Below, one piece after another: positions 1 through 64,000 of a DNA stretch of 64,000 bases; positions within the stretch are counted from its first letter, which is position 1, and each line of letters starts with the position of its first letter. A program made the position numbers and the translations under genes. This DNA is from Sphaerisporangium corydalis (GTDB taxonomy: Bacteria; Actinomycetota; Actinomycetes; Streptosporangiales; Streptosporangiaceae), in contig NZ_JANZYP010000002.1 of NCBI RefSeq assembly GCF_025506355.1, positions 124,001 through 188,000 of the forward strand, in the 5' to 3' direction. Below the pieces are notes generated by a model, which did no database searches, was not told the origin of the DNA, and saw only the letters and a program-made list of their open reading frames with translations.

Positions 1-1
1 C

Positions 2-703
2 GGCGGGCGCGGGCTGCCGGTGGACCACCTCGCCTGGCCGACGGCCGGGTTCGCGACGCTCGTGGTCGACACCCGGGGCCAGGGCGGGTCCAACCACGCG
101 AGCCCCGGTGCCACCGGCGACCCGGACGGCGGGGCCCATTCGCAGGCGCCTGGCATGATGACGCGGGGGATCCTCGACCCCGAGCGGTACTACTACCGGC
201 GGGTCTTCACCGACGCCGTGCGCGCCGTGGACGCGGCGGCGGCGCACCCGTCCGTGGACGCCGACCGCATCTCGGTCTGGGGCATCAGCCAGGGTGGCGG
301 CATCGCCCAGGCCGTGGCGGCGCTGCATCCGTCGGTCAAGGCCGCGCTGATCGACGTACCCTTCCTGACGCATTTCAGGCGGGCCGTGGAGATCACCGAC
401 CGTGACCCGTACCAGGAGATCGTGCGGTTCCTGTCCTCCCAGCGGGACACCGAGGAGCAGGTCTTCCGGACGCTCGCCTACTTCGACGGGCTGAACTTCG
501 CGGCACGCGGACGCGTCCCCGCCATGTACTCGGCCGCGCTGATGGACACGGTCTGCCCGCCGTCGACGGTCTTCGCCGCGTACAACCTGTGGACCGGGCC
601 CAAGGAGATCTCGGTGTACCCGTGGAACGGCCACGAGGGCGGGGGGAGCCGCCAGCGCGAGCTCCAGCTCCGCCACCTGCGCAAGCTCTTCTCGGTCGAC
701 TGA
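2..703 (+). CDS. Acetylxylan esterase / cephalosporin-C deacetylase family (5'-truncated by window edge)
   Basis: Carbohydrate esterase family 7-type alpha/beta hydrolase, expected to remove acetyl groups from xylo-oligosaccharides or related esters. The reading frame is open from base 2, so the true start lies upstream. Visible family marks are [13 protein letters not shown] near the left edge, DTRGQGG, the nucleophile elbow GISQGGG (Ser) near the middle, a late Asp region and the C-terminal His in NGHEGGG. About 230 of the usual roughly 320 residues are present. It lies head-to-tail with pobA (86 bp gap) and lacks the cluster promoter motif, so it belongs to the flank. Family call firm; substrate not determinable. 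Confidence 0.85.
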
Positions 704-788
704 CGCGAGGCCCCGGCGCGCAGGGCCGCGGGCCGATGCGGACGCGGTCATCGTTGTCCGGCTCAGCGCGTGGCAGGATGCTCCTCCT

Positions 789-1961
789 ATGCGCACTCAG
801 GTCGGAATCGTCGGAGCGGGCCCGGCGGGTCTGCTGTTGTCCCATCTGCTCCACCTGCGGGGCATCGAGTCGGTGGTGCTGGAGCGCCGTGGCCGGGAGT
901 ACGTGGAGAACCGGGTACGGGCCGGGGTGCTGGAGCAGGGGACCACCGACACCCTGGTCGAGGCGGCCGTGGGGGACCGGCTGCTGCGGGAGGGCCTGCG
1001 CCACCAGGGCATCGAGCTGCGGTACGGCGGCGCCGGGCATCGCATCGCCTTCGAGAAGCTGGTCCCGGGCCGGGCCATCACGGTCTACGGGCAGCAGGAG
1101 GTCGTCAAGGACCTCATCGCCGCCCGTCTGGCCGACGGCGGGGACCTCCGGTTCGAGGTGGACGACGTGGCACTGCACGCGCTCGACACCGACCGCCCGT
1201 ATCTGACCTTCGGCGACGAGCGGCTCGACTGCGACTTCGTCGCGGGCTGCGACGGCTTCCACGGCGTGTCGCGGCCGACGATCCCCGAGGGGGTGCTGAC
1301 GGAGTACGAGCGGGAGTACCCGTTCGCGTGGCTCGGAATCCTGGCCCGGGTGAAGCCGTCGGCCGAGGAGCTGATCTACGCGCGCACCGACCGGGGGTTC
1401 GCCCTGCACAGCATGCGCTCCCCCGAGATCAGCCGCTTCTACCTCCAGGTCGCCGCAGGCGAGGACGTCGCGAACTGGCCGGACGACCGGATCTGGGCCG
1501 AGCTGAAAGCCCGGCTGGAGACGGTCCCCGGCTTCGAGCTGGCCACGGGGGAGATCTTCGACAAGGCCGTGACGCCCATGCGGAGCTTCGTGGCCGAGCC
1601 CATGCGGTACGGCAGGCTGTACCTGGCGGGCGACTCCGCCCACATCGTGCCGCCGACGGGGGCCAAGGGCCTCAACCTGGCGGTGGCGGACGTGCGCCTG
1701 CTGACCAAGGCGCTCGCCCGCTGGTACGGCGACGGTTCGGCGGACCTGCTCGACGACTACTCGCGGGCCTGCCTGAAGCGGGTGTGGCGGGCGCAGCACT
1801 TCTCCTGGTGGATGACCACGCTCCTGCACACCTTCGAGTCCGACGACCCCTACGGCCACCGGCTGCAGCTCTCCTACCTGGACTACGTGACCTCCTCGGA
1901 CGCGGCGGCGGCGACGCTCGCGGAGAACTACGTCGGGCTGCCGTACGGCTCGATGGAGTGA
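789..1961 (+). CDS. pobA: 4-hydroxybenzoate 3-monooxygenase
   Basis: Class A FAD monooxygenase converting 4-hydroxybenzoate to protocatechuate with NADPH and oxygen, feeding the beta-ketoadipate route. The 390-residue length matches PobA exactly. Visible motifs are the N-terminal dinucleotide fold GAGPAG, the PobA-like ENRVRAGVLEQGT stretch, and the second FAD motif GDSAHIVPPTGAKGLN near residue 280. The ATG at 789 follows a weak purine-rich region. It differs from the two tailoring hydroxylases further right, which are 530-545 residues and RdmE-like. It probably serves aromatic catabolism rather than the polyketide, because no cluster-type promoter precedes it. Confidence 0.93.
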   Translation: MRTQVGIVGAGPAGLLLSHLLHLRGIESVVLERRGREYVENRVRAGVLEQGTTDTLVEAAVGDRLLREGLRHQGIELRYGGAGHRIAFEKLVPGRAITVYGQQEVVKDLIAARLADGGDLRFEVDDVALHALDTDRPYLTFGDERLDCDFVAGCDGFHGVSRPTIPEGVLTEYEREYPFAWLGILARVKPSAEELIYARTDRGFALHSMRSPEISRFYLQVAAGEDVANWPDDRIWAELKARLETVPGFELATGEIFDKAVTPMRSFVAEPMRYGRLYLAGDSAHIVPPTGAKGLNLAVADVRLLTKALARWYGDGSADLLDDYSRACLKRVWRAQHFSWWMTTLLHTFESDDPYGHRLQLSYLDYVTSSDAAAATLAENYVGLPYGSME

Positions 1962-2013
1962 ACCCCGTCTCCACGATCCGTACGGCAGCCCGACGCGTAC
2001 CTTCGCGAACGGC

Positions 2014-2748
2014 TCAGAAGCCGCCGTCGACCGTGACGGTCTCGCCCGTCACGTAACGCGCCAGGTCGCTGGCGAGGAACAGCACCACGTCGGCCACCTC
2101 GTCGGGCCTGCCGAGCCGTCGGAGCGCGATCAGGGAGCCGAGCCGGCGCTGCTGCTCGGACGGCTGCCCGGGCGGCTCGTCGGTGTCGATGACGCCGGGG
2201 GCGACCACGTTCACCCGGATGCCCTTCGGCCCGAGCTCCTTGGCCAGCGTCCGGCTGAACCCGATGAGGCCGGACTTGGCCGCGGTGTAGTGGGAACGGC
2301 CGGGCAGCCCGCGCAGGGCGGCGGCCGAGCCGATGGTGACCACCGACGCCCCCTCGGTGAGCAGGCCGAGCGCACCGCGGACGACCAGGTAGACGGCCGT
2401 GAGGTCGTTGGTCACCACCCGGTGCCACTCGTCGAGCGTCAGCTCCTCCAGGGTCTGGTCGCCGATGACGCCGGCGTTGTTGACCACGACGTCCAGGCCG
2501 CCGCGCGCGTGGCAGTGCTCCATGAGCTGCGCGACGTCCTCGGGGCTGCTGACGTCGGCGCGGACCACGGTGTGGTCGCCGCCGATCTCCTTCAGCTCCC
2601 TGGCGAGGACGGCCGCGGCCTCCTCGTCGGAGCGGTAGCAGGCCGTCACGCTCGCCCCGGCACGCGCCAGGGTGTGGGCGACGGCACGGCCGATGCCGCG
2701 GGTGCCACCGGTGACCAGGGCGTTCTTGCCGGTCAGGTCGATGCTCAC
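2014..2748 (-). CDS. SDR ketoreductase (FabG-like), polyketide-type
   Basis: A 244-residue short-chain dehydrogenase, NADPH-dependent, likely to reduce a keto group of the polyketide chain or aglycone. It shows the Rossmann motif TGGTRGIG at the N-terminus, NNAG, a catalytic Ser and YTAAK, and the FabG-type ending ETVTVDGGF. The GTG start at 2748 has GGAGG just upstream and overlaps the stop of the methyltransferase gene (GTGA), so the two are translationally coupled. It is the last gene of the operon 4283 to 2014. It is clearly related to the second cluster ketoreductase at 23404-24162, so the cluster has two such enzymes. Position of reduction unknown. Confidence 0.88.
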   Translation of the reverse strand: MSIDLTGKNALVTGGTRGIGRAVAHTLARAGASVTACYRSDEEAAAVLARELKEIGGDHTVVRADVSSPEDVAQLMEHCHARGGLDVVVNNAGVIGDQTLEELTLDEWHRVVTNDLTAVYLVVRGALGLLTEGASVVTIGSAAALRGLPGRSHYTAAKSGLIGFSRTLAKELGPKGIRVNVVAPGVIDTDEPPGQPSEQQRRLGSLIALRRLGRPDEVADVVLFLASDLARYVTGETVTVDGGF

Positions 2749-3803
2749 GACGTCCTCCTGCACTCGAGCACGCTCCAGGCGCCGGCCGACGGGCTGTCGA
2801 GCAGCTCGAACCCGGCCGCGTCGAGCAGGCGCCGCCACTCCCACAGGTCGCGCTCGCGCCCGCCGAAGCGGAGCATCATGTCCAGGTCGAGCAGCTTGGC
2901 GTGGTCCCACTGGTTGGGGGGGCCGATGACCTGCTCGGCGATGAACAGGCGGGAGTGCTCCCCCGCCGTCATGGCGGCCCGCACGACCGAGAGGATCTGC
3001 AGCGCCGACTCGTCGTCCCAGTTGTGCAGCACGGCCTTCAGCACGTAGGCGTCCCCGCCGGACGGCACCTCCTTGAGGAAGTCGCCGGCCACGAACTTGG
3101 CCCGGCCGGCCACCCCGAGGTCGGTCAGGGTCTGCTCCGCCTCGGGCGCCACGGCCGGCAGGTCGAACAGCAGGCCCTCGGCGAGCGGCGTCCTGCGCAG
3201 CAGCTCGCACAGGAAGTGGCCGCGCCCGCCGCCGACGTCGACCAGCAGCGAGAACCGCTCGGGCTGGATCTTCTCGGCCAGCCCACGGGCGGTGACCCGG
3301 CTCATGTGCTCCATGGCCCTGTCGAAGAGCGCGCCGCTCTCCTCGTGGCTCTGCAGGTAGTCGAAGAACGGCACGCCGTAGATGTGCTCGAAGGCCGGCC
3401 GTCCGGTGCGCACGGTGTGCAGCGCCTGGGTCAGGGGCGCCCCGACGAGCTCGCCGCCGTTGAACAGCACGATGTCCAGGACGCTGTCGGGGTTGTCGCG
3501 CCGCAGCATGTCCGACAGCGGGGTCAGCGTGTACGTGCCGTCGGGCAGTTCCTTCAGCAGTTCGACGGCCGTCGACGCGCGCAGGACCCGGGCCAGCGAC
3601 TCGGCGTGGGAGCCGGTGGCCTCGGCCAGCTCGGCGACCGTGCGAGGCCCTCCGGAGAGATGGTCGGCGATGCCGAGCTGCGCCACCAGGTGGACGACCT
3701 GGGAGACGCGCTTTCCGCTGGTCAGCAGCAGCAGGCGGGCCGCCGCGGGAAGCTGTCCCGTAAAGGGTGCCCCCACGATTCCCACGGGTGGTTTGTTCTC
3801 CAT
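2745..3803 (-). CDS. SAM-dependent O-methyltransferase (TcmO/DnrK family)
   Basis: A 352-residue methyltransferase with the layout of polyketide O-methyltransferases: an N-terminal helical winged-helix dimerisation domain (about residues 25-110) and a C-terminal Rossmann domain with the SAM motif VDVGGGRGHF near residue 190. The conserved LKAVLHNWDDE segment supplies the usual His and Asp/Glu active-site region. The expected role is methylation of a phenolic hydroxyl of the aglycone. The ATG at 3803 follows AAGGGA and lies 15 nt from the upstream DUF1772 gene. Its stop overlaps the ketoreductase start. Substrate position not predictable. Confidence 0.9.
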   Translation of the reverse strand: MENKPPVGIVGAPFTGQLPAAARLLLLTSGKRVSQVVHLVAQLGIADHLSGGPRTVAELAEATGSHAESLARVLRASTAVELLKELPDGTYTLTPLSDMLRRDNPDSVLDIVLFNGGELVGAPLTQALHTVRTGRPAFEHIYGVPFFDYLQSHEESGALFDRAMEHMSRVTARGLAEKIQPERFSLLVDVGGGRGHFLCELLRRTPLAEGLLFDLPAVAPEAEQTLTDLGVAGRAKFVAGDFLKEVPSGGDAYVLKAVLHNWDDESALQILSVVRAAMTAGEHSRLFIAEQVIGPPNQWDHAKLLDLDMMLRFGGRERDLWEWRRLLDAAGFELLDSPSAGAWSVLECRRTS

Positions 3804-3818
3804 CGGTCGCGGTCCCTT

Positions 3819-4283
3819 CTAGAGGAGCGCACTGGCGCTCGCCGCAAGATTGATCACCAGTCCGAGCACCGCGAGCGCGGTGCGCACCGCGTTCCACGTC
3901 CTCCACCGGTAGCGGGGGTCGCGCCGGTCGAAGTCGGCCGGAAGCGTGTCGGGGTCGAGAGAAATCAGCCACTTGTTGATCGGCACGTTCTTCGTCAACG
4001 AGATGACCATCACGCAGCCGACGGTCACCGCCGCCGCCGCGTACAGGGCGTGCCCGGTGGCACCGGGGGTGCTCCAGGCGAGCACCACGTCGACGACCGC
4101 CGTGAGGGCCAGCGTGACCGGCATGAAGGGGTCGTAGCGCTGGGCGAGGAAGCCGTGCGCGTGGACGTACCTCGCCGGGGGGAGTGTGAGCAGAAGCGGT
4201 ACGCCGCCAAGGACGGTCGACAGCAGTACGCCCGCCGCCAGCCCGTTGCTTGTGAGGGCGATGAGCATGAGGACTGTGGTCAC
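3819..4283 (-). CDS. DUF1772 membrane protein (anthrone-oxygenase-like), copy 1
   Basis: A 154-residue integral membrane protein with about four hydrophobic segments and the DUF1772 marks PPARYVHAH and KNVPINKWL. This family includes proteins described as anthrone oxygenases in fungal pathways, so a role in oxidising an anthrone or hydroquinone intermediate is possible but not shown. The GTG at 4283 follows AAGGTGG. It is first in the operon DUF1772, O-methyltransferase, ketoreductase, under the promoter at 4317-4360. A divergent paralogue begins at 4452. Confidence 0.8.
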   Translation of the reverse strand: MTTVLMLIALTSNGLAAGVLLSTVLGGVPLLLTLPPARYVHAHGFLAQRYDPFMPVTLALTAVVDVVLAWSTPGATGHALYAAAAVTVGCVMVISLTKNVPINKWLISLDPDTLPADFDRRDPRYRWRTWNAVRTALAVLGLVINLAASASALL

Positions 4284-4316
4284 CTCGCCACCTTTCCTAC
4301 GACCGTGTCGGTCTAG

Positions 4317-4360
4317 ACGATCCACACCCCCTCTCGAATCCGCCTCGAAAGCCGCTGAAG
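4317..4360 (-). promoter_or_regulatory. SARP-type promoter of the DUF1772/O-methyltransferase/ketoreductase operon (three boxes)
   Basis: On the minus strand three 7-bp boxes (CTTCAGC, TTCGAGG, TTCGAGA) sit at exact 11-bp steps (4 bp between boxes). They are followed by 9 bp and the -10-like hexamer GATCGT at 4317-4322. This is the spacing repeated at 14 other starts in the cluster. The predicted transcription start is near 4310, giving a leader of about 25 nt before the GTG at 4283. Confidence 0.75.
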
Positions 4361-4375
4361 GCCGTCCCATGAGTC

Positions 4376-4408
4376 TTCGAGGAGCATTCGAGCCGGGCGC
4401 GCGAGCAT
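4376..4408 (+). promoter_or_regulatory. SARP-type promoter of the second DUF1772 / SchA-CurD operon
   Basis: TTCGAGG at 4376-4382, 4 bp, TTCGAGC at 4387-4393, 9 bp, then GAGCAT at 4403-4408. The boxes are in sense orientation for the rightward gene, and back-to-back with the leftward site at 4317-4360. Confidence 0.75.
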
Positions 4409-4451
4409 GCCCGTACAAGGGAGTCCCGAACGGAGGGAAGGTGAACGGAGC

Positions 4452-4907
4452 GTGCTGGCGGAGGTTGTGAGCGTCGTCGTCCTGGTGGGTGCCGGTATCA
4501 CCGCCGGTGTGTTCGTCGCGGTGGCGGTGAGCGTGCTGCCGACACTCATAGCGATGCCAGCGGAGAGGTACGTCGAGACGCACCGGATGCTCGGCAAGGG
4601 CTATCACCCGCTGATGCCCCTGCTGGTGAACGCCACGATGCTGCTCGACATCGCCCTGGTAGTGCTGGTCGGCGGCGCCTCCGGGCCGTGGTTCGCCATC
4701 GCGGCGGTCCTGCTGCTCGGCAGCCAGTTCGTGTCGCACCTGTGCAACGTGCCCATCAACCGGTCGCTGCACAAGATCGACGTGACCGCGATCCCGGCCG
4801 ACTGGGCCGACCCCCGCCCCGAGTGGCGCGGCTGGCACCTGCTGCGTACGGCGATCGCGCTCGCCGCGCTGGTCGCCACGGGCGCCGGGGCGGTGCTGCT
4901 CCCCTAA
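4452..4907 (+). CDS. DUF1772 membrane protein, copy 2
   Basis: A 151-residue membrane protein paralogous to the divergent gene at 3819-4283. It shares the MPAERYVETH-like motif and the CNVPINRSLHK motif between hydrophobic segments. GTG at 4452 is chosen because in-frame upstream codons fall around or close to the predicted promoter and transcription start; purine-rich GGAGGGAAGG precedes it. It is followed 69 bp later by the SchA/CurD gene on the same strand. Function is inferred only from family: possible membrane-associated oxygenation or electron transfer to a polyketide intermediate. The pairing with copy 1 suggests a heteromer or two successive substrates. Confidence 0.78.
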   Translation: MLAEVVSVVVLVGAGITAGVFVAVAVSVLPTLIAMPAERYVETHRMLGKGYHPLMPLLVNATMLLDIALVVLVGGASGPWFAIAAVLLLGSQFVSHLCNVPINRSLHKIDVTAIPADWADPRPEWRGWHLLRTAIALAALVATGAGAVLLP

Positions 4908-4976
4908 CGGTTCGCGGGCCCCGCGTGACGGGAGCCCGGGACGGACCAACGTCAACCCGAGGAAAGAAGGAGTGCC

Positions 4977-5735
4977 ATGGCCTTCGCCGCCATCACCTAC
5001 CGAGTCAAGCCCGGGTACGAGAAGGAGATCGCCGAGATCTTCGACCCGGCCAACTTCAAGCGCGCCGACACCCCCAACGTGCGGAACGACCAGGGCGGCC
5101 AGTCGGCGCGGATCCTCGGCACCGGCCTGTTCATCCAGGACGACATCATGGTGCGGGCCATCCAGTACGACGGCGAGCTGGAGGACGTGGCGCGCCACAT
5201 GGCCTCGCAGCGCGGCGTCCGGGAGGCCGAGGAGCGCATCGCCCCCTACCTCGCCGAGGAGCGTGACACCTCCAGCGTCGAGGGCTTCCTGTCGTACTTC
5301 AGGAAGAGCACCATGCTGTGCGTGCAGCAGCGGACGATCCAGGACGTGCCGGGGGCCCAGCTCGCGGCGCTCCGCTACCGGGTCAAGCCGGGCTTCGAGC
5401 AGGAGATCGCGAAGGTCTTCAGCGAGGTCCAGGCCGAGGCGCGTCCGGCGCTGCGCGACCAGGCCGGCCAGGAGGTCGGGCTCATCGTGGCGGTCGCCCT
5501 GTTCGTCAAGGACGAGTCGATGATCCGCGTCGTGCAGTACGACGGCGAGCTGGACGACGTGGCCCGCTACATGGCCGCCAGGGGCGGGCGCCCCGACATG
5601 GAGCTCAAGCTGGCGCCGTACATGGACGAGGACCGGCACGTGGAGACGCGTGAGGACTTCCTGGCCCAGTTCAAGAAGAACACGATGCGGCGCATCTCGA
5701 TGCTGTCGGCGGCGAACCGCCCGCCGGCCGGCTGA
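4977..5735 (+). CDS. SchA/CurD-domain protein with two tandem repeats
   Basis: A 252-residue protein of the SchA/CurD family, found next to type II PKS genes for spore pigments and aromatic polyketides; its biochemical role is not established. Two homologous halves are visible. Residues about 1-115 carry AITYRVKPGYEKEIAEIF and FIQDDIMVRAIQYDGELEDVA; residues about 125-240 carry ALRYRVKPGFEQEIAKVF and FVKDESMIRVVQYDGELDDVA. AAGGAG precedes the ATG. It is cotranscribed with DUF1772 copy 2 and ends at a strong terminator. The ferredoxin-like ABM fold is a plausible guess, which would make it a cyclase or oxygenase helper. Confidence 0.85.
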   Translation: MAFAAITYRVKPGYEKEIAEIFDPANFKRADTPNVRNDQGGQSARILGTGLFIQDDIMVRAIQYDGELEDVARHMASQRGVREAEERIAPYLAEERDTSSVEGFLSYFRKSTMLCVQQRTIQDVPGAQLAALRYRVKPGFEQEIAKVFSEVQAEARPALRDQAGQEVGLIVAVALFVKDESMIRVVQYDGELDDVARYMAARGGRPDMELKLAPYMDEDRHVETREDFLAQFKKNTMRRISMLSAANRPPAG

Positions 5736-5750
5736 TCCGCCACCCACGCC

Positions 5751-5785
5751 GAAGGGCCCGGTCGACCTGGTCGACCGGGCCCTTC
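5751..5785. terminator. Perfect 16-bp stem terminator after the SchA/CurD gene
   Basis: GAAGGGCCCGGTCGAC (5751-5766), loop CTG, exact reverse complement at 5770-5785. It lies between two convergent genes and could stop both directions. No strong T-tract. Confidence 0.85.
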
Positions 5786-5794
5786 GGGCGTCGG

Positions 5795-5817
5795 GGCGGT
5801 GTCGGGGGAACACCGCC
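5795..5817. terminator. Second hairpin downstream of the SchA/CurD gene
   Basis: GGCGGTGT (5795-5802) pairs with ACACCGCC (5810-5817) around a 7-nt G-rich loop. It sits just after the main terminator and before the end of cydB. The remaining bases to 5920 show nothing else. Confidence 0.55.
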
Positions 5818-5920
5818 GGCGGCGGGGGGACGCCACCCAATCACTTGCCGACGCGCTTGGAGGAGACGTACTGGGGCGCTGGACGGGAAGGACGCCGCCC
5901 AGCGCTGGGGGCCGGTGGCG

Positions 5921-6883
5921 CTAGAAGAACACCACCGAGCGCTCGCCGACCGGGTGGCGGAACGTCCACCACATCCACGCCTGCGCGAGCAGCAGGACCG
6001 GCAGCACGGGCAGGGCGATGCCGCTGAGCAGCGCGAGCGAGTCGGCGTCGCCGATGCTCTCCTGCACGGCCGAGCCGGTGCCGGCCAGCGCCACCAGGGC
6101 GGGGGTGGCCGCGGCGACGGCGGTGAGCGCGAAGGCGCGCCCCGGCCGCTTCCCGGCCGTCCGCGCGGCCAACGCCCCCACGGCGAGGCCGAGCAGGACC
6201 AGCGCGATGGCCGGCACCGGCCGGCCGACGGCGTCGCGGACGCCGCCCGACACCGCGCCCACGACCGCCGCCAGCGCGACGGCGATCAGCGCGGGCCGTA
6301 CCAGGACGGCCGCGAGCTTGGTCGCGCGCTCGGCGGGCTCGCCGGGCACGCGGAGCGCGACGAAGGTCGCGCCGTGCAACGCGAACAGCAGGACCGTGGC
6401 GATCCCGCACAGCAGCGTGAACGGGTTGACCACGTCGAGGAAACCGCTGCCCTGGTCCGCGCCGGGGAGACCTTCGAGGATGTTGCCGATCAGCAGGCCG
6501 AAGGCCAGCGCGAAGCAGACGCAGGCCACGGCCAGGACGCGTTCCCACAGGTCGCGCCACCGGTCGGACGGGCGGCGGCTGCGGAACCAGATCGCGGCGT
6601 CCCTGGCGATCCACGCGGCGAGCATCAGCACGACGACGGACCGGCAGCCGCTCAGCAGCCGGGTCTCGAATACCGGGAAGGCCCCGGTCAGTATGCCGAT
6701 CGTGGCGATCAGCCAGACCTCGTTGGCCAGGAAGAACGGCCCGATGCCGGTCAGCACGCGCCGCCGCCCGGCGGGCGTGCCGGAGAGCCTGGGCAGCAGC
6801 ATGCCGGTGCCGATGACGAATCCGTCCAGCAGCGACCAGCCGCCGAGCATCAGGATGAGAACGGCGAGCCAGACGACGTCCAT
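5921..6883 (-). CDS. cydB: Cytochrome bd ubiquinol/menaquinol oxidase subunit II
   Basis: A 320-residue polytopic membrane subunit of cytochrome bd, the quinol oxidase that reduces oxygen to water without proton pumping. It begins with MDVVWLAVLILMLGGWSLLDGF, typical of CydB (WxxLxGFxLG region). It keeps ANEVWLIAT and FTLLCGIATVLLFALHGA, and has about eight or nine hydrophobic segments. It lies 96 bp downstream of cydA in the same operon. It is embedded inside a polyketide cluster, between SARP-controlled units, yet has no SARP box. Likely roles are respiration or redox balance during oxidative tailoring. Confidence 0.92.
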   Translation of the reverse strand: MDVVWLAVLILMLGGWSLLDGFVIGTGMLLPRLSGTPAGRRRVLTGIGPFFLANEVWLIATIGILTGAFPVFETRLLSGCRSVVVLMLAAWIARDAAIWFRSRRPSDRWRDLWERVLAVACVCFALAFGLLIGNILEGLPGADQGSGFLDVVNPFTLLCGIATVLLFALHGATFVALRVPGEPAERATKLAAVLVRPALIAVALAAVVGAVSGGVRDAVGRPVPAIALVLLGLAVGALAARTAGKRPGRAFALTAVAAATPALVALAGTGSAVQESIGDADSLALLSGIALPVLPVLLLAQAWMWWTFRHPVGERSVVFF

Positions 6884-6979
6884 GTGCGCATCTCCTCGGG
6901 GGCGGCTCGGTGGGCGGGCGAGGTGGGCGGGGGAGACGTCCTCCCCGGCCGAGCGGGCGGGAAGGACTCTCTCCCTGGC

Positions 6980-8245
6980 TCAGTAGGCGGGGGAGACGGT
7001 CTCTTCACGGCGTTCCTCGCGGTCCAGGTCGGCGACGGTGCGGCCGAGAACCGCGCCGTCGGGGCCGAGCCTCGCGTACTTGGCGATGAGCAGCCAGTCG
7101 GTCACCGCGCAGATGACGTACAGCAGGGTGAAGACGACCAGGGACACAAGGACGGAGGCGAAGGACAGCGACGCCACCGCGTCGGCCGTCGTGAGCCGGC
7201 CGTACACCGCCCAGGGCTGCCTGCCGACCTCGCGGACCACCCAGCCCGCCACCACGGCGGTGAACGGGATGGGGATCATCCAGGTGAGCAGGCGCAGCAC
7301 GAGGCGGCGGCGCTCGATGAACCGGCCGATCAGCAGCAGCACGAAGATCAGGCCGATGTACTGGTACAGCTCGCCGACCGTGAGCATCCAGCTGAAGAAG
7401 CTCTTGACGAAGGCGGGCGGCGATCCGGCGGCGGCCAGCTCGGGCGGCACGGAAGCGCCGAGCTCCTGGAGCTTGCCGGGGTTGATCGCGGCCAGCTTGG
7501 TGGGCTGGGTGGTGGCGAGCAGGTCGGTCTGGCCGAAGCCCATGATGCTGGTGAACCACGCGGCGAAGAACGCCACCAGCAGGCCGAGGCGCAGCGCGCG
7601 CCCGTGCAGGTCACGGTCGCCGGTGTCCCGGCGCAGGTGCCAGGCGCTGACGCCGGCGATGAGGTATCCGCCCAGCAGGAGCGCGCCCGGCACGATGTGC
7701 TTGAGCGCGGAGGTGGCGCTCGGGTTGGTGAGCACCGCCGACAGGTCGGCCAGGCGGGCGACGCCGTCGCGCACCTCGTCGCCGACGGGGTGCTGCATGT
7801 AGCCGTTCGCCACGATGATCCAGAACGCCGAGACGTAGGCGGTGATCGTCACCAGGTAGAACAGCAGCAGGTGGACGGCCTTGTTCATCCGTCCCCAGCC
7901 GAAGATCCACATGCCGAGGAACGTCGACTCCAGGAAGAACGCGACCAGCGTCTCCATGGCCAGCGGCGCGCCGAAGACGTTGCCGGTGTAGGCGGTCAGC
8001 CCTGTCCAGTTCATGCCGAACTGGAACTCCAGCAGCAGGCCGGTGATGATGCCGACGGCGTAGTTGATGACGTAGATCTGTCCCCAGAACTTCGTCATCC
8101 GCTCGTGGATCGGCTTGCCGGTGATGGCGTACCGCGTCTGCATGAACGCGATGTACGGCGTGAGCCCCAGCGTGACGATCACGAACAAGAAGTGGAAGCT
8201 GGTCGTCACGGCGAACTGCAGCCGTGCCAGGTCGAGCACCTCCAT
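6980..8245 (-). CDS. cydA: Cytochrome bd oxidase subunit I
   Basis: A 421-residue haem-carrying subunit of cytochrome bd. It shows MEVLDLARLQFAVTTSFHFLFV with the high-spin haem ligand His near residue 18, the FFLESTFLGMWIFGW helix, and the quinol-site motif GRQPWAVYG followed by a short Q-loop. It is on the short side for the family. The ATG at 8245 lies about 27 nt from a CTACATGTAG palindrome, suggesting PadR control rather than SARP control. The cydD/cydC assembly genes are not in the window. Confidence 0.93.
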   Translation of the reverse strand: MEVLDLARLQFAVTTSFHFLFVIVTLGLTPYIAFMQTRYAITGKPIHERMTKFWGQIYVINYAVGIITGLLLEFQFGMNWTGLTAYTGNVFGAPLAMETLVAFFLESTFLGMWIFGWGRMNKAVHLLLFYLVTITAYVSAFWIIVANGYMQHPVGDEVRDGVARLADLSAVLTNPSATSALKHIVPGALLLGGYLIAGVSAWHLRRDTGDRDLHGRALRLGLLVAFFAAWFTSIMGFGQTDLLATTQPTKLAAINPGKLQELGASVPPELAAAGSPPAFVKSFFSWMLTVGELYQYIGLIFVLLLIGRFIERRRLVLRLLTWMIPIPFTAVVAGWVVREVGRQPWAVYGRLTTADAVASLSFASVLVSLVVFTLLYVICAVTDWLLIAKYARLGPDGAVLGRTVADLDREERREETVSPAY

Positions 8246-8270
8246 GATCGCCCCCTAGAAGCATATGGAT

Positions 8271-8282
8271 TCTACATGTAGG
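8271..8282. promoter_or_regulatory. PadR-type operator upstream of cydA
   Basis: TCTACATGTAGG contains the perfect palindrome CTACATGTAG at 8272-8281. The same core occurs before the multicopper oxidase at 42561, and near-matches lie before both padR genes. It probably overlaps the cydA transcription start. Confidence 0.65.
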
Positions 8283-8331
8283 AGAAAAACCTATCCTACT
8301 CGCAGGGGCCTGGAACAGTGATCCAGATGTC

Positions 8332-8364
8332 TTCGATCCCCCTTTGAGACCTGTCCTGGATGGT
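8332..8364 (+). promoter_or_regulatory. SARP-type promoter of the exporter/rmlA operon
   Basis: TTCGATC (8332-8338), CCCC, TTTGAGA (8343-8349), 9 bp, then GATGGT (8359-8364). One box is degenerate, but spacing is identical to the other cluster promoters. The leader to ATG 8409 is about 38 nt and includes GGAG. Confidence 0.65.
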
Positions 8365-8408
8365 CGGACGCACGCGGCACCGATTCGACGATTCGCCCGG
8401 AGCGTCCC

Positions 8409-9920
8409 ATGTCCACGTGGTCTCGTTACCCTCGATGGTTCGCCACGCTGTTCCTCACTGACATGTGGGAACGGTTCAGCTTCTATGGCATGCAGGCCAT
8501 CCTGGTCCTGTACGCCGTCACCCCCGCCGACCGCGGCGGGCTCGGCCTGCCGGCCCCCACCGCCGCCGCCCTGTTCGGGGCGTACATGGCCACCGTCTTC
8601 CTGCTGGCACAGCCCGGCGGGTGGCTCGGCGACCGCGTGCTCGGCGAGCGGCGCGCCATCATGTACGGCGGCGGTCTCATCACCGCCGGGCACGCCTGCA
8701 TGGCGCTGCCCGTCACCGGCTCCGCGTACGCGGGGCTGACGCTGATCGCCATCGGCACCGGGCTGCTCAAGCCCAGCCTCAGCGCGCTGCTGACCCGCTT
8801 CTACGGCGAGGCCGTGAAGCGCGAGGCGGCGTTCTCCATCTTCTACATGAGCATCCAGGTCAGCGCGATGCTCGCCCCGCTCGTCACCGGTTTCCTCGGC
8901 GAGTACGTGAGCTGGCACGCCGGGTTCGGGGCGGCGGCCGTCGGGATGGCCTTCGGGGTCGTCCAGTTCGCCAGGGGCGCCCGGCACTTCGCCGGGCAGG
9001 GCGACCGCCCGGCGCGGCCGGCGTCGAGCGCCGAGCTGGCGGTCCTGTACCGCCGGGTGGCCGTCGCCGGCGCGGTCGCGGCGGTCCTGGTGACCGCCGA
9101 CGTCGTCAGCGGCGCGTTCTCCATCGAGCACGTCCTCATGGTGCTCGGCCTCATCTCGCTGGTCGCGCCGCCGCTGTGCCTGCGGGCGCTGAAGCGGCAC
9201 CCCGCGATGTCGCCGGGGGACCGCAAGCGGCTCGGGGCGGCCACCTGGCTGCTGCTGTCCTCGGCGCTGTTCTGGATGGTGGTGAGCCAGGCGGGCTCGC
9301 TGCTCAGCCTGTTCGCCCGCGACCACGTCGACCGGTCCGTGGGCGGGTTCACCGTGCCGACCGGCTGGCTGCAGAGCACCACCCCGCTGGTCATCCTCGT
9401 CGTCGCGCCCGCGTTCGCGTGGACCTGGCTGCGGCTCGGCGACCGGTGGGGCGTGCGGCAGAAGTTCGTCCTCGGGCTCCTGCTCGCGGGCTCCAGCTTC
9501 GTGGTCATGTTCGGCGCCGCGACCTCGGCCGGGGCCGGGCGGGTGCCGATCGTGTGGCTGCTCGCGGTGTTCTTCCTGCAGGCCTGCGGCGAGATCGCAC
9601 TCGGGCCCGTCGGCCTGAGCGCGGTGGCCGACGCGGCGCCGCCGGCCTTCCGCGTCCGGATGATGGGCCTGTACTGGCTGTTCGTGGCCTTCGGCGCGTC
9701 GCTCGGCAGCATCGTCGTCCGGCTCTCCGCCACCATCTCACCGGCCGCCTACTACCTCATCGTCGGCACGGCCCTGCTGGCTTCGGCGGTCGCGATGGCG
9801 CTCTTCGGCCGCGGCGTCAGCCGGCAGTTCGCCGCCAAGCGCACCGAACTTCGGGAATCCCCGCCTTTTGTCCTGACGTCGATCGCCCACCAGTCAGTCT
9901 CACATCAGGAGGAACGATGA
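8409..9920 (+). CDS. POT/PTR2-family proton-coupled transporter
   Basis: A 503-residue major-facilitator protein of the proton-dependent oligopeptide transporter family with about 12-14 hydrophobic segments. The hallmark begins the protein: FLTDMWERFSFYGMQAILVLY (ExxER-like and FYGM), followed by GGWLGDRVLGERRAI. Members in biosynthetic clusters are often proposed as exporters; peptide import is the classical role. Its stop overlaps the rmlA start (ATGA), so it is cotranscribed with sugar nucleotide synthesis. The SARP-type promoter upstream ties it to the cluster. Substrate not determinable. Confidence 0.88.
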   Translation: MSTWSRYPRWFATLFLTDMWERFSFYGMQAILVLYAVTPADRGGLGLPAPTAAALFGAYMATVFLLAQPGGWLGDRVLGERRAIMYGGGLITAGHACMALPVTGSAYAGLTLIAIGTGLLKPSLSALLTRFYGEAVKREAAFSIFYMSIQVSAMLAPLVTGFLGEYVSWHAGFGAAAVGMAFGVVQFARGARHFAGQGDRPARPASSAELAVLYRRVAVAGAVAAVLVTADVVSGAFSIEHVLMVLGLISLVAPPLCLRALKRHPAMSPGDRKRLGAATWLLLSSALFWMVVSQAGSLLSLFARDHVDRSVGGFTVPTGWLQSTTPLVILVVAPAFAWTWLRLGDRWGVRQKFVLGLLLAGSSFVVMFGAATSAGAGRVPIVWLLAVFFLQACGEIALGPVGLSAVADAAPPAFRVRMMGLYWLFVAFGASLGSIVVRLSATISPAAYYLIVGTALLASAVAMALFGRGVSRQFAAKRTELRESPPFVLTSIAHQSVSHQEER

Positions 9921-10978
9921 AAGCCCTCGTGCTCTCGGGAGGCAGCGGCACCCGCCTGCGTCCCCTCAGTCACACGATGCCCAAGCAGCTCGTTCCCATC
10001 GCCAACAAGCCGGTCCTGGCGTACGGCCTGGAGGCGATCAGGGACGCCGGCATCACCGAGGTCGGCCTGGTGGTCGGCGAACGGATCGAGGACATCCGCG
10101 AGATGGTCGGCGACGGGTCCAGGTACGGGCTGGAGGTGACCTACATCCCGCAGGAGGCGCCGCTCGGGCTCGCCCACGCGGTGGTCATCGCCAGGGACTT
10201 CCTCGGCGACGACGACTTCCTGATGTACCTCGGGGACAACGTCGTCCTGGACGGCATCGACGAGCTGGTCCGCCACTTCCGGGAGAACCCCTCCGACGCG
10301 CAGGTCACCGTCCACCCCGCCGACCCCCGCGAGGGCGGTCTGGCGGTGCTGGACGCCGACGGGCGCGTGACGGCGGTGGAGGAGAAGCCGAAGAACCCCA
10401 CCAGCAACCTCGCGCTGATGGGGATCTACGTGTTCACGCCGTCCATCCACGAGGCCGTGCGGTCCATCCCGCCGAGCGCGCGGGGCGAGCTGGAGATCAC
10501 CGACGCGATCGGCTGGCTGATCGACAAGGGCTACGACGTCCAGGGGCGCCTCTACCAGGGCTTCTGGCGCGACGCCGGCCTGATCGACAGCCTGCTGGAG
10601 TGCAACCAGGCCGTCCTGGACCTCGTCGGCCCCCGGATCGCGGGCAAGGTCGACGACGACACCGAGGTGATCGGGAGGGTGGTCATCGAGGCGGGCGCCA
10701 CCGTCACCCGCTCGCGCCTGGTCGGCCCCCTGGTCATCGGGCCAGAGGCCATCGTGGACGGCAGCTACCTCGGGCCGTACACCTCGGTGGGCGAGCAGTG
10801 CGTCATCGAGGACGCCACGGTGGAGTACTCCATCGTCATGGACCGGGCCGTGATCCGCGACGTGCGGGGCATCCACGGCTCGCTCATCGGCCGCGCGACC
10901 ACGGTGCGCACCGCCGGGCCCGCCAAGGGCGGGCACCGGCTGGTCCTCGGTGACAACTGCCAGATCTCGCTGGTCTGA
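9917..10978 (+). CDS. rmlA: Glucose-1-phosphate thymidylyltransferase, long form
   Basis: A 353-residue nucleotidyltransferase making dTDP-glucose from dTTP and glucose-1-phosphate, the first step of dTDP-deoxysugar supply. It has the signature GGSGTRLRPLS at residue 8, LVPIANKPVLAYG, FLMYLGDNVV with the metal Asp, and EEKPKNPTSN. The C-terminal third is hexapeptide-like beta-helix (IVDGSYLGPYTSVG onward), as in the StrD-type long enzymes of antibiotic clusters. The ATG at 9917 overlaps the transporter stop; AGGAGG precedes it. RmlB is encoded 42 kb away at 52646-53620. Confidence 0.93.
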   Translation: MKALVLSGGSGTRLRPLSHTMPKQLVPIANKPVLAYGLEAIRDAGITEVGLVVGERIEDIREMVGDGSRYGLEVTYIPQEAPLGLAHAVVIARDFLGDDDFLMYLGDNVVLDGIDELVRHFRENPSDAQVTVHPADPREGGLAVLDADGRVTAVEEKPKNPTSNLALMGIYVFTPSIHEAVRSIPPSARGELEITDAIGWLIDKGYDVQGRLYQGFWRDAGLIDSLLECNQAVLDLVGPRIAGKVDDDTEVIGRVVIEAGATVTRSRLVGPLVIGPEAIVDGSYLGPYTSVGEQCVIEDATVEYSIVMDRAVIRDVRGIHGSLIGRATTVRTAGPAKGGHRLVLGDNCQISLV

Positions 10979-11002
10979 ACCTGTTTCGAAGCGTCCCGGC
11001 GG

Positions 11003-11815
11003 TCAGGCCTCGAAGGATTCGGCCAGCCGCCGGGACGTCTGCACGTCCCACCCCGGGTACAGGACGCGGCTGACCACGCGGCGGGGGGCGTACCTGGCGA
11101 GCAGCACCTTCATCTTGTACTCGCGGCCCGGGATGTGCACCGGCCGCCCCGACGCGAGGGCCGCGAGGGCCTCGCGCACCACGAACTCCGGCTCGCGCAC
11201 CCTGCCCAGGGTCCAGCCGCGCTTGCCGCCCGCACGGTGCAGGTTGGTGCGCGTGGACCCCGGGCACAGCGCGAGCACGTGGACGCCGAGCGCCCGCACC
11301 TCGCTGTGCACCGTCTGGCTGAGCGAGGTCACGAAGGACTTCGCCGCCGCGTACGACGCGCCGCCCGGGATGTGCAGATACCCCATCGCCGACGACACGT
11401 TGATCACCCCGCCGCGCCGCCGGCGGGCCATCCCGCCGACGGCCGCGTGGGTCAGGCGCATCACGGCCAGCACGTTGAGGCGCAGGTTCAGCTCCTCGGT
11501 GCCGGCGTCGCGCGCCGCGAACGGGCCCACCGGGCCGATGACCCCGGCGTTGTTGACGAGCAGGTCGATCGGCTCGTCCGCGTCCGCGAGGCGGCGCTCG
11601 ACCCTGGCCAGGTCGGCGGATTCGGCGAGGTCGGCGGGCAGGACGTCCACCACGCACCCGTGGCGCTCGCGCAGTTCCTTCGCGAGCGTCTCCAGGCCCT
11701 CCTCGTCGCGCGCCACCAGGACCAGGTCGGCCCCGCGCGCGGCCAGTTCTCTGGCGAAGGCGGCCCCGAGGCCGCCCGACGCTCCGGTGACGAGCGCTCT
11801 GCGGTGCTGTCGCAT
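11003..11815 (-). CDS. Classical SDR oxidoreductase
   Basis: A 270-residue NAD(P)-dependent short-chain dehydrogenase with TGASGGLG, NNAG, the catalytic Ser (INVSSAMGY) and YAAAK, plus a C-terminal extension typical of the DltE/YqjQ-like SDR group. ATG 11815 is preferred over the GTG 15 nt upstream because GGAG sits 5 nt before it. It lies 27 nt after the FAD monooxygenase and is probably in the same transcript. Likely role: post-PKS keto/hydroxy adjustment. It is not close to the two FabG-like ketoreductases of the cluster. Confidence 0.85.
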   Translation of the reverse strand: MRQHRRALVTGASGGLGAAFARELAARGADLVLVARDEEGLETLAKELRERHGCVVDVLPADLAESADLARVERRLADADEPIDLLVNNAGVIGPVGPFAARDAGTEELNLRLNVLAVMRLTHAAVGGMARRRRGGVINVSSAMGYLHIPGGASYAAAKSFVTSLSQTVHSEVRALGVHVLALCPGSTRTNLHRAGGKRGWTLGRVREPEFVVREALAALASGRPVHIPGREYKMKVLLARYAPRRVVSRVLYPGWDVQTSRRLAESFEA

Positions 11816-11842
11816 GTGGTCTCCTTCCACGGGCCGCTGTCC

Positions 11843-13480
11843 CTAGACCAGGGAAGGGGCTGTACCGGCGTGCAGGATGCGGGACAGTGCCTCTCCCAGG
11901 TGGCGGTGCGGGTCGTCCTGCGCGTCGACGGCGCGCCAGGCGACGAACCCGTCCGGGCGGATGAGCACCGCGCCGGTCTGCCGCACCCCGAAGGTGGCGG
12001 CCCACCGGCCCATCGGGTCGGCCAGGACGTCCCTGCGCCTGATGGACTCCTCCAGCGCGGGCACCACGCGGTAGGCGGTCAGGGGGATCTTGTACTGGTC
12101 GGCAAGTGTCGTGGCCGCCTCGGCCCACGCCCCGCCGAAGGCCCCGGTGAGCAGGACGAAGCCGTGGCCGAACAGGTCGAGCAGGTCCACGAGCTGGCCC
12201 GGGCGGACCAGGGTGAGGTGCGGGGCGCGCACACCGACGCCGTACGCGCCGCCCGTCGCCGGGGGCGCGTCCGCGTCCTGGACGACGGCGTCGGACTCGT
12301 AGCGGTAGGTGAACATCAGCTCGGCGTCCGACCGGATCGCCGGGCCGGTGCCGCCGTCGCCGGCGCCCGTCATCCGCGACCGGTCCCGCGACCGCAGCAC
12401 GACCTGCTGGATCGTCTCGGACGCCACCGGGCGCCGCTCGGCCTCGTAGCTGTCCAGCAGGGCGGGGGCCGCCCCGTGCTTGAGCGTCATGGCCAGCTTC
12501 CAGGCCAGGTTGTGCGCGTCCTGGATGCCGGTGTTCGACCCGTACGCGCCGGTCGGCGGCATGACGTGCGCCGCGTCGCCGACGAGCAGGACCCGTCCCT
12601 TGCGGAACGAGGTCGCCACGTGCGCCGACATGGCCCACGGGGCGGCCTGGTCGATGGTGACGTCCAGGTCCTCGATGCCGACGGCCGCCCGCACCAGTTC
12701 GCGGCACTCCTCGTCGCTGATCGCGGCGGCGCGCTCGGGGTCGCACTCGACGTGCAGCAGCCAGCGGTCGGCGTTGTTGACCGGCAGCAGGGCCGCGCGC
12801 ATGGGCATCGACCGCAGGTAGCAGATGACGAAGCGGCGGTCGCCCAGCACCTCGCGCAGGTCGGCGGTGAAGGAGATGTTCAGGAAGTCGCTCAGCGTGC
12901 CGGGCCCGGCGAGAGGGATGCCGAGCTTCTCGCGGACGCCGCTGTGCGCCCCATCGGCCGCGATGAGGTACCCGGCGCGGATGGTCTCCTCGGCGCCGCT
13001 CTCGCGGTCACGGACCGTGACGGTCACGCCGTCGGCGTCCTGCTCGAAACCGGTCAGCTCCGTGCCGAACCTGAGGTCGGCACCGAGCTCGCGGGCGCGG
13101 GCGGCGATGGCGGGCTCCGCCTCGTCCTGGTGGCACAGGCACCACGAAACGGGCGTGTGCTCGGAGAAGTCGGTGTCGGTGTCCATGAAGTACGCCTGGT
13201 CCATCCGGGTGTAACCGCCGCCGGAGAGCGTGCCGGCCATCACCACTCCGGAGTTGCCGGCGAGCGCCTTGGCCGATTCCGCGGCCCGCAGCCGGCTTTC
13301 CACCCCGGTCTGCCGGAACAGCTCCATGGTGCGGGGATTGATGCCGCGCGCCCGCGGGTGCGCGGAAAGTCCGTGGTGGCGTTCCACGACCACGCAGTCG
13401 ATGCCCTGATAGGCGAGGAAAAGAGCCTGTGAAAGGCCGACCAGGCTGCCTCCCACGATGACCACCGAAGGGGAACTCAT
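11843..13480 (-). CDS. FAD-dependent aromatic hydroxylase (RdmE/PgaE type), copy 1
   Basis: A 545-residue class A flavoprotein monooxygenase of the group that hydroxylates or rearranges aromatic polyketides. Visible are the FAD-binding GGSLVGLS near residue 10, VVERHHGLSAHPRARGINPRTMELFRQ in two conserved pieces, the DG motif AADGAHSGVR near residue 188, GDAAHVMPPTGAYGSNTGIQDAHNLAWKL around residue 300, and a C-terminal thioredoxin-like domain. It is divergent from the P450 at 13642. I do not see a convincing SARP box on its side of the divergent region, unlike most cluster units. Site of oxygenation unknown. Confidence 0.9.
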   Translation of the reverse strand: MSSPSVVIVGGSLVGLSQALFLAYQGIDCVVVERHHGLSAHPRARGINPRTMELFRQTGVESRLRAAESAKALAGNSGVVMAGTLSGGGYTRMDQAYFMDTDTDFSEHTPVSWCLCHQDEAEPAIAARARELGADLRFGTELTGFEQDADGVTVTVRDRESGAEETIRAGYLIAADGAHSGVREKLGIPLAGPGTLSDFLNISFTADLREVLGDRRFVICYLRSMPMRAALLPVNNADRWLLHVECDPERAAAISDEECRELVRAAVGIEDLDVTIDQAAPWAMSAHVATSFRKGRVLLVGDAAHVMPPTGAYGSNTGIQDAHNLAWKLAMTLKHGAAPALLDSYEAERRPVASETIQQVVLRSRDRSRMTGAGDGGTGPAIRSDAELMFTYRYESDAVVQDADAPPATGGAYGVGVRAPHLTLVRPGQLVDLLDLFGHGFVLLTGAFGGAWAEAATTLADQYKIPLTAYRVVPALEESIRRRDVLADPMGRWAATFGVRQTGAVLIRPDGFVAWRAVDAQDDPHRHLGEALSRILHAGTAPSLV

Positions 13481-13563
13481 TCCGCCTACCTCCCTGTTCC
13501 GTCCGACTACCTGCCCCGACTCTAGTTCCGCGAAGATATGTGTGACAATTATCTGTTAATGGT

Positions 13564-13607
13564 TTCGAGGGAGCTTCGAGCCGTCTTCCAGGGGATTGAT
13601 GAATGAT
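13564..13607 (+). promoter_or_regulatory. SARP-type promoter of cytochrome P450 gene 1 (three boxes)
   Basis: TTCGAGG (13564-13570), TTCGAGC (13575-13581) and TTCCAGG (13586-13592) at 11-bp steps, 9 bp, then AATGAT (13602-13607). The hexamer covers the ATG at 13603, which argues that the real start codon lies further right. Confidence 0.72.
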
Positions 13608-13641
13608 ATTCTCGCCCACCCTGCTTATTCTGGGAGAGACC

Positions 13642-14847
13642 GTGGCCGAGCGCGCCGAGAATGATTTCGAATTGACGTTTCCGCCGGAGACGCCGGTGCC
13701 GTTCGAACCGGCTCCGGTTTTCAGGGAACTGCGGGGAAGGTGTCCCGTCGCGCCGGTCCGGCTGCCCACCGGCGACCACGCGTGGCTGGTCACCGGGCAC
13801 GCCGACAACCGGGCGCTGCTCGCCGACGTCCGCCTCAGCCGGGCCGCCGCCGCCGCGCCCGGCGCGCCGAGGGCGCGGGCCATCCCACTGGAGCGGGACT
13901 CCATGACCACCATGGACCCGCCCGAGCACACACGGCTGCGCGGCCTGGTCATGCGGGCCTTCACCGCGCGGCGGGTGGAGCGGCTCAGGCCCCGCGTCGA
14001 GGAGCACGTGGCGGCCCTGCTGGACACCATGGCCGGCGCCGGGTCCACCGGTGACGTCGTGGCCGGCCTGGCCCGCCCGCTGGCCATCACGGTCATCTGC
14101 GAGCTGCTCGGCGTGCCGAAGGAGGATCGGGAGGGCTTCCAGGAGTGGTCGGAGACCTACCTCGCCGTCACCGGCGCGACCCCCGAGGCGATGCGCGAGG
14201 CCGGGGACCTGCTGAAGGGCTTCCTCGGCGAGCTGGTCGAGGCCAAGCGCCGCGAGCCCGCCGACGACCTGCTGAGCGCGCTGGCGGCGGCCGGGGACGA
14301 CGAGCGGCTGAGCCCGTCCGAGCTGGTCACCCTCGGCGTTACCCTGCTGGTCGCGGGCTACGAGACGGCCGCCAACCTGATCTCCGGCGCGGTGTTCGCC
14401 CTGCTGCGGCACCCCGAGCAGCTCGCGTTGCTGCGGAGCGACCCCGCGGTGCTGCCCGACGCGGTCGAGGAGCTGCTGCGGTACACCCCGCTGGCCGTCA
14501 CGGGCGGAACGATCCGGGTGGCGGTGGCCGACGTCCCGCTGGGCGGCACCGTCGTGAAGGCGGGCGAGGCCGTGCTGCCCGCCACGACCTCGGCGAACCG
14601 GGACCCCGCGGTGTTCGACCGGCCCGACGAGCTCGACCTGACGCGGCGGCCGAACCCGCACCTGGCCTTCGGCCACGGCCCGCACCACTGCCTCGGCGCC
14701 CAGCTCGCCCGCCTGGAACTGGGCGCGGCGCTCGCGGGGCTGCTCGGACGCTTCCCGGACCTGCGCCTCGCCGCGCCCGTCGAGGAGATCCCGTGGGCCC
14801 GGTCGAAGATGATCCGTGGTCCCCAGTCGCTGCCCGTCGCCTGGTAG
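13642..14847 (+). CDS. Cytochrome P450, copy 1
   Basis: A 401-residue bacterial P450, expected to hydroxylate the polyketide using electrons from ferredoxin. Visible landmarks: the I-helix AGYETAAN (Thr of the oxygen-activation motif kept), the K-helix EELLR (ExxR), and the haem loop FGHGPHHCLGAQLA with the Cys ligand. The GTG at 13642 is preferred to an upstream ATG at 13603 because that ATG lies inside the predicted -10 hexamer, while GGGAGAG precedes the GTG. The gene is a single unit ending at the terminator 14913-14949. Two P450s in the cluster parallel the two hydroxylating P450s known from pradimicin biosynthesis. Confidence 0.9.
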   Translation: MAERAENDFELTFPPETPVPFEPAPVFRELRGRCPVAPVRLPTGDHAWLVTGHADNRALLADVRLSRAAAAAPGAPRARAIPLERDSMTTMDPPEHTRLRGLVMRAFTARRVERLRPRVEEHVAALLDTMAGAGSTGDVVAGLARPLAITVICELLGVPKEDREGFQEWSETYLAVTGATPEAMREAGDLLKGFLGELVEAKRREPADDLLSALAAAGDDERLSPSELVTLGVTLLVAGYETAANLISGAVFALLRHPEQLALLRSDPAVLPDAVEELLRYTPLAVTGGTIRVAVADVPLGGTVVKAGEAVLPATTSANRDPAVFDRPDELDLTRRPNPHLAFGHGPHHCLGAQLARLELGAALAGLLGRFPDLRLAAPVEEIPWARSKMIRGPQSLPVAW

Positions 14848-14912
14848 CCGTCGGCACGGAACCCGCACCCCGCCCTGAGGACATCGTCCGGCGGGGTCCG
14901 CGGGGCCTTGGA

Positions 14913-14949
14913 CTCAGGTACGGCCCGTCGCGGGAGGGCCGTACCTGAG
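14913..14949. terminator. Bidirectional terminator between P450-1 and FAD monooxygenase 2
   Basis: CTCAGGTACGGCCC (14913-14926) pairs exactly with GGGCCGTACCTGAG (14936-14949) around a 9-nt loop, between convergent genes. Confidence 0.85.
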
Positions 14950-14957
14950 CGGTCCGG

Positions 14958-16553
14958 TCAGTCGCGGCACAGCAGGCGGGTCACGGCCGCGTCGAGCGCG
15001 CCGAGCGGGTCCGCCGGGCACCGCCGGACCCGCCAGGCGACGAACCCGTCCGGCCGCACCAGCAGCGCCCCGGTCGGGCCGATGCCGTGCGCCTCGCACC
15101 CCCCGGACACCTCGAGGTCCACGCCGAGCCGGTAGGCGTCGAGGCGGAAGCCGAACTCGCCGGTCAGCTTCGCCGCCGCGTCGGTCCACGCGTCGGTGTC
15201 CGGGCCGGACAGCAGCACGAAACCCCTGCCGTACAGGTCCAGCAGGGACAGGTCGCGGCCGTCGAGCCGGATCGGCAGGTGCGGCGCACGGCTGCCCGGC
15301 CGGCCGTCGAGCTCGGCGGGCGCGACCAGCTCGGCCGGCCCCGCGCCGAAGACGGCGCCCGAGCCGTAGGTGTAGCCGAGGATCACCGACTCGGAGGGCC
15401 GCAGCCGCGCGGCCTCCTCGGCCCCGGCCAGGCCCATGTTCACCTCGCGCTTGAGCACGGCCTGCCTGATCGTCAGGTCGGCCACCGGGCGCCGCTCCTC
15501 CTCGTACCCGAACAGCAGGGCCGGGCCGGCGTGCCCGCACAGCACCGCGGCGAGCTTCCAGGCCAGGTTGTGCGCGTCCTGGATGCCGGTCCCCGAGCCG
15601 TACGCCCCCGACGGCGGCATGGAGTGGGCGGCGTCCCCCGCGAGGAAGGCGCGGCCGTCCCGGTAGGTCGTCGCGAGCAGCGCGTCGATGTCGTAGCTGA
15701 GCACCTTGGTGCCGTCGGCGATCTGCGGGACGATGTCGACGTCGAGGTCCGGCAGCCCGGTGGCGGCGCGGATCAGCTCGATCGCGTACTCCTCGGTGAA
15801 GGTCTCAGGCGACTCCCCGCGCGCCGGGTCGTAGGGGAAGCTGACCACCCAGCGGTCGTCCCTGTCGTGCGGCATCAGCACCGTGCCGAGGACCGGTTCC
15901 CGCAGGTGGGCCAGGCCGACGGACCGCCCGCACAGCGCCTGCGACAGGTCCCCCTCGAACACCAGCGTCACGGTGTGGCCGAGGCGGCCCGCGCCCTTGC
16001 GTGCGATGCCCAGCCGTTCCCTGATCGGGCTCGGCCCCCCGTCCGCGGCGATGAGGTAGTCGGCCCGCACGACCTCGTCACGCCCGCTCGCCAGGTCCCG
16101 GATCGTCGCGGTCACGCCGCCCTTGTCCAGCTCGAAGTCCTCGAACCTGGTGGAGAACCTCAGGTCGACTCCGAGCTTTCGCGCGTGTTCCCGCAGGATC
16201 GTCTCCAGCACGTCCTGGTCGATGGGCACCCAGGGGCAGGGGCTGGCGTCACGGCTGTCCTCCTGGACCTCCATGGGCCGGCACCGCTCCTCCGGGCCCG
16301 CCAGGGTCGGCGCGTGAAGGATGATCTTGCCGTGGAAAGGCCTCTGGGCGGCGAGGATGGCGTCCTCTAGCCCCACTTGCCGGAACAGTTCGAGGGTGCG
16401 TGAGTTGATGGTGCGTGCTCGCGGATGGATCAGCGTGCCGGAGTGCCGCTCGACCAGCAGGACGGGAACGTCCTGCGCGGCCAGGAAAACCGCGGCGCTC
16501 AATCCGGTGAGCCCGCCACCCACGATCAGTACGGCCGTGCGGTGGTGATGCAT
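14958..16553 (-). CDS. FAD-dependent aromatic hydroxylase (RdmE/PgaE type), copy 2
   Basis: A 531-residue class A flavin monooxygenase, a distant paralogue of the one at 11843-13480. It has the same order: GGGLTGLS near residue 12, VERHSGTLIHPRARTINSRTLELFRQ in two conserved pieces, AADGGPSPIRERLG, GDAAHSMPPSGAYGSGTGIQDAHNLAWKL, and a C-terminal thioredoxin-like domain ending in VRPDGFVAWR. It is monocistronic, with its own SARP-type promoter at 16597-16629. Possible roles are ring hydroxylation, quinone formation or Baeyer-Villiger-type cleavage; the sequence does not decide which. Confidence 0.9.
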   Translation of the reverse strand: MHHHRTAVLIVGGGLTGLSAAVFLAAQDVPVLLVERHSGTLIHPRARTINSRTLELFRQVGLEDAILAAQRPFHGKIILHAPTLAGPEERCRPMEVQEDSRDASPCPWVPIDQDVLETILREHARKLGVDLRFSTRFEDFELDKGGVTATIRDLASGRDEVVRADYLIAADGGPSPIRERLGIARKGAGRLGHTVTLVFEGDLSQALCGRSVGLAHLREPVLGTVLMPHDRDDRWVVSFPYDPARGESPETFTEEYAIELIRAATGLPDLDVDIVPQIADGTKVLSYDIDALLATTYRDGRAFLAGDAAHSMPPSGAYGSGTGIQDAHNLAWKLAAVLCGHAGPALLFGYEEERRPVADLTIRQAVLKREVNMGLAGAEEAARLRPSESVILGYTYGSGAVFGAGPAELVAPAELDGRPGSRAPHLPIRLDGRDLSLLDLYGRGFVLLSGPDTDAWTDAAAKLTGEFGFRLDAYRLGVDLEVSGGCEAHGIGPTGALLVRPDGFVAWRVRRCPADPLGALDAAVTRLLCRD

Positions 16554-16596
16554 TGGGAGAGCCCTTCTGGATCCGTCGGGAACCGTTACGTTCTCG

Positions 16597-16629
16597 ATGG
16601 TCGCGCGGTGCGCTCGAAGCGCTCTCGAA
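16597..16629 (-). promoter_or_regulatory. SARP-type promoter of FAD monooxygenase 2
   Basis: Minus strand: TTCGAGA (16629-16623), GCGC, TTCGAGC (16618-16612), 9 bp, then GACCAT (16602-16597). Spacing matches the other cluster promoters. The leader to ATG 16553 is about 37 nt. Confidence 0.75.
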
Positions 16630-16644
16630 TCGGGATGGGTGCCC

Positions 16645-18474
16645 CTACAGCGCTGCGTGCGGCCGGTTTTCCTCGGTGCACTGCACGCCGTACAGGCGGG
16701 TCAGCTCAGGGATGGCGCAGGAGTAGTCGCCCTGAGGGCTGCTCTGGGAGATCGTCATGAGTCTCATGTCGATCAGATGCGTGAGCACCTCCTCGGCGGA
16801 GCTGACACTGATGTTCAGCAGGCCGGCGGTGCTGTGGGTGGAGAAGTCGCGCTCCCTGGACGCGCCGAGCACACTGAAGGCCTCGCGCATCTTCGGGTTG
16901 AGCTGGCGGAAGCTGTCCTCCAGGCGGGTGCGGACGTCGAGGTCGCCCCAGCGCAGTTCGGCCAGGCGTGAGCGCTCGTCGGCCAGCTTGGCCCGGCAGC
17001 GCTCCAGCGTCCAGTGCGGGGCCGCCGCCAGGCGCTCGCCGGCGATGCGGAGGCCGAGGGGCAGCGCTCCGCACATCTCGACGATCTCCTGTGCCGCGTC
17101 CTCCTCGGCCGCCACGCGCCCGTCCCCGATGATGCGCCGCAGGAGCTCCAGGCCGGAGTCGATGTCGAAGACCTCGAGCTCCATCTGGTCGGCGCTGGTC
17201 AGGCCGTAGAGCGGTGACCGGCTGGTGACGATGACCGAGCTGTTCGGCCCGGTCGGGCAGAGCGGCCTGACCTGTGCCCCCGAGTACGCGTCGTCCAGGA
17301 CGACGAGCAGGCTGCGGTCGGCGCTCCACGTGCGGAACAGGCTGCGGCGCGCCTCGAAGCCGCCCGGGATCTGGCTGTCGCGCAGCCCGCCGGCCCGCAG
17401 CATCGCGCCGAGCGCGTCGCCCGGCTCGCGCGGTTCGGCGGACATGCCGCGCAGGTTCAGGTAGAGCTGGCCGTCGGCGAACCTGCCGCGGATGCGGTGC
17501 CCGACGTGGGTGGCCAGCGCGGTCTTGCCCACTCCGGCCATGCCAGTGAGCGAGACGATCGGAAGTGCCTTCTTGTTGGCGGGGCTGATGAGCGAGGTCT
17601 CGATCCGCGCCCGCACCTCGCTCCGGTCGGTGAAGTCCACGATGTCGGGAGGCAGTTCCGCCGGCGCCGTCCTCGGCACCGGGGCCGGCCTCGGAGCCTC
17701 CACCTTGCGGGGCGGCAGGTCCAGCGAGGGGTCACCCCGGAGGATGGCCTGCTGGAGCCGCTGCACCGGCTGTGAAGGTTCGAGGCCGAGCTCCTCGTTG
17801 AGCATCGAGCGCAGCCGCCGGTAGACCGTGAGGGCCTCGCTGCGGCGCTCGGACCTGTAGAGCGCGAGCATGAGCCGCGAGTAGAAGCCCTCGCAGATCG
17901 GGTAGGTGGAGGTGAGCTCCTTCAGCTCGCTGATCTGCTCGCGGTGGCGTCCGAGCCGCAGCGCGGCGTCCATCCGCATTTCCAGCGCGTTGAGGTGGCT
18001 CTCCTCCAGCTTGATCGCGTGAGCCTCCAGCAGGCGGCCCCGAGGGACGTCGGTGAGGGCGCTCCCTCTCCACAGGCTCAGCGCGTGACCGAGCGTGTCC
18101 GACGTCTGCTCCAGCTCGCCCGCCGCGAGGAATTCTCTCCCCTGCTGGACGAGCCGCTCGAAGTGGTGGATGTCGATGGCCTCGGGAGGCACTTGTGCCT
18201 CGTATCCGGCGGCCTTCGTGACGAGGAACTCCTCGCCCGGGTGTCCTGCCGCTGTCATCATGCGGCGGAGTTGGTAGATGTAGGTCTGCAAGGTGGTCGC
18301 GGCGCTGATCGGCGGTGAGTCACCCCACAGTTCGTCGATCAGCGAGTCCGCACGGGTGATCCGGTTGTAGTTAATCAAAAGTAAGGACAACACCGTGCGG
18401 AGTTTTGGTGCGGAAGGCGTTAAATCTTGCTCGCCGATTCGCACCTCAAAAGTACCTAAAACCTTGAAATGCAT
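16645..18474 (-). CDS. SARP-family pathway activator with NB-ARC domain (AfsR-like, no TPR)
   Basis: A 609-residue regulator. Residues about 1-95 form an OmpR-like winged helix (SLIDELWGDSPP, TLQTYIYQLRR), about 100-245 the bacterial transcriptional activator domain (EESHLNALEMRMDAALRLG), and about 280-600 an NB-ARC ATPase with P-loop GMAGVGKTALA, LLVVLDDAYSG and GLPLGLRIA. The TPR domain of full AfsR is missing. ATG 18474 is chosen because the family begins MxFxVLG and GGGGA precedes it; an in-frame ATG 12 nt upstream is possible. Leucines at 18457-18459, 18421-18423 and 18382-18384 are encoded by TTA, implying bldA tRNA dependence. It is the only SARP in the window and the best candidate to bind the fifteen TTCGAGC-type promoters. 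I see no such box in front of this gene itself. Confidence 0.92.
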   Translation of the reverse strand: MHFKVLGTFEVRIGEQDLTPSAPKLRTVLSLLLINYNRITRADSLIDELWGDSPPISAATTLQTYIYQLRRMMTAAGHPGEEFLVTKAAGYEAQVPPEAIDIHHFERLVQQGREFLAAGELEQTSDTLGHALSLWRGSALTDVPRGRLLEAHAIKLEESHLNALEMRMDAALRLGRHREQISELKELTSTYPICEGFYSRLMLALYRSERRSEALTVYRRLRSMLNEELGLEPSQPVQRLQQAILRGDPSLDLPPRKVEAPRPAPVPRTAPAELPPDIVDFTDRSEVRARIETSLISPANKKALPIVSLTGMAGVGKTALATHVGHRIRGRFADGQLYLNLRGMSAEPREPGDALGAMLRAGGLRDSQIPGGFEARRSLFRTWSADRSLLVVLDDAYSGAQVRPLCPTGPNSSVIVTSRSPLYGLTSADQMELEVFDIDSGLELLRRIIGDGRVAAEEDAAQEIVEMCGALPLGLRIAGERLAAAPHWTLERCRAKLADERSRLAELRWGDLDVRTRLEDSFRQLNPKMREAFSVLGASRERDFSTHSTAGLLNISVSSAEEVLTHLIDMRLMTISQSSPQGDYSCAIPELTRLYGVQCTEENRPHAAL

Positions 18475-18636
18475 GACGGTCCCCATCGCCCCGGCCCTGG
18501 TTCGGCGTATGCAGTCGGCATATGCCCTATGTAGGCATTACCACACTAAGCTAGTGACGCGTAGAATGTCTACCCATTGGCCGCTCGGATCGTGGCACCG
18601 CCTGAAGCGGGTTTCGCGAGGCAGGAGAGGAGTGGC

Positions 18637-18660
18637 GGTTTCGGTCAGAAGACCGAAACC
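18637..18660. terminator. Terminator closing the 12-kb PKS operon
   Basis: GGTTTCGGTC (18637-18646), loop AGAA, GACCGAAACC (18651-18660): a perfect 10-bp stem just after the stop of the last leftward gene of the PKS operon and before the SARP promoter region. Confidence 0.8.
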
Positions 18661-18666
18661 ATCCAT

Positions 18667-19590
18667 TCAGCTTGCCGAAAACGTGAACTCGCGGTGAAGG
18701 CCGAGATATGCCTGCTTGATCCCGTTCTCCGGTTCCATCAGGAAGGACAGGATGCTGTACCTGCCGGGCGTGAAGTCGGCGTGGATGAGCGCGGTACGTC
18801 CCGGGGAGATGGCCAGCATGCCGGCGGTCGTCTCCAGGAGGGGGTTGGGCGGTAACGCTGTGTTACCACGCACGGCGTCGAAGTACGCCTGCACGGTCTG
18901 GTAGGTCGCGTCGGACGGCACGCGCACGAAGATGAACTCCTGCGGGAGCGAGGAGTCGTTGCGCACCAGGAAGGTGCCGGTCGCGGGCAGCCGCGGCGGC
19001 AGGATCAGGCGCGGACGGCCCGCCACCTCGGTCACGTAGATGATGCCGTCGATCCTCGGCGGCACCGCAGGAGCGCGCTCGTCGGTGACGTCCAGCGTCT
19101 CCAGGTGCGCGCCGCCCTGCATGGAGGTCCCCACGAGGTAGTACCTGCCCGGGTCCAGCTTCTCGGTGAACGTCACGGGCCGGCCGGCGAAGACGGAGAC
19201 CCCGCCCGCGAAGTCGGTGTAGCGGTACTGGTCGCGCAGGCCCTGGAGGCGGACCTGGGCGTCCGGCGAAGCCAGGTCGTCGAACGACTTGACCACCTGC
19301 TCCCACGTCGCGTCCGCCTTGGGGCGGATCAGCGCCAGCCACATGCCCGTGGTCTCCGCGGTCTCCACGCGGAACGTGGTCAGGCCGCTCGGGCGCGGGT
19401 TCGGCCCGGGGACGGTGAACCCCTGCGGCGTGATCGTGATGTTCAGGACGGGAGGCGCGTGAGTGACGTGCGCCGCCGCCATGGTGGTGGCGGCGGCGTC
19501 GGCCCCGGCGGCGGTCGCGGGGACCGCCGCCAGGAGGAGCGCGGCGAGCCCGGCGGCCGTCCGCAGGCTCCCGCGAAGGGATGGAATCAT
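18667..19590 (-). CDS. Secreted protein of unknown function, last gene of the PKS operon
   Basis: A 307-residue protein with a clear Sec signal peptide (basic MIPSLRGSLR, hydrophobic GLAALLLAAVPA, Ala-rich cleavage region ending about residue 35). The mature part is rich in beta-strand-like stretches and appears to have two related halves, each with a TFRVET / TFLVRN type strand and a late YYLVGT / YSILSF strand, suggesting a cupredoxin- or immunoglobulin-like fold. I do not recognise the family or any catalytic motif. It lies 9 nt after accC, so it is transcribed with the PKS genes. A periplasmic or extracellular product-binding role is a guess. Confidence 0.7.
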   Translation of the reverse strand: MIPSLRGSLRTAAGLAALLLAAVPATAAGADAAATTMAAAHVTHAPPVLNITITPQGFTVPGPNPRPSGLTTFRVETAETTGMWLALIRPKADATWEQVVKSFDDLASPDAQVRLQGLRDQYRYTDFAGGVSVFAGRPVTFTEKLDPGRYYLVGTSMQGGAHLETLDVTDERAPAVPPRIDGIIYVTEVAGRPRLILPPRLPATGTFLVRNDSSLPQEFIFVRVPSDATYQTVQAYFDAVRGNTALPPNPLLETTAGMLAISPGRTALIHADFTPGRYSILSFLMEPENGIKQAYLGLHREFTFSAS

Positions 19591-19599
19591 GCTTCACTC

Positions 19600-20985
19600 C
19601 TAGGTTCGGTCGTTCGGCCGGTCCTTGACCGGTACGGCTTCGGACAGCATCTGGTCGACGAGGGACGTCGTGTGCTTGCCGTCCTTGAAAAGCGGATGGG
19701 CGATGACCTCGCGGAGGAACGCGCCGTTGGTGCGCACCCGCGCGCCCTCGACCCGCATCTCAGAAAGGGCACGGTCCATCCGGGCCAGTGCCTGCTCGCG
19801 GTCGGGCGCCCACACGATCACCTTCGCGAGCAGCGAGTCGTAGTCGGGGCCGACCTTCCAGCCGGGACGGCCATGGGTGTCCACCCGCGTGAACGGGCCG
19901 CCGGGGACGACGAACTCCGTCAGCGTCCCCGGGGTCGGCGCGAAGTTGCGGGTGGGGTCCTCGGTGTTGATCCGGCACTCCACCGACGCCCCGGTGCGCG
20001 TCACGTCCTCCTGGCGCAGCCGCATGGGCCGGCCGGCGGCGATGGCGATCTGCTCCCGGACGAGGTCGATCCCGGTCACCATCTCGGTGACCGGGTGCTC
20101 GACCTGGAGCCGGCAGTTGATCTCCATGAAGTGGAACGCGCCGTCCTGGTCCACGATGAACTCGAACGTGCCGGCGCCGACGTAGCCGGTCGCCAGCGCG
20201 CCGCGCACCGCGGCCTCGCCCATCCTCGCGGTGAGCTCGGGCGGCAACCCCGGAGCGGGTGACTCCTCCAGCAGCTTCTGGTGGCGGCGCTGCACCGAGC
20301 AGTCCCGCTCACCGAGATGCACGGCGTTGCCGTACTGGTCGCACAGGACCTGAATCTCGACGTGCCGGGCCGTCTCGCAGAAACGCTCGATGTACACCCG
20401 CCCGTCGCCGAACGTCGCCTGCGCGTGCGCCCGGGTCTCCCCGTACACGCGCAGGAAGTCGCCGCCGTGCCGGGCGATGCCCATGCCGCGCCCGCCGCCG
20501 CCCGCCGCCGCCTTGATGATGACGGGGTAGCCGATCTCGTCGGCGAGCGCCTTCGCCTCGGCGGCGGAGTCCACGGTCTCGGGACTGCCGGGGAGCACCG
20601 GCAGTCCGTGCTGGGCCATGATCGTACGGGCCTGCGCCTTGTCGCCGAGGCGCCCGATGACGTCGGCGGGCGGGCCGATGAAGGTCAGCCCGGCGGTCTC
20701 GCAGACCTCGGCGAAGTAGCGGTCCTCGGACAGGAAGCCGTAACCGGGGTGGATGGCCTCCACCCCGGTGGCCAGCGCCGCCTCGATCACCGCCGGGATG
20801 CTCAAGTAGCTCGCCTTCGCCGGCGCGGGGCCGATCTGGATCGCCTCGTCGGCGAAGGCGACGGCCGCTGAGTCACGGTCCGCGGTCGAGTGCGCCACGA
20901 CCGTCCGGATCCCCAGCTCGCGACACGTACGGGCCACGCGCAGGGCGATCTCGCCCCGGTTGGCGATGAGAATCGAGGAGAACAC
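19600..20985 (-). CDS. accC: Acetyl-CoA carboxylase biotin carboxylase subunit
   Basis: A 461-residue ATP-grasp enzyme that carboxylates biotin on the carrier protein using ATP and bicarbonate. It begins FSSILIANRGEIALRV and keeps the glycine-rich ATP loop KAAAGGGGRGMG, HLGERDCSVQRRHQK, and the metal/active site FMEINCRLQVEHPVTE. It is about the length of free-standing AccC, not of actinomycete AccA-type fusions that carry BCCP. It lies 13 nt from the AccDA gene. Together with 20999-22669 and the BCCP at 51451 it would supply malonyl-CoA for the polyketide. Confidence 0.94.
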   Translation of the reverse strand: MFSSILIANRGEIALRVARTCRELGIRTVVAHSTADRDSAAVAFADEAIQIGPAPAKASYLSIPAVIEAALATGVEAIHPGYGFLSEDRYFAEVCETAGLTFIGPPADVIGRLGDKAQARTIMAQHGLPVLPGSPETVDSAAEAKALADEIGYPVIIKAAAGGGGRGMGIARHGGDFLRVYGETRAHAQATFGDGRVYIERFCETARHVEIQVLCDQYGNAVHLGERDCSVQRRHQKLLEESPAPGLPPELTARMGEAAVRGALATGYVGAGTFEFIVDQDGAFHFMEINCRLQVEHPVTEMVTGIDLVREQIAIAAGRPMRLRQEDVTRTGASVECRINTEDPTRNFAPTPGTLTEFVVPGGPFTRVDTHGRPGWKVGPDYDSLLAKVIVWAPDREQALARMDRALSEMRVEGARVRTNGAFLREVIAHPLFKDGKHTTSLVDQMLSEAVPVKDRPNDRT

Positions 20986-20998
20986 AGCAACCTCCAGC

Positions 20999-22669
20999 TC
21001 AGGGACATGCCTGTGCGCCGTGACGGCGGAAACGCGCCCGCCGGTCGCGGACGAGCTGAGCGCCGTCCACCGGCAGGAGCTCGGCGAGCGACGACGTGAT
21101 CGCCGCGCGCAGGTGCGCGGCGGCCCGCGCGGGCTCGGTGTGTGCCCCGCCCTCCGGCTCGGGCACCACCCCGTCGACGAACCCCATGCGGAGCAGTTCG
21201 CGGGCGTCGACCCGCAGCGCCGCGGCGGCGCGCGGGCCCTCGGCGGCGCTGCGCCACAGGATCGCGGCGCACCCCTCCGGGCTGATGACGGAGTAGACCG
21301 CGTTCTCGCAGGCGAGGACGCGGTCGGCGATGCCGAGGGCGAGGGCGCCGCCGCTGCCGCCCTCCCCGATCACCACGGCGACGACGGGCACGGGAAGGCC
21401 CGACATCAGCCGCAGGTTCTCGGCGATGGCGATGGCCTGCCCGTGCTCCTCGGCCGCGAGGCCGGGCTCGGCACCCTGGGTGTCGATGAGCGTCACGATC
21501 GGCATGCCGAGCTTGGCCGCGGTGCGCATCAGCCGGGCCACCTTGCGGTGTCCCTCGGGTGTGGCCCTGCCGAAGTTGCGCGCGATCAGCTCGTGCGTGC
21601 CGTGGCCCTTCTGGTGCCCGATCAGCATGACCGGGACCCCGTCGAGCCAGCCGATGCCGCCGACGATCGCCGGGCAGTCGGCCGACATGCGGTCGCCGTG
21701 CAGCTCGATGAAGCCGTCCAGCATGTACCCGGCGTAGTCCAGCGTGGTGGGACGGTCCAGCTCACGGGCGAGCTGGACGACCGTCCAGGCCTCCCGGGAG
21801 CGCAGTTCCGCGACGTCGCGGATGACGGCGCCCTCCACGGCCGGCAGGTCGGGCGGACGCGGCCCGCCCAGCGACAGCAGCCGGCCGAGCGTCGCCCGCT
21901 GCTGCCGTCGCGCCTGGATGACGTCGATCAGCCCGTGGGCGAGCAGGAACTCTGCCGTCTGGAAGTCGGCGGGAAGCGTCTGCCCGATCGTCTGCTCGAT
22001 CACCCTGCGGCCCGCGAAGCCCATCCGCGCGCCCGGCTCGGCGATCATGATGTCGGTGAGCGTCGTGAACGACGCGGCGACGCCGCCGTAGGTCGGGTCG
22101 GTGATGAGCGTGAGGGTGAGGATGCCCGCCTCGTCCAGCTCGGCCAGCGCCTGGCTGGTCTTCGCCATCTGCATCAGCGAGAACAGGCCTTCCTGCATGC
22201 GGGCGCCGCCCGAGGCCGTGACCAGGAGCAGCGGCACGCGTTCCGCGAGGGCCTCCTCTGCCGCCCGCGTGATCAGCTCGCCGGTGGCCGCGCCGAGGCT
22301 CCCGCCGAGGAAGCGGAAGTCCATGACGGCGGCCACCACGGGCTGGCCCTTGATGGTCCCCCGCGCGCACACCACGGCCTCGTCCAGGTCCGTGGTCTCG
22401 CGCGCCTCACGCAGGCGGTCGACGTAGGGCCGGGAGTCGACGAACTCCAGCGGGTCGAAGACGGTGCCCGTCCCGGCCGGAAGCAGGGAGCAGGAGCCCT
22501 CGTCCAGGAGCAGGGTGAGCCGTTCGGTGGCCGAGAGCCGGTCGTGGTGGCCGCATGCCGGGCAGACGCACAGCTCGTCCGCGAACCGCCTGCGGTACAC
22601 GAGCGAGCGGCATCCCGAGCAGATCAGCCAGTCGGTGTCGATTAGTTGTTGGTCGGTGCCCAGGCTCAT
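20999..22669 (-). CDS. Fused acetyl-CoA carboxyltransferase (AccD-AccA)
   Basis: A 556-residue single-chain carboxyltransferase: AccD-like beta domain first (residues about 1-260) with the zinc ribbon CSGC...CPAC near residues 18-40 and the [11 protein letters not shown] motif; AccA-like alpha domain after about residue 290, with [18 protein letters not shown] and [12 protein letters not shown]. It transfers carboxyl from carboxybiotin to acetyl-CoA. The reading frame is continuous, so the fusion is genuine and not a frameshift artefact. ATG 22669 has AGGAG 6 nt upstream. Its place inside the PKS operon indicates dedicated malonyl-CoA supply. Confidence 0.92.
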
Positions 22670-22701
22670 AGTCGCTCCTGTAGCGGATGCCGGTCGGCCG
22701 C

Positions 22702-23073
22702 TCAGTAAGCGGCCGTTACCTCGTACAACTCGAAATGCCGGTTCGGAGCCCGGTCCAGGTAGGGCATCAGGGGAGCGGTGGCCTCCTGGTGGGACGGTCC
22801 GCGCTCCCACCGGTCGAAGACCTCGAAACTCTCCCAATGGCTCATGACGGCGAAGGCGGCCTTGTTGGTCACCGAGCGCAGCAGCTCGTTGCCGGTGAGG
22901 CCGGGGGTCCCGGCCAGCGCCTCGCTGATGCGGTGGTAGGCGGCGGTGACCGAGGCGTCGTCGCCCTCGGGCGCGCGGTACCACACGACGACCCGGACCG
23001 GGTGCGCCGGGTCGTCGGGCCCGGGGCCGGGACGGCGCGTGGCGACCGCGCCGTCCGGTGTGTCGACGCTCAC
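22702..23073 (-). CDS. Antibiotic biosynthesis monooxygenase (ABM) domain protein, copy 1
   Basis: A 123-residue ferredoxin-like ABM-fold protein of the cofactor-free quinone-forming oxygenase type (ActVA-Orf6/TcmH relatives). The first 25 residues are probably disordered; the core runs [12 protein letters not shown] through [14 protein letters not shown] to the C-terminus. The GTG start overlaps the stop of the neighbouring ABM gene (GTGA), so the pair is translationally coupled, as for the paired oxygenases of pradimicin-type clusters. Likely role: oxidation of an early cyclised intermediate to a quinone. Assignment to a specific oxidation step is not possible from sequence. Confidence 0.8.
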
Positions 23074-23402
23074 CCCGCCGCCACCTCCACGGCCCGCCCG
23101 GTGAGGTGCGCGACCACGGTCATCGTGGTCATCGACCCGCCGGAGCGGTACGGGTGCAGCTTCTTGCGGTGCTCTAGGTGCTCGTCACTGGTCTCGAACT
23201 GCCGGAACAGCGGCTCGTCGACCCAGTCGCTGACGATGTAGTAGATACCCTCCTCCTCGGCGCTTTTCATCAGCCACTGCCCGATGTTGGCGGGGTGGCC
23301 GGTGATGACGTCGCCGATGCCGAGCCAGGTCTTCTCGAAGCCCTGCTCCATGCCCGGGTTGATCTGCATGCGCAGCATCACCCGGAACGCTCCTTCGGAC
23401 AT
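23070..23402 (-). CDS. Antibiotic biosynthesis monooxygenase (ABM) domain protein, copy 2
   Basis: A 110-residue small ABM-family protein: [21 protein letters not shown] at the start, [22 protein letters not shown] in the middle, and [12 protein letters not shown] near the end. Proteins of this size beside a FabG-like ketoreductase and aromatase act as oxygenases or cyclisation partners in pentangular polyphenol pathways. The ATG lies 1 nt after the ketoreductase stop and the stop overlaps the next ABM gene, so translation is coupled on both sides. Confidence 0.82.
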
Positions 23403-23403
23403 G

Positions 23404-24883
<1,480 letters not shown>

Positions 24884-24913
24884 CGTTCCTCCTGGAGGAT
24901 CTTCGTGCTCCGG

Positions 24914-26131
24914 TCATGTGCCGCAGGCGCGCAGGACGAGCGCCGCGTTGAATCCGCCGTAACCGCGGGCCAGGACGAGGGCGGTACGCACCGGCATCCG
25001 CCGGGGCGCGCCTCGCACCAGGTCGATGCGGTAGCCGGGGTGGATCTCCCAGTCCTCTGGCAGGGCCGGGACCACTCCGTCGCGGATGGTCAGCAGGGCC
25101 GTGACGATGTCCAGCGGCGCGCCGCCGGCGTACATCCGGCCGGTCAGCACCTTGGGCGCCGCGACGGGCACGCCCTCGGGCCCGAACACCGCGCTGATCG
25201 CCTCCGCCTCGTCGCGGTCGGCACCGGCCTCTCCCATGGCGTCGGCGAACACCACGTCCACGTCGGCGGGGGTGATCCCCGCGTCCGCGAGCGCGTTCTC
25301 GATGGCGCCCCGCAACGTCGGGGGGCGCCCTGAACCGGGAGGCGGGTCGAAGGTCGCGGCGTAACCCGCCACCTCGCCGTACGGCGTGCCCGCCCCTCGG
25401 GAGGCGGCGTGCTCGGCGTCCTCCACGATCAGCTTGGAACCGCCCTCGCCCGGCAGGTAGCCGCACGCGTCCTCGCTGAACGGACGGAACGCCCGGGCGG
25501 GGTCGGAGTCGCGGCTGAGCAGGCCGGTGCTGAGCTGCGCCGTCAGGCCGTAGGGGCACAGGGAGGCGTCGGTGCCCCCGCTGACCACGACCTTGGCGCC
25601 GTTGCGCAGCATCCGGCGCGCCTGCGCGACGGCGTCCAGCCCGCCCGCCTGCTCGTTGGCGATGACGCCGCACGGCCCGCGCATGCCGTGCCTGATGGAG
25701 ATCTGGCCGGTGCTGGCCGCGTAGAACCAGGCGATCGACTGGTACGCGCCGACCGTCCTCGACCCCTTGGACCAGAGCTTCTGGATCTCCCGCTGGCCGA
25801 ACTCGGTGCCGCCCGACGACGCGGCGGTCACCACCGCCATGTCGTACTCGGGCACCTCCGCGGGGTCGATCCTCGCGTCAGCGAGGGCCATCTCGGCGGT
25901 CAGGAAACCCATGTGGGTCCAGTGGTCGGTCTGCGGGACCAGCAGGCTGGGCACCCGCTCGGCCGCGTCGAACTCCCGGACCTCGCCGGCCAGCCGCACC
26001 GGGTAGGACGACGCGTCGAACCTGCTGATCGGCTTGATGGCGGTGTCGCCCGCCAGCACCGACGACCAGTGCTCCTCGATCCCGATGCCGGTCGGGGCCA
26101 CGACGCCGAGACCGGTGATCACCGCGGTCAT
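24914..26131 (-). CDS. Ketosynthase beta / chain length factor
   Basis: A 405-residue KS-fold protein in which the catalytic Cys is replaced by Gln (ANEQAGG, Gln161), the mark of a chain length factor. It forms a heterodimer with KS-alpha and sets the number of malonyl extensions. The ATG overlaps the KS-alpha stop (ATGA), which keeps the partners stoichiometric. The exact chain length cannot be read by eye; neighbouring cyclases suggest a long (about 24-carbon) pentangular precursor. Confidence 0.95.
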
Positions 26132-27399
26132 GCCGCTAGCCTGTCGAGACTCGACAGCAGCATCGCCGTCTGGAATCCGCCGAACCCGCTCCCGACCGTC
26201 AGCACCGTACGGACCCGCTGCTCGCGGGCGGTGTGCGGCACGTAGTCCAGGTCGCACTCGGGGTCGGGGGTGTCGAGGTTGGCCGTCGGAGGGACGACGC
26301 CCCGCTCGATCGCCAGGATCGAGGCGGCGATCTCGATCGAGCCGATCGCGCCGAGCGAGTGCCCGACCATCGACTTGATGGAGCTCACCGGCACCTCGTA
26401 GGCGCGGTGCCCGAGGCTCGCCTTGAACGCCGCGGTCTCGTGCCGGTCGTTCTGCTTGGTCCCGGAACCGTGCGCGTTGATGTAGTCGATGTCCTCGGGC
26501 CGGATGCGCGCCCTCTCCATGGCGACCCTGATGGCCTCGGCCATCTCGCGGCCGTCGGGCTTGAGGCCCGTCATGTGGAAGGCGTTGCTCCGCGTGGCGA
26601 ACCCGGTGACCTCCGCGTAGATGTGGGCGCCCCGGGCACGCGCCCGTCCCAGCTCCTCCAGGACGAACACCGCCGACCCCTCGCCGAGCACGAACCCCTT
26701 GCGGTCACGGTCGAACGGCCGCGACGCGTGCTCGGGGTCGTCGTTCTGCGGGGTGGTCGCGCGGATGGCGTCGAAACAGGCCGAGGTGATGGGCGAGATG
26801 GGCGCGTCGGTCGCGCCCGCGATCATCACGTCGGCCGATCCCTCGTGGATGAGCTGTGCGCCGTACCCCACCGAGTCCAGGCCGGAGGTGCAGCCGGTGG
26901 AGATGAGCGCCACCGGCCCCTCCGCGCCGCAGGCCCAGGCCGTCTCCACGGCCAGGGTGCTCGGCACCATGTAGCCGTAGAGGTGGGGCACCCCGTAGGT
27001 GGAGTCGACGAGCCAGTTGCGCCCGCCGTCGCTCAGGACGACGTACTCCTCCTCCAGGCCCATCGTGCAGCCCACCGCGCTGCCGAGGCTGACCCCGGTG
27101 CGGTTGGCCGGCAGGTCATCCCTGGTCAGGCCACTGTCGGCCAGGGCGTCCCTGGTGCAGACCACGGCGAACTGCGCGGCCCGGTCCATCCTGCGGATCT
27201 CCTGGGGCGAAAGCCCCTCGCGGGCCGGGTCGAAGTCGCACTCGGCCGCCACCCTGGACCGGAACCCCGTCGCGTCGAACAGGGAGATGCTCCGGGTGGC
27301 GGTCTTCCCGCTGGTCAGCAGCTCCCAGAATGCCTTGGTGCCGATGCCGCCCGGCGCCACGACCCCGACGCCGGTGATGACGACCCTGCGCGTGTCCAT
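26128..27399 (-). CDS. Ketosynthase alpha of the minimal type II PKS
   Basis: A 423-residue condensing enzyme with nucleophile Cys170 in STGCTSGLD, His310 in [11 protein letters not shown] and His347 in [11 protein letters not shown]. It performs the decarboxylative condensations that build the poly-beta-ketone on the ACP. ATG 27399 is chosen; its first base is also the first base of the stop codon of the cupin cyclase gene (minus-strand TGATG), so translation is coupled, and GAAGGG lies upstream. It is the defining gene of the cluster. Confidence 0.97.
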
Positions 27400-27845
27400 C
27401 AACCGTCGCCCTTCCCGGCGGGCGCCCCGACCGCCGCGATCGGCTCGTCGGCCGCGGGCAGCGGCTCGGTGTCGACGTGGCCGAGCTCGGGACGGGGTGC
27501 CAGCGGGCCGAGCTGGAAGACGACGAACGCCGTCTCCGTCCCGGTGTTGACCAGCCGGTGCCGCGCGTTCTTCGGCACCATGAACGCCTGCCCGGCGACC
27601 AGGTCGATCACGGCGCCCTCGACCGTCATGGCCAGGGTGCCGCTCTGCACGTACAGGAACTCCTCCGAGTACGGGTGGTAGTGCTCGCTGACGTACTCGC
27701 CGGCCTTCAGCGTCAGCACGCCCATGAAGCCGGACGTCGAGTCGGCCGTCTTCGGGCTGAGCAGGATGCGGATGTCCCCGCCCCTGCGCCGGTTCGGGGC
27801 AACGTCTTCGGCCGCGACCGGGTCGCGGACCACCTTGTCAGGCAT
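27399..27845 (-). CDS. Cupin-fold polyketide cyclase (TcmJ/WhiE-OrfII type)
   Basis: A 148-residue cupin with the metal-binding first motif [15 protein letters not shown] and the second motif [14 protein letters not shown]. TcmJ-type cupins assist ring closure by the minimal PKS in tetracenomycin, spore pigment and pentangular pathways. The C-terminal 30 residues are Pro/Ala-rich and probably disordered. A strong AAAAGGAGA site precedes the ATG. Confidence 0.9.
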
Positions 27846-27874
27846 GTTCGTCTCCTTTTGGTCCGCTCGGCCGC

Positions 27875-28207
27875 TCACAGGCGGGCCGCGTCCTTGGCCC
27901 AGGTGTAGAAGGGCGTCGCCATGGCGTCCTTCGGCTCTTTCCAGTTCGGGTCGTAGGGCCGCACGTGCTTGGCCAGCCGCTCGTTGATGTCCTTGTAGAG
28001 CGGGTGGCTGCGGGCGCGGTACAGGTTGGGCGTGATCTCGTCGTCCGCCTCGACCAGGTGGAAGTACAGGTCGTGGAAGCGGAACAGGGTGCGGCGGGAG
28101 ACCCCCACCATGTGGGGCAGTTCGGTCGCGTCGGACTCCGCGAAGATCTCCGCGATCGCCTCGGCGGGTCCCGGGTCCAGCCGGGCCACGATCAATGTCC
28201 TGCTCAT
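27875..28207 (-). CDS. TcmI-family polyketide cyclase
   Basis: A 110-residue cyclase of the ferredoxin-like TcmI family, which closes later rings of multicyclic aromatics. Typical segments are IVARLDPGPAEAIAEIF, GVSRRTLFRFHDLYFHLVEAD and the C-terminal FYTWAKDA. The ATG overlaps the glycosyltransferase stop. The presence of TcmN-, TcmJ- and TcmI-like cyclases together is the best evidence for a tetracenomycin/pentangular-type fold. Confidence 0.92.
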   Translation of the reverse strand: MSRTLIVARLDPGPAEAIAEIFAESDATELPHMVGVSRRTLFRFHDLYFHLVEADDEITPNLYRARSHPLYKDINERLAKHVRPYDPNWKEPKDAMATPFYTWAKDAARL

Positions 28208-29427
28208 CGAGTTCCTCCTTCGTCGGTGGGCACCGCCATGCTGCGATGCCCGGCTACAGCCCGGCTTGAGATCTCCTCCAGCCGCCTGGCGACCTGAAGC
28301 GGGCTCGGCCGGTCGCGGTTCTCCCGCTCCAGCCGGGCGGCCGCCTCGCGGTGGGCCGGGTCGTCGAGCAGCGCCCGCATCTCGGCCCGTATGGTGTCCG
28401 GCTCGGCGTCCTCGCCGGCGAGCCGGCGTCCCGCTCCGGTGCCCGCCAGCTGTGCGGCGCTGAACCGCTGGTCGGGAAGCTGGGGGATGACGAGCTGCGG
28501 CACGCCGCTCGCCACCGCGGTGAGCATGGACCCGCCGCCGCCCTGGTGGACCAGGGCCGAGCAGGTCGGCAGCAGCAGGTGCAGGGGCACCGACTCGACC
28601 ACCCGCACGTTGCCGCCCGGCTCGCCGATCAGCTCGCGCGTCGCGGCGTTGACCGCCACCACGATCTCGGCGTCCAGCTCGGCGAGCGCGCCGACCACCC
28701 GGGGGGCGAGGAACGCCTCCGGGCCCGCGAGCGCGGCGGTGGACACCCCCCACGTGACGCAGACGCGCGTACGGCCGGTGGGCTCCAGCAGGTCGCGCGG
28801 AACCGACGCGGCCCCGTTGTAGGGGACGTACCGCATCGGGATCCGCTCCAGCTCCACCGGGGCCTGCATGCTCGGCGGGCACGGGTCGACGCTGTAGTCG
28901 CCGGTCGAGTCGATGTCGGAAAGGCCGTACCGCTCGGCCAGGCGGCGCAGCGCGGGCACCTCGATCCTGCCGCCGCGCGCCGGGCCGGCGTTCGTGCCGT
29001 CCGGTCCCCACAGGTGGCGGACCGCGGGGACGCCGAGGACGCCGGCGATGAGCGGCCCGGTGAACGCGGTGGGCTCGTAGACCACCATGTCGGGCGACCA
29101 GGAGCGCGCGAACGCCACCGCCTCCCCCGACATGGCCTCGGCGACCTCGGCGAAGATGCCGATGGCGGCCAGGGTGCGCCGCTTGCGCACCTGCGGGTCG
29201 GGGTTCCCGATCAGCGGTTGCACGTCGCGCTTGAACAGCTCGGTGATGTCGACGTCGTGCCCGACCGGCACAGGAAGCTGGCCGGAGCGGGCGACGGTCT
29301 GGACGTGCGCGGGAGGCACCGCGACCCGGACCTCGTGGCCGTGGGAGCGCAGCGCCCAGGCCAGCGGCACCATCGGAAAGTAGTGGGTCGGCCAGGATGA
29401 TACGAACAGGACGCGCACAGGGCTCAC
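28204..29427 (-). CDS. GT-B glycosyltransferase 1 (family 1, natural product type)
   Basis: A 407-residue glycosyltransferase transferring a dTDP-activated deoxysugar to the aglycone. The N-terminal acceptor domain starts VRVLFVSSWPTHYFPMVPLAWAL; the C-terminal donor domain has PLHLLLPTCSALVHQGGGGSM and the late PDQRFSAAQL. The GTG at 29427 has only a weak ribosome site. It lies between the KSIII and TcmI-like genes in the PKS operon and is paralogous to the enzyme at 46994-48139. Two such genes imply two glycosylation events. Confidence 0.9.
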   Translation of the reverse strand: MSPVRVLFVSSWPTHYFPMVPLAWALRSHGHEVRVAVPPAHVQTVARSGQLPVPVGHDVDITELFKRDVQPLIGNPDPQVRKRRTLAAIGIFAEVAEAMSGEAVAFARSWSPDMVVYEPTAFTGPLIAGVLGVPAVRHLWGPDGTNAGPARGGRIEVPALRRLAERYGLSDIDSTGDYSVDPCPPSMQAPVELERIPMRYVPYNGAASVPRDLLEPTGRTRVCVTWGVSTAALAGPEAFLAPRVVGALAELDAEIVVAVNAATRELIGEPGGNVRVVESVPLHLLLPTCSALVHQGGGGSMLTAVASGVPQLVIPQLPDQRFSAAQLAGTGAGRRLAGEDAEPDTIRAEMRALLDDPAHREAAARLERENRDRPSPLQVARRLEEISSRAVAGHRSMAVPTDEGGTR

Positions 29428-29452
29428 TTCCCAGGGGGGTCGGTTCGGACGG

Positions 29453-30505
29453 TCAGCGGCCCTCGGCCGGGATCTCCCAGCCGGGCTCGCCGGTGATCCG
29501 GACCAGCGCGGCGGCGATCGACTGCCCGGGGGCGGTGCCGAACAGCAGCACGTTGTCCCCCGCGCGCACCTGGCCGGTCTCGACCACGTGGACGAAGGAG
29601 GAGAAGACGTCGTTGGCCGCCATGTGCCCGTTGCCCTGGCCGAACGCGAAGGTGCCGATGTCGGCCGACAGGCCGAGGGGCGCGAACACGAACCGCCTGA
29701 GGTAGGCCTCGGAGACGTTGACGTGGCAGACCCTGGTGACGTCGGCGGCGCCCACCCCGGCCTCCTCCAGCGTCCGCTCGACCGCCTTGACGGTGGCCGC
29801 GGGCGTGAGGGTGACGATGGGGGGCATCCGGGTCTCGAAGCTCTCCAGGTACCGGCGGGACCGCGTGCGGTGGTCCATGACCTTGCCGACCGTGCACGCC
29901 GGCGGGAACAGGTCCTCGCCGAAGCGGTCGACCTCCTCCAGCTCGGTCACCGACCCCAGGTTGAGCGACAGCACCTCGGCGAACCCGGGCCGCTTTGACA
30001 CCACCAGGGCGGTCGCCCCGTCCCCGAGCGCGCTGCCCGGGGCCGAGCGCCAGCGGTCGACCAGGGGAGTGCCCCAGTTGTCGGCGGCGGCGATGAGCGC
30101 CGCGCCGCGCTCAGGCGAGGCGTTGAGGTAGCAGGCCGCGAGGTCCATGGCGGCGAACACGCCGTTGCAGCCCTGCCTGACCTCGAACGCCGGGACGTCG
30201 GTGCCGAGCGCCTCGCGCAGCACGAAGTACTGGGGGGACCAGCCGTCGGGCCCCTGGTGCCAGGCGTTGGAGTAGAAGAACGCGTCGATCTCTTCGGCGG
30301 CGTGCCCGGAACGCCGCAGCGCCTCGGCCGACGCGCGGGCGGCCAGTTCGGGGGCGGACACCGAGCCCGCCACGCGGACGGCGGTCACGCTGGTCTCGGT
30401 GCGCACCGCCTCGTCGCACTGCCCGGACCTGATCGCCTCCTCGACCGTGAGCGGCGGCGGGAGGTACATCCCCGCGCCTGCGATGTGGACGTCCTGGAGT
30501 CTCAT
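29453..30505 (-). CDS. KSIII-like acyltransferase/starter synthase
   Basis: A 350-residue thiolase-fold protein. Cys113 (RQGCNG) and His261 (CHVNVSE) of a KSIII active site are present; the third position falls in GNGHMAAND (Asn292 or Asp299), unlike the GNTSAAS motif of housekeeping FabH. This resembles the KSIII subgroup, exemplified by CerJ, that transfers acyl groups rather than making carbon bonds. Alternatives are starter-unit priming. It is the first gene of the PKS operon; the minus-strand ATG at 30505 has no ribosome site and lies 6 nt after a GAGTCT hexamer, predicting a leaderless mRNA. No KAS III partner acyltransferase is adjacent. Confidence 0.85.
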   Translation of the reverse strand: MRLQDVHIAGAGMYLPPPLTVEEAIRSGQCDEAVRTETSVTAVRVAGSVSAPELAARASAEALRRSGHAAEEIDAFFYSNAWHQGPDGWSPQYFVLREALGTDVPAFEVRQGCNGVFAAMDLAACYLNASPERGAALIAAADNWGTPLVDRWRSAPGSALGDGATALVVSKRPGFAEVLSLNLGSVTELEEVDRFGEDLFPPACTVGKVMDHRTRSRRYLESFETRMPPIVTLTPAATVKAVERTLEEAGVGAADVTRVCHVNVSEAYLRRFVFAPLGLSADIGTFAFGQGNGHMAANDVFSSFVHVVETGQVRAGDNVLLFGTAPGQSIAAALVRITGEPGWEIPAEGR

Positions 30506-30511
30506 GTGCCG

Positions 30512-30544
30512 AGACTCGGTGGCGGGCCTTGAACTCCGCTCGAA
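30512..30544 (-). promoter_or_regulatory. SARP-type promoter of the 14-gene PKS operon
   Basis: Minus strand: TTCGAGC (30544-30538), GGAG, TTCAAGG (30533-30527), 9 bp, GAGTCT (30517-30512), then 6 nt to the ATG of the KSIII gene. It appears to be the only obvious promoter for the leftward run ending at 18667. Confidence 0.75.
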
Positions 30545-30565
30545 TCGCGCTGGTACGTAGCGGAT

Positions 30566-30598
30566 GTCAAGCGACCTTCGAGCCGGTGCTGCGACCGT
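30566..30598 (+). promoter_or_regulatory. SARP-type promoter of FAD oxidoreductase 30626
   Basis: GTCAAGC (30566-30572), GACC, TTCGAGC (30577-30583), 9 bp, GACCGT (30593-30598). It is back-to-back with the PKS operon promoter. The leader to ATG 30626 is about 21 nt and contains AGGAGG. Confidence 0.75.
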
Positions 30599-30625
30599 CG
30601 GCGCACGACGCTCAGGAGGACGAAC

Positions 30626-31810
30626 ATGTACGACGTGATCGTGGTGGGGGCACGCTGCGCGGGCTCCCCCACCGCAATGCTCCTCGCCCGCGCCGGCTAC
30701 CGGGTGCTTCTCCTGGAGCGGGCGAGATTTCCGCGTGACACCCTGTCCACCCACTACCTCCACCAGCCGGGCGTGTCCCGCCTGGCCCGGTGGGGACTGC
30801 TGGACGCGGTGGCCGCGTCCGGCTGCCCGCCGCTCCACGAGACGGTGTACCAGGTCGGCGACGTCCGCCTGGTGGGCACCTCGGCCCCCGTCGACGGGTA
30901 CGCCGAGGGGTACGCCCCCCGGCGCCACGTCCTGGACGCCATCCTCGCCGAGGGCGCGGCGGCCTCGGGCGCCGAGCTGCGCGAGGGCTGCACCGTCACC
31001 GGGCTGCTGTACGACGGCGACCGCGTGTGCGGGGTGCGCTGGCGGACCTCCGACGGCACCCAGTACGAGGAGCGGGCCTCGCTGGTCGTCGGGGCGGACG
31101 GCATGCGCTCCACGGTGGCGCGCCTGGCGGGCGCGGAGATCGTGATCGAGGACCCCCGGCTCACCTGCGTCTACTACACCTACTGGTCCGACGTCCCGTC
31201 GGTCTTCGAGCTCTACGAGGCGCCGGGCCGGTGGGTGGGCGCCGCCCCCACCAACGACGGCGCGACGTGCGTGGCCGCCTACTTCCCGCAGGACGAGTTC
31301 GAGACGGTCCGCGCCGACGTGGAGGGCGCGTACCTGGCGAACATCCGGGAGACCGCGCCCAGCATGTACGAGCGGCTGCGCGCGGGACGCCGGGTCGAGC
31401 GCATCTACGGCACGGGCGACCAGCAGAACTTCTTCCGCCGCGCGCACGGCCCCGGCTGGGCGCTGGTGGGCGACGCCGGCCACCACAAGGACTCGATCAC
31501 CGCGCGCGGGATCAGCGACGCGTTCCTGCAGGCGGAGCTGCTCGCCGCCCACCTGGAGGGGGTCGACCCCGCCGACGACGCGGCGCTGTCGCGCGCGCTG
31601 CGGGGGTACGGCGACGACCGCGACCAGCGGCTCGCGGAGATCTACGAGAGCACCCTGATCGTGGCCAGGCTCAAGGTGACCGAGGAGAAGCTGGCGATGA
31701 TGCGGGCCATCTCCGCGGACCCGGCCGACGTCGAACGGTACTTCTCGACGGTCGCCGGCGCCTGCTCCATCCGCGACCTGTACACCCCGGACCTGCTCGC
31801 CCGGCTCTGA
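30626..31810 (+). CDS. FAD-dependent oxidoreductase (geranylgeranyl-reductase/halogenase-like fold)
   Basis: A 394-residue flavoprotein with the N-terminal FAD motif VVGARCAGSPTAMLLARAG, the VGADGMRSTVARL DG-motif near residue 155 and GDAGHHKDSITARGISDAF near residue 285. It is shorter than the RdmE-type enzymes and lacks their thioredoxin domain. I do not see the halogenase WxWxIP motif, so monooxygenation or dehydrogenation is more likely than halogenation. It is a single-gene unit between its own SARP-type promoter and a strong terminator. Confidence 0.85.
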   Translation: MYDVIVVGARCAGSPTAMLLARAGYRVLLLERARFPRDTLSTHYLHQPGVSRLARWGLLDAVAASGCPPLHETVYQVGDVRLVGTSAPVDGYAEGYAPRRHVLDAILAEGAAASGAELREGCTVTGLLYDGDRVCGVRWRTSDGTQYEERASLVVGADGMRSTVARLAGAEIVIEDPRLTCVYYTYWSDVPSVFELYEAPGRWVGAAPTNDGATCVAAYFPQDEFETVRADVEGAYLANIRETAPSMYERLRAGRRVERIYGTGDQQNFFRRAHGPGWALVGDAGHHKDSITARGISDAFLQAELLAAHLEGVDPADDAALSRALRGYGDDRDQRLAEIYESTLIVARLKVTEEKLAMMRAISADPADVERYFSTVAGACSIRDLYTPDLLARL

Positions 31811-31822
31811 GCGAGGGACGCG

Positions 31823-31856
31823 ACGAAAGGCCCGGCCGCGCGGCCGGGCCTTTCGT
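31823..31856. terminator. Perfect palindromic terminator between convergent genes
   Basis: ACGAAAGGCCCGGCCG runs into its exact complement ending CTTTCGT (31823-31856). It is a continuous palindrome with at most a 2-4 nt loop, between the FAD gene (+) and the A-T didomain gene (-). Confidence 0.88.
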
Positions 31857-31869
31857 ACGTCCTGTCATC

Positions 31870-33738
31870 TCAGGAGGAGGTGGCCGCCAGGAAGGCCGGG
31901 GCGTCCAGGGCCTCGGCCATCCTGGCGGGGGTACGGCCGCGCAGGAACACCGCGACCGGCAGCTCCACGCCGCGCTCCTTGCCGACCCGGTTGGCGAGCT
32001 GGATCGCGACGATCGAGGTGGCGCCCTGCTGGAAGATGTCGTCCTCGGGCCCCACCGGCCGGCCGAGCAGCTCGCGCACGTGCCCGATCACGACGCCCAA
32101 GGTGCCCTCGTAGGTCTCGGCGGGCTCGGCCGCCGGCCCGTCGAGCAGGCGGGCCAGCGCCTCGTGGTCGATCTTCCCGATGGCCGTCACGGGCAGCGCG
32201 GCGACGCGGCGGATGACGTTGGGGACGAACGCCGCGGGGAACCGCGCCGCCACCTCAGCGTGCACCGCCGACTCCTCGGGGCGTCCCTCGGCGGCGGTGT
32301 AGAAGGCCGCCAGGGACTCCACCGCCGGCCCGCCGACGGGCAGCGGCACCACGACGGCGCTCCCCACCCCCTCGATCGCGCAGACGGCCTGCTCGACCTC
32401 GCCGGGGTCGACGCGCACGCCGCGCACCTTGAGCTGGCGGTCCTTGCGCCCCCGGTACCGGATCATGCCGTCCGCGGCGATCACGCCGAGGTCGCCGGTG
32501 AGGTAGACCCGGACGTCGCCGCCGTCCTCGCCGAGCGGCAGCACCGGGAAGCGGCGCGCGGTCTCCCGCTCGTCGTTCAGGTAGCACAGGGCTAGGCCCG
32601 CGCCCGAGACGGCGATCTCACCGGTCTCGCCCCAAGGGACGACCCGCCCGTCGTCGTCGAGCAGGTAGACGCCGGTGGCCGCGACCGGCGCGCCGATCGG
32701 GACCTCGTCCTCCTCCTCGCCGGTGGCCGCGTACCCCGTCGGGCACATCGTGGCCTCGACCGGCCCGTACAGGTTGAGCACCCGCAGGCCGGGCAGCTTC
32801 CTGATGGCCGTGGCGATGTGCTTGGCGGACGCCTTCTCCCCGCCGAGCAGCACCGCGCCGATCCCCGACAGCGCGCCGAGGTCGTCGTCCACGGTCGCGT
32901 TGAACAGCGTCGGGGTGAGGAACACGGTGTTGACGCCCTGGGCGACGGCCGAGCGGACGTCGTCGTACCCGAAGTGCTCGCTCTCGCGCAGGACGGTGGT
33001 GCCGCCGTTGACCAGCGGGCACCACACCTCGAAGCCGAACCCGTCCCAGGCCACCGACGCGGACTGGAGCATGACGGTGTGGTCCCCGAAGCCGATCAGC
33101 CGCTCCTTGGCGACCCGGATCGTGCCGCGGTGGGGGGACAGCACGCACTTGGGCGTCCCAGTGCTGCCGGAGGTGAAGAACACGCAGCACGCGTCGTCGG
33201 AGACGGGCGCTCCTGGCGGGCCCAGCGTCACCTCGCCGCGCCTGGCCGTCGCCGAGCCGTCCAGCAGCTCGCCGAGCCCGACCACCGGGACGCCCGCGAC
33301 CGGCGGCCCCGCCTCGTCGGCCACCAGGACGCGCGCGCCCGTGCGGGCCAGCACGTCCTCGACCCGCGCGTGCGGCCAGTCCATGGGGATGGCGGTGTAG
33401 ATCCCCCGCAGCTTCAGCACGCCGAGCAGCCCGGCGATCATCTCGGGGCTGCGCGTCGTGCGCACGGCCACGACCTGCGACCCCTCGATCCCCAGCGCCG
33501 TGAGCGTCGCGGCGGCGCGGTCCGCCTGGGCCACCAGGCCGGCGTAGCTGAGGTCCCGGCCCTTCGACCGCACGGCGGGGGCGTCCGGCCGTGCCCGCGC
33601 CCACCCCTCCACGAGCCGCTCGATACGGTCCCCGCCCTCGAAGTCCAGCTCCGGGCCGAGCAGGACCGACAGTGCCCTCGCGTCCGGCATCTCCACCACC
33701 TCATCCGGGCCGGGAGCCCCGGGCGGGGCCCTGCCCAT
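31870..33738 (-). CDS. Adenylation-thiolation didomain (stand-alone NRPS-like module)
   Basis: A 622-residue protein: adenylation domain (about residues 40-530) with FFTSGSTGTPK, SVAWDGFGFEVW (Asp that usually holds the amino group of an amino acid), LNLYGPVEATM, YLTGDLGV and a terminal GKIDHEAL with the catalytic Lys; then a carrier domain with DIFQQGATSIVAIQLA (phosphopantetheine Ser near 575). It would activate an amino or other acid and load it on itself. No condensation or thioesterase domain follows. ATG 33738 is preferred because the predicted transcription start lies left of the GTG at 33768; ATG 33690 is also possible. Substrate unknown. Confidence 0.88.
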   Translation of the reverse strand: MGRAPPGAPGPDEVVEMPDARALSVLLGPELDFEGGDRIERLVEGWARARPDAPAVRSKGRDLSYAGLVAQADRAAATLTALGIEGSQVVAVRTTRSPEMIAGLLGVLKLRGIYTAIPMDWPHARVEDVLARTGARVLVADEAGPPVAGVPVVGLGELLDGSATARRGEVTLGPPGAPVSDDACCVFFTSGSTGTPKCVLSPHRGTIRVAKERLIGFGDHTVMLQSASVAWDGFGFEVWCPLVNGGTTVLRESEHFGYDDVRSAVAQGVNTVFLTPTLFNATVDDDLGALSGIGAVLLGGEKASAKHIATAIRKLPGLRVLNLYGPVEATMCPTGYAATGEEEDEVPIGAPVAATGVYLLDDDGRVVPWGETGEIAVSGAGLALCYLNDERETARRFPVLPLGEDGGDVRVYLTGDLGVIAADGMIRYRGRKDRQLKVRGVRVDPGEVEQAVCAIEGVGSAVVVPLPVGGPAVESLAAFYTAAEGRPEESAVHAEVAARFPAAFVPNVIRRVAALPVTAIGKIDHEALARLLDGPAAEPAETYEGTLGVVIGHVRELLGRPVGPEDDIFQQGATSIVAIQLANRVGKERGVELPVAVFLRGRTPARMAEALDAPAFLAATSS

Positions 33739-33758
33739 CGGTCGTTCTCGGAGCCGCC

Positions 33759-33802
33759 ACCATCGCACCGGCGGCTAGAGCAGCGCTCGTCCACCGCTCG
33801 AC
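33759..33802 (-). promoter_or_regulatory. SARP-type promoter of the A-T didomain gene (three boxes)
   Basis: Minus strand: GTCGAGC (33802-33796), GACGAGC (33791-33785), CTCTAGC (33780-33774) at 11-bp steps, 9 bp, GATGGT (33764-33759). The third box is degenerate. Confidence 0.6.
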
Positions 33803-33820
33803 ACCGGCGGCCGGACGTTC

Positions 33821-33853
33821 TTCGAGCCGCCTTCGAGGCGACGTTGTCACCCT
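33821..33853 (+). promoter_or_regulatory. SARP-type promoter of the sugar aminotransferase gene (leaderless)
   Basis: TTCGAGC (33821-33827), CGCC, TTCGAGG (33832-33838), 9 bp, CACCCT (33848-33853), then 6 nt to the ATG at 33860. No ribosome site is present. Confidence 0.78.
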
Positions 33854-33859
33854 GACGGC

Positions 33860-35083
33860 ATGAAACAGACTCTTGCTGACCTGGCCATCTACGGAGGACC
33901 GCCGGCCTTCACCGAGTCCCTGTACGTCGGAAGGCCCAACATCGGCGACCGCAAGCTGCTCTTCGACCGGCTCGAGCAGGCGCTCGACCGGCGGTGGCTG
34001 ACCAACCAGGGCCCGCTCGTGCGGGAGTTCGAGGAGCGGGTCGCCGGCCTGTCGGGCACCCGGCACTGCGTCGCCATGTGCAACGCCACGCTCGCCCTGC
34101 AGATCGGGGCACGCGCCATGGGCATGACCGGCGAGGTGATCATGCCGTCCTTCACCTTCGTCGCGACCCCGCACGCGCTGTCGTGGATCGGCATCAAGCC
34201 GGTCTTCTGCGACATCGACCCGCGCACCCACCTGATGGACCCCACGCACGTGGAGTCCCTCATCACCCCGGCCACCACCGGGATCCTGGGCGTCCACCTG
34301 TGGGGCCAGCCCTGCGCGCCGACCTCGCTGCCCCAGATCGCCGCCCGGTACGGGCTGCCGCTGCTGTACGACGCCGCGCACGCGGTCGCCACCCGGTGGA
34401 ACGGCAGGCCGCTCGCCACGCTGGGGGACGCCACGGTCTTCAGCTTCCACGCCACCAAGTTCGTCAACGCCTTCGAGGGCGGCGCGCTGCTCACCGACGA
34501 CGACGGGCTGGCGGCCACCGCGCGCGCCATGCGCAGCTTCGGGCAGACCGGCGAGGACCAGGTGTCACACCTGGGCACCAACGCCAAGATGTCGGAGGCC
34601 TCGGCCGCGATGGGGCTGACCTCGCTGGACGCCATGCCGGAGGTCGTCGCCAGGAACCTCGCCAACCACGGGCGTTACCTGAGCGAGCTGGCCGGCGTCC
34701 CCGGGGTCCGGGTCCTGCCGTTCGAGCGGGGCAACAACCACCAGTACGTCGTCATGGAGATCGACGAGCGGATCACCGGAGTGAGCCGCGACACCCTGCG
34801 CGCGATCCTCACCACCGAGAACGTCAACTGCCGGTCCTACTTCGCGCCCGGCTGCCACATGATGGACACCTACCCCGGCTCCCCCCGGCTGCCGCACACC
34901 GAGGCCGTCTCGCGGCGCGTGCTCGGCCTGCCCACGGGAACGGCCGTGAGCGACCTTGAAGTGATCCGGGTCTGCGAGATCATCCGGTTCACCGTCGCCC
35001 ACGGCCACGAGATCGCGGCGCGCCTCAGGAGCGGCTCAGCCGCGCGAACTTCCGCCCGGCCACTGGCACCGACACCGCGATGA
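33860..35083 (+). CDS. DegT/DnrJ/EryC1/StrS sugar aminotransferase
   Basis: A 407-residue PLP enzyme that aminates a dTDP-keto-hexose, using glutamate. Visible are NATLALQIGARAMG, FTFVATPHAL, LYDAAHA (PLP Asp171) and FSFHATKFVNAFEGG with the Schiff-base Lys200. With RmlA and RmlB and no 2,3-dehydratase in the window, the simplest product is dTDP-4-amino-4,6-dideoxyhexose. The C-terminal 59 nt overlap the 3' end of the convergent ABC permease gene. The ATG has no ribosome site and a -10 hexamer 6 nt upstream, so the mRNA is probably leaderless. Confidence 0.9.
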   Translation: MKQTLADLAIYGGPPAFTESLYVGRPNIGDRKLLFDRLEQALDRRWLTNQGPLVREFEERVAGLSGTRHCVAMCNATLALQIGARAMGMTGEVIMPSFTFVATPHALSWIGIKPVFCDIDPRTHLMDPTHVESLITPATTGILGVHLWGQPCAPTSLPQIAARYGLPLLYDAAHAVATRWNGRPLATLGDATVFSFHATKFVNAFEGGALLTDDDGLAATARAMRSFGQTGEDQVSHLGTNAKMSEASAAMGLTSLDAMPEVVARNLANHGRYLSELAGVPGVRVLPFERGNNHQYVVMEIDERITGVSRDTLRAILTTENVNCRSYFAPGCHMMDTYPGSPRLPHTEAVSRRVLGLPTGTAVSDLEVIRVCEIIRFTVAHGHEIAARLRSGSAARTSARPLAPTPR

Positions 35084-35846
35084 TCACGATGGCCCACACC
35101 ACCGCCGTCACGGTGGGGTGGGCCAGCGGTAGGGAGGCCGACTTCCACGCGCCGACTCCCGCAGAGGTGCCGAACAGCTCCCGTGCGCCGCTCACCACGG
35201 CGGTCAGGGGGTTCCACTCCGCGACCGGCCGCAGCCAGTCGGGGAGGCTCGGCAGCGGAACATAGGAACTGGACACGAACATGAGCGGGAAGACCCAGGT
35301 CAGGCCCGCCGCGGTGGCCGTCTGCGCGTTGGGCACCGACAGCCCGATCATCACGCCGAGCCACCCCACCGCGTAGGCGAAGACCTCGATGAGCAGGGCG
35401 CCGGCGAGCACGCCGCCGACCCCGTTCGGCGCACGCCACCCGACGACCAGCGCGACGCCCATCATGACGCCCAGCAGTGCCGTGTTGCGCACCAGGTCCG
35501 ACACCGTACGGCCCAGCAGCACCGCCGCCCGGGCCAGGGGAAGCACCCGGAACCGGTCGATGATGCCCCGCTGGAGGTCCTCGGCCAGGCCGATCGCGGT
35601 GGACGCCGCGCTGAAGACGACGGTCTGGGTGAACACCCCCGCCATCAGGTAGTCCCGGTAGCTGCCCCCGTCGGGGAGCGCCACGATACCGCCGATCACG
35701 TACACGAACAGCAGCACGTTGGTGATGGGCTGGACCATCGTCCAGAACAGGGCCTGCGGCTCGCGCAGCACCTGCAGCAGGTGCCTGCGGGTGAGGACGA
35801 GCACGTCACTGACGGCCCATCCCACGCTCGCGACTGCCTCGGTCAT
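35025..35846 (-). CDS. ABC-2 type exporter permease (DrrB-like)
   Basis: A 273-residue permease with six hydrophobic segments and the ABC-2 motif GIIDRFRVLPLARAAVLLGR between segments 2 and 3. It pairs with the ATPase encoded just upstream (ATGA overlap). Such DrrA/DrrB pairs export aromatic antibiotics and give self-resistance. The final 59 nt overlap the aminotransferase gene on the opposite strand. It ends the leftward operon that starts at 40145. Confidence 0.92.
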   Translation of the reverse strand: MTEAVASVGWAVSDVLVLTRRHLLQVLREPQALFWTMVQPITNVLLFVYVIGGIVALPDGGSYRDYLMAGVFTQTVVFSAASTAIGLAEDLQRGIIDRFRVLPLARAAVLLGRTVSDLVRNTALLGVMMGVALVVGWRAPNGVGGVLAGALLIEVFAYAVGWLGVMIGLSVPNAQTATAAGLTWVFPLMFVSSSYVPLPSLPDWLRPVAEWNPLTAVVSGARELFGTSAGVGAWKSASLPLAHPTVTAVVWAIVIIAVSVPVAGRKFARLSRS

Positions 35847-36796
35847 CGCACACCGTCCTTCTCCGGCTCTCCGGTGAGCGCGAGGAACACCTCGTCGAGC
35901 GTCGGCCTTCGCAACGTGAAGTCCTCCAGCCGGACGCCGGCCGCGCCCAGCGACTGCAGCACCTCGCCGAGCAGCTCGGTGTCGTCGGTGACCGGGGCGG
36001 TCACCCGCAGGGCGCGCACGTTGACGACGGGCGCGCCCTTGACCACGGCCTCGACGATCCGCTCGGTCTTCTCCAGCATGTCGGCGGAGGCCACCACGAT
36101 CTCCAGCGATCCGCCGCCGGCCAGGGACTTCAGCTCGCCGGGCGTCCCCTTGGCGACGACCCTGCCCTGGTCGACCAGGACGACGGTGTCGGCCAGGTTG
36201 TCGGCCTCCTCCAGGTACTGGGTCGTGAGCAGGATCGTGCGGCCCTCCCTGGCCAGCTCGGAGACGGTCTCCCACAGCCCGAGCCGGCTCCGCGGGTCCA
36301 GGCCCGTGGTCGGCTCGTCCAGGAAGACGACCGGCGGCCGGGACAGCAGGCAGGCGGCGAGGTCGAGCCGCCTGCGCAGGCCGCCGGAGTAGGTCCTGGT
36401 GCGGCGGGAGGCCACGTCGGTGAGGGCGAAGCGCTCGATGAGCTCCTCGGCCCTCACCTTGGCAGCCTTCCGCGGCAGCCGGGACAGCCGGCCGAACATC
36501 TGGAGGTTCTCCCGGCCGGTGAGCTGGTCGTCGACCGAGGTCTGCTGCCCGGTGACCCCGATCATCCGCCGGACGGCGGGGGCGTCGCGCGTCACGTCGA
36601 CGCCCATGATCGTCGCCCGCCCGGCGTCGGGGCGCAGCAGCGTGGTGAGCACGCGCACCGCGGTGCTCTTCCCCGCGCCGTTCGGGCCGAGCAGCGCGAG
36701 CACGCTGCCCTCCGGCACGTCCAGGTCGAACCCGTCCAGCGCCCGGACCTTCCCGTACGTCTTGACCAGACCGTCGGCGACGATGGCGCCGGTCAT
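35843..36796 (-). CDS. ABC exporter ATP-binding protein (DrrA-like)
   Basis: A 317-residue ATPase: Walker A LGPNGAGKST near residue 35, Q-loop VTGQQTSVDD, signature YSGGLRRRLDLA, Walker B VVFLDEPTTGLD, and a C-terminal DrrA-type extension ending LRRPTLDEVFLALTG. It energises the permease encoded at 35025-35846. The ATG overlaps the epimerase stop. Probable role: export of and resistance to the cluster product. Confidence 0.94.
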   Translation of the reverse strand: MTGAIVADGLVKTYGKVRALDGFDLDVPEGSVLALLGPNGAGKSTAVRVLTTLLRPDAGRATIMGVDVTRDAPAVRRMIGVTGQQTSVDDQLTGRENLQMFGRLSRLPRKAAKVRAEELIERFALTDVASRRTRTYSGGLRRRLDLAACLLSRPPVVFLDEPTTGLDPRSRLGLWETVSELAREGRTILLTTQYLEEADNLADTVVLVDQGRVVAKGTPGELKSLAGGGSLEIVVASADMLEKTERIVEAVVKGAPVVNVRALRVTAPVTDDTELLGEVLQSLGAAGVRLEDFTLRRPTLDEVFLALTGEPEKDGVR

Positions 36797-37872
36797 TCGA
36801 TCACCTCGGCACCGGCCCCGCCCCGGGGCGTCACATCGCGCAGGCGCGCCGTGGCGAACTCCTTGAAGCCGGCCTCGAAGCTCATCGTCGGGCGCCAGCC
36901 CAGCTCGCCCATCAGGCGGTCGGGGGACGCGGCGATGTGCCGGATGTCCCCCAGCCTGAAGACGCCGCTGATGTACGGCTCGCCGCCGCCCGCGGCCGAG
37001 GACAGCACGCGCGCCATGTCGATCAGGGGCCGGGGGTCCCCGCTCGCCACGTTGAAAGCGCGGAACCCGTCCCCCTCCCACGCCGCGGCGGCGACGTTCG
37101 CCGCCGCCACGTCGCTGACGTGGACGTAGTCGCGCAACTGGGTGCCGTCCTCGTACACGTTGGGCGCCTCACCCCGGTCGAGGGCGGAGCGGAAGGCCGC
37201 CACCGTCCCCGAATAGGCGCTCCCGTAGGAGATGTCGGGCCCGTACACGCTGTGGTAGCGCAGCGCGGCGCACCTGCCGCCCACCTCGTGCGCCCAGATC
37301 CTGCACAGGTACTCCTGGGCGAGCTTGGTGACCGCGTAGATGTTCCGCGGCTCCGCCTCGGCGTCCTCGTACACGGGCACCGCGGTGAGCGGCCGGCCGC
37401 AGTCCGGGCACGGCGGGTCGAACCGCCCCTCCCGGAGGTCCTCCTCGCGGCGCGGCACCGGGGTGACCTCGCCGTGCTCGGCGCAGGAGTACCGGCCCTC
37501 GCCGTACACCACCACCGAGCTCGCGAGGACCAGGCGCTTGGGGCCCTTCCGCGCCATGGCGGCCAGCAGCGCCGCCGTGCCGAGGTCGTTGCACCCGACG
37601 TACTTGGCCGCGTCGAAGATCTCCCGTCCGCGGCCGGGGAGCGCGGCCTGGTGGCACACCAGGTCCACGCCCGTGACGGCGCGCTCCGCCGCCCCCTCGT
37701 CACGCAGGTCCGCCCAGATGGTCTCCGCGCCCTCCGGAGCCTCCGGCCGGGTCGGGCCGTGCGCGTCCTCCAGCGCGGCGTCGATCACACGGACCTCGTG
37801 ACCCTGGGCGAGAAAGGCCGCCACGACCTGTCTTCCGATGAAACCGGCACCGCCGGTGACCAGGATGCGCAC
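36793..37872 (-). CDS. NAD-dependent sugar-nucleotide epimerase (dTDP-rhamnose 4-epimerase-like)
   Basis: A 359-residue extended SDR with GGAGFIGRQV, SSVVVYGEG and catalytic YAVTK. An inserted loop around residues 125-165 carries CAEHGEV and CPDCGRP, a Cys-rich element seen in dTDP-L-rhamnose 4-epimerase-like proteins. It may epimerise C4 of a dTDP-6-deoxyhexose, or supply a second sugar. It lies between the methyltransferase and ABC genes in the 40145-35025 operon. Substrate uncertain. Confidence 0.82.
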   Translation of the reverse strand: MRILVTGGAGFIGRQVVAAFLAQGHEVRVIDAALEDAHGPTRPEAPEGAETIWADLRDEGAAERAVTGVDLVCHQAALPGRGREIFDAAKYVGCNDLGTAALLAAMARKGPKRLVLASSVVVYGEGRYSCAEHGEVTPVPRREEDLREGRFDPPCPDCGRPLTAVPVYEDAEAEPRNIYAVTKLAQEYLCRIWAHEVGGRCAALRYHSVYGPDISYGSAYSGTVAAFRSALDRGEAPNVYEDGTQLRDYVHVSDVAAANVAAAAWEGDGFRAFNVASGDPRPLIDMARVLSSAAGGGEPYISGVFRLGDIRHIAASPDRLMGELGWRPTMSFEAGFKEFATARLRDVTPRGGAGAEVIE

Positions 37873-37899
37873 TTGGATCCTCCTGCCCTTCGGCGGCCG

Positions 37900-38637
37900 T
37901 CAGGCCTTGACGACGAAACTCACGAAATAGCGGGCCTTGGTGACCTCGATGACCTCACCGAACTCCTGGAGCAGCAGCGGCTCGACCTCCTTGGTCCCCA
38001 GCAGGTGGCTGCGGTAGGAGGCGGGACGCACGCGGCCGCCGGTGGCGCGCAGCATCAGCGCGCCGCCGAAGAACCGGGCGCAGTTGATGAAGTGCCGGAT
38101 ACTGCCGTGCTTGTGGCGCTGCTCCTCGTGGAAGTGGTCGATCGTCCACAGGTTCCCGACCAGGATCGCGCCGGGCGCCATGAAGGACTTCAGCCGCCGC
38201 AGCACCTGGCGGACGTTGCCGAGGTGGTGGATGGCGTCGACGCACATCACCATGTCGGCCTCGCCGAGCCCGTGGTCGGCCCAGAAGTCGCCGCACTTCA
38301 GCTTGAGCGCGGGGTGCTTCACCCGCTTGCCGGCGATCTCGATCGCCTGGGGCGAGATGTCGAGGGCGGTGATCTCGGTGGCCGGGGTCAGCTCGGCGGC
38401 CATCGCGGTGAACTCACCGGTGCCACAGCCGAACTCGAGGACCGTGCCGACGTTCTGGGCGTGCGAGGTCATCAGCGCCGCGATGTCCTTCTTGACGAGC
38501 TGGAGCTGGTCACCGAAGACCGGCACGCGCTCCAGCGTGTCGCGGTCCCAGAAGCGCTGCGACCAGTAGGAAGCCCCATCGGGGGGGTAACGCCGCACGA
38601 TTCGTGCCCCGGCACCCGCCATCATTTCCGCGAACAT
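37900..38637 (-). CDS. Class I SAM-dependent methyltransferase (possible sugar N-methyltransferase)
   Basis: A 245-residue methyltransferase with motif I LEFGCGTGEFTAM near residue 68, ITALDISPQAIEIAG, and VDAIHHLGNVRQVLRR. It is flanked by the sugar epimerase and exporter genes and lies near the aminotransferase, so N-methylation of the 4-amino sugar (as in pradimicin's 4-methylamino sugar) is an attractive inference; O- or C-methylation is not excluded. It lies 26 nt after the BNR-repeat gene in the same operon. Confidence 0.82.
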   Translation of the reverse strand: MFAEMMAGAGARIVRRYPPDGASYWSQRFWDRDTLERVPVFGDQLQLVKKDIAALMTSHAQNVGTVLEFGCGTGEFTAMAAELTPATEITALDISPQAIEIAGKRVKHPALKLKCGDFWADHGLGEADMVMCVDAIHHLGNVRQVLRRLKSFMAPGAILVGNLWTIDHFHEEQRHKHGSIRHFINCARFFGGALMLRATGGRVRPASYRSHLLGTKEVEPLLLQEFGEVIEVTKARYFVSFVVKA

Positions 38638-38663
38638 GTTCGTTCCTCTCGTTGATGTGGCCG

Positions 38664-40145
38664 TCAGGGCGACGGTGCCCGTACGACATGGATGTCCTGT
38701 GGGTTGTCAGGTGTGTCGTTGGTCAGGACGAGGGCCGCGTAGAAGCCCGCCCTGGTGTGCCCGAGCCCGACGGAGGTGCCGAGGAAGGGGGCTCCCGACC
38801 AGGTGGCCGCCTTCTCGATGTCGAACGGCCCCGCCAGGTGGCGTTCCCGCCACAGGCCGGGCAGTCCGGCGCAGAGCAGGCTCCTGCAGGTCACCATCCA
38901 CACGTCGGTGGGCGCGCCCGGGTCGGGGGTGTTGTTGCGGAAGTCGTGGTAGGTGACGGCGACGTTGCCATCATCGTCCACGTCGACCTGGGGGAGGAAG
39001 GCCTGGCCCGCGCCGCCTGGAGGGCTTTGCGGGGACTTGTCCACCCGGATGGGCCGCGTCCAGTGCCGGCCGCCGTCGAAGGAGGCCGACAGCCCGATGG
39101 AGCTGCGGCTGGTCGCCAGGCTCCCGTCGCCCCAGACCGCGTACAGCGCTCCGGTGCGCCGATCCACCGCGATGTCGGGGATCAGGCCACGCGCGCTGAC
39201 CGGGCTGGTCACGTCGGGGAGCAGGGGGTCGTTCACCACGGTCGTGGTGACGGTGACCGGCGCCGACCAGGTGGTACCGCCGTCGGTGGAGCGGACGGAC
39301 CTGATCCGCGAGGCCAGGGCCGGGGTCGGCGGACCGGCGACCGGGAAGTCGCCCTCGTAGAACAGCTCGACGAGGTCCCCGTTGGGCTCGACCACGATCT
39401 GGTTGCCGACCGTCCCCGCGCCCGCGTCGGCGGGCTCGTAGATCGGTCGGGCCGGCTCCCAGGTGACACCGCCGTCGAGCGTGCGGCTGAACATGAGCTG
39501 GTGCTGGTTGTCCTCCGCCCGCGCCCTGTTCCACACCACGTAGGCGCGGGAGGGGGAGCGCGGGTCGGTGGTCACCGACGGGCGGTCGTTGAAGTAGGCG
39601 GGACTGGGGTCCTGGGTGAGCGCGGCCGGTCCGGTCCAGGTGCTCCCGTCGTCATCCGAACGGTAGGCGAGGACGGCGGTCACGTTGCCGAACGACATGG
39701 CCATGGCCACGGCGAACAGGCGCCCGTCCGTGGCGTAGGCCACCGCGGGGTTGCTCGTGCTGGTGAAGGTCCCGCCGGAGCACTTGGTGAGCCCGGGGAG
39801 CGGGGAGCCCGCCCAGGTCCGCCCCGCGTCGCGGCTGGTCGCCACCACGATCCCGCCACGGGCGGCTCCCGTGGTCGAGCGGTCCTGCTGCCAGCCGACG
39901 GCCAGGCGCCGGGGGTCGTGGGGCCGGGTCGCGAGCCAGGGCTCGAACTCGGTGTTGGGCACCCGCGATGCGTCCGCACAGGCGGCGAACGGGGTCGCCC
40001 CGGAGACGACGACCGACGCCGGGTCCGGTTGGGTGGCGGCGTCGGCTCGGTACGGGGCACCGGCGAGCATGAGGGTGCCGATGCTCATGGCGGCCAGCGC
40101 CGCACCCATGCGTGCGGGCCGCCGGTTGATCGTGTTGCCGGTCAT
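38664..40145 (-). CDS. Secreted BNR/Asp-box beta-propeller protein (sialidase-like fold)
   Basis: A 493-residue protein with a Sec signal peptide (hydrophobic MGAALAAMSIGTLMLAGA, cleavage after about residue 37). Five Asp-boxes are visible: SRDAGRTW, SDDDGSTW, TLDGGVTW, STDGGTTW and SFDGGRHW, the mark of six-bladed sialidase-type propellers. I do not see the sialidase Arg triad clearly, so a binding rather than hydrolytic role is possible. It is first in a leftward operon that includes methyltransferase, epimerase and ABC exporter genes, which is unusual company for a secreted propeller. A CATACT hexamer 6 nt before the ATG suggests a leaderless transcript. Confidence 0.82.
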   Translation of the reverse strand: MTGNTINRRPARMGAALAAMSIGTLMLAGAPYRADAATQPDPASVVVSGATPFAACADASRVPNTEFEPWLATRPHDPRRLAVGWQQDRSTTGAARGGIVVATSRDAGRTWAGSPLPGLTKCSGGTFTSTSNPAVAYATDGRLFAVAMAMSFGNVTAVLAYRSDDDGSTWTGPAALTQDPSPAYFNDRPSVTTDPRSPSRAYVVWNRARAEDNQHQLMFSRTLDGGVTWEPARPIYEPADAGAGTVGNQIVVEPNGDLVELFYEGDFPVAGPPTPALASRIRSVRSTDGGTTWSAPVTVTTTVVNDPLLPDVTSPVSARGLIPDIAVDRRTGALYAVWGDGSLATSRSSIGLSASFDGGRHWTRPIRVDKSPQSPPGGAGQAFLPQVDVDDDGNVAVTYHDFRNNTPDPGAPTDVWMVTCRSLLCAGLPGLWRERHLAGPFDIEKAATWSGAPFLGTSVGLGHTRAGFYAALVLTNDTPDNPQDIHVVRAPSP

Positions 40146-40151
40146 GGCAGG

Positions 40152-40196
40152 AGTATGTGCCGGTAGGGCTTTACCTCTGCTCGAAGACCGCTCGAA
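40152..40196 (-). promoter_or_regulatory. SARP-type promoter of the BNR/methyltransferase/ABC operon (three boxes)
   Basis: Minus strand: TTCGAGC (40196-40190), TTCGAGC (40185-40179), GTAAAGC (40174-40168), 10 bp, CATACT (40157-40152), 6 nt, ATG. The only member with a 10-bp rather than 9-bp gap. Confidence 0.68.
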
Positions 40197-40211
40197 GGGA
40201 GGAGGACCGGG

Positions 40212-40997
40212 TCAGGCGTAGCCGCCCGTGCCGGTCAGCCTGGGCCCCAGCAACGTCAGCGAGAACTCGACGGGGACCTCCCTGTTCATCTGTTCCATCA
40301 CGCGCAGGCCGCGCGTGGCGAGGTCCCGCACCTGATCACCACTGAGACAGAGCACGTTGCGCAGATGGAATGCCGTGGACACCCGCGACACCCCCACCTC
40401 GGCGGGGACGTCCCGCCAGGGTTTTACGGCACGTTCCACAATCTGAAGGGCCAGGTCAGAACGCCGCAGAACGAAGTTGTCAGCGCTCACACCCCCGGCG
40501 AGCAAGTCCTCGCCGAGACCCCAGCAGGCCCTCACCTGGACCGTGCAGGGATCGGGGGTGGTCACGACGGCCGACACCCGCGCCGGGACGAAACTCTGGG
40601 CGACGAGCAGGACGCCGTGCCCGACATCCTGTCTCGCCGCCCTGGCGAGGATCTCCAGGGCCGCGCTCTCGACGGCTTCTGCGCCGCGGATGTTGCGAAA
40701 GGTGAGAGGAGGGGGCACGGAGTCGACACCGGCGACGCACAGGCGCACGTCCACCGAGGGATCGGCCTCGTTCTGGCCGAACTCGTCATAGGCGCCGTAG
40801 GCGATGAGGCCGAGCGGGCCCAGCTCACCTCCGGGCGGCATCCTCTCCGGCGGCACGACGACACAGAAGCCCGCCGGTCCGTTCCACTCCTCGACGAGAC
40901 TCCGCATTCGGGTGGCAGCCACTCCGAGTGGGGTGTCCAAGGACGCGGGCGGCCCGTCCAGCCACAGGAGCCGGACACCACCGTGGAGCGCTCCCAT
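40212..40997 (-). CDS. Degenerate PEP-synthase/PPDK N-terminal-like protein
   Basis: A 261-residue protein that aligns by eye with the ATP-binding domain of phosphoenolpyruvate synthase and rifampin phosphotransferase. GPAGFCVVVPPERM recalls VPxGFxxT; VDVRLCVAGVD stands where VAVRSSATAED is expected; VRACWGLGEDLLAGGVSADNFVL matches the GLGE-V-G-V-PD block; VPVEFSL stands for DIEWA. The catalytic Arg/Ser and acidic residues are altered and no phosphohistidine or PEP-binding domain follows, so phosphotransfer is doubtful. ATG 40997 has AGGAGG upstream. It follows the multicopper oxidase by 13 nt. Function unknown. Confidence 0.65.
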   Translation of the reverse strand: MGALHGGVRLLWLDGPPASLDTPLGVAATRMRSLVEEWNGPAGFCVVVPPERMPPGGELGPLGLIAYGAYDEFGQNEADPSVDVRLCVAGVDSVPPPLTFRNIRGAEAVESAALEILARAARQDVGHGVLLVAQSFVPARVSAVVTTPDPCTVQVRACWGLGEDLLAGGVSADNFVLRRSDLALQIVERAVKPWRDVPAEVGVSRVSTAFHLRNVLCLSGDQVRDLATRGLRVMEQMNREVPVEFSLTLLGPRLTGTGGYA

Positions 40998-41010
40998 TGA
41001 TCCGGGCCTC

Positions 41011-42561
41011 CTAGCTCGAGACCTCATAGTCCGCCATCATCCCCATGTCCTCGTGCTCCAGGTTGTGACAGTGGAGCATGTAGCGGCCTTCGTAACCGGT
41101 GAACTTGACGATTATCCGGGTCTTCTGGCCGGCCGTCAGTCCGACCGTGTCTTTCAGACCGGCATCGGCCTTGCGCTCGTCGTCGCCCAGGACCTGGAAT
41201 TGGTCGAGGTGCAGGTGCACCGGATGGTTCGCACCGTCGATGTCGAGATTCCAGATCTCCACGTCACCTATGCGAGGTGTCGCGAAGTTCTTACCGGGTT
41301 CGTACGTTTCGCCGTTAATTGTCCAGCTGTGCTCGTCGCCGCGTTCGAAGGCGAAGTCGCGGGTCTTGACGGCCTTGCCCGGGTCGAGGGTCTCGTATTG
41401 GGACAAACGAGCCGGAATGGTGCTGTCGTCGGTGGCTTTTCGCGTAACCCGAAATTTCATGACCTGTGCGGTTGAGTCGTCACCCAGCCCGTTGAGCATG
41501 GTGATCTCGGTGCCTGGACGGTACTTCGAGAAGTCCACCACCACGTCATACCTCTCGGCCGGCGCCACCGTCACCGACGTGCGCCTCAGCGGCGCCTTGA
41601 GCAGTCCTCCATCGCTGCCGATCTGGACGAACGGGATGGCGCCCTTCTGGTCGAAGGTCAGGCGGTAGCGCCGCGCGTTGGAGGCGTTGAGCAGGCGGAA
41701 GCGGTAGCGCACCGCCGCCACCTCCAGGATCGGCCACGGGGCGCCGTTGACCAGGATGACGTCGCCGAGCACCCCGACGTCGTACCCCTCCTTGAGGCCG
41801 GGCTTGGCGCCGGTGGGGTCGGCGGCCGGGTAGAGGAACTCGCCGTTCTCCGAGAACGACCGGTCGGCGATCATGAGCGGGACCTCGTACTCCCCCTTGG
41901 GCAGCGGGAGCGAGTCCTCCTCGTCGTCGCGCAGGATGTGAAAGCCGGCCAGGCCCCGGTAGACCGAGGGGCCGGTGAAGTCCATCCGGTGGTCGTGGTA
42001 CCAGAGCGTGGCCGCCCGCTGGTCCTGGGGGTAGGTGTAGTCCTTGGCGCCGTCGCTGACGCGGACGGGCGTCATGCCGCGGTGCGTGCCGTGGCTGGTG
42101 CCGTTCTGGCCGCCGCCCACGGGCGTCACCAGGTCGAGCGGGTAGCCGTCGCTGTCGGACGGGGTGTGGCCGCCGTGCAGGTGCGTCGTGGTGGGCACCG
42201 GCAGCTCGTTGCGGTGCCGCACCACGATGCGCCGCCCACTGCGGCTGTCGATCGTGGGACCTGGGAAGATCCCGTTGTACGCCCACACCGTGGTGGCCAG
42301 GCCGGGAAGGATCTCGGCCTTCGCCACCTTCTGCACGATGTCGTAGTAATCGGTGGACCCATCGGACCTCGACGGCTTCAGGACCGGCGGGATCGGCAAG
42401 GGGACGGCGAACATCTTGGGAGATTTCGCGTCACTGCCGAACACGCTGCCGTTCTCTGGATCGGCGTTCGGCTGGCAGCCGACCGCCCCCCACGCCGCGG
42501 CACCGACCAGTAAGCCTGCTCCCCCCGACATTCTCAGAAAATCTCTTCGGGTCTGGGACAT
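41011..42561 (-). CDS. Multicopper oxidase 1 (CotA/phenoxazinone-synthase type), Tat lipoprotein
   Basis: A 516-residue three-domain laccase-like oxidase. The leader has twin arginines (TRRDFLRMSGG) and a lipobox ending at Cys29 (WGAVGC), predicting Tat export and lipid anchoring. Copper motifs in order: THLHGGH, LWYHDHRMDFTG, HPVHLHLDQFQV and YMLHCHNLEHEDMGMM (His-Cys-His with the axial Met). It oxidises phenols with one-electron steps while reducing oxygen. A PadR-type palindrome lies at 42608-42619. Possible roles: phenol coupling of the polyketide outside the membrane, or protection from it. Confidence 0.92.
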   Translation of the reverse strand: MSQTRRDFLRMSGGAGLLVGAAAWGAVGCQPNADPENGSVFGSDAKSPKMFAVPLPIPPVLKPSRSDGSTDYYDIVQKVAKAEILPGLATTVWAYNGIFPGPTIDSRSGRRIVVRHRNELPVPTTTHLHGGHTPSDSDGYPLDLVTPVGGGQNGTSHGTHRGMTPVRVSDGAKDYTYPQDQRAATLWYHDHRMDFTGPSVYRGLAGFHILRDDEEDSLPLPKGEYEVPLMIADRSFSENGEFLYPAADPTGAKPGLKEGYDVGVLGDVILVNGAPWPILEVAAVRYRFRLLNASNARRYRLTFDQKGAIPFVQIGSDGGLLKAPLRRTSVTVAPAERYDVVVDFSKYRPGTEITMLNGLGDDSTAQVMKFRVTRKATDDSTIPARLSQYETLDPGKAVKTRDFAFERGDEHSWTINGETYEPGKNFATPRIGDVEIWNLDIDGANHPVHLHLDQFQVLGDDERKADAGLKDTVGLTAGQKTRIIVKFTGYEGRYMLHCHNLEHEDMGMMADYEVSS

Positions 42562-42607
42562 GAAAGACCACCCTTCGTATCCATTCCGTCACCTGCTACT
42601 AAAAAAC

Positions 42608-42627
42608 TCTACATGTAGACACTCTAC
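42608..42627. promoter_or_regulatory. PadR-type operator upstream of multicopper oxidase 1
   Basis: TCTACATGTAGA (42608-42619) is a perfect 12-bp palindrome; a further CTAC half-site follows at 42624-42627, 15 bp from the first CTAC. The padR gene at 44146 has the same CTAC offset. Confidence 0.68.
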
Positions 42628-42641
42628 TTATGCATCTTAGG

Positions 42642-42678
42642 GTCGAGTAAACTTCGAGTAGGGGTTAAAGTTAGGATC
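42642..42678 (+). promoter_or_regulatory. Possible SARP boxes upstream of the HAAS-domain gene
   Basis: GTCGAGT (42642-42648), AAAC, TTCGAGT (42653-42659) keep the 11-bp step, but the best -10 (TAGGAT, 42673-42678) lies 13 bp beyond, not 9. A weaker member, or a promoter with different spacing. Confidence 0.4.
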
Positions 42679-42717
42679 GGATCCCGTGTATAGGACGGCC
42701 CTGCCGGGAGGCGGCAC

Positions 42718-43449
42718 ATGAGTCAGAGTCCGATCGACTCTTACGTCATGGAGATGAATCGGAGCTTGAGTGGCCCTCGTCGGCTCAAGGCGGACCTTCT
42801 CCTTGAAGCACGTGACAGCCTTGACGACGCGGCGGAGGCATACCGCGAGGCTGGTTATCACCACACCGAGGCAGACTCGATGGCCCTGGCCGACTTCGGC
42901 ACGGTCCCCGAGGTCGCTCCCGCCTATCAGCGCGAGCTCGCCCTCGCGCAGGCACGCCGTACCGCGCGCTGGTTCGTCGTGCTCATGGCCGCGCAGATGT
43001 TCCTCGCCGACGAGAGCTGGCAGTCGACGGGCGCGTGGTCCGATCGCGACCCCGCCCCCCTGTACCTGGTGTTCACCCGATTCTGGGACTACAGCCAACT
43101 GATCTTCGTCATCGTCGCGGTGGGTGCCCTGTTCACGTTCGGTCTCGGCGTCCGCTACGTCAGTGCTCCGTGGCGGTTCGCACGGGTCACCGGAATGGTG
43201 ACATTGTCGGTACTCGGCCTCAAGGCGCTCGCCTCGGCCGTCTTCCTGATGGCGACCCCCCATCTCGCCTCCGGGATGGTCTCCTCCATCTCCCTGACCC
43301 GCCCCGGCTCGCTGCTGACCCTTGTGGGGCTCGCGATCTGGGTGCTGCCCAACTGGTACGTCGCGATCTCCGCCGTCCGCTGCATAGCGATCTCCACGGC
43401 CCGCAGGCTCGGCACCACCGACCTGTCGCGCCGCCGCTCCGCCCTGTGA
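42718..43449 (+). CDS. HAAS/permease-prefix-domain membrane protein (PadR-associated type)
   Basis: A 243-residue protein. Residues 1-75 form a helical HAAS/permease-prefix-like domain (YVMEMNRSL, RRLKADLLLEARDSLDDAA, ADFG), followed by about four to five hydrophobic segments. Such proteins are commonly encoded with PadR repressors and are thought to act as membrane partners in sensing; the mechanism is not established. GGGAGG precedes the ATG. It is divergent from multicopper oxidase 1 and about 700 bp from padR at 44146. No enzymatic motif is visible. Confidence 0.7.
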   Translation: MSQSPIDSYVMEMNRSLSGPRRLKADLLLEARDSLDDAAEAYREAGYHHTEADSMALADFGTVPEVAPAYQRELALAQARRTARWFVVLMAAQMFLADESWQSTGAWSDRDPAPLYLVFTRFWDYSQLIFVIVAVGALFTFGLGVRYVSAPWRFARVTGMVTLSVLGLKALASAVFLMATPHLASGMVSSISLTRPGSLLTLVGLAIWVLPNWYVAISAVRCIAISTARRLGTTDLSRRRSAL

Positions 43450-43600
43450 CCCCGGCCCCCGCGGTCGTGACCCCGGCCCATCCGGTCGGGTTCCCGGCCC
43501 CTGTGGTCGTGTCCCCGGCCCCTCAAGCGCTCGTGTCCCCGGCCGCCGAAGCGGTCGGGTTTCCGGCCCAGGAAGCGCGGAACCGGGACCCATGGGGCCG
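43450..43600. repeat. Degenerate GC-rich tandem repeats after the HAAS gene
   Basis: Six imperfect units of about 19-26 bp built around GTCGTGWCCCCGGCCC follow the stop codon. Copies differ at many positions and the period drifts. No convincing coding frame covers them. They could act as a diffuse termination region. Confidence 0.5.
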
Positions 43601-43660
43601 GTGGCCGCACCCCTGAGTCCCGGCAGGCGGGGACTTCTTCGATCGTGCGCTCTTGTGTCC

Positions 43661-44071
43661 TCAGCGACCGCTGCGCGGCGGGAGGAAGTACCGATTGGCC
43701 GGCCCGATCCAGAGCAGGACCACGATGCCCACTTCGAGCACCAGCTCGACCAGCGCGACGGCACGGATGAGAAGCGGATGTGACTGGGTGATCGGGTCCA
43801 GCGCACGGAAGACTCCGACCACCAGCAGCAGCGTCGTGATGACGCGCATGAGGTTGTTACCTTGACGGACTGACAGCGTGAGCGCGACGAACAGCGCCGC
43901 CAGCACGACCGAGGTCACCGCCTCCCAGGTCGTGAACGGCGCGTCCCCGAGGCCGAAGGCCAGGAGCCGGTCGACCACGAAGAGCCCGGTGAGCCCGAAC
44001 AGGGCCGACGTGGCCATGTTCACCGTCGCGGGTGGCGCTTGTGGCACTCTCTGGTAAGACTGGGCCATCAT
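43661..44071 (-). CDS. Small four-helix membrane protein, unknown function
   Basis: A 136-residue protein with four hydrophobic segments (ALFGLTGLFVVDRLLAFGLG, VTSVVLAALFVALTLSV, MRVITTLLLVVGVFRAL, VALVELVLEVGIVVLLW) and a basic C-terminus. I do not recognise the family. The ATG at 44071 has AGAGG 7 nt upstream; an in-frame GTG 6 nt earlier is possible. It is divergent from the padR gene at 44146 and shares its operator-bearing intergenic region, so it is a likely PadR target. Confidence 0.65.
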   Translation of the reverse strand: MMAQSYQRVPQAPPATVNMATSALFGLTGLFVVDRLLAFGLGDAPFTTWEAVTSVVLAALFVALTLSVRQGNNLMRVITTLLLVVGVFRALDPITQSHPLLIRAVALVELVLEVGIVVLLWIGPANRYFLPPRSGR

Positions 44072-44126
44072 CTTCACACCTCTTCCTCGACTCTTCTTCG
44101 GGATCCCTCCTTCAAGGGTATTTACT

Positions 44127-44149
44127 CTACCTGTAGGCTGTCTACATGA
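44127..44149. promoter_or_regulatory. PadR-type operator overlapping the padR-1 start
   Basis: CTACCTGTAG (44127-44136) then CTACATGA (44142-44149), the two CTAC elements 15 bp apart. The padR ATG (44146) lies inside the second half-site. TAGGCT at 44134-44139 is 6 nt before the ATG, so the mRNA is probably leaderless and autorepressed. Confidence 0.62.
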
Positions 44150-44409
44150 CAGGGTCCTACTTCCTCGATGACATCGACCGCGAAGTCCTCGCGGTGCTGG
44201 AACGTGGGCCCCTGTACGGGTACCTGATCATGGAGGCGCTCCGCCTCCGGCTGGGGGTCGAGTTCCATCTCCCCACCGGAGGCCTCTTCCCCGTCCTGCG
44301 CCGCCTGGAGCGGCTCGGGTACATAAGGAGTGCCTGGGTGACCGTGGAGAACCGCGAGCGGCGCACCTACGAGCTGACCGAGGTGGGTCACCAGGCGCGG
44401 TCCCTGTGA
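44146..44409 (+). CDS. PadR-family transcriptional regulator 1 (short)
   Basis: An 87-residue winged-helix repressor: DDIDREVLAVLERGPLYGYLIMEALR, LPTGGLFPVLRRLERLGYI, RRTYELTEVGH, all diagnostic of PadR. The C-terminal dimerisation helix is cut short compared with the 106-residue paralogue at 52206, ending at QARSL. It probably controls itself, the divergent membrane protein, and perhaps multicopper oxidase 1 and cydAB through CTACATGTAG-type sites. Ligand unknown. Confidence 0.85.
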   Translation: MTGSYFLDDIDREVLAVLERGPLYGYLIMEALRLRLGVEFHLPTGGLFPVLRRLERLGYIRSAWVTVENRERRTYELTEVGHQARSL

Positions 44410-44447
44410 CCGCGCCCGGCCCGATCCCGTTCGTGGTCCCGGACACG

Positions 44448-44470
44448 GCGCCCGGCCGTACGCCGGGCGC
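44448..44470. terminator. Terminator between padR-1 and multicopper oxidase 2
   Basis: GCGCCCGGC (44448-44456), loop CGTAC, GCCGGGCGC (44462-44470), between convergent genes. Confidence 0.7.
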
Positions 44471-44492
44471 GTCCTCGGTGACCGTGCCACGC

Positions 44493-45983
44493 CTATCGGG
44501 TGATCTCCATCTGGGCCATCATCGCCATGGACGAGTGCTCCAGCAGGTGGCAGTGGTAGACGTACCGGCCGGTGTAGCCGTCGAACCGCACCTTGAACGA
44601 CACGTTGGACCCCGACCGCACGGTCACGGTGTCCTTCAGCCCGGCCTCGTGCCCGATCACCGGCAGGCCATCGCGCTCCACCACCTGGAACTGCGCCAGG
44701 TGCAGGTGCATGTTGTGCGGGATGGGCGGCCCGCCGGCGGGGTTGTGGATCCGCCACAGTTCCGTGGTGCCCAGCTTGACGTTCTGGTCCACCCGCGTGG
44801 GGTCGAAGGTCTTGCCGTCCAGCAGGAACGTGCCCGTGGCCAGGTCCATGCTGAACGAGACGTCCCGGGTGACCGTGGGCTCCCCGAGGTCGGGCAGCGG
44901 GCGCAGCGTCGCGGGGATCACGCTCTCGTCGTCGTCGGCGTCGCCCACCACGTCGAACCGCAGCACGTTGCGGGTGCTGTCCTCGCTCCCCCGGTCGTTC
45001 ACCAGCACGACCTGCGTGCCGGTCGCGTACCGCGTGAAGTCCACCACGACCTCGACCCGCTCGCCCGGCCACACGGCCACCGAGGTCGCCGGCACCGGGG
45101 CCGGGAGCAGGCCGCCGTCCGAGGCGATCTGGACCAGTTCACCATCGGCCCCGAGGGTGAGGTTCAGGTCCCGATCCAGGCAGGTGTTGAGCAGCCGGAA
45201 GCGGTACTTGCGCCGCTTGACCCGGAAGAACGGCTGCGCCCGCCCGTTGACCAGCACGGTCTTGCGGTCGCGGAAGCCGCCCATGGCGTAGACGAGCTGG
45301 CCCAGCTCGTCGAACTGCGCGTCGCGGAACATCAGCGGCACGTCGTGCGCGCCGCTGGGCAGCCGCAGGCGGTCCTCGACGTCGTCCTTGATCGTGTAGA
45401 AGCCCGCGAGGCCCCGGTAGACGTGCTCGGCCTCCAGGTGGTGGGCGTGGTCGTGATACCACAGCGTGGCGCCCGCCTGGCGGTTCGGGTAGGTGTAGAC
45501 GCGCGACGAACCCGGGTCGAAGGTGTCCATCGGGTGGCCGTCGCTCTCCGGCGGCACGTGCCCGCCGTGCAGGTGCACGGCCGTCGGGTCGGACATCCCG
45601 TTCGTCTGCGTGATCACGATCTTGCGGCCCGCGCGGGCGCGGATGGTCGGCCCGGTGAACTGCCCGCCGTAGGACAGGACGTCCGTACGGAACCCGGGGA
45701 AGATCTCCACCTGGGCCGGCCTGATCGTCATCCGGTAGTAGTCCGTGGTCAGGGTCGACAACAGCGGCGACAGCACCGGCGGGATGAGCAGGGCCCGTGT
45801 GAACGGCGTGACCGTGGGCGCCACCCCCGCCGACACCAGGGTCGCCCCGTGGGCGTGCGCGCCGTGCGCCCCCCTGGTCAGCTCCAGCACGCGCTCCGAG
45901 GGCGACATGGCCGCCCGGATGGGCACCACCGCGGCGAGACCGCCGAGCGTGCCGAGTTTGATCATGTTTCTTCTGCTGAGCAT
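44493..45983 (-). CDS. Multicopper oxidase 2, Tat-exported
   Basis: A 496-residue three-domain laccase/bilirubin-oxidase-like enzyme. The leader has twin arginines (SRRNMIKLGTLGG) followed by a hydrophobic stretch, predicting Tat export; no lipobox Cys is present, unlike oxidase 1. Copper motifs: VHLHGGHVPP, LWYHDHAHHLEAEH, PHNMHLHLAQFQV, YHCHLLEHSSMAMM. ATG 45983 has GGTGGAGG upstream. I see neither a PadR palindrome nor a clear SARP box on its side of the divergent region. Two such oxidases within 5 kb suggest an oxidative coupling or detoxification step outside the cytoplasm. Confidence 0.92.
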   Translation of the reverse strand: MLSRRNMIKLGTLGGLAAVVPIRAAMSPSERVLELTRGAHGAHAHGATLVSAGVAPTVTPFTRALLIPPVLSPLLSTLTTDYYRMTIRPAQVEIFPGFRTDVLSYGGQFTGPTIRARAGRKIVITQTNGMSDPTAVHLHGGHVPPESDGHPMDTFDPGSSRVYTYPNRQAGATLWYHDHAHHLEAEHVYRGLAGFYTIKDDVEDRLRLPSGAHDVPLMFRDAQFDELGQLVYAMGGFRDRKTVLVNGRAQPFFRVKRRKYRFRLLNTCLDRDLNLTLGADGELVQIASDGGLLPAPVPATSVAVWPGERVEVVVDFTRYATGTQVVLVNDRGSEDSTRNVLRFDVVGDADDDESVIPATLRPLPDLGEPTVTRDVSFSMDLATGTFLLDGKTFDPTRVDQNVKLGTTELWRIHNPAGGPPIPHNMHLHLAQFQVVERDGLPVIGHEAGLKDTVTVRSGSNVSFKVRFDGYTGRYVYHCHLLEHSSMAMMAQMEITR

Positions 45984-46078
45984 GACGCCTCCACCTTCCC
46001 GATCACCGGCCCGCATGCTGGCCTCGCCGCCTGGAGTTCCGGTCCAGAACGGCTCGTGGGAGTGGCCCTCCATCGGCC

Positions 46079-46111
46079 CTCGACCACCTGTCGAGCCGTC
46101 GCTGTCAGCGT
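46079..46111 (+). promoter_or_regulatory. SARP-type promoter of the methyltransferase/glycosyltransferase-2 operon
   Basis: CTCGACC (46079-46085), ACCT, GTCGAGC (46090-46096), 9 bp, CAGCGT (46106-46111). The leader to ATG 46150 is about 32 nt and carries AAGGAGAG. Confidence 0.7.
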
Positions 46112-46149
46112 CTGACCGAGTCCGTGAGACATCGGCAAGGAGAGAGCTC

Positions 46150-46971
46150 ATGATCGGTCGCCGGGTGTTGCCGCAAGAGCAACTCGAATGGAACGAGCGC
46201 TGGGGCGTGCCCTACGGGCACGACTGCAAGGATCTGTCGATCGCGCAGCGGATCGAGGATCCCGATCCGTCGCGCTTCGGCCCGTTCGCCTATCAGCGCA
46301 ACAATCACACCAGGCTGTTCGAGTACCCCTGGGCGTACTTCACCGCGAAGACCGAGCCGGGGATGCGCGTCATCGACGTCGGCGGCGGCCTGGGCGGTCT
46401 GCAGTATGTACTGGCCTCGGAGGGATGCGAGGTCGTGAACGTCGACCCCGAGGCCCGCGAGGTGGAGGACTGGGCCGACAAGCGCGGCTGGACCGGCTTC
46501 CCCTCGGTCGGCGTGCCGCTCACCGAGCTGAACCACAAGCGGCTGAACGACGCGTTCGGCACCTCGGTCCAGCTCGTCACCGACAAGATCCAGGACGTCG
46601 ACCTGGCCAAGGGCACCTTCGACCGCGCGTACTGCCTCTCGGTGATCGAGCACGTCGATCAGCAGGAGGCCCAGGAGATGCTCAAGGCGATCTACTCGCT
46701 GCTCGCCCCCGGCGGCGTGTGCCTGCTGACCATCGACCTGTTCCTGGACTGCAAGCCGTTCGGCGTGCTGGACCACAACGTGTGGGGCTCCAACATCGAC
46801 GTCCACGAGCTGGTCACCGGGCACGGGTTCGAGATCGTCGCGGGGGACCCGCGCGAGCTGCTCGGCTTCCCCGAGTTCGACCTGGACCGGGTCGTCGGCC
46901 TGATCCCCGACCTGCTCATGGGGTACTTCTCCGCACTGTCGCAGGCGGTCGCGCTGAGGAAGCCGGCCTGA
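46150..46971 (+). CDS. SAM-dependent methyltransferase
   Basis: A 273-residue class I methyltransferase with motif I VIDVGGGLGGLQYV near residue 75, VVNVDPEAREVEDW and the post-motif segment FDRAYCLSVIEHVDQQEA. AAGGAGAG precedes the ATG at 46150. It is cotranscribed with glycosyltransferase 2 (22 nt apart), so a sugar O- or N-methylation is plausible; aglycone methylation is equally possible. It is not closely related to the methyltransferases at 2745 or 37900. Confidence 0.83.
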   Translation: MIGRRVLPQEQLEWNERWGVPYGHDCKDLSIAQRIEDPDPSRFGPFAYQRNNHTRLFEYPWAYFTAKTEPGMRVIDVGGGLGGLQYVLASEGCEVVNVDPEAREVEDWADKRGWTGFPSVGVPLTELNHKRLNDAFGTSVQLVTDKIQDVDLAKGTFDRAYCLSVIEHVDQQEAQEMLKAIYSLLAPGGVCLLTIDLFLDCKPFGVLDHNVWGSNIDVHELVTGHGFEIVAGDPRELLGFPEFDLDRVVGLIPDLLMGYFSALSQAVALRKPA

Positions 46972-46993
46972 TCTGACGAAGGGGCGCACGCCG

Positions 46994-48139
46994 ATGCGAG
47001 TACTGTTCGCGACCTGGGCCACCAGGTCGCACTACTACCCTCTGGTGCCGCTGGCCTGGGCGTTGCGGGCGGCCGGCCACGAGGTGCGGATCGCCGGCCA
47101 GCCCGACGCGGGTGACATGGTGACGGGGTCCGGCCTGCCCTTCGTGCCCGCCGGGCCCTCGCTCGACCTCGGGGCGATCATCGAGCGCATCCGGGTCCGT
47201 CCGTCCGAGGACGCGAGCCGGCAGGAGCGGGAACACGCCCGCTCCGACACGGCCGTCCGGATGTTCATGGCCGGCTCCGAGGCGATGGCGGACGACCTGG
47301 TCGCCTTCGCCAGGAGCTGGCGGCCGGACCTCGTGGTGTACGAGCCCCGGGGCTACGCGGCGATGAAGGCCGCCCAGGTGCTGGGCGTGCCGGCCGTGCG
47401 CTCGCTCTCGGGCGGCACCGACTACACCTACGTCCGGGAGGAGATCGAGCGGCCGACCCTCGCGCCGCTGTGGGAACGCTTCGGCCTGGGGGATCCGCAC
47501 GGCGCGCTGACCCTGGACCCCTGCCCGCCGTCGCTCCAGGTGGACGGCCCGCTCCCCCGGCATTTCATGCGCTATGTCCCCTTCAACGGCGGCGGTGCCG
47601 TCCCCGCGTGGCTGAGGGAACCCCGGACGCGTCCGCGCGTCCTGGTGACCTTCGGCGTCACCTTCGCCAAGCACGCGGGCAACCTGCAGCCCGTGCGGCT
47701 GGCGACCGAGGCGGTGAGCGGCCTCGACGTGGACGTCGTCGTCGCCGCGTTCGCCGAGCAGCGGGCGATGCTCGGCGCCCTGCCGGAGAGCGTGACGCTG
47801 GTCGAGTCGATGCCCCTGCACCTTCTGCTGCCGACGGTGTCAGCAGTGGTGCACCAGGGCGGGGCCGGCACCATGCTCACGTCGGCGGCCTGCGGCGTGC
47901 CGCAGATGGTCCTGCCGTCGATCGCGGACGAGCCGCTGAACGCCCGGCGCCTGCAGGAGCAGGGCGCGGGCCGCCACGTCCACCTCGCCGACGCGGACCA
48001 CGACGTGATCCGCGCCGAAGTGGCGGCCCTGCTCGACCAGGACTCCCACCGTGACGCGGCCCTCAAGCTCAAGGAGGAGATCGAGGGCCAGGTCACGCCC
48101 GCCGACGTGGTCGGCGTGCTGGAGTCGCTGGCAGGCTGA
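46994..48139 (+). CDS. GT-B glycosyltransferase 2
   Basis: A 381-residue family 1 glycosyltransferase, paralogue of the enzyme at 28204-29427. It starts MRVLFATWATRSHYYPLVPLAWAL and has PLHLLLPTVSAVVHQGGAGTM with the donor-binding His, then SIADEPLNARRLQEQGAG. It would attach a second sugar, or extend the first to a disaccharide. It shares a transcript with the methyltransferase upstream and is convergent with the P450 at 48161. Confidence 0.9.
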   Translation: MRVLFATWATRSHYYPLVPLAWALRAAGHEVRIAGQPDAGDMVTGSGLPFVPAGPSLDLGAIIERIRVRPSEDASRQEREHARSDTAVRMFMAGSEAMADDLVAFARSWRPDLVVYEPRGYAAMKAAQVLGVPAVRSLSGGTDYTYVREEIERPTLAPLWERFGLGDPHGALTLDPCPPSLQVDGPLPRHFMRYVPFNGGGAVPAWLREPRTRPRVLVTFGVTFAKHAGNLQPVRLATEAVSGLDVDVVVAAFAEQRAMLGALPESVTLVESMPLHLLLPTVSAVVHQGGAGTMLTSAACGVPQMVLPSIADEPLNARRLQEQGAGRHVHLADADHDVIRAEVAALLDQDSHRDAALKLKEEIEGQVTPADVVGVLESLAG

Positions 48140-48160
48140 GCACCGTGCGGCTCACCACCC

Positions 48161-49360
48161 TCAGCGGGCGGTGAGCCGCACCGTCAGTTCCTTGGGTCCG
48201 CGGATGGTGAGGTTGTCCTTGTAGGGCACCGCGTCGGTGGCCAGCTCGATGTCCCCGACCTTGGTGACCAGCGACTCGAACGCCAGCCGGGCCTCCAGCC
48301 GGGCCAGCCCCGCGCCCAGGCAGAAGTGCACGCCTCCGTCGAAGGCGATGTGCCGGTTGGCCGGGCGGCCGACGTCCAGCCGGTCGGGGTCGTCGAACAC
48401 CTCGGGGTCGCGGTTGGCCGCCCCCCGTACGAGCACCACCTGGTCGCCGCGCGCGATGTCGTGCCCGGCCAGTTCGAGGTCGGCCAGGACGGTGCGCCGG
48501 GTGAGCTGGGTCGGCGGGTCGTACCGCAGGAACTCCTCGACCCCGCTGTCCAGCAGGCGCGGGTCGTCGCGAAGGCGCTTCAGCTCGCCGGGGTTGCGCA
48601 TCAGGGCCAGCGTCCCGTTGCTCAGCAGGTCCGTGGTGGTCTCGTGCCCGGCCACGTAGATCATGGTGCAGGTCGCCAGCAGCTCGCCCTCGCTCAGCGC
48701 CGACCCGTTGTCGCGCGCCGCGATGAGCTCGGTGAGCAGGTCGTCCCCGCCCTCGCGGCGCCGCTCGGCGACCAGCTCCCTGAAGTAGCCGTCGAACGCG
48801 GCCAGCGCCTCGTCACGCTCGCGCTTCTCGTCCGAGGTCCGCTGGTAGTCGGGGTCGACGCCGCGGGCGATCACCCGGGACCATCCTCTGACCAGCTCGC
48901 GGTCCTGCGACGGCACCCCGAGCAGCTCGCTGATCACCGTCGCCGGCAGGGGATGGAAGCACGACTCGACCAGGTCGGCCTCGCCCTTCTCGATGGCCTC
49001 GTCCACCATCGAGTCGACGAGCCGCTTGATCCAGGGGCTGAGCCGCTGCACCCTGCGCGGGGTGAATGCCCGGTTCACCAGCGAACGCTGCCGGGTGTGC
49101 TCGGGGGGGTCGAGCAGGATGAACGGCATGGCCTGGCTGGGCGCCGGGCGCCGCCAGTTGCTCTTGTCCAGCAGCCGTTGCCGCGACCCGTGCCCGAACC
49201 GCGCGTCGCGCAGGACCTCCGTGCAGTCCCGGAAGCGGGTCAGGACCCAGGCTCCGCGCGGCGAGCGCCAGACCGGGGCGGTCTCTCTCAGCCGGCTGTA
49301 GTAGGGGTAGGGGTCCGCGCGGTGCGCCGGATCGAAGGGATCGAAGTCGATCTCCGCCAT
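48161..49360 (-). CDS. Cytochrome P450, copy 2
   Basis: A 399-residue P450 with DPPEHTRQRSLVNRAFTPR, I-helix YVAGHETTTD, K-helix EEFLRY (ExxR) and haem loop FDGGVHFCLGAGLA. ATG 49360 has GAGGGAGA upstream. It is only distantly similar to P450-1 (13642-14847), so the two probably act at different positions. A single-gene unit, divergent from the GH31 gene, with its own SARP-type promoter. No ferredoxin gene is in the window. Confidence 0.93.
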   Translation of the reverse strand: MAEIDFDPFDPAHRADPYPYYSRLRETAPVWRSPRGAWVLTRFRDCTEVLRDARFGHGSRQRLLDKSNWRRPAPSQAMPFILLDPPEHTRQRSLVNRAFTPRRVQRLSPWIKRLVDSMVDEAIEKGEADLVESCFHPLPATVISELLGVPSQDRELVRGWSRVIARGVDPDYQRTSDEKRERDEALAAFDGYFRELVAERRREGGDDLLTELIAARDNGSALSEGELLATCTMIYVAGHETTTDLLSNGTLALMRNPGELKRLRDDPRLLDSGVEEFLRYDPPTQLTRRTVLADLELAGHDIARGDQVVLVRGAANRDPEVFDDPDRLDVGRPANRHIAFDGGVHFCLGAGLARLEARLAFESLVTKVGDIELATDAVPYKDNLTIRGPKELTVRLTAR

Positions 49361-49387
49361 GTCAGTCTCCCTCTTCAGACGCGAGAC

Positions 49388-49420
49388 AGGGTGACAGGCC
49401 GCTCTCGAAGGCGGCTTTAG
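49388..49420 (-). promoter_or_regulatory. SARP-type promoter of P450-2
   Basis: Minus strand: CTAAAGC (49420-49414), CGCC, TTCGAGA (49409-49403), 9 bp, CACCCT (49393-49388). One degenerate box; canonical spacing. Confidence 0.65.
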
Positions 49421-49470
49421 CCGAGATCCAGGTGGCGCCCCCCGTCGGCCCGACCCCGGACCGACACGTA

Positions 49471-49503
49471 CTCCAGCGACCTTCGAGTGCCGGCGGTGAG
49501 CAT
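49471..49503 (+). promoter_or_regulatory. SARP-type promoter of the GH31/BCCP operon
   Basis: CTCCAGC (49471-49477), GACC, TTCGAGT (49482-49488), 9 bp, GAGCAT (49498-49503). The leader to ATG 49538 is about 28 nt and includes GAGGAGGAG. Confidence 0.7.
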
Positions 49504-49537
49504 TGCCGCACACAGTCTGCTCGAGGAGGAGTGGTAC

Positions 49538-51409
49538 ATGCGGGAATCCCAGACCGTACTCGAGCGACCGGCCTTCCGGTTACGGCTCGGCGGTCCGACC
49601 GCACCGTTCGTCCATCTGGATTTCGAGACGTTCACGCAGCCGCTGCTGATAGGCGTGGGTGTGGACGCTCCGGAAGCGCTTGACCGCGAGATCGATCTGG
49701 TCGACAGGACCATCGCAGACAGGGGAGAGTACGAGCGCATCACCTGGACCGCGAAGAGCACCCGCTGGGACAAGTTCTACCATCTCGACGTCTACCGCGA
49801 CCGGCTCGAGTTCCACGCCGAGGTGATCGGGAACGGCCCGATCTCCGCCGTGCGGTACTTCGAGACCGTGGAGGACGCGACGTTCCGGGAGCACTTCGCG
49901 CTCACCAAGCACTTCAACGACAAACGACACACACCGGTCCGCGCCTACTCGCGGCCGTCCCCCACGGCGTTCCGCCGGGTCTTCAGCCCGGAGCCGAACA
50001 CCTACGGGCGTCAGGAGTTCCAGCCCTACGAGAACGTCCAGATCAGCGTGAACGCCGACCTGGACTACCAGGGCGGCAACCTCGTCGCCAACCCCGGCCT
50101 GCTCTGCTTCGCGGTCGCCGCGCGGCCCGAGCACGAGTGGCTGACCTTCGGCCTGCGCGTGCAGCCGGGGGAGTACCACTTCTCCGACTACGAGTACGTG
50201 GGGGGAGAGGGGTTCGGTCTGCACCTGTCCTGCCCGGGAGAGGTGTGGGTCGAGGGGCGCGCCGAGACGCCGCGCGTGGTGATGGTGCTCGACCGCGACC
50301 CCGAGCTGGCGCTGCGGTCGTACGTGACGGCGTTGCGCGCCCCGGTGGCGCGCGGCGCGTTCACCGACGCGGCGGTGAGCGGCGCGACCGTGCCGAGCGC
50401 CTCCGCAGGGGAGCGCCCGTCGTGGTGGAGCCGGCCGATCGTCTCCGGGTGGGGGCACCAGTCCTACCAGGGCGACCTGTTCCGGATCCGCAGCCCGAGG
50501 GAGCGGCAGAAGGACAACGCCGTCTACACCCTGTGCACCGAGCCGAACTACCGCGACATCGTCCGGCGCCTGGACGACCGTGAGGTCCCCTGGGGCACGC
50601 TGGTCATCGACGCCCGGTGGTTCCTCGCGGCCGGGCTGAAGAACCTGGACCCGGGGCGCTGGCCCGACATGCGGGGCTTCGTGGACCACGTCCACTCCAC
50701 GGGCAGGCGCGTCCTGCTGTGGTGGGGGCCGTGGGACCCCGAAGGGCTGCCGGACGACGAGTGCGTGCTGTACCGCCCGGCCGACCGGCCGGCCCGCCCG
50801 CTCAAACGCGGCAAGTGGGACCGGCTGCGCCCGGGCTCGAAGGTCGCGATCGACGTCACGCTGCCGCAGGCCCGCGAGCGCATCCGGCGGCAGCTCCGCC
50901 AGGTGCTCGGGTCGGGACCCGGGTGCTTCGACATCGACGGCCTGAAGATCGACCACGTCTCGGCGACGCCCGCCGTCGACGGCATGGCCTTCAACGCGGG
51001 GTCACGCCGGCTGTTCGGCATCGAGGCGGCCAAGGAGATGCACCGGCTGATCTACCAGACCGCCAAGGAGATCAAACCGGACGCCCTCATCATGGGGCAG
51101 TCCCCCAACCCCTATTTCGCCGACGTCCTCGACATGGTGCGTCTGGGCGACATCTACACGCGCGACCGCGACTCGGTCGTGGCCGACATGGCGTTCCGCG
51201 CCCGGATGGCCCGCATCGCCGACGAGAACTGGCTGATCGACACCGACGGATGGCCGCTGCCGTCCCTGTCGGCGTTCCGCGAGTACGTGGAGGCGCAACC
51301 GGGGCTCGGCGTGCCGAGCCTGTACTACGCCACCCATCTCGACACCACGGGCGAAGCACTCACCGAGGCGGAGTTCGCCCTCATCAGGTCGGCCTGGGCG
51401 GACCTGTGA
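49538..51409 (+). CDS. Glycoside hydrolase, GH31/alpha-glycosidase-like
   Basis: A 623-residue protein: an N-terminal beta-sandwich-like half (about residues 1-300) and a TIM-barrel half with WGTLVIDARWFL, VLLWWGPWDPEG and CFDIDGLKIDH, where the Asp of DGLKxD is the likely nucleophile. There is no signal peptide, so it acts in the cytoplasm. ATG 49538 has GAGGAGG 7 nt upstream; an earlier in-frame ATG would lie in or before the predicted promoter. A glycosidase under cluster control is unusual and could hydrolyse a glycosylated intermediate, remodel a sugar, or serve self-protection. Substrate unknown. Confidence 0.78.
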   Translation: MRESQTVLERPAFRLRLGGPTAPFVHLDFETFTQPLLIGVGVDAPEALDREIDLVDRTIADRGEYERITWTAKSTRWDKFYHLDVYRDRLEFHAEVIGNGPISAVRYFETVEDATFREHFALTKHFNDKRHTPVRAYSRPSPTAFRRVFSPEPNTYGRQEFQPYENVQISVNADLDYQGGNLVANPGLLCFAVAARPEHEWLTFGLRVQPGEYHFSDYEYVGGEGFGLHLSCPGEVWVEGRAETPRVVMVLDRDPELALRSYVTALRAPVARGAFTDAAVSGATVPSASAGERPSWWSRPIVSGWGHQSYQGDLFRIRSPRERQKDNAVYTLCTEPNYRDIVRRLDDREVPWGTLVIDARWFLAAGLKNLDPGRWPDMRGFVDHVHSTGRRVLLWWGPWDPEGLPDDECVLYRPADRPARPLKRGKWDRLRPGSKVAIDVTLPQARERIRRQLRQVLGSGPGCFDIDGLKIDHVSATPAVDGMAFNAGSRRLFGIEAAKEMHRLIYQTAKEIKPDALIMGQSPNPYFADVLDMVRLGDIYTRDRDSVVADMAFRARMARIADENWLIDTDGWPLPSLSAFREYVEAQPGLGVPSLYYATHLDTTGEALTEAEFALIRSAWADL

Positions 51410-51450
51410 ACCAACGACAGGCCTGGATCTGCAGGGAAAGGAGCTGAGCC

Positions 51451-51942
51451 ATGAGCGAGCGCGCTGGGCACACGCCCACGTTGGAGGAACTGTGGCGCCA
51501 CGCCACCGGGGTCATCGACGCCGGAGCGGGCCCGGTGCGGCGGATCAAGCTGTCCGCCGGGGAGACGAGCGTCGAGATCGAGTGGCCCGAGCACGTCGGC
51601 GCCGCGGCCTATGTGCCGCTCGCCGCGGTGGCCACCGTCCCGGCGAGCCTGCCGGCGGCCGTACACGGCGTCGCCGACCTCCAGCCCGACCCGGCGGCGC
51701 ACCAGGTGTGCGCCCCGCTGGTCGGGACCTTCTACCGCGCCCCGTCCCCGGGCGCCAAGCCGTTCGTCGAAGTCGGGGACACGGTGGTGGCCGGGCAGCG
51801 GGTGGCCATCGTCGAGGCGATGAAGCTGATGAACGGGGTCGAGGCCGACCGCGACGGCCTGGTCACCGCCATCCTGGTCGAGGACGCCACGTCGGTGGAG
51901 TACGGCCAGCCGCTGATCACCATCGATCCAATGGATGAATGA
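51451..51942 (+). CDS. accB: Biotin carboxyl carrier protein
   Basis: A 163-residue BCCP with a Pro/Ala-rich linker and a biotinyl domain from about residue 85; the biotin site is Lys125 in EAMKLMN. It carries the carboxyl group between AccC and the fused AccDA encoded 29-31 kb to the left, completing an acetyl-CoA carboxylase. It follows the GH31 gene by 41 nt with AAGGAG before the ATG. Its last 26 nt overlap a small ORF on the other strand. Confidence 0.93.
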   Translation: MSERAGHTPTLEELWRHATGVIDAGAGPVRRIKLSAGETSVEIEWPEHVGAAAYVPLAAVATVPASLPAAVHGVADLQPDPAAHQVCAPLVGTFYRAPSPGAKPFVEVGDTVVAGQRVAIVEAMKLMNGVEADRDGLVTAILVEDATSVEYGQPLITIDPMDE

Positions 51943-52090
51943 CGAAGTCGTCCGCCCAAGACTCGTCGTCGGCCGGACTGCCCGGCCCGTGCGGGTCGGT
52001 CCAATGCAGGTAGCCGATCCAGGTGAGGCTGGACGCCAGCCCCGCCAGGATCGTGCGCAGCAGGGACCGGCCCGCGTTCGACGTTTCCAC
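51917..52090 (-). CDS. Small putative membrane protein (57 aa), antisense to the accB 3' end
   Basis: GTG at 52090 follows GGAGG with 4 nt spacing and opens a 57-codon frame. The product has one hydrophobic segment (about residues 9-28, ending SSLTWIGYLHW) and an acidic C-terminal half (ADDESWADDF). I do not recognise it. It overlaps accB by 26 nt and is divergent from padR-2, across a region with a PadR-like palindrome, like the membrane protein divergent from padR-1. Coding status is likely but unproven. Confidence 0.5.
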   Translation of the reverse strand: METSNAGRSLLRTILAGLASSLTWIGYLHWTDPHGPGSPADDESWADDFVIHPLDRW

Positions 52091-52185
52091 GATTCCTCCA
52101 CCACTTATCTAGGGGCCGTAGGTAAACAGGCCACCGAACAAAAAAATTGACAGATCGTCTGGAGGTACTCATGGGCTTCAGAATC

Positions 52186-52199
52186 GATACATGTAGAAT
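52186..52199. promoter_or_regulatory. PadR-type operator overlapping the padR-2 promoter
   Basis: GATACATGTAGAAT contains TACATGTA (52188-52195). TAGAAT (52194-52199) is an excellent -10 and ends 6 nt before the ATG at 52206, predicting a leaderless, autorepressed mRNA. Confidence 0.6.
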
Positions 52200-52205
52200 G
52201 CCGAT

Positions 52206-52526
52206 ATGAAGCTCGACACACTCCGGGGGCATCTGGACGCGTTGGTGCTGGCAGTGCTCGAGCCCGGTCCTCTTCACGGCTACGCCATCATCAGCACCCT
52301 GCGGACCCGCAGCGGAGACACCCTCGACCTTCCCACCGGCACCATCTACCCAGCCCTGCGACGCCTGGAGCATGCCGAGTACGTCTCCAGTGACTGGAGC
52401 ATCGTCGGAGGCCGCAAGAGGCGCACCTATGAGCTGACCGCCGCGGGCCGCCGCGCTCTGGCAAGTGAGCGCGACACCTGGAAGGCGTTCAGCAACATCG
52501 TCGCAGGGGTTCTCGGAACAGACTGA
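52206..52526 (+). CDS. PadR-family transcriptional regulator 2
   Basis: A 106-residue winged-helix repressor: LDALVLAVLEPGPLHGYAII, LPTGTIYPALRRLEHAEYV, RRTYELTAAGRRAL, with a full C-terminal helix (RDTWKAFSNIVAGVL). It is similar to padR-1 but complete. It probably controls itself and the small divergent ORF at 51917-52090; either PadR could act on the CTACATGTAG sites at cydA and multicopper oxidase 1. The ligand may be the phenolic product or an intermediate. Confidence 0.9.
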   Translation: MKLDTLRGHLDALVLAVLEPGPLHGYAIISTLRTRSGDTLDLPTGTIYPALRRLEHAEYVSSDWSIVGGRKRRTYELTAAGRRALASERDTWKAFSNIVAGVLGTD

Positions 52527-52640
52527 GCAGTAGCTCTCAGCACCGTCTGAGCGGTTCCCGGACCAGACCGAGCGATCCTCGGGTCGGGCCGGGCGGTTCT
52601 CAGGACAGGCTGAGCAGCCAGGATCGGGGCAGGCCGGCGG
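52527..52640. repeat. Degenerate tandem repeats after padR-2
   Basis: About five imperfect 20-24 bp units of the form CTGAGCGGTTCTCGGACAGG follow the stop. They resemble in style, not sequence, the GC-rich repeats after the HAAS gene. No coding frame is supported. Confidence 0.45.
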
Positions 52641-52645
52641 CCGGA

Positions 52646-53620
52646 CTAACCAAGGTCCGGCCGGAGCGGCTCCCACCACTCCCGGTTCTCCTGGTACCAC
52701 CGCACCGTCTCGGCCAGCCCGTCGTCGAAGGAGATGCGGGCCTCGTAGCCGACCTCCCGCCGGGCCTTGTCCACGTTCAGCGAGTACCGCTGGTCGTGCC
52801 CCAGCCGGTCGGCCACCCTGCGCACCCGCTCCGGCCCCGCGCCGCACATCTCCAGCAGCCGTTCGGTCAGCGAGCGATTGGTCAGCTCCACACCCCAGCC
52901 GAGGTGGTAGACCTCACCGGGACGTCCCTTGCCGAGGACCAGGTCGATCCCCCGGCAGTGGTCGTCCACATGCACCCACTGGCGCACCACCTGGCCGTCG
53001 CCGTACAGCGGCACGTCCCGCCCCGACAGCAGGTTCGTCACGAAGAGCGGGATGAGCTTCTCCGGGAACTGGTGCGGACCGTAGTTGTTGGAACAGCGGG
53101 TGATGCACACCGGCAGTCCGTGCGTGTGATGGTAGGCCTGCATGATCAGGTCGCTGCCGGCCTTGGACGCCGAGTACGGCGAGCTCGGGCACAGCGGCGC
53201 GTCCTCCGACCACGAGCCCTCGGCGATCGAGCCGTAGACCTCGTCGGTCGACACGTGCACGACGCGTTCGATGTTCCGTCGCAGGCAGGAGTCGGCCAGG
53301 GTCTGCGTCCCCAGCACGTTGGTCCGGACGAAGACGCCCGGGTCGGTGATCGAGCGGTCCACATGCGACTCGGCCGCGAAGTGGACGACGGCGTCATGGC
53401 CGGGCAGCAGGTCCATGAGCAGGTCGCGGTCGCAGATGTCGCCGCGCACGAAGGACAGCCGAGGGTTGTCCATGGGTAGGTTCGACGTGGTGCCGGCGTA
53501 GGTCAGCTTGTCGAGAACCGTCACCTCGGCGTCTTCACACCCGGCGTACTGGTCGTCGAGCAGACAGCGGACGTAGTGGCTTCCGATGAAGCCCGCGCCT
53601 CCAGTTACGAGGATCCTCAT
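52646..53620 (-). CDS. rmlB: dTDP-glucose 4,6-dehydratase
   Basis: A 324-residue extended SDR converting dTDP-glucose to dTDP-4-keto-6-deoxyglucose, the branch point for the amino sugar. It shows GGAGFIGSHYVR, FAAESHVDRSI, STDEVYGSI, catalytic YSASKAGSD, and NNYGPHQFPEKLIPL, all diagnostic of RmlB. The ATG has no ribosome site; CAGCCT ends 6 nt upstream and the promoter boxes follow the cluster pattern, so it is probably leaderless. Confidence 0.95.
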   Translation of the reverse strand: MRILVTGGAGFIGSHYVRCLLDDQYAGCEDAEVTVLDKLTYAGTTSNLPMDNPRLSFVRGDICDRDLLMDLLPGHDAVVHFAAESHVDRSITDPGVFVRTNVLGTQTLADSCLRRNIERVVHVSTDEVYGSIAEGSWSEDAPLCPSSPYSASKAGSDLIMQAYHHTHGLPVCITRCSNNYGPHQFPEKLIPLFVTNLLSGRDVPLYGDGQVVRQWVHVDDHCRGIDLVLGKGRPGEVYHLGWGVELTNRSLTERLLEMCGAGPERVRRVADRLGHDQRYSLNVDKARREVGYEARISFDDGLAETVRWYQENREWWEPLRPDLG

Positions 53621-53626
53621 GCGCCA

Positions 53627-53659
53627 AGGCTGGCCTGTCCACCTCGGGCAACGATCGAA
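53627..53659 (-). promoter_or_regulatory. SARP-type promoter of rmlB (leaderless)
   Basis: Minus strand: TTCGATC (53659-53653), GTTG, CCCGAGG (53648-53642), 9 bp, CAGCCT (53632-53627), 6 nt, ATG 53620. The boxes are degenerate but spacing is exact. Confidence 0.6.
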
Positions 53660-53689
53660 TGCCGGTGGAAGCACCTGGTGAAAGGCCCC

Positions 53690-53722
53690 TTCGAGCGCGC
53701 TTCGAGCGCGCACGTCCATGCT
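53690..53722 (+). promoter_or_regulatory. SARP-type promoter of ABM gene 53729 (leaderless)
   Basis: TTCGAGC (53690-53696), GCGC, TTCGAGC (53701-53707), 9 bp, CATGCT (53717-53722), 6 nt, ATG 53729. The cleanest copy of the motif in the window. Confidence 0.8.
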
Positions 53723-53728
53723 CGGGAC

Positions 53729-54016
53729 ATGAGTGTGCTCGTGTTCGTCCACTACCGGGGTCCCGAGAGGCCGCTCAGGAGCGGTTACGCGCAGACCGCG
53801 GGGCAGCTCGCCGCCACCCCCGGCCTGCTCGGCGTCGAGCTCCTGCGCGGCGTCGGCGGCGAGGACCGCTGGGTGCTGCTCATGCGGTGGTCCGGAATGG
53901 ACGCCTACCAGTCCTGGGAGGGGGAACTGCGCCGCCTCGGCCACCCCTCCCCGCTGCGCCCGTTCCAGGACCGCTCACGGCCCGGCGGCCACTACGAGAT
54001 CTTCACGGAGAACTGA
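53729..54016 (+). CDS. Antibiotic biosynthesis monooxygenase-like protein, copy 3
   Basis: A 95-residue ABM-fold-like protein (VLVFVHYRGPERPLRSGYAQTAGQL, PGLLGVELLRGVGGEDRWVLLMRW, GGHYEIFTEN). It is shorter than the two in the PKS operon and most similar in layout to small cofactor-free monooxygenases. It is probably translated from a leaderless mRNA. It is the last gene to the right with the cluster promoter, so it marks the right edge of the regulon. Confidence 0.75.
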   Translation: MSVLVFVHYRGPERPLRSGYAQTAGQLAATPGLLGVELLRGVGGEDRWVLLMRWSGMDAYQSWEGELRRLGHPSPLRPFQDRSRPGGHYEIFTEN

Positions 54017-54227
54017 CGGGCCCATTCACGCGCTTATGGGAACGCGATTAATACCCGTGGTCGCGTGACCTTTTCTCAGCGGCCTGACTGATATCCGGTG
54101 AATGAGTTTCCGAAACCGCGCCCGTTTCGCACGGCGCGTGCCCGGGAACCGCGCGGCGGATGGAACGATCACTGCGTCCCGCACGTCTTCAGTGCGATAT
54201 ACCGGACCGCATGAGCGGAAGACGTGG

Positions 54228-55571
54228 ATGACGGTTCGACGTGCCGCCGTGCTGGCCGCCGCGGCGCTGACGGCCGCCGCCTGCGCCGGCGGGACCGCAC
54301 CCGCGAAGCCCACGGGCCCGCCGTCCCCGACGCCGCAGAACCTCGGGGTGGTGGTCGACGAGGCGCCCTCGCTGCGGCCCCTCCCGCTGGGCCGCGAGCC
54401 GCTCTGGACCCAGGACACCAAGGGCGCCGTGAAGTACATCAGCGCCGCCGCGCTGCACGGCGACGCGGCGGTCATCGTGGGCGGTCTCAGGAAGAAGGAG
54501 ACCCGGCTGGTGGTCGCGGACGCGGCGACGGGAAAGGTGCGCTGGTCGGTCGGGGAATTCGGTCCCCTGCGCGGCGGAGGCGGCGCGGTCTGGCTCGACA
54601 TGGCCTACGGCCGCTCGCGGACGCCCCAGATCGTGGGCAAGGGCGCCGATTGGGGGATCCTCGCCAACTACTATCTGACCGGATGCCGGCACCCCACAGG
54701 GCTGTGCCCGCTCGGGTCGGGTCCCTCCGACGAGACCGGGGTGGCCCTGCTGTCGGGCAGGGACGGCAGCGTCCGCTGGCGGCTCCCGCTCGTGCCGGCC
54801 AGGACGGGCAGGGCCGCCAGGGCGGCGAACCGGCTGCGGGGGGTGCTGGAGACGTCCGGCGGAAAGATCGCCCTGGCCACCGTGGCCCCCTCGCCCACCG
54901 GAGGCTTCGGCGACGTCCGCCTGGTCGCCGTCGACGTGGCCACCGGGCGGCGGCTGTGGACGCGGTCCGGCGTGCAGCCGGTGATGGTCTCCGGCGACCT
55001 GGTGCTCGGCCGCGTCGCCGGTGGCACGGGCGGGTCGAGGCTCGACCTGGGCGGCGGGTCCGTCGTCGCCCTGGACGCGGCGACGGGCCGTACCCGCTGG
55101 GAGCCGTCCCCCCGCATGCCCGCCTCGCTCCCGGCGCTGGCCGCCGGGAATCTGCCCATGGTCAGAGAGGTCAAGGACGGGCGTCTTGGACCGCCCCTCG
55201 TCCTCGACCCCGGGACCGGCCGCGAGATCGCCCGCCTGCCCGAGTTCGTCACCGGCTGCCAGACCGACGGCGTGAGCCTGATCGCCTGCGAGTACTCCGA
55301 CCTGCGGCAGCGCCGGCTGGTCACGATCCGGCTGGACGGCCGCGAGGTCAGGGTCGCCAGGCGTGAGCTCCCCGACGCCACCCTCGCGGCCGTGTGGCGG
55401 GGTCACGTCTTCCTGGACGACCGGCACGATCGCGGCTACGAGGTGGACCGCTCGGCGAACGTCCTCGCCGACGACCTTCCCGGCGAGCCCGTCGCGCTCT
55501 CCGAGGGTTACGCGATCTTCCAGGGGCGGTACTCCGAGATGCCGGGGTACTCCGTCCACAGGGTGGGCTGA
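54228..55571 (+). CDS. Secreted lipoprotein with PQQ-like beta-propeller
   Basis: A 447-residue protein with a signal peptide ending in a lipobox (LTAAAC, Cys19), a Pro-rich linker and a propeller with repeated ADAATGKVRW, SGRDGSVRW, DVATGRRLW and DAATGRTRW blades typical of PQQ-like repeats. No PQQ ligand set is evident, so it is probably a cell-surface binding or scaffolding protein. No SARP-type promoter precedes it; it is taken as flank. Confidence 0.8.
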   Translation: MTVRRAAVLAAAALTAAACAGGTAPAKPTGPPSPTPQNLGVVVDEAPSLRPLPLGREPLWTQDTKGAVKYISAAALHGDAAVIVGGLRKKETRLVVADAATGKVRWSVGEFGPLRGGGGAVWLDMAYGRSRTPQIVGKGADWGILANYYLTGCRHPTGLCPLGSGPSDETGVALLSGRDGSVRWRLPLVPARTGRAARAANRLRGVLETSGGKIALATVAPSPTGGFGDVRLVAVDVATGRRLWTRSGVQPVMVSGDLVLGRVAGGTGGSRLDLGGGSVVALDAATGRTRWEPSPRMPASLPALAAGNLPMVREVKDGRLGPPLVLDPGTGREIARLPEFVTGCQTDGVSLIACEYSDLRQRRLVTIRLDGREVRVARRELPDATLAAVWRGHVFLDDRHDRGYEVDRSANVLADDLPGEPVALSEGYAIFQGRYSEMPGYSVHRVG

Positions 55572-55591
55572 GCGCCCGTCGCGGTGATCCC

Positions 55592-55609
55592 GGCCATTCG
55601 GGAATGGCC
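55592..55609. terminator. Terminator after the PQQ-like lipoprotein gene
   Basis: GGCCATTC (55592-55599) pairs with GAATGGCC (55602-55609) around a 2-nt minimal loop, 20 bp after the stop. Confidence 0.65.
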
Positions 55610-56032
55610 TTCGTACGCGTGAAAGTTTCATTCTGGCCGCATTAGGCCAGGACGCGTTTCATGTGGCAGGACGGCGTTCCACTGTATGCACGAAACATTC
55701 AGCGGTCGCGGCGGTGGACTCCGAACTTGACCCCCTGATTTCCCGGACGTAAAAGTGCGGAGAAGTTCGGCAGCGCTTCCTGCACTTCGCACTAGAGCGT
55801 CACCGCGGACGGCCCTGTCCTCGCGCACCCGCGAAGGCCCGGCCATGTCCAGAGCCCTTGGCCAAGGGATCGCGGACGGCCCCTCCGGCCGCCCGCCGGT
55901 CGGCGCCACGTCATGCCAGGACGTGGCCGCGCGTCCCACCGGATCGCTTTTCGCGGATCCGGCCCGGTACGCGGGCCACGGCCCGGCCTGCCCTGGACCG
56001 GGCCCTGCCGGTCCGACGGAACGGGAGTTTCC
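55610..56032. other. Intergenic region before the pectate lyase gene
   Basis: About 420 bp without a supported gene. The left part is comparatively AT-richer (GAAAGTTTCATTC) and probably holds the pectate lyase promoter. The right part is GC-rich, with GGGAG before the ATG at 56033. No SARP box or clear operator was found. Confidence 0.5.
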
Positions 56033-57646
56033 ATGCGAAGAAGGAAGGACCGCGGCACCGGCGCCATGCTGGCCGCGCTCGCGATGACCCTCACCGCCAT
56101 CGTGATCGGTGCGCTGGCGCTGGTGACCGTCCCCAGCGCCTCGGCCGCGACGCTGTTCGGCGACGACTTCGAGGACGGCAACTCGACGGGCTGGTCCGGG
56201 TCCGGCGGAAGCTGGTCGGTGGTCACCGACGGCTCCCGGGCGCTCCGGCAGTCCGGCACCAGCGCCGACGCCCGTACGCTGGCCGGCGCCGGATGGTCGG
56301 ACCAGGCGGTGCAGGCACGGGTGAAGCCGATCTCGTTCAACGGCAGCGGGCGGAACGTCGCGATCCTGGCCCGGGCACAGAGCACCAGCGCCTACTACTA
56401 CCTCGGGCTGAGCAACTCCGGCTCGGTCGTCCTCGGCAAGCGCACCGGTGGCGCCCCGGTCACCCTCGCCTCGGCCCCCGCGACGGTGACCGCCGGCACG
56501 TGGTACACGCTGCGGCTGGAGGCGTTCGGCACAACGCTGCGCGGCTTCGTGGACAACGTGCAGGTCGTGACGGCGACCGACACCGGTTACTCCTCCGGCC
56601 GGGCCGGACTCGCCGGCTACTACGCCAGCGCCTCGTTCGACGACGTGCTGGTGACCGACGTCGGCGGCCCGAGCCAGCCGCCGTCCACGCCGACGATCAC
56701 CCCGCTGCCGCCCGGCGTCTGCCCCACCTCGGGGACGCCCGTCGGCTTCGCCTCGGTCAACGCCTGGGGCCGGAGCGGCACCACCGGCGGCGCCGGCGGC
56801 TCGACCGTCGAGGTCGACACGGCGGGCGAACTCATCTCCGCCATCGCGCAGACCGCGCCGCTGAACATCTGCGTGCGCGGCATGATCACGGTGCCGGCCG
56901 GGATGTACAACGTCGCCTCGAACAAGTCCATCGTGGGCGTGGGCTCCGACGCGGGCATCACCGGCGGCGGGCTCAACGTGGGCCTGGCGGTGGACGACGC
57001 GATCACCTCGCCGCCGGCGAACGCGGTGAACAACGTCATCATCCGCAACCTGACCTTCAGGAACGCCAACGACGACTCGATCAACGTGCAGATGTTCTCC
57101 CACCACGTGTGGATCGACCACAACGACATGTGCTGCGGGTACGACGGGCTGGTCGACATCAAGCGCGGCTCGTCCTACGTCACCGTGTCGTGGAACCACG
57201 TGCACAACCACACCAAGAACATGCTGCTCGGCCACGACGACGGCGCGGGCGCGCAGGACATCGGCCGGCTGAAGGTCAGCTACCACCACAACTGGTTCGA
57301 CCAGACCCCGCAGCGCAACCCGCGGGTGCGGTTCGGCGAGCCGGTGCACGTGTTCAACAACTACTACTACTACAACACCGACGTCGGAGTGGCCTGCCAG
57401 GCGAACGCCGGCTGCATGGTCGAGGGCAACTACTTCGACCGCGTCGAGGAGCCGGTGAGCAACTCCTACGCCGGCCCGGCCGGCCGGTGCGTCGCGCGCA
57501 ACAACGTCTTCGTCAACGAGTCGGGCCAGCCCGACTGCAGCGGCACCGTCCAGGAACCCAGCACGTACTACGGCTACACCCTGGACGATCCCAACTCGGT
57601 GAAGGCCACGGTCACCGCGGGAGCCGGGGTCGGCAAGATCGGCTGA
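56033..57646 (+). CDS. Secreted pectate lyase (PL1-like) with N-terminal lectin-like domain
   Basis: A 537-residue exoenzyme cleaving polygalacturonate by beta-elimination. It has a Sec signal peptide (to the SASA region near residue 40) and a jelly-roll LamG-like carbohydrate-binding domain (about 42-220). The parallel beta-helix lyase domain carries VWIDHNDM, the Ca-site-like DDGAGAQDIG, and HHNWFDQTPQRNPRVRFG, where the RxxRxR-type arginine is catalytic. GGGAG precedes the ATG. A plant-polymer-degrading function, like the acetylxylan esterase on the left edge. Confidence 0.9.
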   Translation: MRRRKDRGTGAMLAALAMTLTAIVIGALALVTVPSASAATLFGDDFEDGNSTGWSGSGGSWSVVTDGSRALRQSGTSADARTLAGAGWSDQAVQARVKPISFNGSGRNVAILARAQSTSAYYYLGLSNSGSVVLGKRTGGAPVTLASAPATVTAGTWYTLRLEAFGTTLRGFVDNVQVVTATDTGYSSGRAGLAGYYASASFDDVLVTDVGGPSQPPSTPTITPLPPGVCPTSGTPVGFASVNAWGRSGTTGGAGGSTVEVDTAGELISAIAQTAPLNICVRGMITVPAGMYNVASNKSIVGVGSDAGITGGGLNVGLAVDDAITSPPANAVNNVIIRNLTFRNANDDSINVQMFSHHVWIDHNDMCCGYDGLVDIKRGSSYVTVSWNHVHNHTKNMLLGHDDGAGAQDIGRLKVSYHHNWFDQTPQRNPRVRFGEPVHVFNNYYYYNTDVGVACQANAGCMVEGNYFDRVEEPVSNSYAGPAGRCVARNNVFVNESGQPDCSGTVQEPSTYYGYTLDDPNSVKATVTAGAGVGKIG

Positions 57647-57657
57647 CCCGGCCGTCC

Positions 57658-57695
57658 GGGGCCTGGCGGGCGCTCTCCCTCGCCCGCCAGGCCCC
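57658..57695. terminator. Strong terminator after the pectate lyase gene
   Basis: GGGGCCTGGCGGGCG (57658-57672) pairs exactly with CGCCCGCCAGGCCCC (57681-57695) around an 8-nt loop. Confidence 0.88.
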
Positions 57696-57743
57696 CAGGT
57701 CTTTCACGATCTCGCCCACCAGGCTTCCAGGTCTGTACGATTG

Positions 57744-57757
57744 ACCAAGCGCTTGCT
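57744..57757. promoter_or_regulatory. KstR2-like TetR operator overlapping the promoter of 57769
   Basis: ACCAAGCGCTTGCT fits the published mycobacterial KstR2 pattern AnCAAGnnCTTGnT. TACATT (57757-57762) touches it and ends 6 nt before ATG 57769, predicting a leaderless, TetR-repressed gene. Confidence 0.55.
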
Positions 57758-57768
57758 ACATTCCGCGT

Positions 57769-58842
57769 ATGATTCCCACGACCGTCTGGGGCACCGGCAA
57801 CGTCGGCCGCGCCGCCATCCGTGCCGTCGAGGCCCATCCGGCACTGAAGCTCACCGCCGTGCTCGTCCACGACCCCGCCAAGGTCGGCCGCGACGCGGGC
57901 GACCTCGGCGGGCTCGGCCACGATCTGGGAATCGCGGCCACGAGCGACATCGACGCCGTGCTCGCCACCGGTCCGCGCGCCGTGGTGTACGCGGCGTCCG
58001 GCGACATCCGCCCCGACGAGGCCCTCGCCGACATCGTCAGGGCGATCCGCGCGGGAGCGGTGGTCGTCACCCCGGCGACGTACGCGCTCTACGACCAGCG
58101 CAACGCCCCACCGGAGATGCGGGAGGCGGTGCTGGCCGCCGTCGCCGAGGGCGGCGGCTCGCTGTTCGTCTCCGGCGTCGACCCCGGCTGGGGCAACGAC
58201 GTGCTGCCCCTGCTGATCAGCGGGCTCGGCACGACCGTGGACGTGGTCCGCTGCCAGGAGATCTTCGACTACTCCACCTACGACCAGCACGACTCGGTCC
58301 GGTACCTGGTCGGCATGGGCCAGCCGATGGACTACGAGCCGCCGATGATCGCGCCGACCGTGCCGTCCATGGTGTGGGGCGGGCAGATCCGGCTGATGGC
58401 GCGGGCCCTCGGCGTCGAGCTCGACGAGATCCGCGAGACCGTCGACCGGCGCCCGCTCGAGACCACGGTGAGCACCAAGACGATGGGCGAGTTCGAGGCC
58501 GGCACGCAGGGGGCGGTGCGGTTCGAGGTGCAGGGCATCGTCGGCGGCGTGGCCCGCATCGTCATCGAGCACGTCACCCGCATCCATCCCTCCTGCGCGC
58601 CGGACTGGCCGGTCCCTCCCGACGGCGACGGCGCCCACCGGGTGGTCATCGAGGGCCGGCCGCGCATCGAGGTCACGGTCGAGGCCACCGACGAGGGCGG
58701 CAACCGGGCCGCGGGCGGGAACGCCACCGCGGCCGGACGGCTGGTGAACGCCATCGACTGGCTCGTCGCGGCGGAACCCGGGCTCTACGACGCGCTCGAC
58801 GTCCCCCTGCGCCCCGCGACCGGCAGGCTCGGAAGGAGCTGA
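57769..58842 (+). CDS. Dihydrodipicolinate-reductase-like NAD(P)-dependent oxidoreductase
   Basis: A 357-residue protein with an N-terminal Rossmann fold (VWGTGNVGRAAIRAV) and a DapB-like C-terminal domain (GVDPGWGNDVLPLL). Relatives are common in mycobacteria and other lipid-degrading actinomycetes and are usually annotated as dihydrodipicolinate reductase-like or amine dehydrogenase-like; true DapB is shorter. Substrate unknown. It is cotranscribed with the AhpD-like gene 2 nt downstream and controlled by the palindrome at 57744. Confidence 0.78.
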   Translation: MIPTTVWGTGNVGRAAIRAVEAHPALKLTAVLVHDPAKVGRDAGDLGGLGHDLGIAATSDIDAVLATGPRAVVYAASGDIRPDEALADIVRAIRAGAVVVTPATYALYDQRNAPPEMREAVLAAVAEGGGSLFVSGVDPGWGNDVLPLLISGLGTTVDVVRCQEIFDYSTYDQHDSVRYLVGMGQPMDYEPPMIAPTVPSMVWGGQIRLMARALGVELDEIRETVDRRPLETTVSTKTMGEFEAGTQGAVRFEVQGIVGGVARIVIEHVTRIHPSCAPDWPVPPDGDGAHRVVIEGRPRIEVTVEATDEGGNRAAGGNATAAGRLVNAIDWLVAAEPGLYDALDVPLRPATGRLGRS

Positions 58843-58844
58843 CC

Positions 58845-59357
58845 ATGCACATCGACATCCCCGAGGGCAAAGACGCGATCGAGTACGTGTGGGGGGAGAT
58901 GATCCCCGGCATCGGGGCCGCCGCCGCGAACTTCTCCTTGTCGGTGTACGCCCACACGACCCTCGGCCTGCGCGAGTTCGAGGCCGCGCGGCTGCGGATC
59001 GCGCAGATCAACGGCTGCGCCTTCTGCCTGGACTGGCGGACCGAGCGGGACGGGCAGCGGGTCGAGGAGGGGTTCGCCGACGCGACGGCCGAGTGGCGCA
59101 CCACCGGCGCCTTCGACGAGCGCACCCGGCTGGCCGCCGAGTACGCCGAGCGGTACGCCCTGGACCACCACGGCCTGGACGAGGAGTTCTGGACGCGGAT
59201 GACCGCGCACTACAGCCAGGCCGAGATCGTGGAGCTGAGCATGAGCATCGGGTCCTGGCTGGCGTTCGGACGGCTCAACCACGTGCTCGGCCTGGACACC
59301 GTCTGCACGCTCCCGAGCGGCCGATCACCCTCGGGAAGGCGCGCGGCGGCACCGTGA
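58845..59357 (+). CDS. Carboxymuconolactone decarboxylase / AhpD-family protein
   Basis: A 170-residue helical protein with the AhpD-like active motif NGCAFCLDWR (CxxC) near residue 55 and the SMSIGSWLAFGRLNHVLG C-terminal helix. AhpD-like proteins reduce peroxidase partners or act as peroxidases. AAGGAG lies before the ATG. It forms a two-gene operon with the DapB-like oxidoreductase; the C-terminal 15 residues look disordered. Confidence 0.82.
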   Translation: MHIDIPEGKDAIEYVWGEMIPGIGAAAANFSLSVYAHTTLGLREFEAARLRIAQINGCAFCLDWRTERDGQRVEEGFADATAEWRTTGAFDERTRLAAEYAERYALDHHGLDEEFWTRMTAHYSQAEIVELSMSIGSWLAFGRLNHVLGLDTVCTLPSGRSPSGRRAAAP

Positions 59358-59423
59358 CCTAGATCAGACAAATCAGTCAAAGTTACTCACTGGTACCCGA
59401 TGGTTTAACAAGCGAGAAACATA

Positions 59424-59437
59424 TAGAACTTGTTCTA
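59424..59437. promoter_or_regulatory. KstR-like operator upstream of the cholesterol oxidase gene
   Basis: TAGAACTTGTTCTA has perfect 6-bp arms and fits the published KstR pattern TnnAACnnGTTnnA. It lies 22 bp before ATG 59460, where a repressor would block transcription. Confidence 0.62.
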
Positions 59438-59438
59438 A

Positions 59439-61103
<1,665 letters not shown>

Positions 61104-61119
61104 CCCGCCCAAGCGAAAG

Positions 61120-61145
61120 TCGGCCACGGGCGCGTGTGGCCGACC
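61120..61145. terminator. Terminator after the cholesterol oxidase gene
   Basis: GTCGGCCAC (61120-61128) pairs exactly with GTGGCCGAC (61137-61145) around an 8-nt loop, 16 bp after the stop. Confidence 0.82.
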
Positions 61146-61247
61146 ATCACTCGCGGTAACGCGACACCCGCGACATCACGGCTCGTCGGTTCCGAGGCTC
61201 TGAGGCTTCCTGGCGAGCATTCCCCGGTGGATCCTGACGACCTCAGG

Positions 61248-61517
61248 TCACCTGTCTCCGGCATCGTCGGACGATCGCGCTTTCTCGGCACCATCGGACG
61301 ATCGCGCCTCTTCGGCATCGTCGGCTGATCTCGTCAACGTGGCAGGCTGAGGTGCTTTCAGATCGGAGATGGCACAGGCCACCGCCCCGATCATGAAGCC
61401 GACACCGACCAGCCCCCACCCGATACCCGCGTTGTTGCTGTTCCTGGCGAGCGACACCAAAAAGGCGAAGAAGAGAATCGTCGAACCGAGGAGCAAGAAT
61501 CCGTTCCGCCCATTCAT
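61248..61517 (-). CDS. Small two-helix membrane protein with repetitive tail
   Basis: An 89-residue protein with two hydrophobic segments (GFLLLGSTILFFAFLVSLA and GWGLVGVGFMIGAVACAI) and a charged C-terminal tail made of near-repeats DDAEEARSS, DGAEKARSS, DDAGDR. The tail is encoded by a 27-bp direct repeat at about 61260-61320. I do not recognise the family. It lies downstream of the CPBP gene on the same strand. Moderately likely to be real, given the membrane profile. Confidence 0.55.
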   Translation of the reverse strand: MNGRNGFLLLGSTILFFAFLVSLARNSNNAGIGWGLVGVGFMIGAVACAISDLKAPQPATLTRSADDAEEARSSDGAEKARSSDDAGDR

Positions 61518-61595
61518 GATCAGTGACCCTAGGGCATGCCGGGAACGGTGACCATGCCAGAACCGCTCATGTGATCCTGGGCGGTCCGCCTGGTT

Positions 61596-62471
61596 TCACC
61601 CGCGGCTTCGGCTGATCTGGTGCGAAGGGCCGGTGACGACCTGGTCCGTTCGAGCCGGCTGGTCCGTTCGGGGGGTGCGGCGCAGGGCGAGGAGTGTGAG
61701 CACTACGAGCATCTGGACCGCCACGATGAACGCCTGCGTCACGGGTGAGCCGACGCCGAGGAGCGCCATCGTCGCGTTGACGCCGAAGTGGACCGCGATG
61801 GCCGCGACGACCCCGGCGCTCTCGTAGGCGTAACCGGTCAGCAGGGCCATCGGGATGACGCTGAGCGAGAACAGCAGCCCGCTCCAGCTGAACAGGCCGA
61901 GATCCGCTTGGACGGTGCCGTTGACGAAGAACAGCGGCAGATGCCACACCGCCCAGACGACACCCAGCAGCAGGCCGGCCTGAAGGCGGCTCATCGACGC
62001 GCGCAGGCGGGGGTACGCCGTGCCGCGCCAGCCGGGCTCCTCGGCCAGCGGGCCGGCGATCAGCATGCTGACCAGGAACGGCACGGGCCCGCCGACGGTC
62101 GCGATCAGATCGCGTCCCGGTGCCAGGCTGACCATGGGGCCACCCACGAGCTGGGCGAGCAGCGCGGCCGCCAGCACGGTCGCCGACGCCAGCACCAGCA
62201 GGGGCGGCACCCAGAACAGCCGCATGCTCGGCCGGATTCCGACTGTATGAGCGGGGGCGGGCTGACGGCGGCGGGCGCGGCGTACCCGGACCACGATCGC
62301 GCCGATCACCGGGCCGAAGCCGCCGAGCAGGTACGGGATGACGGTGGGGGAGGTCATCGCCGGTCCACCGAGTGAGATCGCGACCAGCCAGAAGGCCCAG
62401 GTCCACGTGAACGTGACGGCGAAGAAGAGGGCCAGGCCGCTTCTCTGACGAACGGGGGGTGCGATGGTCAC
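61596..62471 (-). CDS. CPBP-family intramembrane metalloprotease
   Basis: A 291-residue membrane protein with about eight hydrophobic segments and the three CPBP (Abi) motifs: EEPGWRGTAYPRL (EExxxR), VVWAVWHLPLFFV (FxxxH-like) and HFGVNATM. Family members cleave prenylated or signal-like substrates or act in immunity and bacteriocin resistance; the target here is unknown. The GTG at 62471 is preferred because AAAGGGA precedes it; an upstream ATG would place the start inside the 39-bp repeats. Confidence 0.85.
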   Translation of the reverse strand: MTIAPPVRQRSGLALFFAVTFTWTWAFWLVAISLGGPAMTSPTVIPYLLGGFGPVIGAIVVRVRRARRRQPAPAHTVGIRPSMRLFWVPPLLVLASATVLAAALLAQLVGGPMVSLAPGRDLIATVGGPVPFLVSMLIAGPLAEEPGWRGTAYPRLRASMSRLQAGLLLGVVWAVWHLPLFFVNGTVQADLGLFSWSGLLFSLSVIPMALLTGYAYESAGVVAAIAVHFGVNATMALLGVGSPVTQAFIVAVQMLVVLTLLALRRTPRTDQPARTDQVVTGPSHQISRSRG

Positions 62472-62485
62472 GTCTTGTTCCCTTT

Positions 62486-62636
62486 CAGGGGCGTCGCACG
62501 AAGGAGTCATTCCTTCGGCATCCAGGGGCGTCGCACGAAGGAGTTCATTCCTTCGGCATTTCAGGGGCGTCGCACGAAGGAGTTCATTCCTTCGGCATTT
62601 CAGGGGCGTCGTACGAAGGAGTTCATTCCTTCGGCA
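62486..62636. repeat. Four tandem 39-bp units, each with a hairpin
   Basis: Units begin CAGGGGCGTCG at 62486, 62523, 62562 and 62601 (first step 37 bp, then 39 bp). Each contains the inverted repeat CGAAGGA...TCCTTCG, 7 bp per arm. They fill the gap between the hydrolase stop (62623, inside the last unit) and the CPBP start. Copies are nearly identical, so expansion is recent. Confidence 0.85.
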
Positions 62637-63615
62637 GGAGACGAGCGGAAACAGTGTTCTCGCTGTTCAGGGGCATCGGCCCGCCCTGCGGCCTGAGTCG
62701 GCGGGCGAGCCAGCCGGCCACCTGCGTGAGCAGGTCGGCGTCGACCGGCGCGCGCAGCAGCCGGCGATAGGAGCGCACCGACGGGCGACCAGGGTCGCGG
62801 CGCAACACGTGGGTGAGGTCGGGGATCCGGTGGACCTCGACCTCACCGGGCACCAGCTTGCGGATCTCGTCCAGGTCCGCGGCGTCGACCTGGACGTCCT
62901 TGCCGCCGGTGATCGCCAGGACGGGCACCTGGATGTTCGCCAGGGCCGGCCGCGGGTCGTGGACGAACAGCTCCCGCAGCCACCGTGCGTTCACCGGCGC
63001 TCCGGCGACGCGCGCCACGTCCGTGCTGGTCGCCTTGATCCGGGCGAGTTGCCGCGCGGCCAGGGCTCGCAGCACCGGCAGCAACGGCCGCACCGGCGCG
63101 GGGAGATCGCGGGCGAGCATCCCGGCCTGCCAGCGCATGGCGTCCTCACCCAGGCGGGCGAACCCGGCCAGCAGCACGACCGCCGCGACCTGCGGGTGCG
63201 CGCCGAGGGTCATGGCGTGGACGGCGCCCTCGCTGTGCCCGACCACTCCGATGGCGTCCGCCCGGATCTCGGGGCGTCCGGCCAGGGCGCGGAGCGCGGC
63301 GGCGGCGTCGTTCCGGTTGTCGGCGAATCCGGTCGCACGCCAGTCACCGGAAGTGGCGCCGACCCCGCGCCGGTCGTAGCGCAGTGTGGCGATGCCTTCC
63401 TTCGCGAGCGCGGCGGCCAGCGGCGGTCCGAGCTCCATGCGGAGCCGCCCGGTGTTGGCGTCGCGGTCCAGCCGGCCGGATCCGTTCAGCAGCAGGACGG
63501 CCGGGTGCGGGCCGGGGCCCGCGGGCAGGGTCAGCGTGCCGGCCAGGGACAGCCCGTCGTCCGCGATGGCCGTCATCTCGACATCCCGCACGTCTTCATC
63601 TCCCATCGCTATCAT
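62623..63615 (-). CDS. Alpha/beta hydrolase
   Basis: A 330-residue serine hydrolase with oxyanion region LLLNGSGRLDRD, nucleophile elbow GHSEGAVHAM, catalytic Asp in ITGGKDVQVD and His in DLTHVLR. Probable esterase or peptidase-like role; substrate unknown. ATG 63615 has no ribosome site and a TAAATT hexamer 8 nt upstream, so a leaderless transcript is likely; ATG 63606 is an alternative. It is divergent from the HTH regulator, whose iteron-like sites lie between. The last codons fall inside the 39-bp repeat array. Confidence 0.85.
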   Translation of the reverse strand: MIAMGDEDVRDVEMTAIADDGLSLAGTLTLPAGPGPHPAVLLLNGSGRLDRDANTGRLRMELGPPLAAALAKEGIATLRYDRRGVGATSGDWRATGFADNRNDAAAALRALAGRPEIRADAIGVVGHSEGAVHAMTLGAHPQVAAVVLLAGFARLGEDAMRWQAGMLARDLPAPVRPLLPVLRALAARQLARIKATSTDVARVAGAPVNARWLRELFVHDPRPALANIQVPVLAITGGKDVQVDAADLDEIRKLVPGEVEVHRIPDLTHVLRRDPGRPSVRSYRRLLRAPVDADLLTQVAGWLARRLRPQGGPMPLNSENTVSARLLPKE

Positions 63616-63637
63616 GCATGCTAAATTTACTACATAC

Positions 63638-63682
63638 GAGAACATTACCAGATGTGAGAACATTAGCGCATGTGAGAACATT
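63638..63682. promoter_or_regulatory. Three 18-bp-spaced direct repeats (probable regulator operator)
   Basis: GAGAACATT occurs at 63638, 63656 and 63674, exactly 18 bp apart, the last two as TGTGAGAACATT. GAACAT (63676-63681) within the third copy ends 6 nt before ATG 63688 and may be the -10, so binding would autoregulate. Confidence 0.6.
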
Positions 63683-63687
63683 GGTCC

Positions 63688-64000
63688 ATGGCTACCGCGG
63701 ACGTCCTCCTGCATCCCGTCCGGATGCGCATCCTGCAGACCCTGTTCGACGCCGATCCGATGACCACCGCCCAGTTGCGTGACCGCCTCCCCGACATCAC
63801 CCCGGCCACGATGTACCGGCACATCGCCGTACTGGCCGAGGCGGGAGTGCTGGAGGTGGTGAGCGAGAAACGGGTGCGCGGCACGGTGGAGCGCAGTTAC
63901 CGGGTGCGCCCGGAGCAGGCGGTGGTCGACCCCGCGGCGCGGGCGGCGATGACGCGGGAGGACCACCAACGGTCGTTCACCACGTTCGCGGCCTCGTTGC
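63688..64000 (+). CDS. Helix-turn-helix transcriptional regulator (3'-truncated by window edge)
   Basis: The frame from ATG 63688 is open to the window end (104 codons seen). The N-terminus is an ArsR-like winged helix: VLLHPVRMRILQTLF, TTAQLRDRLPDITPATMYRHIAVLAEAGVL, then a wing with RVRGTVERSYRV. It probably controls the divergent alpha/beta hydrolase. The effector domain lies outside the window. Confidence 0.82.
   Translation, partial: MATADVLLHPVRMRILQTLFDADPMTTAQLRDRLPDITPATMYRHIAVLAEAGVLEVVSEKRVRGTVERSYRVRPEQAVVDPAARAAMTREDHQRSFTTFAASL

Follow-up and report, generated by a model that had tools for sequence, protein, structure and literature searches.

The window, i.e., the whole 64,000-nucleotide stretch of Sphaerisporangium corydalis DNA that was analysed, contains 17 promoters with a common box architecture, 15 of which had been claimed in a first-pass annotation and two of which had been missed. 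These 17 sites very probably represent operators of a pathway-specific SARP, most likely the AfsR-like protein encoded at 16645-18486, and lie immediately upstream of weak -10 elements in a predicted type II polyketide cluster. Together they amount to an almost complete map of predicted promoters for the cluster, backed by three species. The earlier description as an unusually complete regulon map holds with regard to completeness, but the regulon is otherwise ordinary and of a known type of SARP control. The predicted sites are as follows (strand in brackets):

4317..4360 (-): operator/promoter with third box, box 1, box 2 and -10 GATCGT, for the anthrone-oxygenase-like gene 3819-4283
4365..4408 (+): operator/promoter, -10 GAGCAT, for an anthrone-oxygenase-like gene (ending at 4907) and the SchA/CurD-domain gene 4977-5735
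8321..8364 (+): operator/promoter, -10 GATGGT, for the POT/MFS transporter 8409-9920
13564..13607 (+): triple-box operator/promoter in corrected register, -10 AATGAT, for a P450 with the likely start GTG 13642
16597..16640 (-): operator/promoter, -10 GACCAT, for the FAD monooxygenase 14958-16553
28238..28281 (-): newly found operator/promoter, -10 CAGCAT, lying within the 3'-terminal part of the glycosyltransferase gene 28204-29427; its transcription would run into the polyketide cyclase 27875-28207 (cyclase domain) and the KS genes
30512..30555 (-): operator/promoter, -10 GAGTCT, for the KAS III-like gene 29453-30505; possible leaderless ATG 30505
30555..30598 (+): operator/promoter, -10 GACCGT, for the FAD-binding protein gene 30626-31810
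33759..33802 (-): weaker operator/promoter, -10 GATGGT, for an AMP-binding acyl ligase ending at 31870
33810..33853 (+): operator/promoter, -10 CACCCT, for a DegT-type aminotransferase; possible leaderless ATG 33860
40152..40196 (-): triple-box operator/promoter with a 10-bp gap, -10 CATACT, for a BNR-repeat protein gene; possible leaderless ATG 40145
46015..46058 (-): newly found operator/promoter, -10 CAGCAT, for a multicopper oxidase ending at 44493
46068..46111 (+): operator/promoter, -10 CAGCGT, for the methyltransferase-domain gene 46150-46971 and the glycosyltransferase 46994-48139
49388..49431 (-): operator/promoter, -10 CACCCT, for the P450 48161-49360
49460..49503 (+): operator/promoter, -10 GAGCAT, for the GH31-like gene 49538-51409 and the biotin carrier 51451-51942
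53627..53670 (-): operator/promoter, -10 CAGCCT, for a sugar dehydratase/epimerase-type gene; possible leaderless ATG 53620
53679..53722 (+): operator/promoter, -10 CATGCT, for the ABM-domain protein 53729-54016; possible leaderless ATG 53729

When each of the 15 claimed sites was read in gene orientation, the proposed arrangement box-N4-box-N9(10)-NANNNT was recovered at 14 of them, including the 10-bp gap at 40152, where the hexamer is CATACT. The exception was 13564, where the hexamer at 9 bp, GGGGAT, lacks the A at position 2. A shift of 11 bp downstream to 13575 restores the pattern (TTCGAGC-CGTC-TTCCAGG-N9-AATGAT), and in S. rufum it is this register alone that scores well (16401, GATGAT). 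A bidirectional reading of 13564, with a minus-strand site leading to GATAAT at 13548, was not accepted, since S. fuscum preserves it and S. rufum does not. The two sites missed earlier are 28238 (-), with a matrix score of 16.1 and 16.7 in both relatives, where conservation is confounded by coding, and 46015 (-), with a score of 12.5 and orthologous places scoring 13.8 and 14.3. A further candidate, 42642 (+), has good boxes; it lacks an in-register A..T hexamer, no match is kept in S. rufum, and it was not counted. The orientation of the boxes follows the gene, as described before: at all 17 sites, an open frame of 85 aa or more on the same strand begins within 120 nt downstream.

Exact TTCGAG pairs within the window occur seven times at a step of 11, and at most once at every other step from 6 to 69. 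The 11-bp step, previously identified as known SARP layout, agrees with the SARP promoters described in PMC10936776 and PMC4393881. The fixed distance to the -10 element had been regarded as unusual. This was not supported, as it equals the rule given in PMC10936776, PMC4393881 and PMC7040171, with 8 bp between the 3' repeat and the -10 and repeats at a step of 11 or 22 bp. The earlier 9 bp become the published 8 bp if the heptamer is set one base further on; in corrected registers, 16 of the 17 window sites have this distance, and 40152 has one extra base. The hexamers mostly take the form S-A-N-N-N-T. If the hexamer is taken as -12..-7, geometry would put box 1 at -39..-33, where it may overlap the -35. 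At five of the 17 sites an ATG is located exactly 6 nt below the hexamer, where leaderless starts are possible.

The putative activator and the ketosynthases of the cluster are encoded at:

16645..18486 (-): SARP activator gene, 613 aa, with OmpR-type DNA-binding domain, BTAD and NB-ARC (Pfam)
24914..27402 (-): two tandem ketosynthase genes (Pfam), with an ACP at 24629-24883

The tandem ketosynthases probably correspond to KS-alpha and KS-beta, which would make the cluster a type II PKS; it also contains glycosyltransferase genes. A literature search for a paper on this polyketide cluster found none. In the 613-aa protein, Trans_reg_C (residues 27-95) is followed by BTAD (104-249), both above the Pfam cut-offs, and over residues 5-607 the protein matches AfsR (8k60; phmmer E 3.1e-107). 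The protein gave no Pfam match for a TPR part and reached 477 bits with the NCBIfam AfsR equivalog (cut-off 1430), and was therefore not filed as AfsR. Matches to this protein (P0001) occur once in the window, the protein itself, and once in the shared cluster of each relative; S. fuscum has a second SARP, 34% identical, about 5 kb beyond the shared cluster. Autoregulation was not seen, as the intergenic space preceding the SARP gene contains no matrix match with a score of 9 or more.

Each of the 15 claimed promoters has a counterpart in both Sphaerisporangium fuscum and S. rufum, that of 33821 being degenerate in S. fuscum (score 8.9); the counterparts of 40152 have a 9-bp gap in both relatives. 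The three-species identity was 0.90 for box 1, 0.85 for box 2 and 1.0 for A2/T6, compared to 0.48 for the 9-bp spacer and 0.34 far upstream, as calculated from 15 of the 17 sites, excluding 33821 (no scored S. fuscum site) and 40153 (indel). Hexamer counts are based on 49 instances, excluding the window row of 40153, and the A2/T6 counts in the relatives are partly circular because the sites were picked by a hexamer-containing matrix. Free of this circularity is a test on box pairs chosen while ignoring the -10: A..T occurred at the expected offset in six of eight, and at each of the other 46 offsets in at most two. Among 11 genomes of the genus, 10, 5 and 8 matches with at most one mismatch were found in the three that have a close SARP ortholog, and the remaining eight contain five in total, none farther than 20 kb from a BTAD gene.

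Leave-one-out scoring placed 13 of the 15 claimed sites among the 16 best of about 128,000 positions in the window. The site at 40152 failed because of its 10-bp spacer, and 33759 came 28th when the -10 was included and 260th when it was not, with orthologs scoring 19.2 and 20.9. Further sites slipped on boxes alone (46079 to 26th, 53627 to 45th). Genome-wide runs used patterns, including the exact pair, and the matrix was applied to the window and 232 kb. TTCGAG-N5-TTCGAG occurs eight times in the 9.48-Mb genome, seven of these in the window, which makes up 0.68% of it (binomial 5e-15); the reversed-pattern control occurs twice. Allowing up to two mismatches, the pattern with the -10 was found at 22 places, 12 of them in the window (11 distinct promoters), and the reversed control at seven; the 10 looser matches outside the window are thus at about the control number. 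A matrix scan of part of the genome, as proposed in the first-pass annotation, gave 16 window matches with a score of at least 16, a count including overlapping registers, versus none in ten other 20-kb stretches (200 kb); in the part scanned, the sites are therefore not equally dense outside the cluster, and the proposed reading was not refuted. Two stretches fetched for holding matches (L043, L044) were excluded from this background; with them, 232 kb hold two such matches.

A match outside the cluster at G000:C94:43296, with perfect boxes and hexamer, is located upstream of a membrane protein gene with a CopC-domain gene further downstream, and was considered for a link to the copper oxidases of the cluster. 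In 11 homolog loci of that membrane protein the best matrix score was 10.1 and, since the reversed control yields two exact pairs genome-wide, this lone outlier was taken to be at chance level and rejected as a distal regulon member. A further match, CTGGAGG...TTCGAG, is present outside the cluster in each of the three genomes and may represent a conserved sequence without relation to these sites.

A few perfect-looking matches outside the cluster, such as that at C94, together with the palindromic nature of TCGA, could raise the concern that TCGA-rich or dispersed repeats were taken for motifs. This can practically be dismissed in view of the genome-wide confinement, the three-species conservation with variable spacers, and the box-only -10 test. 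Very improbable as well is a reading of the boxes as -35-like elements recognised by an alternative sigma factor. The fixed distance from box to hexamer would resemble a sigma motif, but two or three repeats at an 11-bp step, one of them centred near -36 and a third near -47, do not resemble one; moreover, the layout recurs at other SARP loci and agrees with the AfsR complex as described in PMC10936776.

The remaining alternative, which we regard as unlikely, is that the same operators are recognised by some other SARP of the genome, either instead or in addition, the 16645-18486 protein being just one of several inputs. Another SARP could bind here because the genome has 38 BTAD matches and similar boxes occur at other SARP loci in the genus. 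The scanning matrix for relatives and other loci, for which 14 of the claimed sites served as training set (40152 being left out and 13564 entered in its original register), gave 20 matches with a score of at least 16 in seven stretches (140 kb) at four loci picked for a motif match. In SARP-homolog stretches picked without regard to the motif, it gave six such matches in 260 kb, with sites at 4 of 13. Three congeners without a close ortholog (G164, G184, G150) show multi-site loci beside other SARPs. However, nine of the 13 homology-chosen stretches lack a match of at least 16, so that the motif is not tied to every SARP, and within the cluster shared by the three species there is no SARP match other than the 16645-18486 protein. 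A SARP-type operator array, as originally proposed, is the best reading of the sites.

According to this SARP model, SARP monomers would bind side by side on the 11-bp direct repeats; taking the hexamer as -12..-7, the heptamers fall at -39..-33 and -28..-22 and the weaker third one at -50..-44. The bound SARP would substitute for the absent -35 and pass the promoter on to RNA polymerase with its housekeeping sigma factor, and we therefore propose that the hexamer is used mainly with the SARP bound. The third, degenerate heptamer, overlooked in the initial analysis, lies one 11-bp step upstream, and 16 of the 17 sites keep its A5, the sole exception being 33810..33853 (+). No signal for a fourth heptamer was found further upstream of the window sites. 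A tentative reading, somewhat on the doubtful side, is that the SARP operator is a three-monomer site in which the third heptamer, chiefly A5, is selected at essentially every regulon promoter and positions either a third SARP or the alpha C-terminal domain of RNA polymerase near -47; it would be common, not universal, at other family SARP promoters. What the third heptamer and the weak S-A-N-N-N-T hexamer contribute becomes directly testable. The map suggests that the entire pathway could be turned on by raising a single activator, and the weight matrix also detects sites at some other family SARP loci.

The heptamer of ActII-ORF4 and DnrI is of the TCGAG type, as here. Both are small Streptomyces SARPs, unlike the 613-aa protein. 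Three-heptamer sites are described for them at some promoters only (PMC10972967), whereas the third-box A5 is kept here almost throughout. PimR of Streptomyces natalensis similarly uses heptamers with 4-nt spacers, three repeats being judged the optimum, but differs in its consensus CGGCAAG, a single target promoter and an operator clear of the -35, as reported in PMC5930380. OtcR and Ctc11 of the oxytetracycline and chlortetracycline type II PKS clusters are, in the account of PMC4393881, likewise cluster-situated SARPs with two to three repeats at 11 bp, divergent promoter regions and the 3' repeat 8 bp from the -10, and their sites were also discovered by motif search. Five oxy promoters were tested there, compared to 17 predicted sites here, and OtcR is described as a small SARP of 251 aa without the ATPase part, unlike the protein studied here (PMC4393881). 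AfsR has a TPR part, which the 613-aa protein lacks. Four of the 12 AfsR residues named as contacting DNA are identical (W74, P79, T88, R94) and eight differ, the base-reading R92 being Q72 here. The AfsR repeat is given as CGTT(T/C)ATCGNN (PMC10972967), compared to TTCGAGC. In the sections of PMC10936776 on the Streptomyces coelicolor afsS promoter, AfsR, which like the 16645-18486 protein combines a SARP domain with NB-ARC, occupies two 11-bp direct repeats at -40..-19 upstream of a suboptimal -10, CACTGT, with a poor -35. The heptamer register here agrees with that complex (T at -38), and CACTGT shares the SANNNT form of the cluster hexamers (PMC10936776).

All 15 SARP-type promoters proposed by the first-pass annotation were inspected in gene orientation, and the spacing described there was borne out: two TTCGAGC-like heptamers (box1, box2) separated by 4 bp and followed after 9 bp (10 bp at 40152) by a presumed −10 hexamer with A at position 2 and T at position 6. 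The proposed registers held at every site except 13564, whose hexamer would be GGGGAT; moved one 11-bp step to 13575 the hexamer reads AATGAT, and the S. rufum counterpart scores well only in this register (26.2 versus 10.0). The 13575 register was adopted, and the P450 downstream therefore likely starts at GTG 13642. All 15 promoters have counterparts in both Sphaerisporangium fuscum and S. rufum. Two further sites retained in the three species had been overlooked. Six divergent site pairs result: 4317/4376, 30512/30566, 33759/33821, 46015/46079, 49388/49471 and 53627/53690.

Predicted sites and starts added to the cluster
28238 (−), site inside the glycosyltransferase gene near its 3′ end, reading into polyketide cyclase and ketosynthase genes
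46015 (−), site divergent from 46079, reading into a multicopper oxidase gene
30505, 33860, 40145, 53620 and 53729, candidate leaderless ATGs 6 nt below a predicted −10

The conservation of 28238 weighs less because the site lies in coding sequence, and the matrix score of 46015 is weak (12.5 to 14.3 across the three species). A third heptamer one step above box1 had also been missed. It carries A at position 5 in 16 of the 17 window sites (binomial 7e-13 at 14.7% A; background columns from −60 to −12 have at most 7 A of 17), and this A is identical across the three species in 16/16; no signal of a fourth heptamer further upstream was found in the window sites. An ATG occurs exactly 6 nt below the hexamer at five of the 17 sites (30512, 33821, 40152, 53627 and 53690; probability 1.5e-7), and their scored counterparts have a gap of 6 or 7, which suggests that these five genes are transcribed as leaderless mRNAs.

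The arrangement is strongly enriched in the window. There, exact TTCGAG pairs occurred seven times at a step of 11 and at most once at every other step from 6 to 69; the complete 9.48-Mb genome (window: contig C75:124001-188000) holds eight, seven of them in the window (binomial 5e-15), against two for the reversed-pattern control. When up to two mismatches were allowed in box pair plus hexamer, 12 of 22 places, representing 11 promoters, fell within the window (5e-21), the reversed control giving 7 genome-wide. In leave-one-out scoring with a weight matrix, 13 of the 15 ranked in the top 16 of about 128,000 window positions; 33759 ranked 28th (260th with boxes alone), and 40152 failed because of its spacing. 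With boxes alone, 53627 ranked 45th and 46079 26th. The first-pass annotation had named equal density outside the cluster in a matrix scan as refuting; in the part of the genome scanned, with a matrix trained on 14 of the claimed sites, this did not occur: 16 matches scoring at least 16 (overlapping registers counted) lay in the window and none in ten other 20-kb stretches of the genome. Of eight box pairs chosen blind to the hexamer, six had both A at i and T at i+4 at the claimed offset, and no more than two had them at any of 46 other offsets; only the triple arrays at 13564 and 40152 departed from the claimed offset.

The same cluster aligns with window positions 2014 to 54004 in S. fuscum and 363 to 54024 in S. 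rufum, whose contig starts at the point matching window position 363, and both alignments include the sites (4317 to 53722). Only the S. fuscum counterpart of 33821 is degenerate (boxes CTCGAGC, CTCGTCC, CTCGACG; score 8.9), still retaining the hexamer, 6-nt gap and ATG. Three-way identity, computed on 15 of the 17 sites, was 0.90 for box1, 0.85 for box2, 0.77 for the third box and 1.0 at hexamer A2 and T6, and was lower elsewhere: the 4-bp spacers gave 0.63 and 0.65 and the 9-bp spacer 0.48, while flanking sequence gave 0.34 far upstream and 0.31 downstream. Across 49 site instances A2 and T6 were each present in 49, counts that are partly circular in the relatives since the site-picking matrix includes the hexamer; position 1 was G in 29, C in 17, A in 3 and never T. 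Inside the cluster, S. rufum has an additional stretch of about 14 kb (L036-L037, G002:C85 ~34654-48885), flanked by the positions that correspond to 31810 and 31870.

The gene at 16645-18486 (−) encodes a 613-aa SARP with OmpR-type DNA-binding, BTAD and NB-ARC domains, homologous to AfsR over residues 5-607 and lacking its TPR part. Identity to the S. fuscum and S. rufum orthologs is 83-86%, and no other protein among the matches listed exceeds 48%. As a query it matched only itself in the window and one protein in each relative's shared cluster; S. fuscum has a further SARP match (34% identical) about 5 kb outside the shared stretch. Among 11 genus genomes, the three with a close ortholog have 10, 5 and 8 motif matches (at most one mismatch), and the eight others 0, 0, 1, 2, 0, 0, 1 and 1. 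Each of these last five matches has a BTAD gene no more than 20 kb away, and the matrix scan found that three ortholog-free congeners have their own multi-site loci adjoining other SARPs; the motif is therefore common to several SARPs of the group. The tie of the sites to this particular SARP rests on cluster position and co-inheritance. At the other SARP loci, third-heptamer A5 was present in 14 of 26 matches (columns −40 to −12: mean 2.9, maximum 10), and with position 1 dropped from the matrix, T occupied it in 1 of 34 matches scoring at least 15 and 3 of 46 scoring at least 14. Several same-layout sites occur at such loci (L063-L068; G164:C55, G184:C6, G150:C91), and regulons of this sort may be common across the family. 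Of 13 stretches selected on SARP homology alone, 9 were without any match scoring at least 16.

Upstream of the SARP gene no site was found and no matrix match reached 9. Its TTA codons lie at residues 10, 22 and 35, residue 22 being retained in both relatives and 10 in S. fuscum; bldA-type control, common for such regulators, is possible. Between a multicopper oxidase gene and a Pfam-less open frame (42561-42718), about 100 bp are strongly retained in three species, including a palindrome, TCTACATGTAGA (near 42608-42619), together with a GTCGAGTAAAC..GAGTAGGGG block. This stretch does not follow the SARP register and may serve a different regulator as its operator. The cluster also contains cytochrome bd oxidase subunit genes (5921-8245), to which no conserved SARP site belongs. 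Elsewhere in the genome, an isolated perfect site (L043:8296; G000:C94:43296) precedes a membrane protein gene, ending 10 nt before its ATG, and a CopC-domain gene follows about 1.5 kb further downstream; 11 homolog loci of this membrane protein had no comparable site.

The shared promoter layout is real and strongly supported, and ordinary in kind. The suggestion of an unusual fixed −10 distance is not supported: the 11-bp step and 8 bp to the −10 are general SARP rules (PMC10936776, PMC4393881), given for several SARPs (PMC7040171). An earlier motif search in type II PKS clusters covered divergent promoter regions carrying two or three such repeats (PMC4393881), some promoters with three-heptamer sites are known (PMC10972967, PMC5930380), and the hexamer reported for Streptomyces avermitilis is TANNNT (PMC8780764). 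A literature search for Sphaerisporangium and type II polyketide returned no work on this cluster by title. New here are the number of sites, their support from three species, a third heptamer present almost throughout, and how seldom T stands at position 1 of the hexamer.

The AfsR complex has two adjacent SARP monomers covering −40 to −19 and overlapping the −35; they read T at −38 and contact sigma region 4 as well as the alpha C-terminal domain, and the hexamer at afsS reads CACTGT (PMC10936776). With the hexamer at −12 to −7, box1 would occupy −39 to −33 and box2 −28 to −22, and the strongly retained T2 of box1 coincides with −38. Binding, recruitment and activation by the SARP at the predicted sites are inferred. 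Four of the 12 residues named as DNA contacts of AfsR are identical in the SARP (W74, P79, T88, R94), whereas K95 is replaced by R and R92, the reader of T−38, by Q; the heptamer differing from that of AfsR may go with these changed contact residues.
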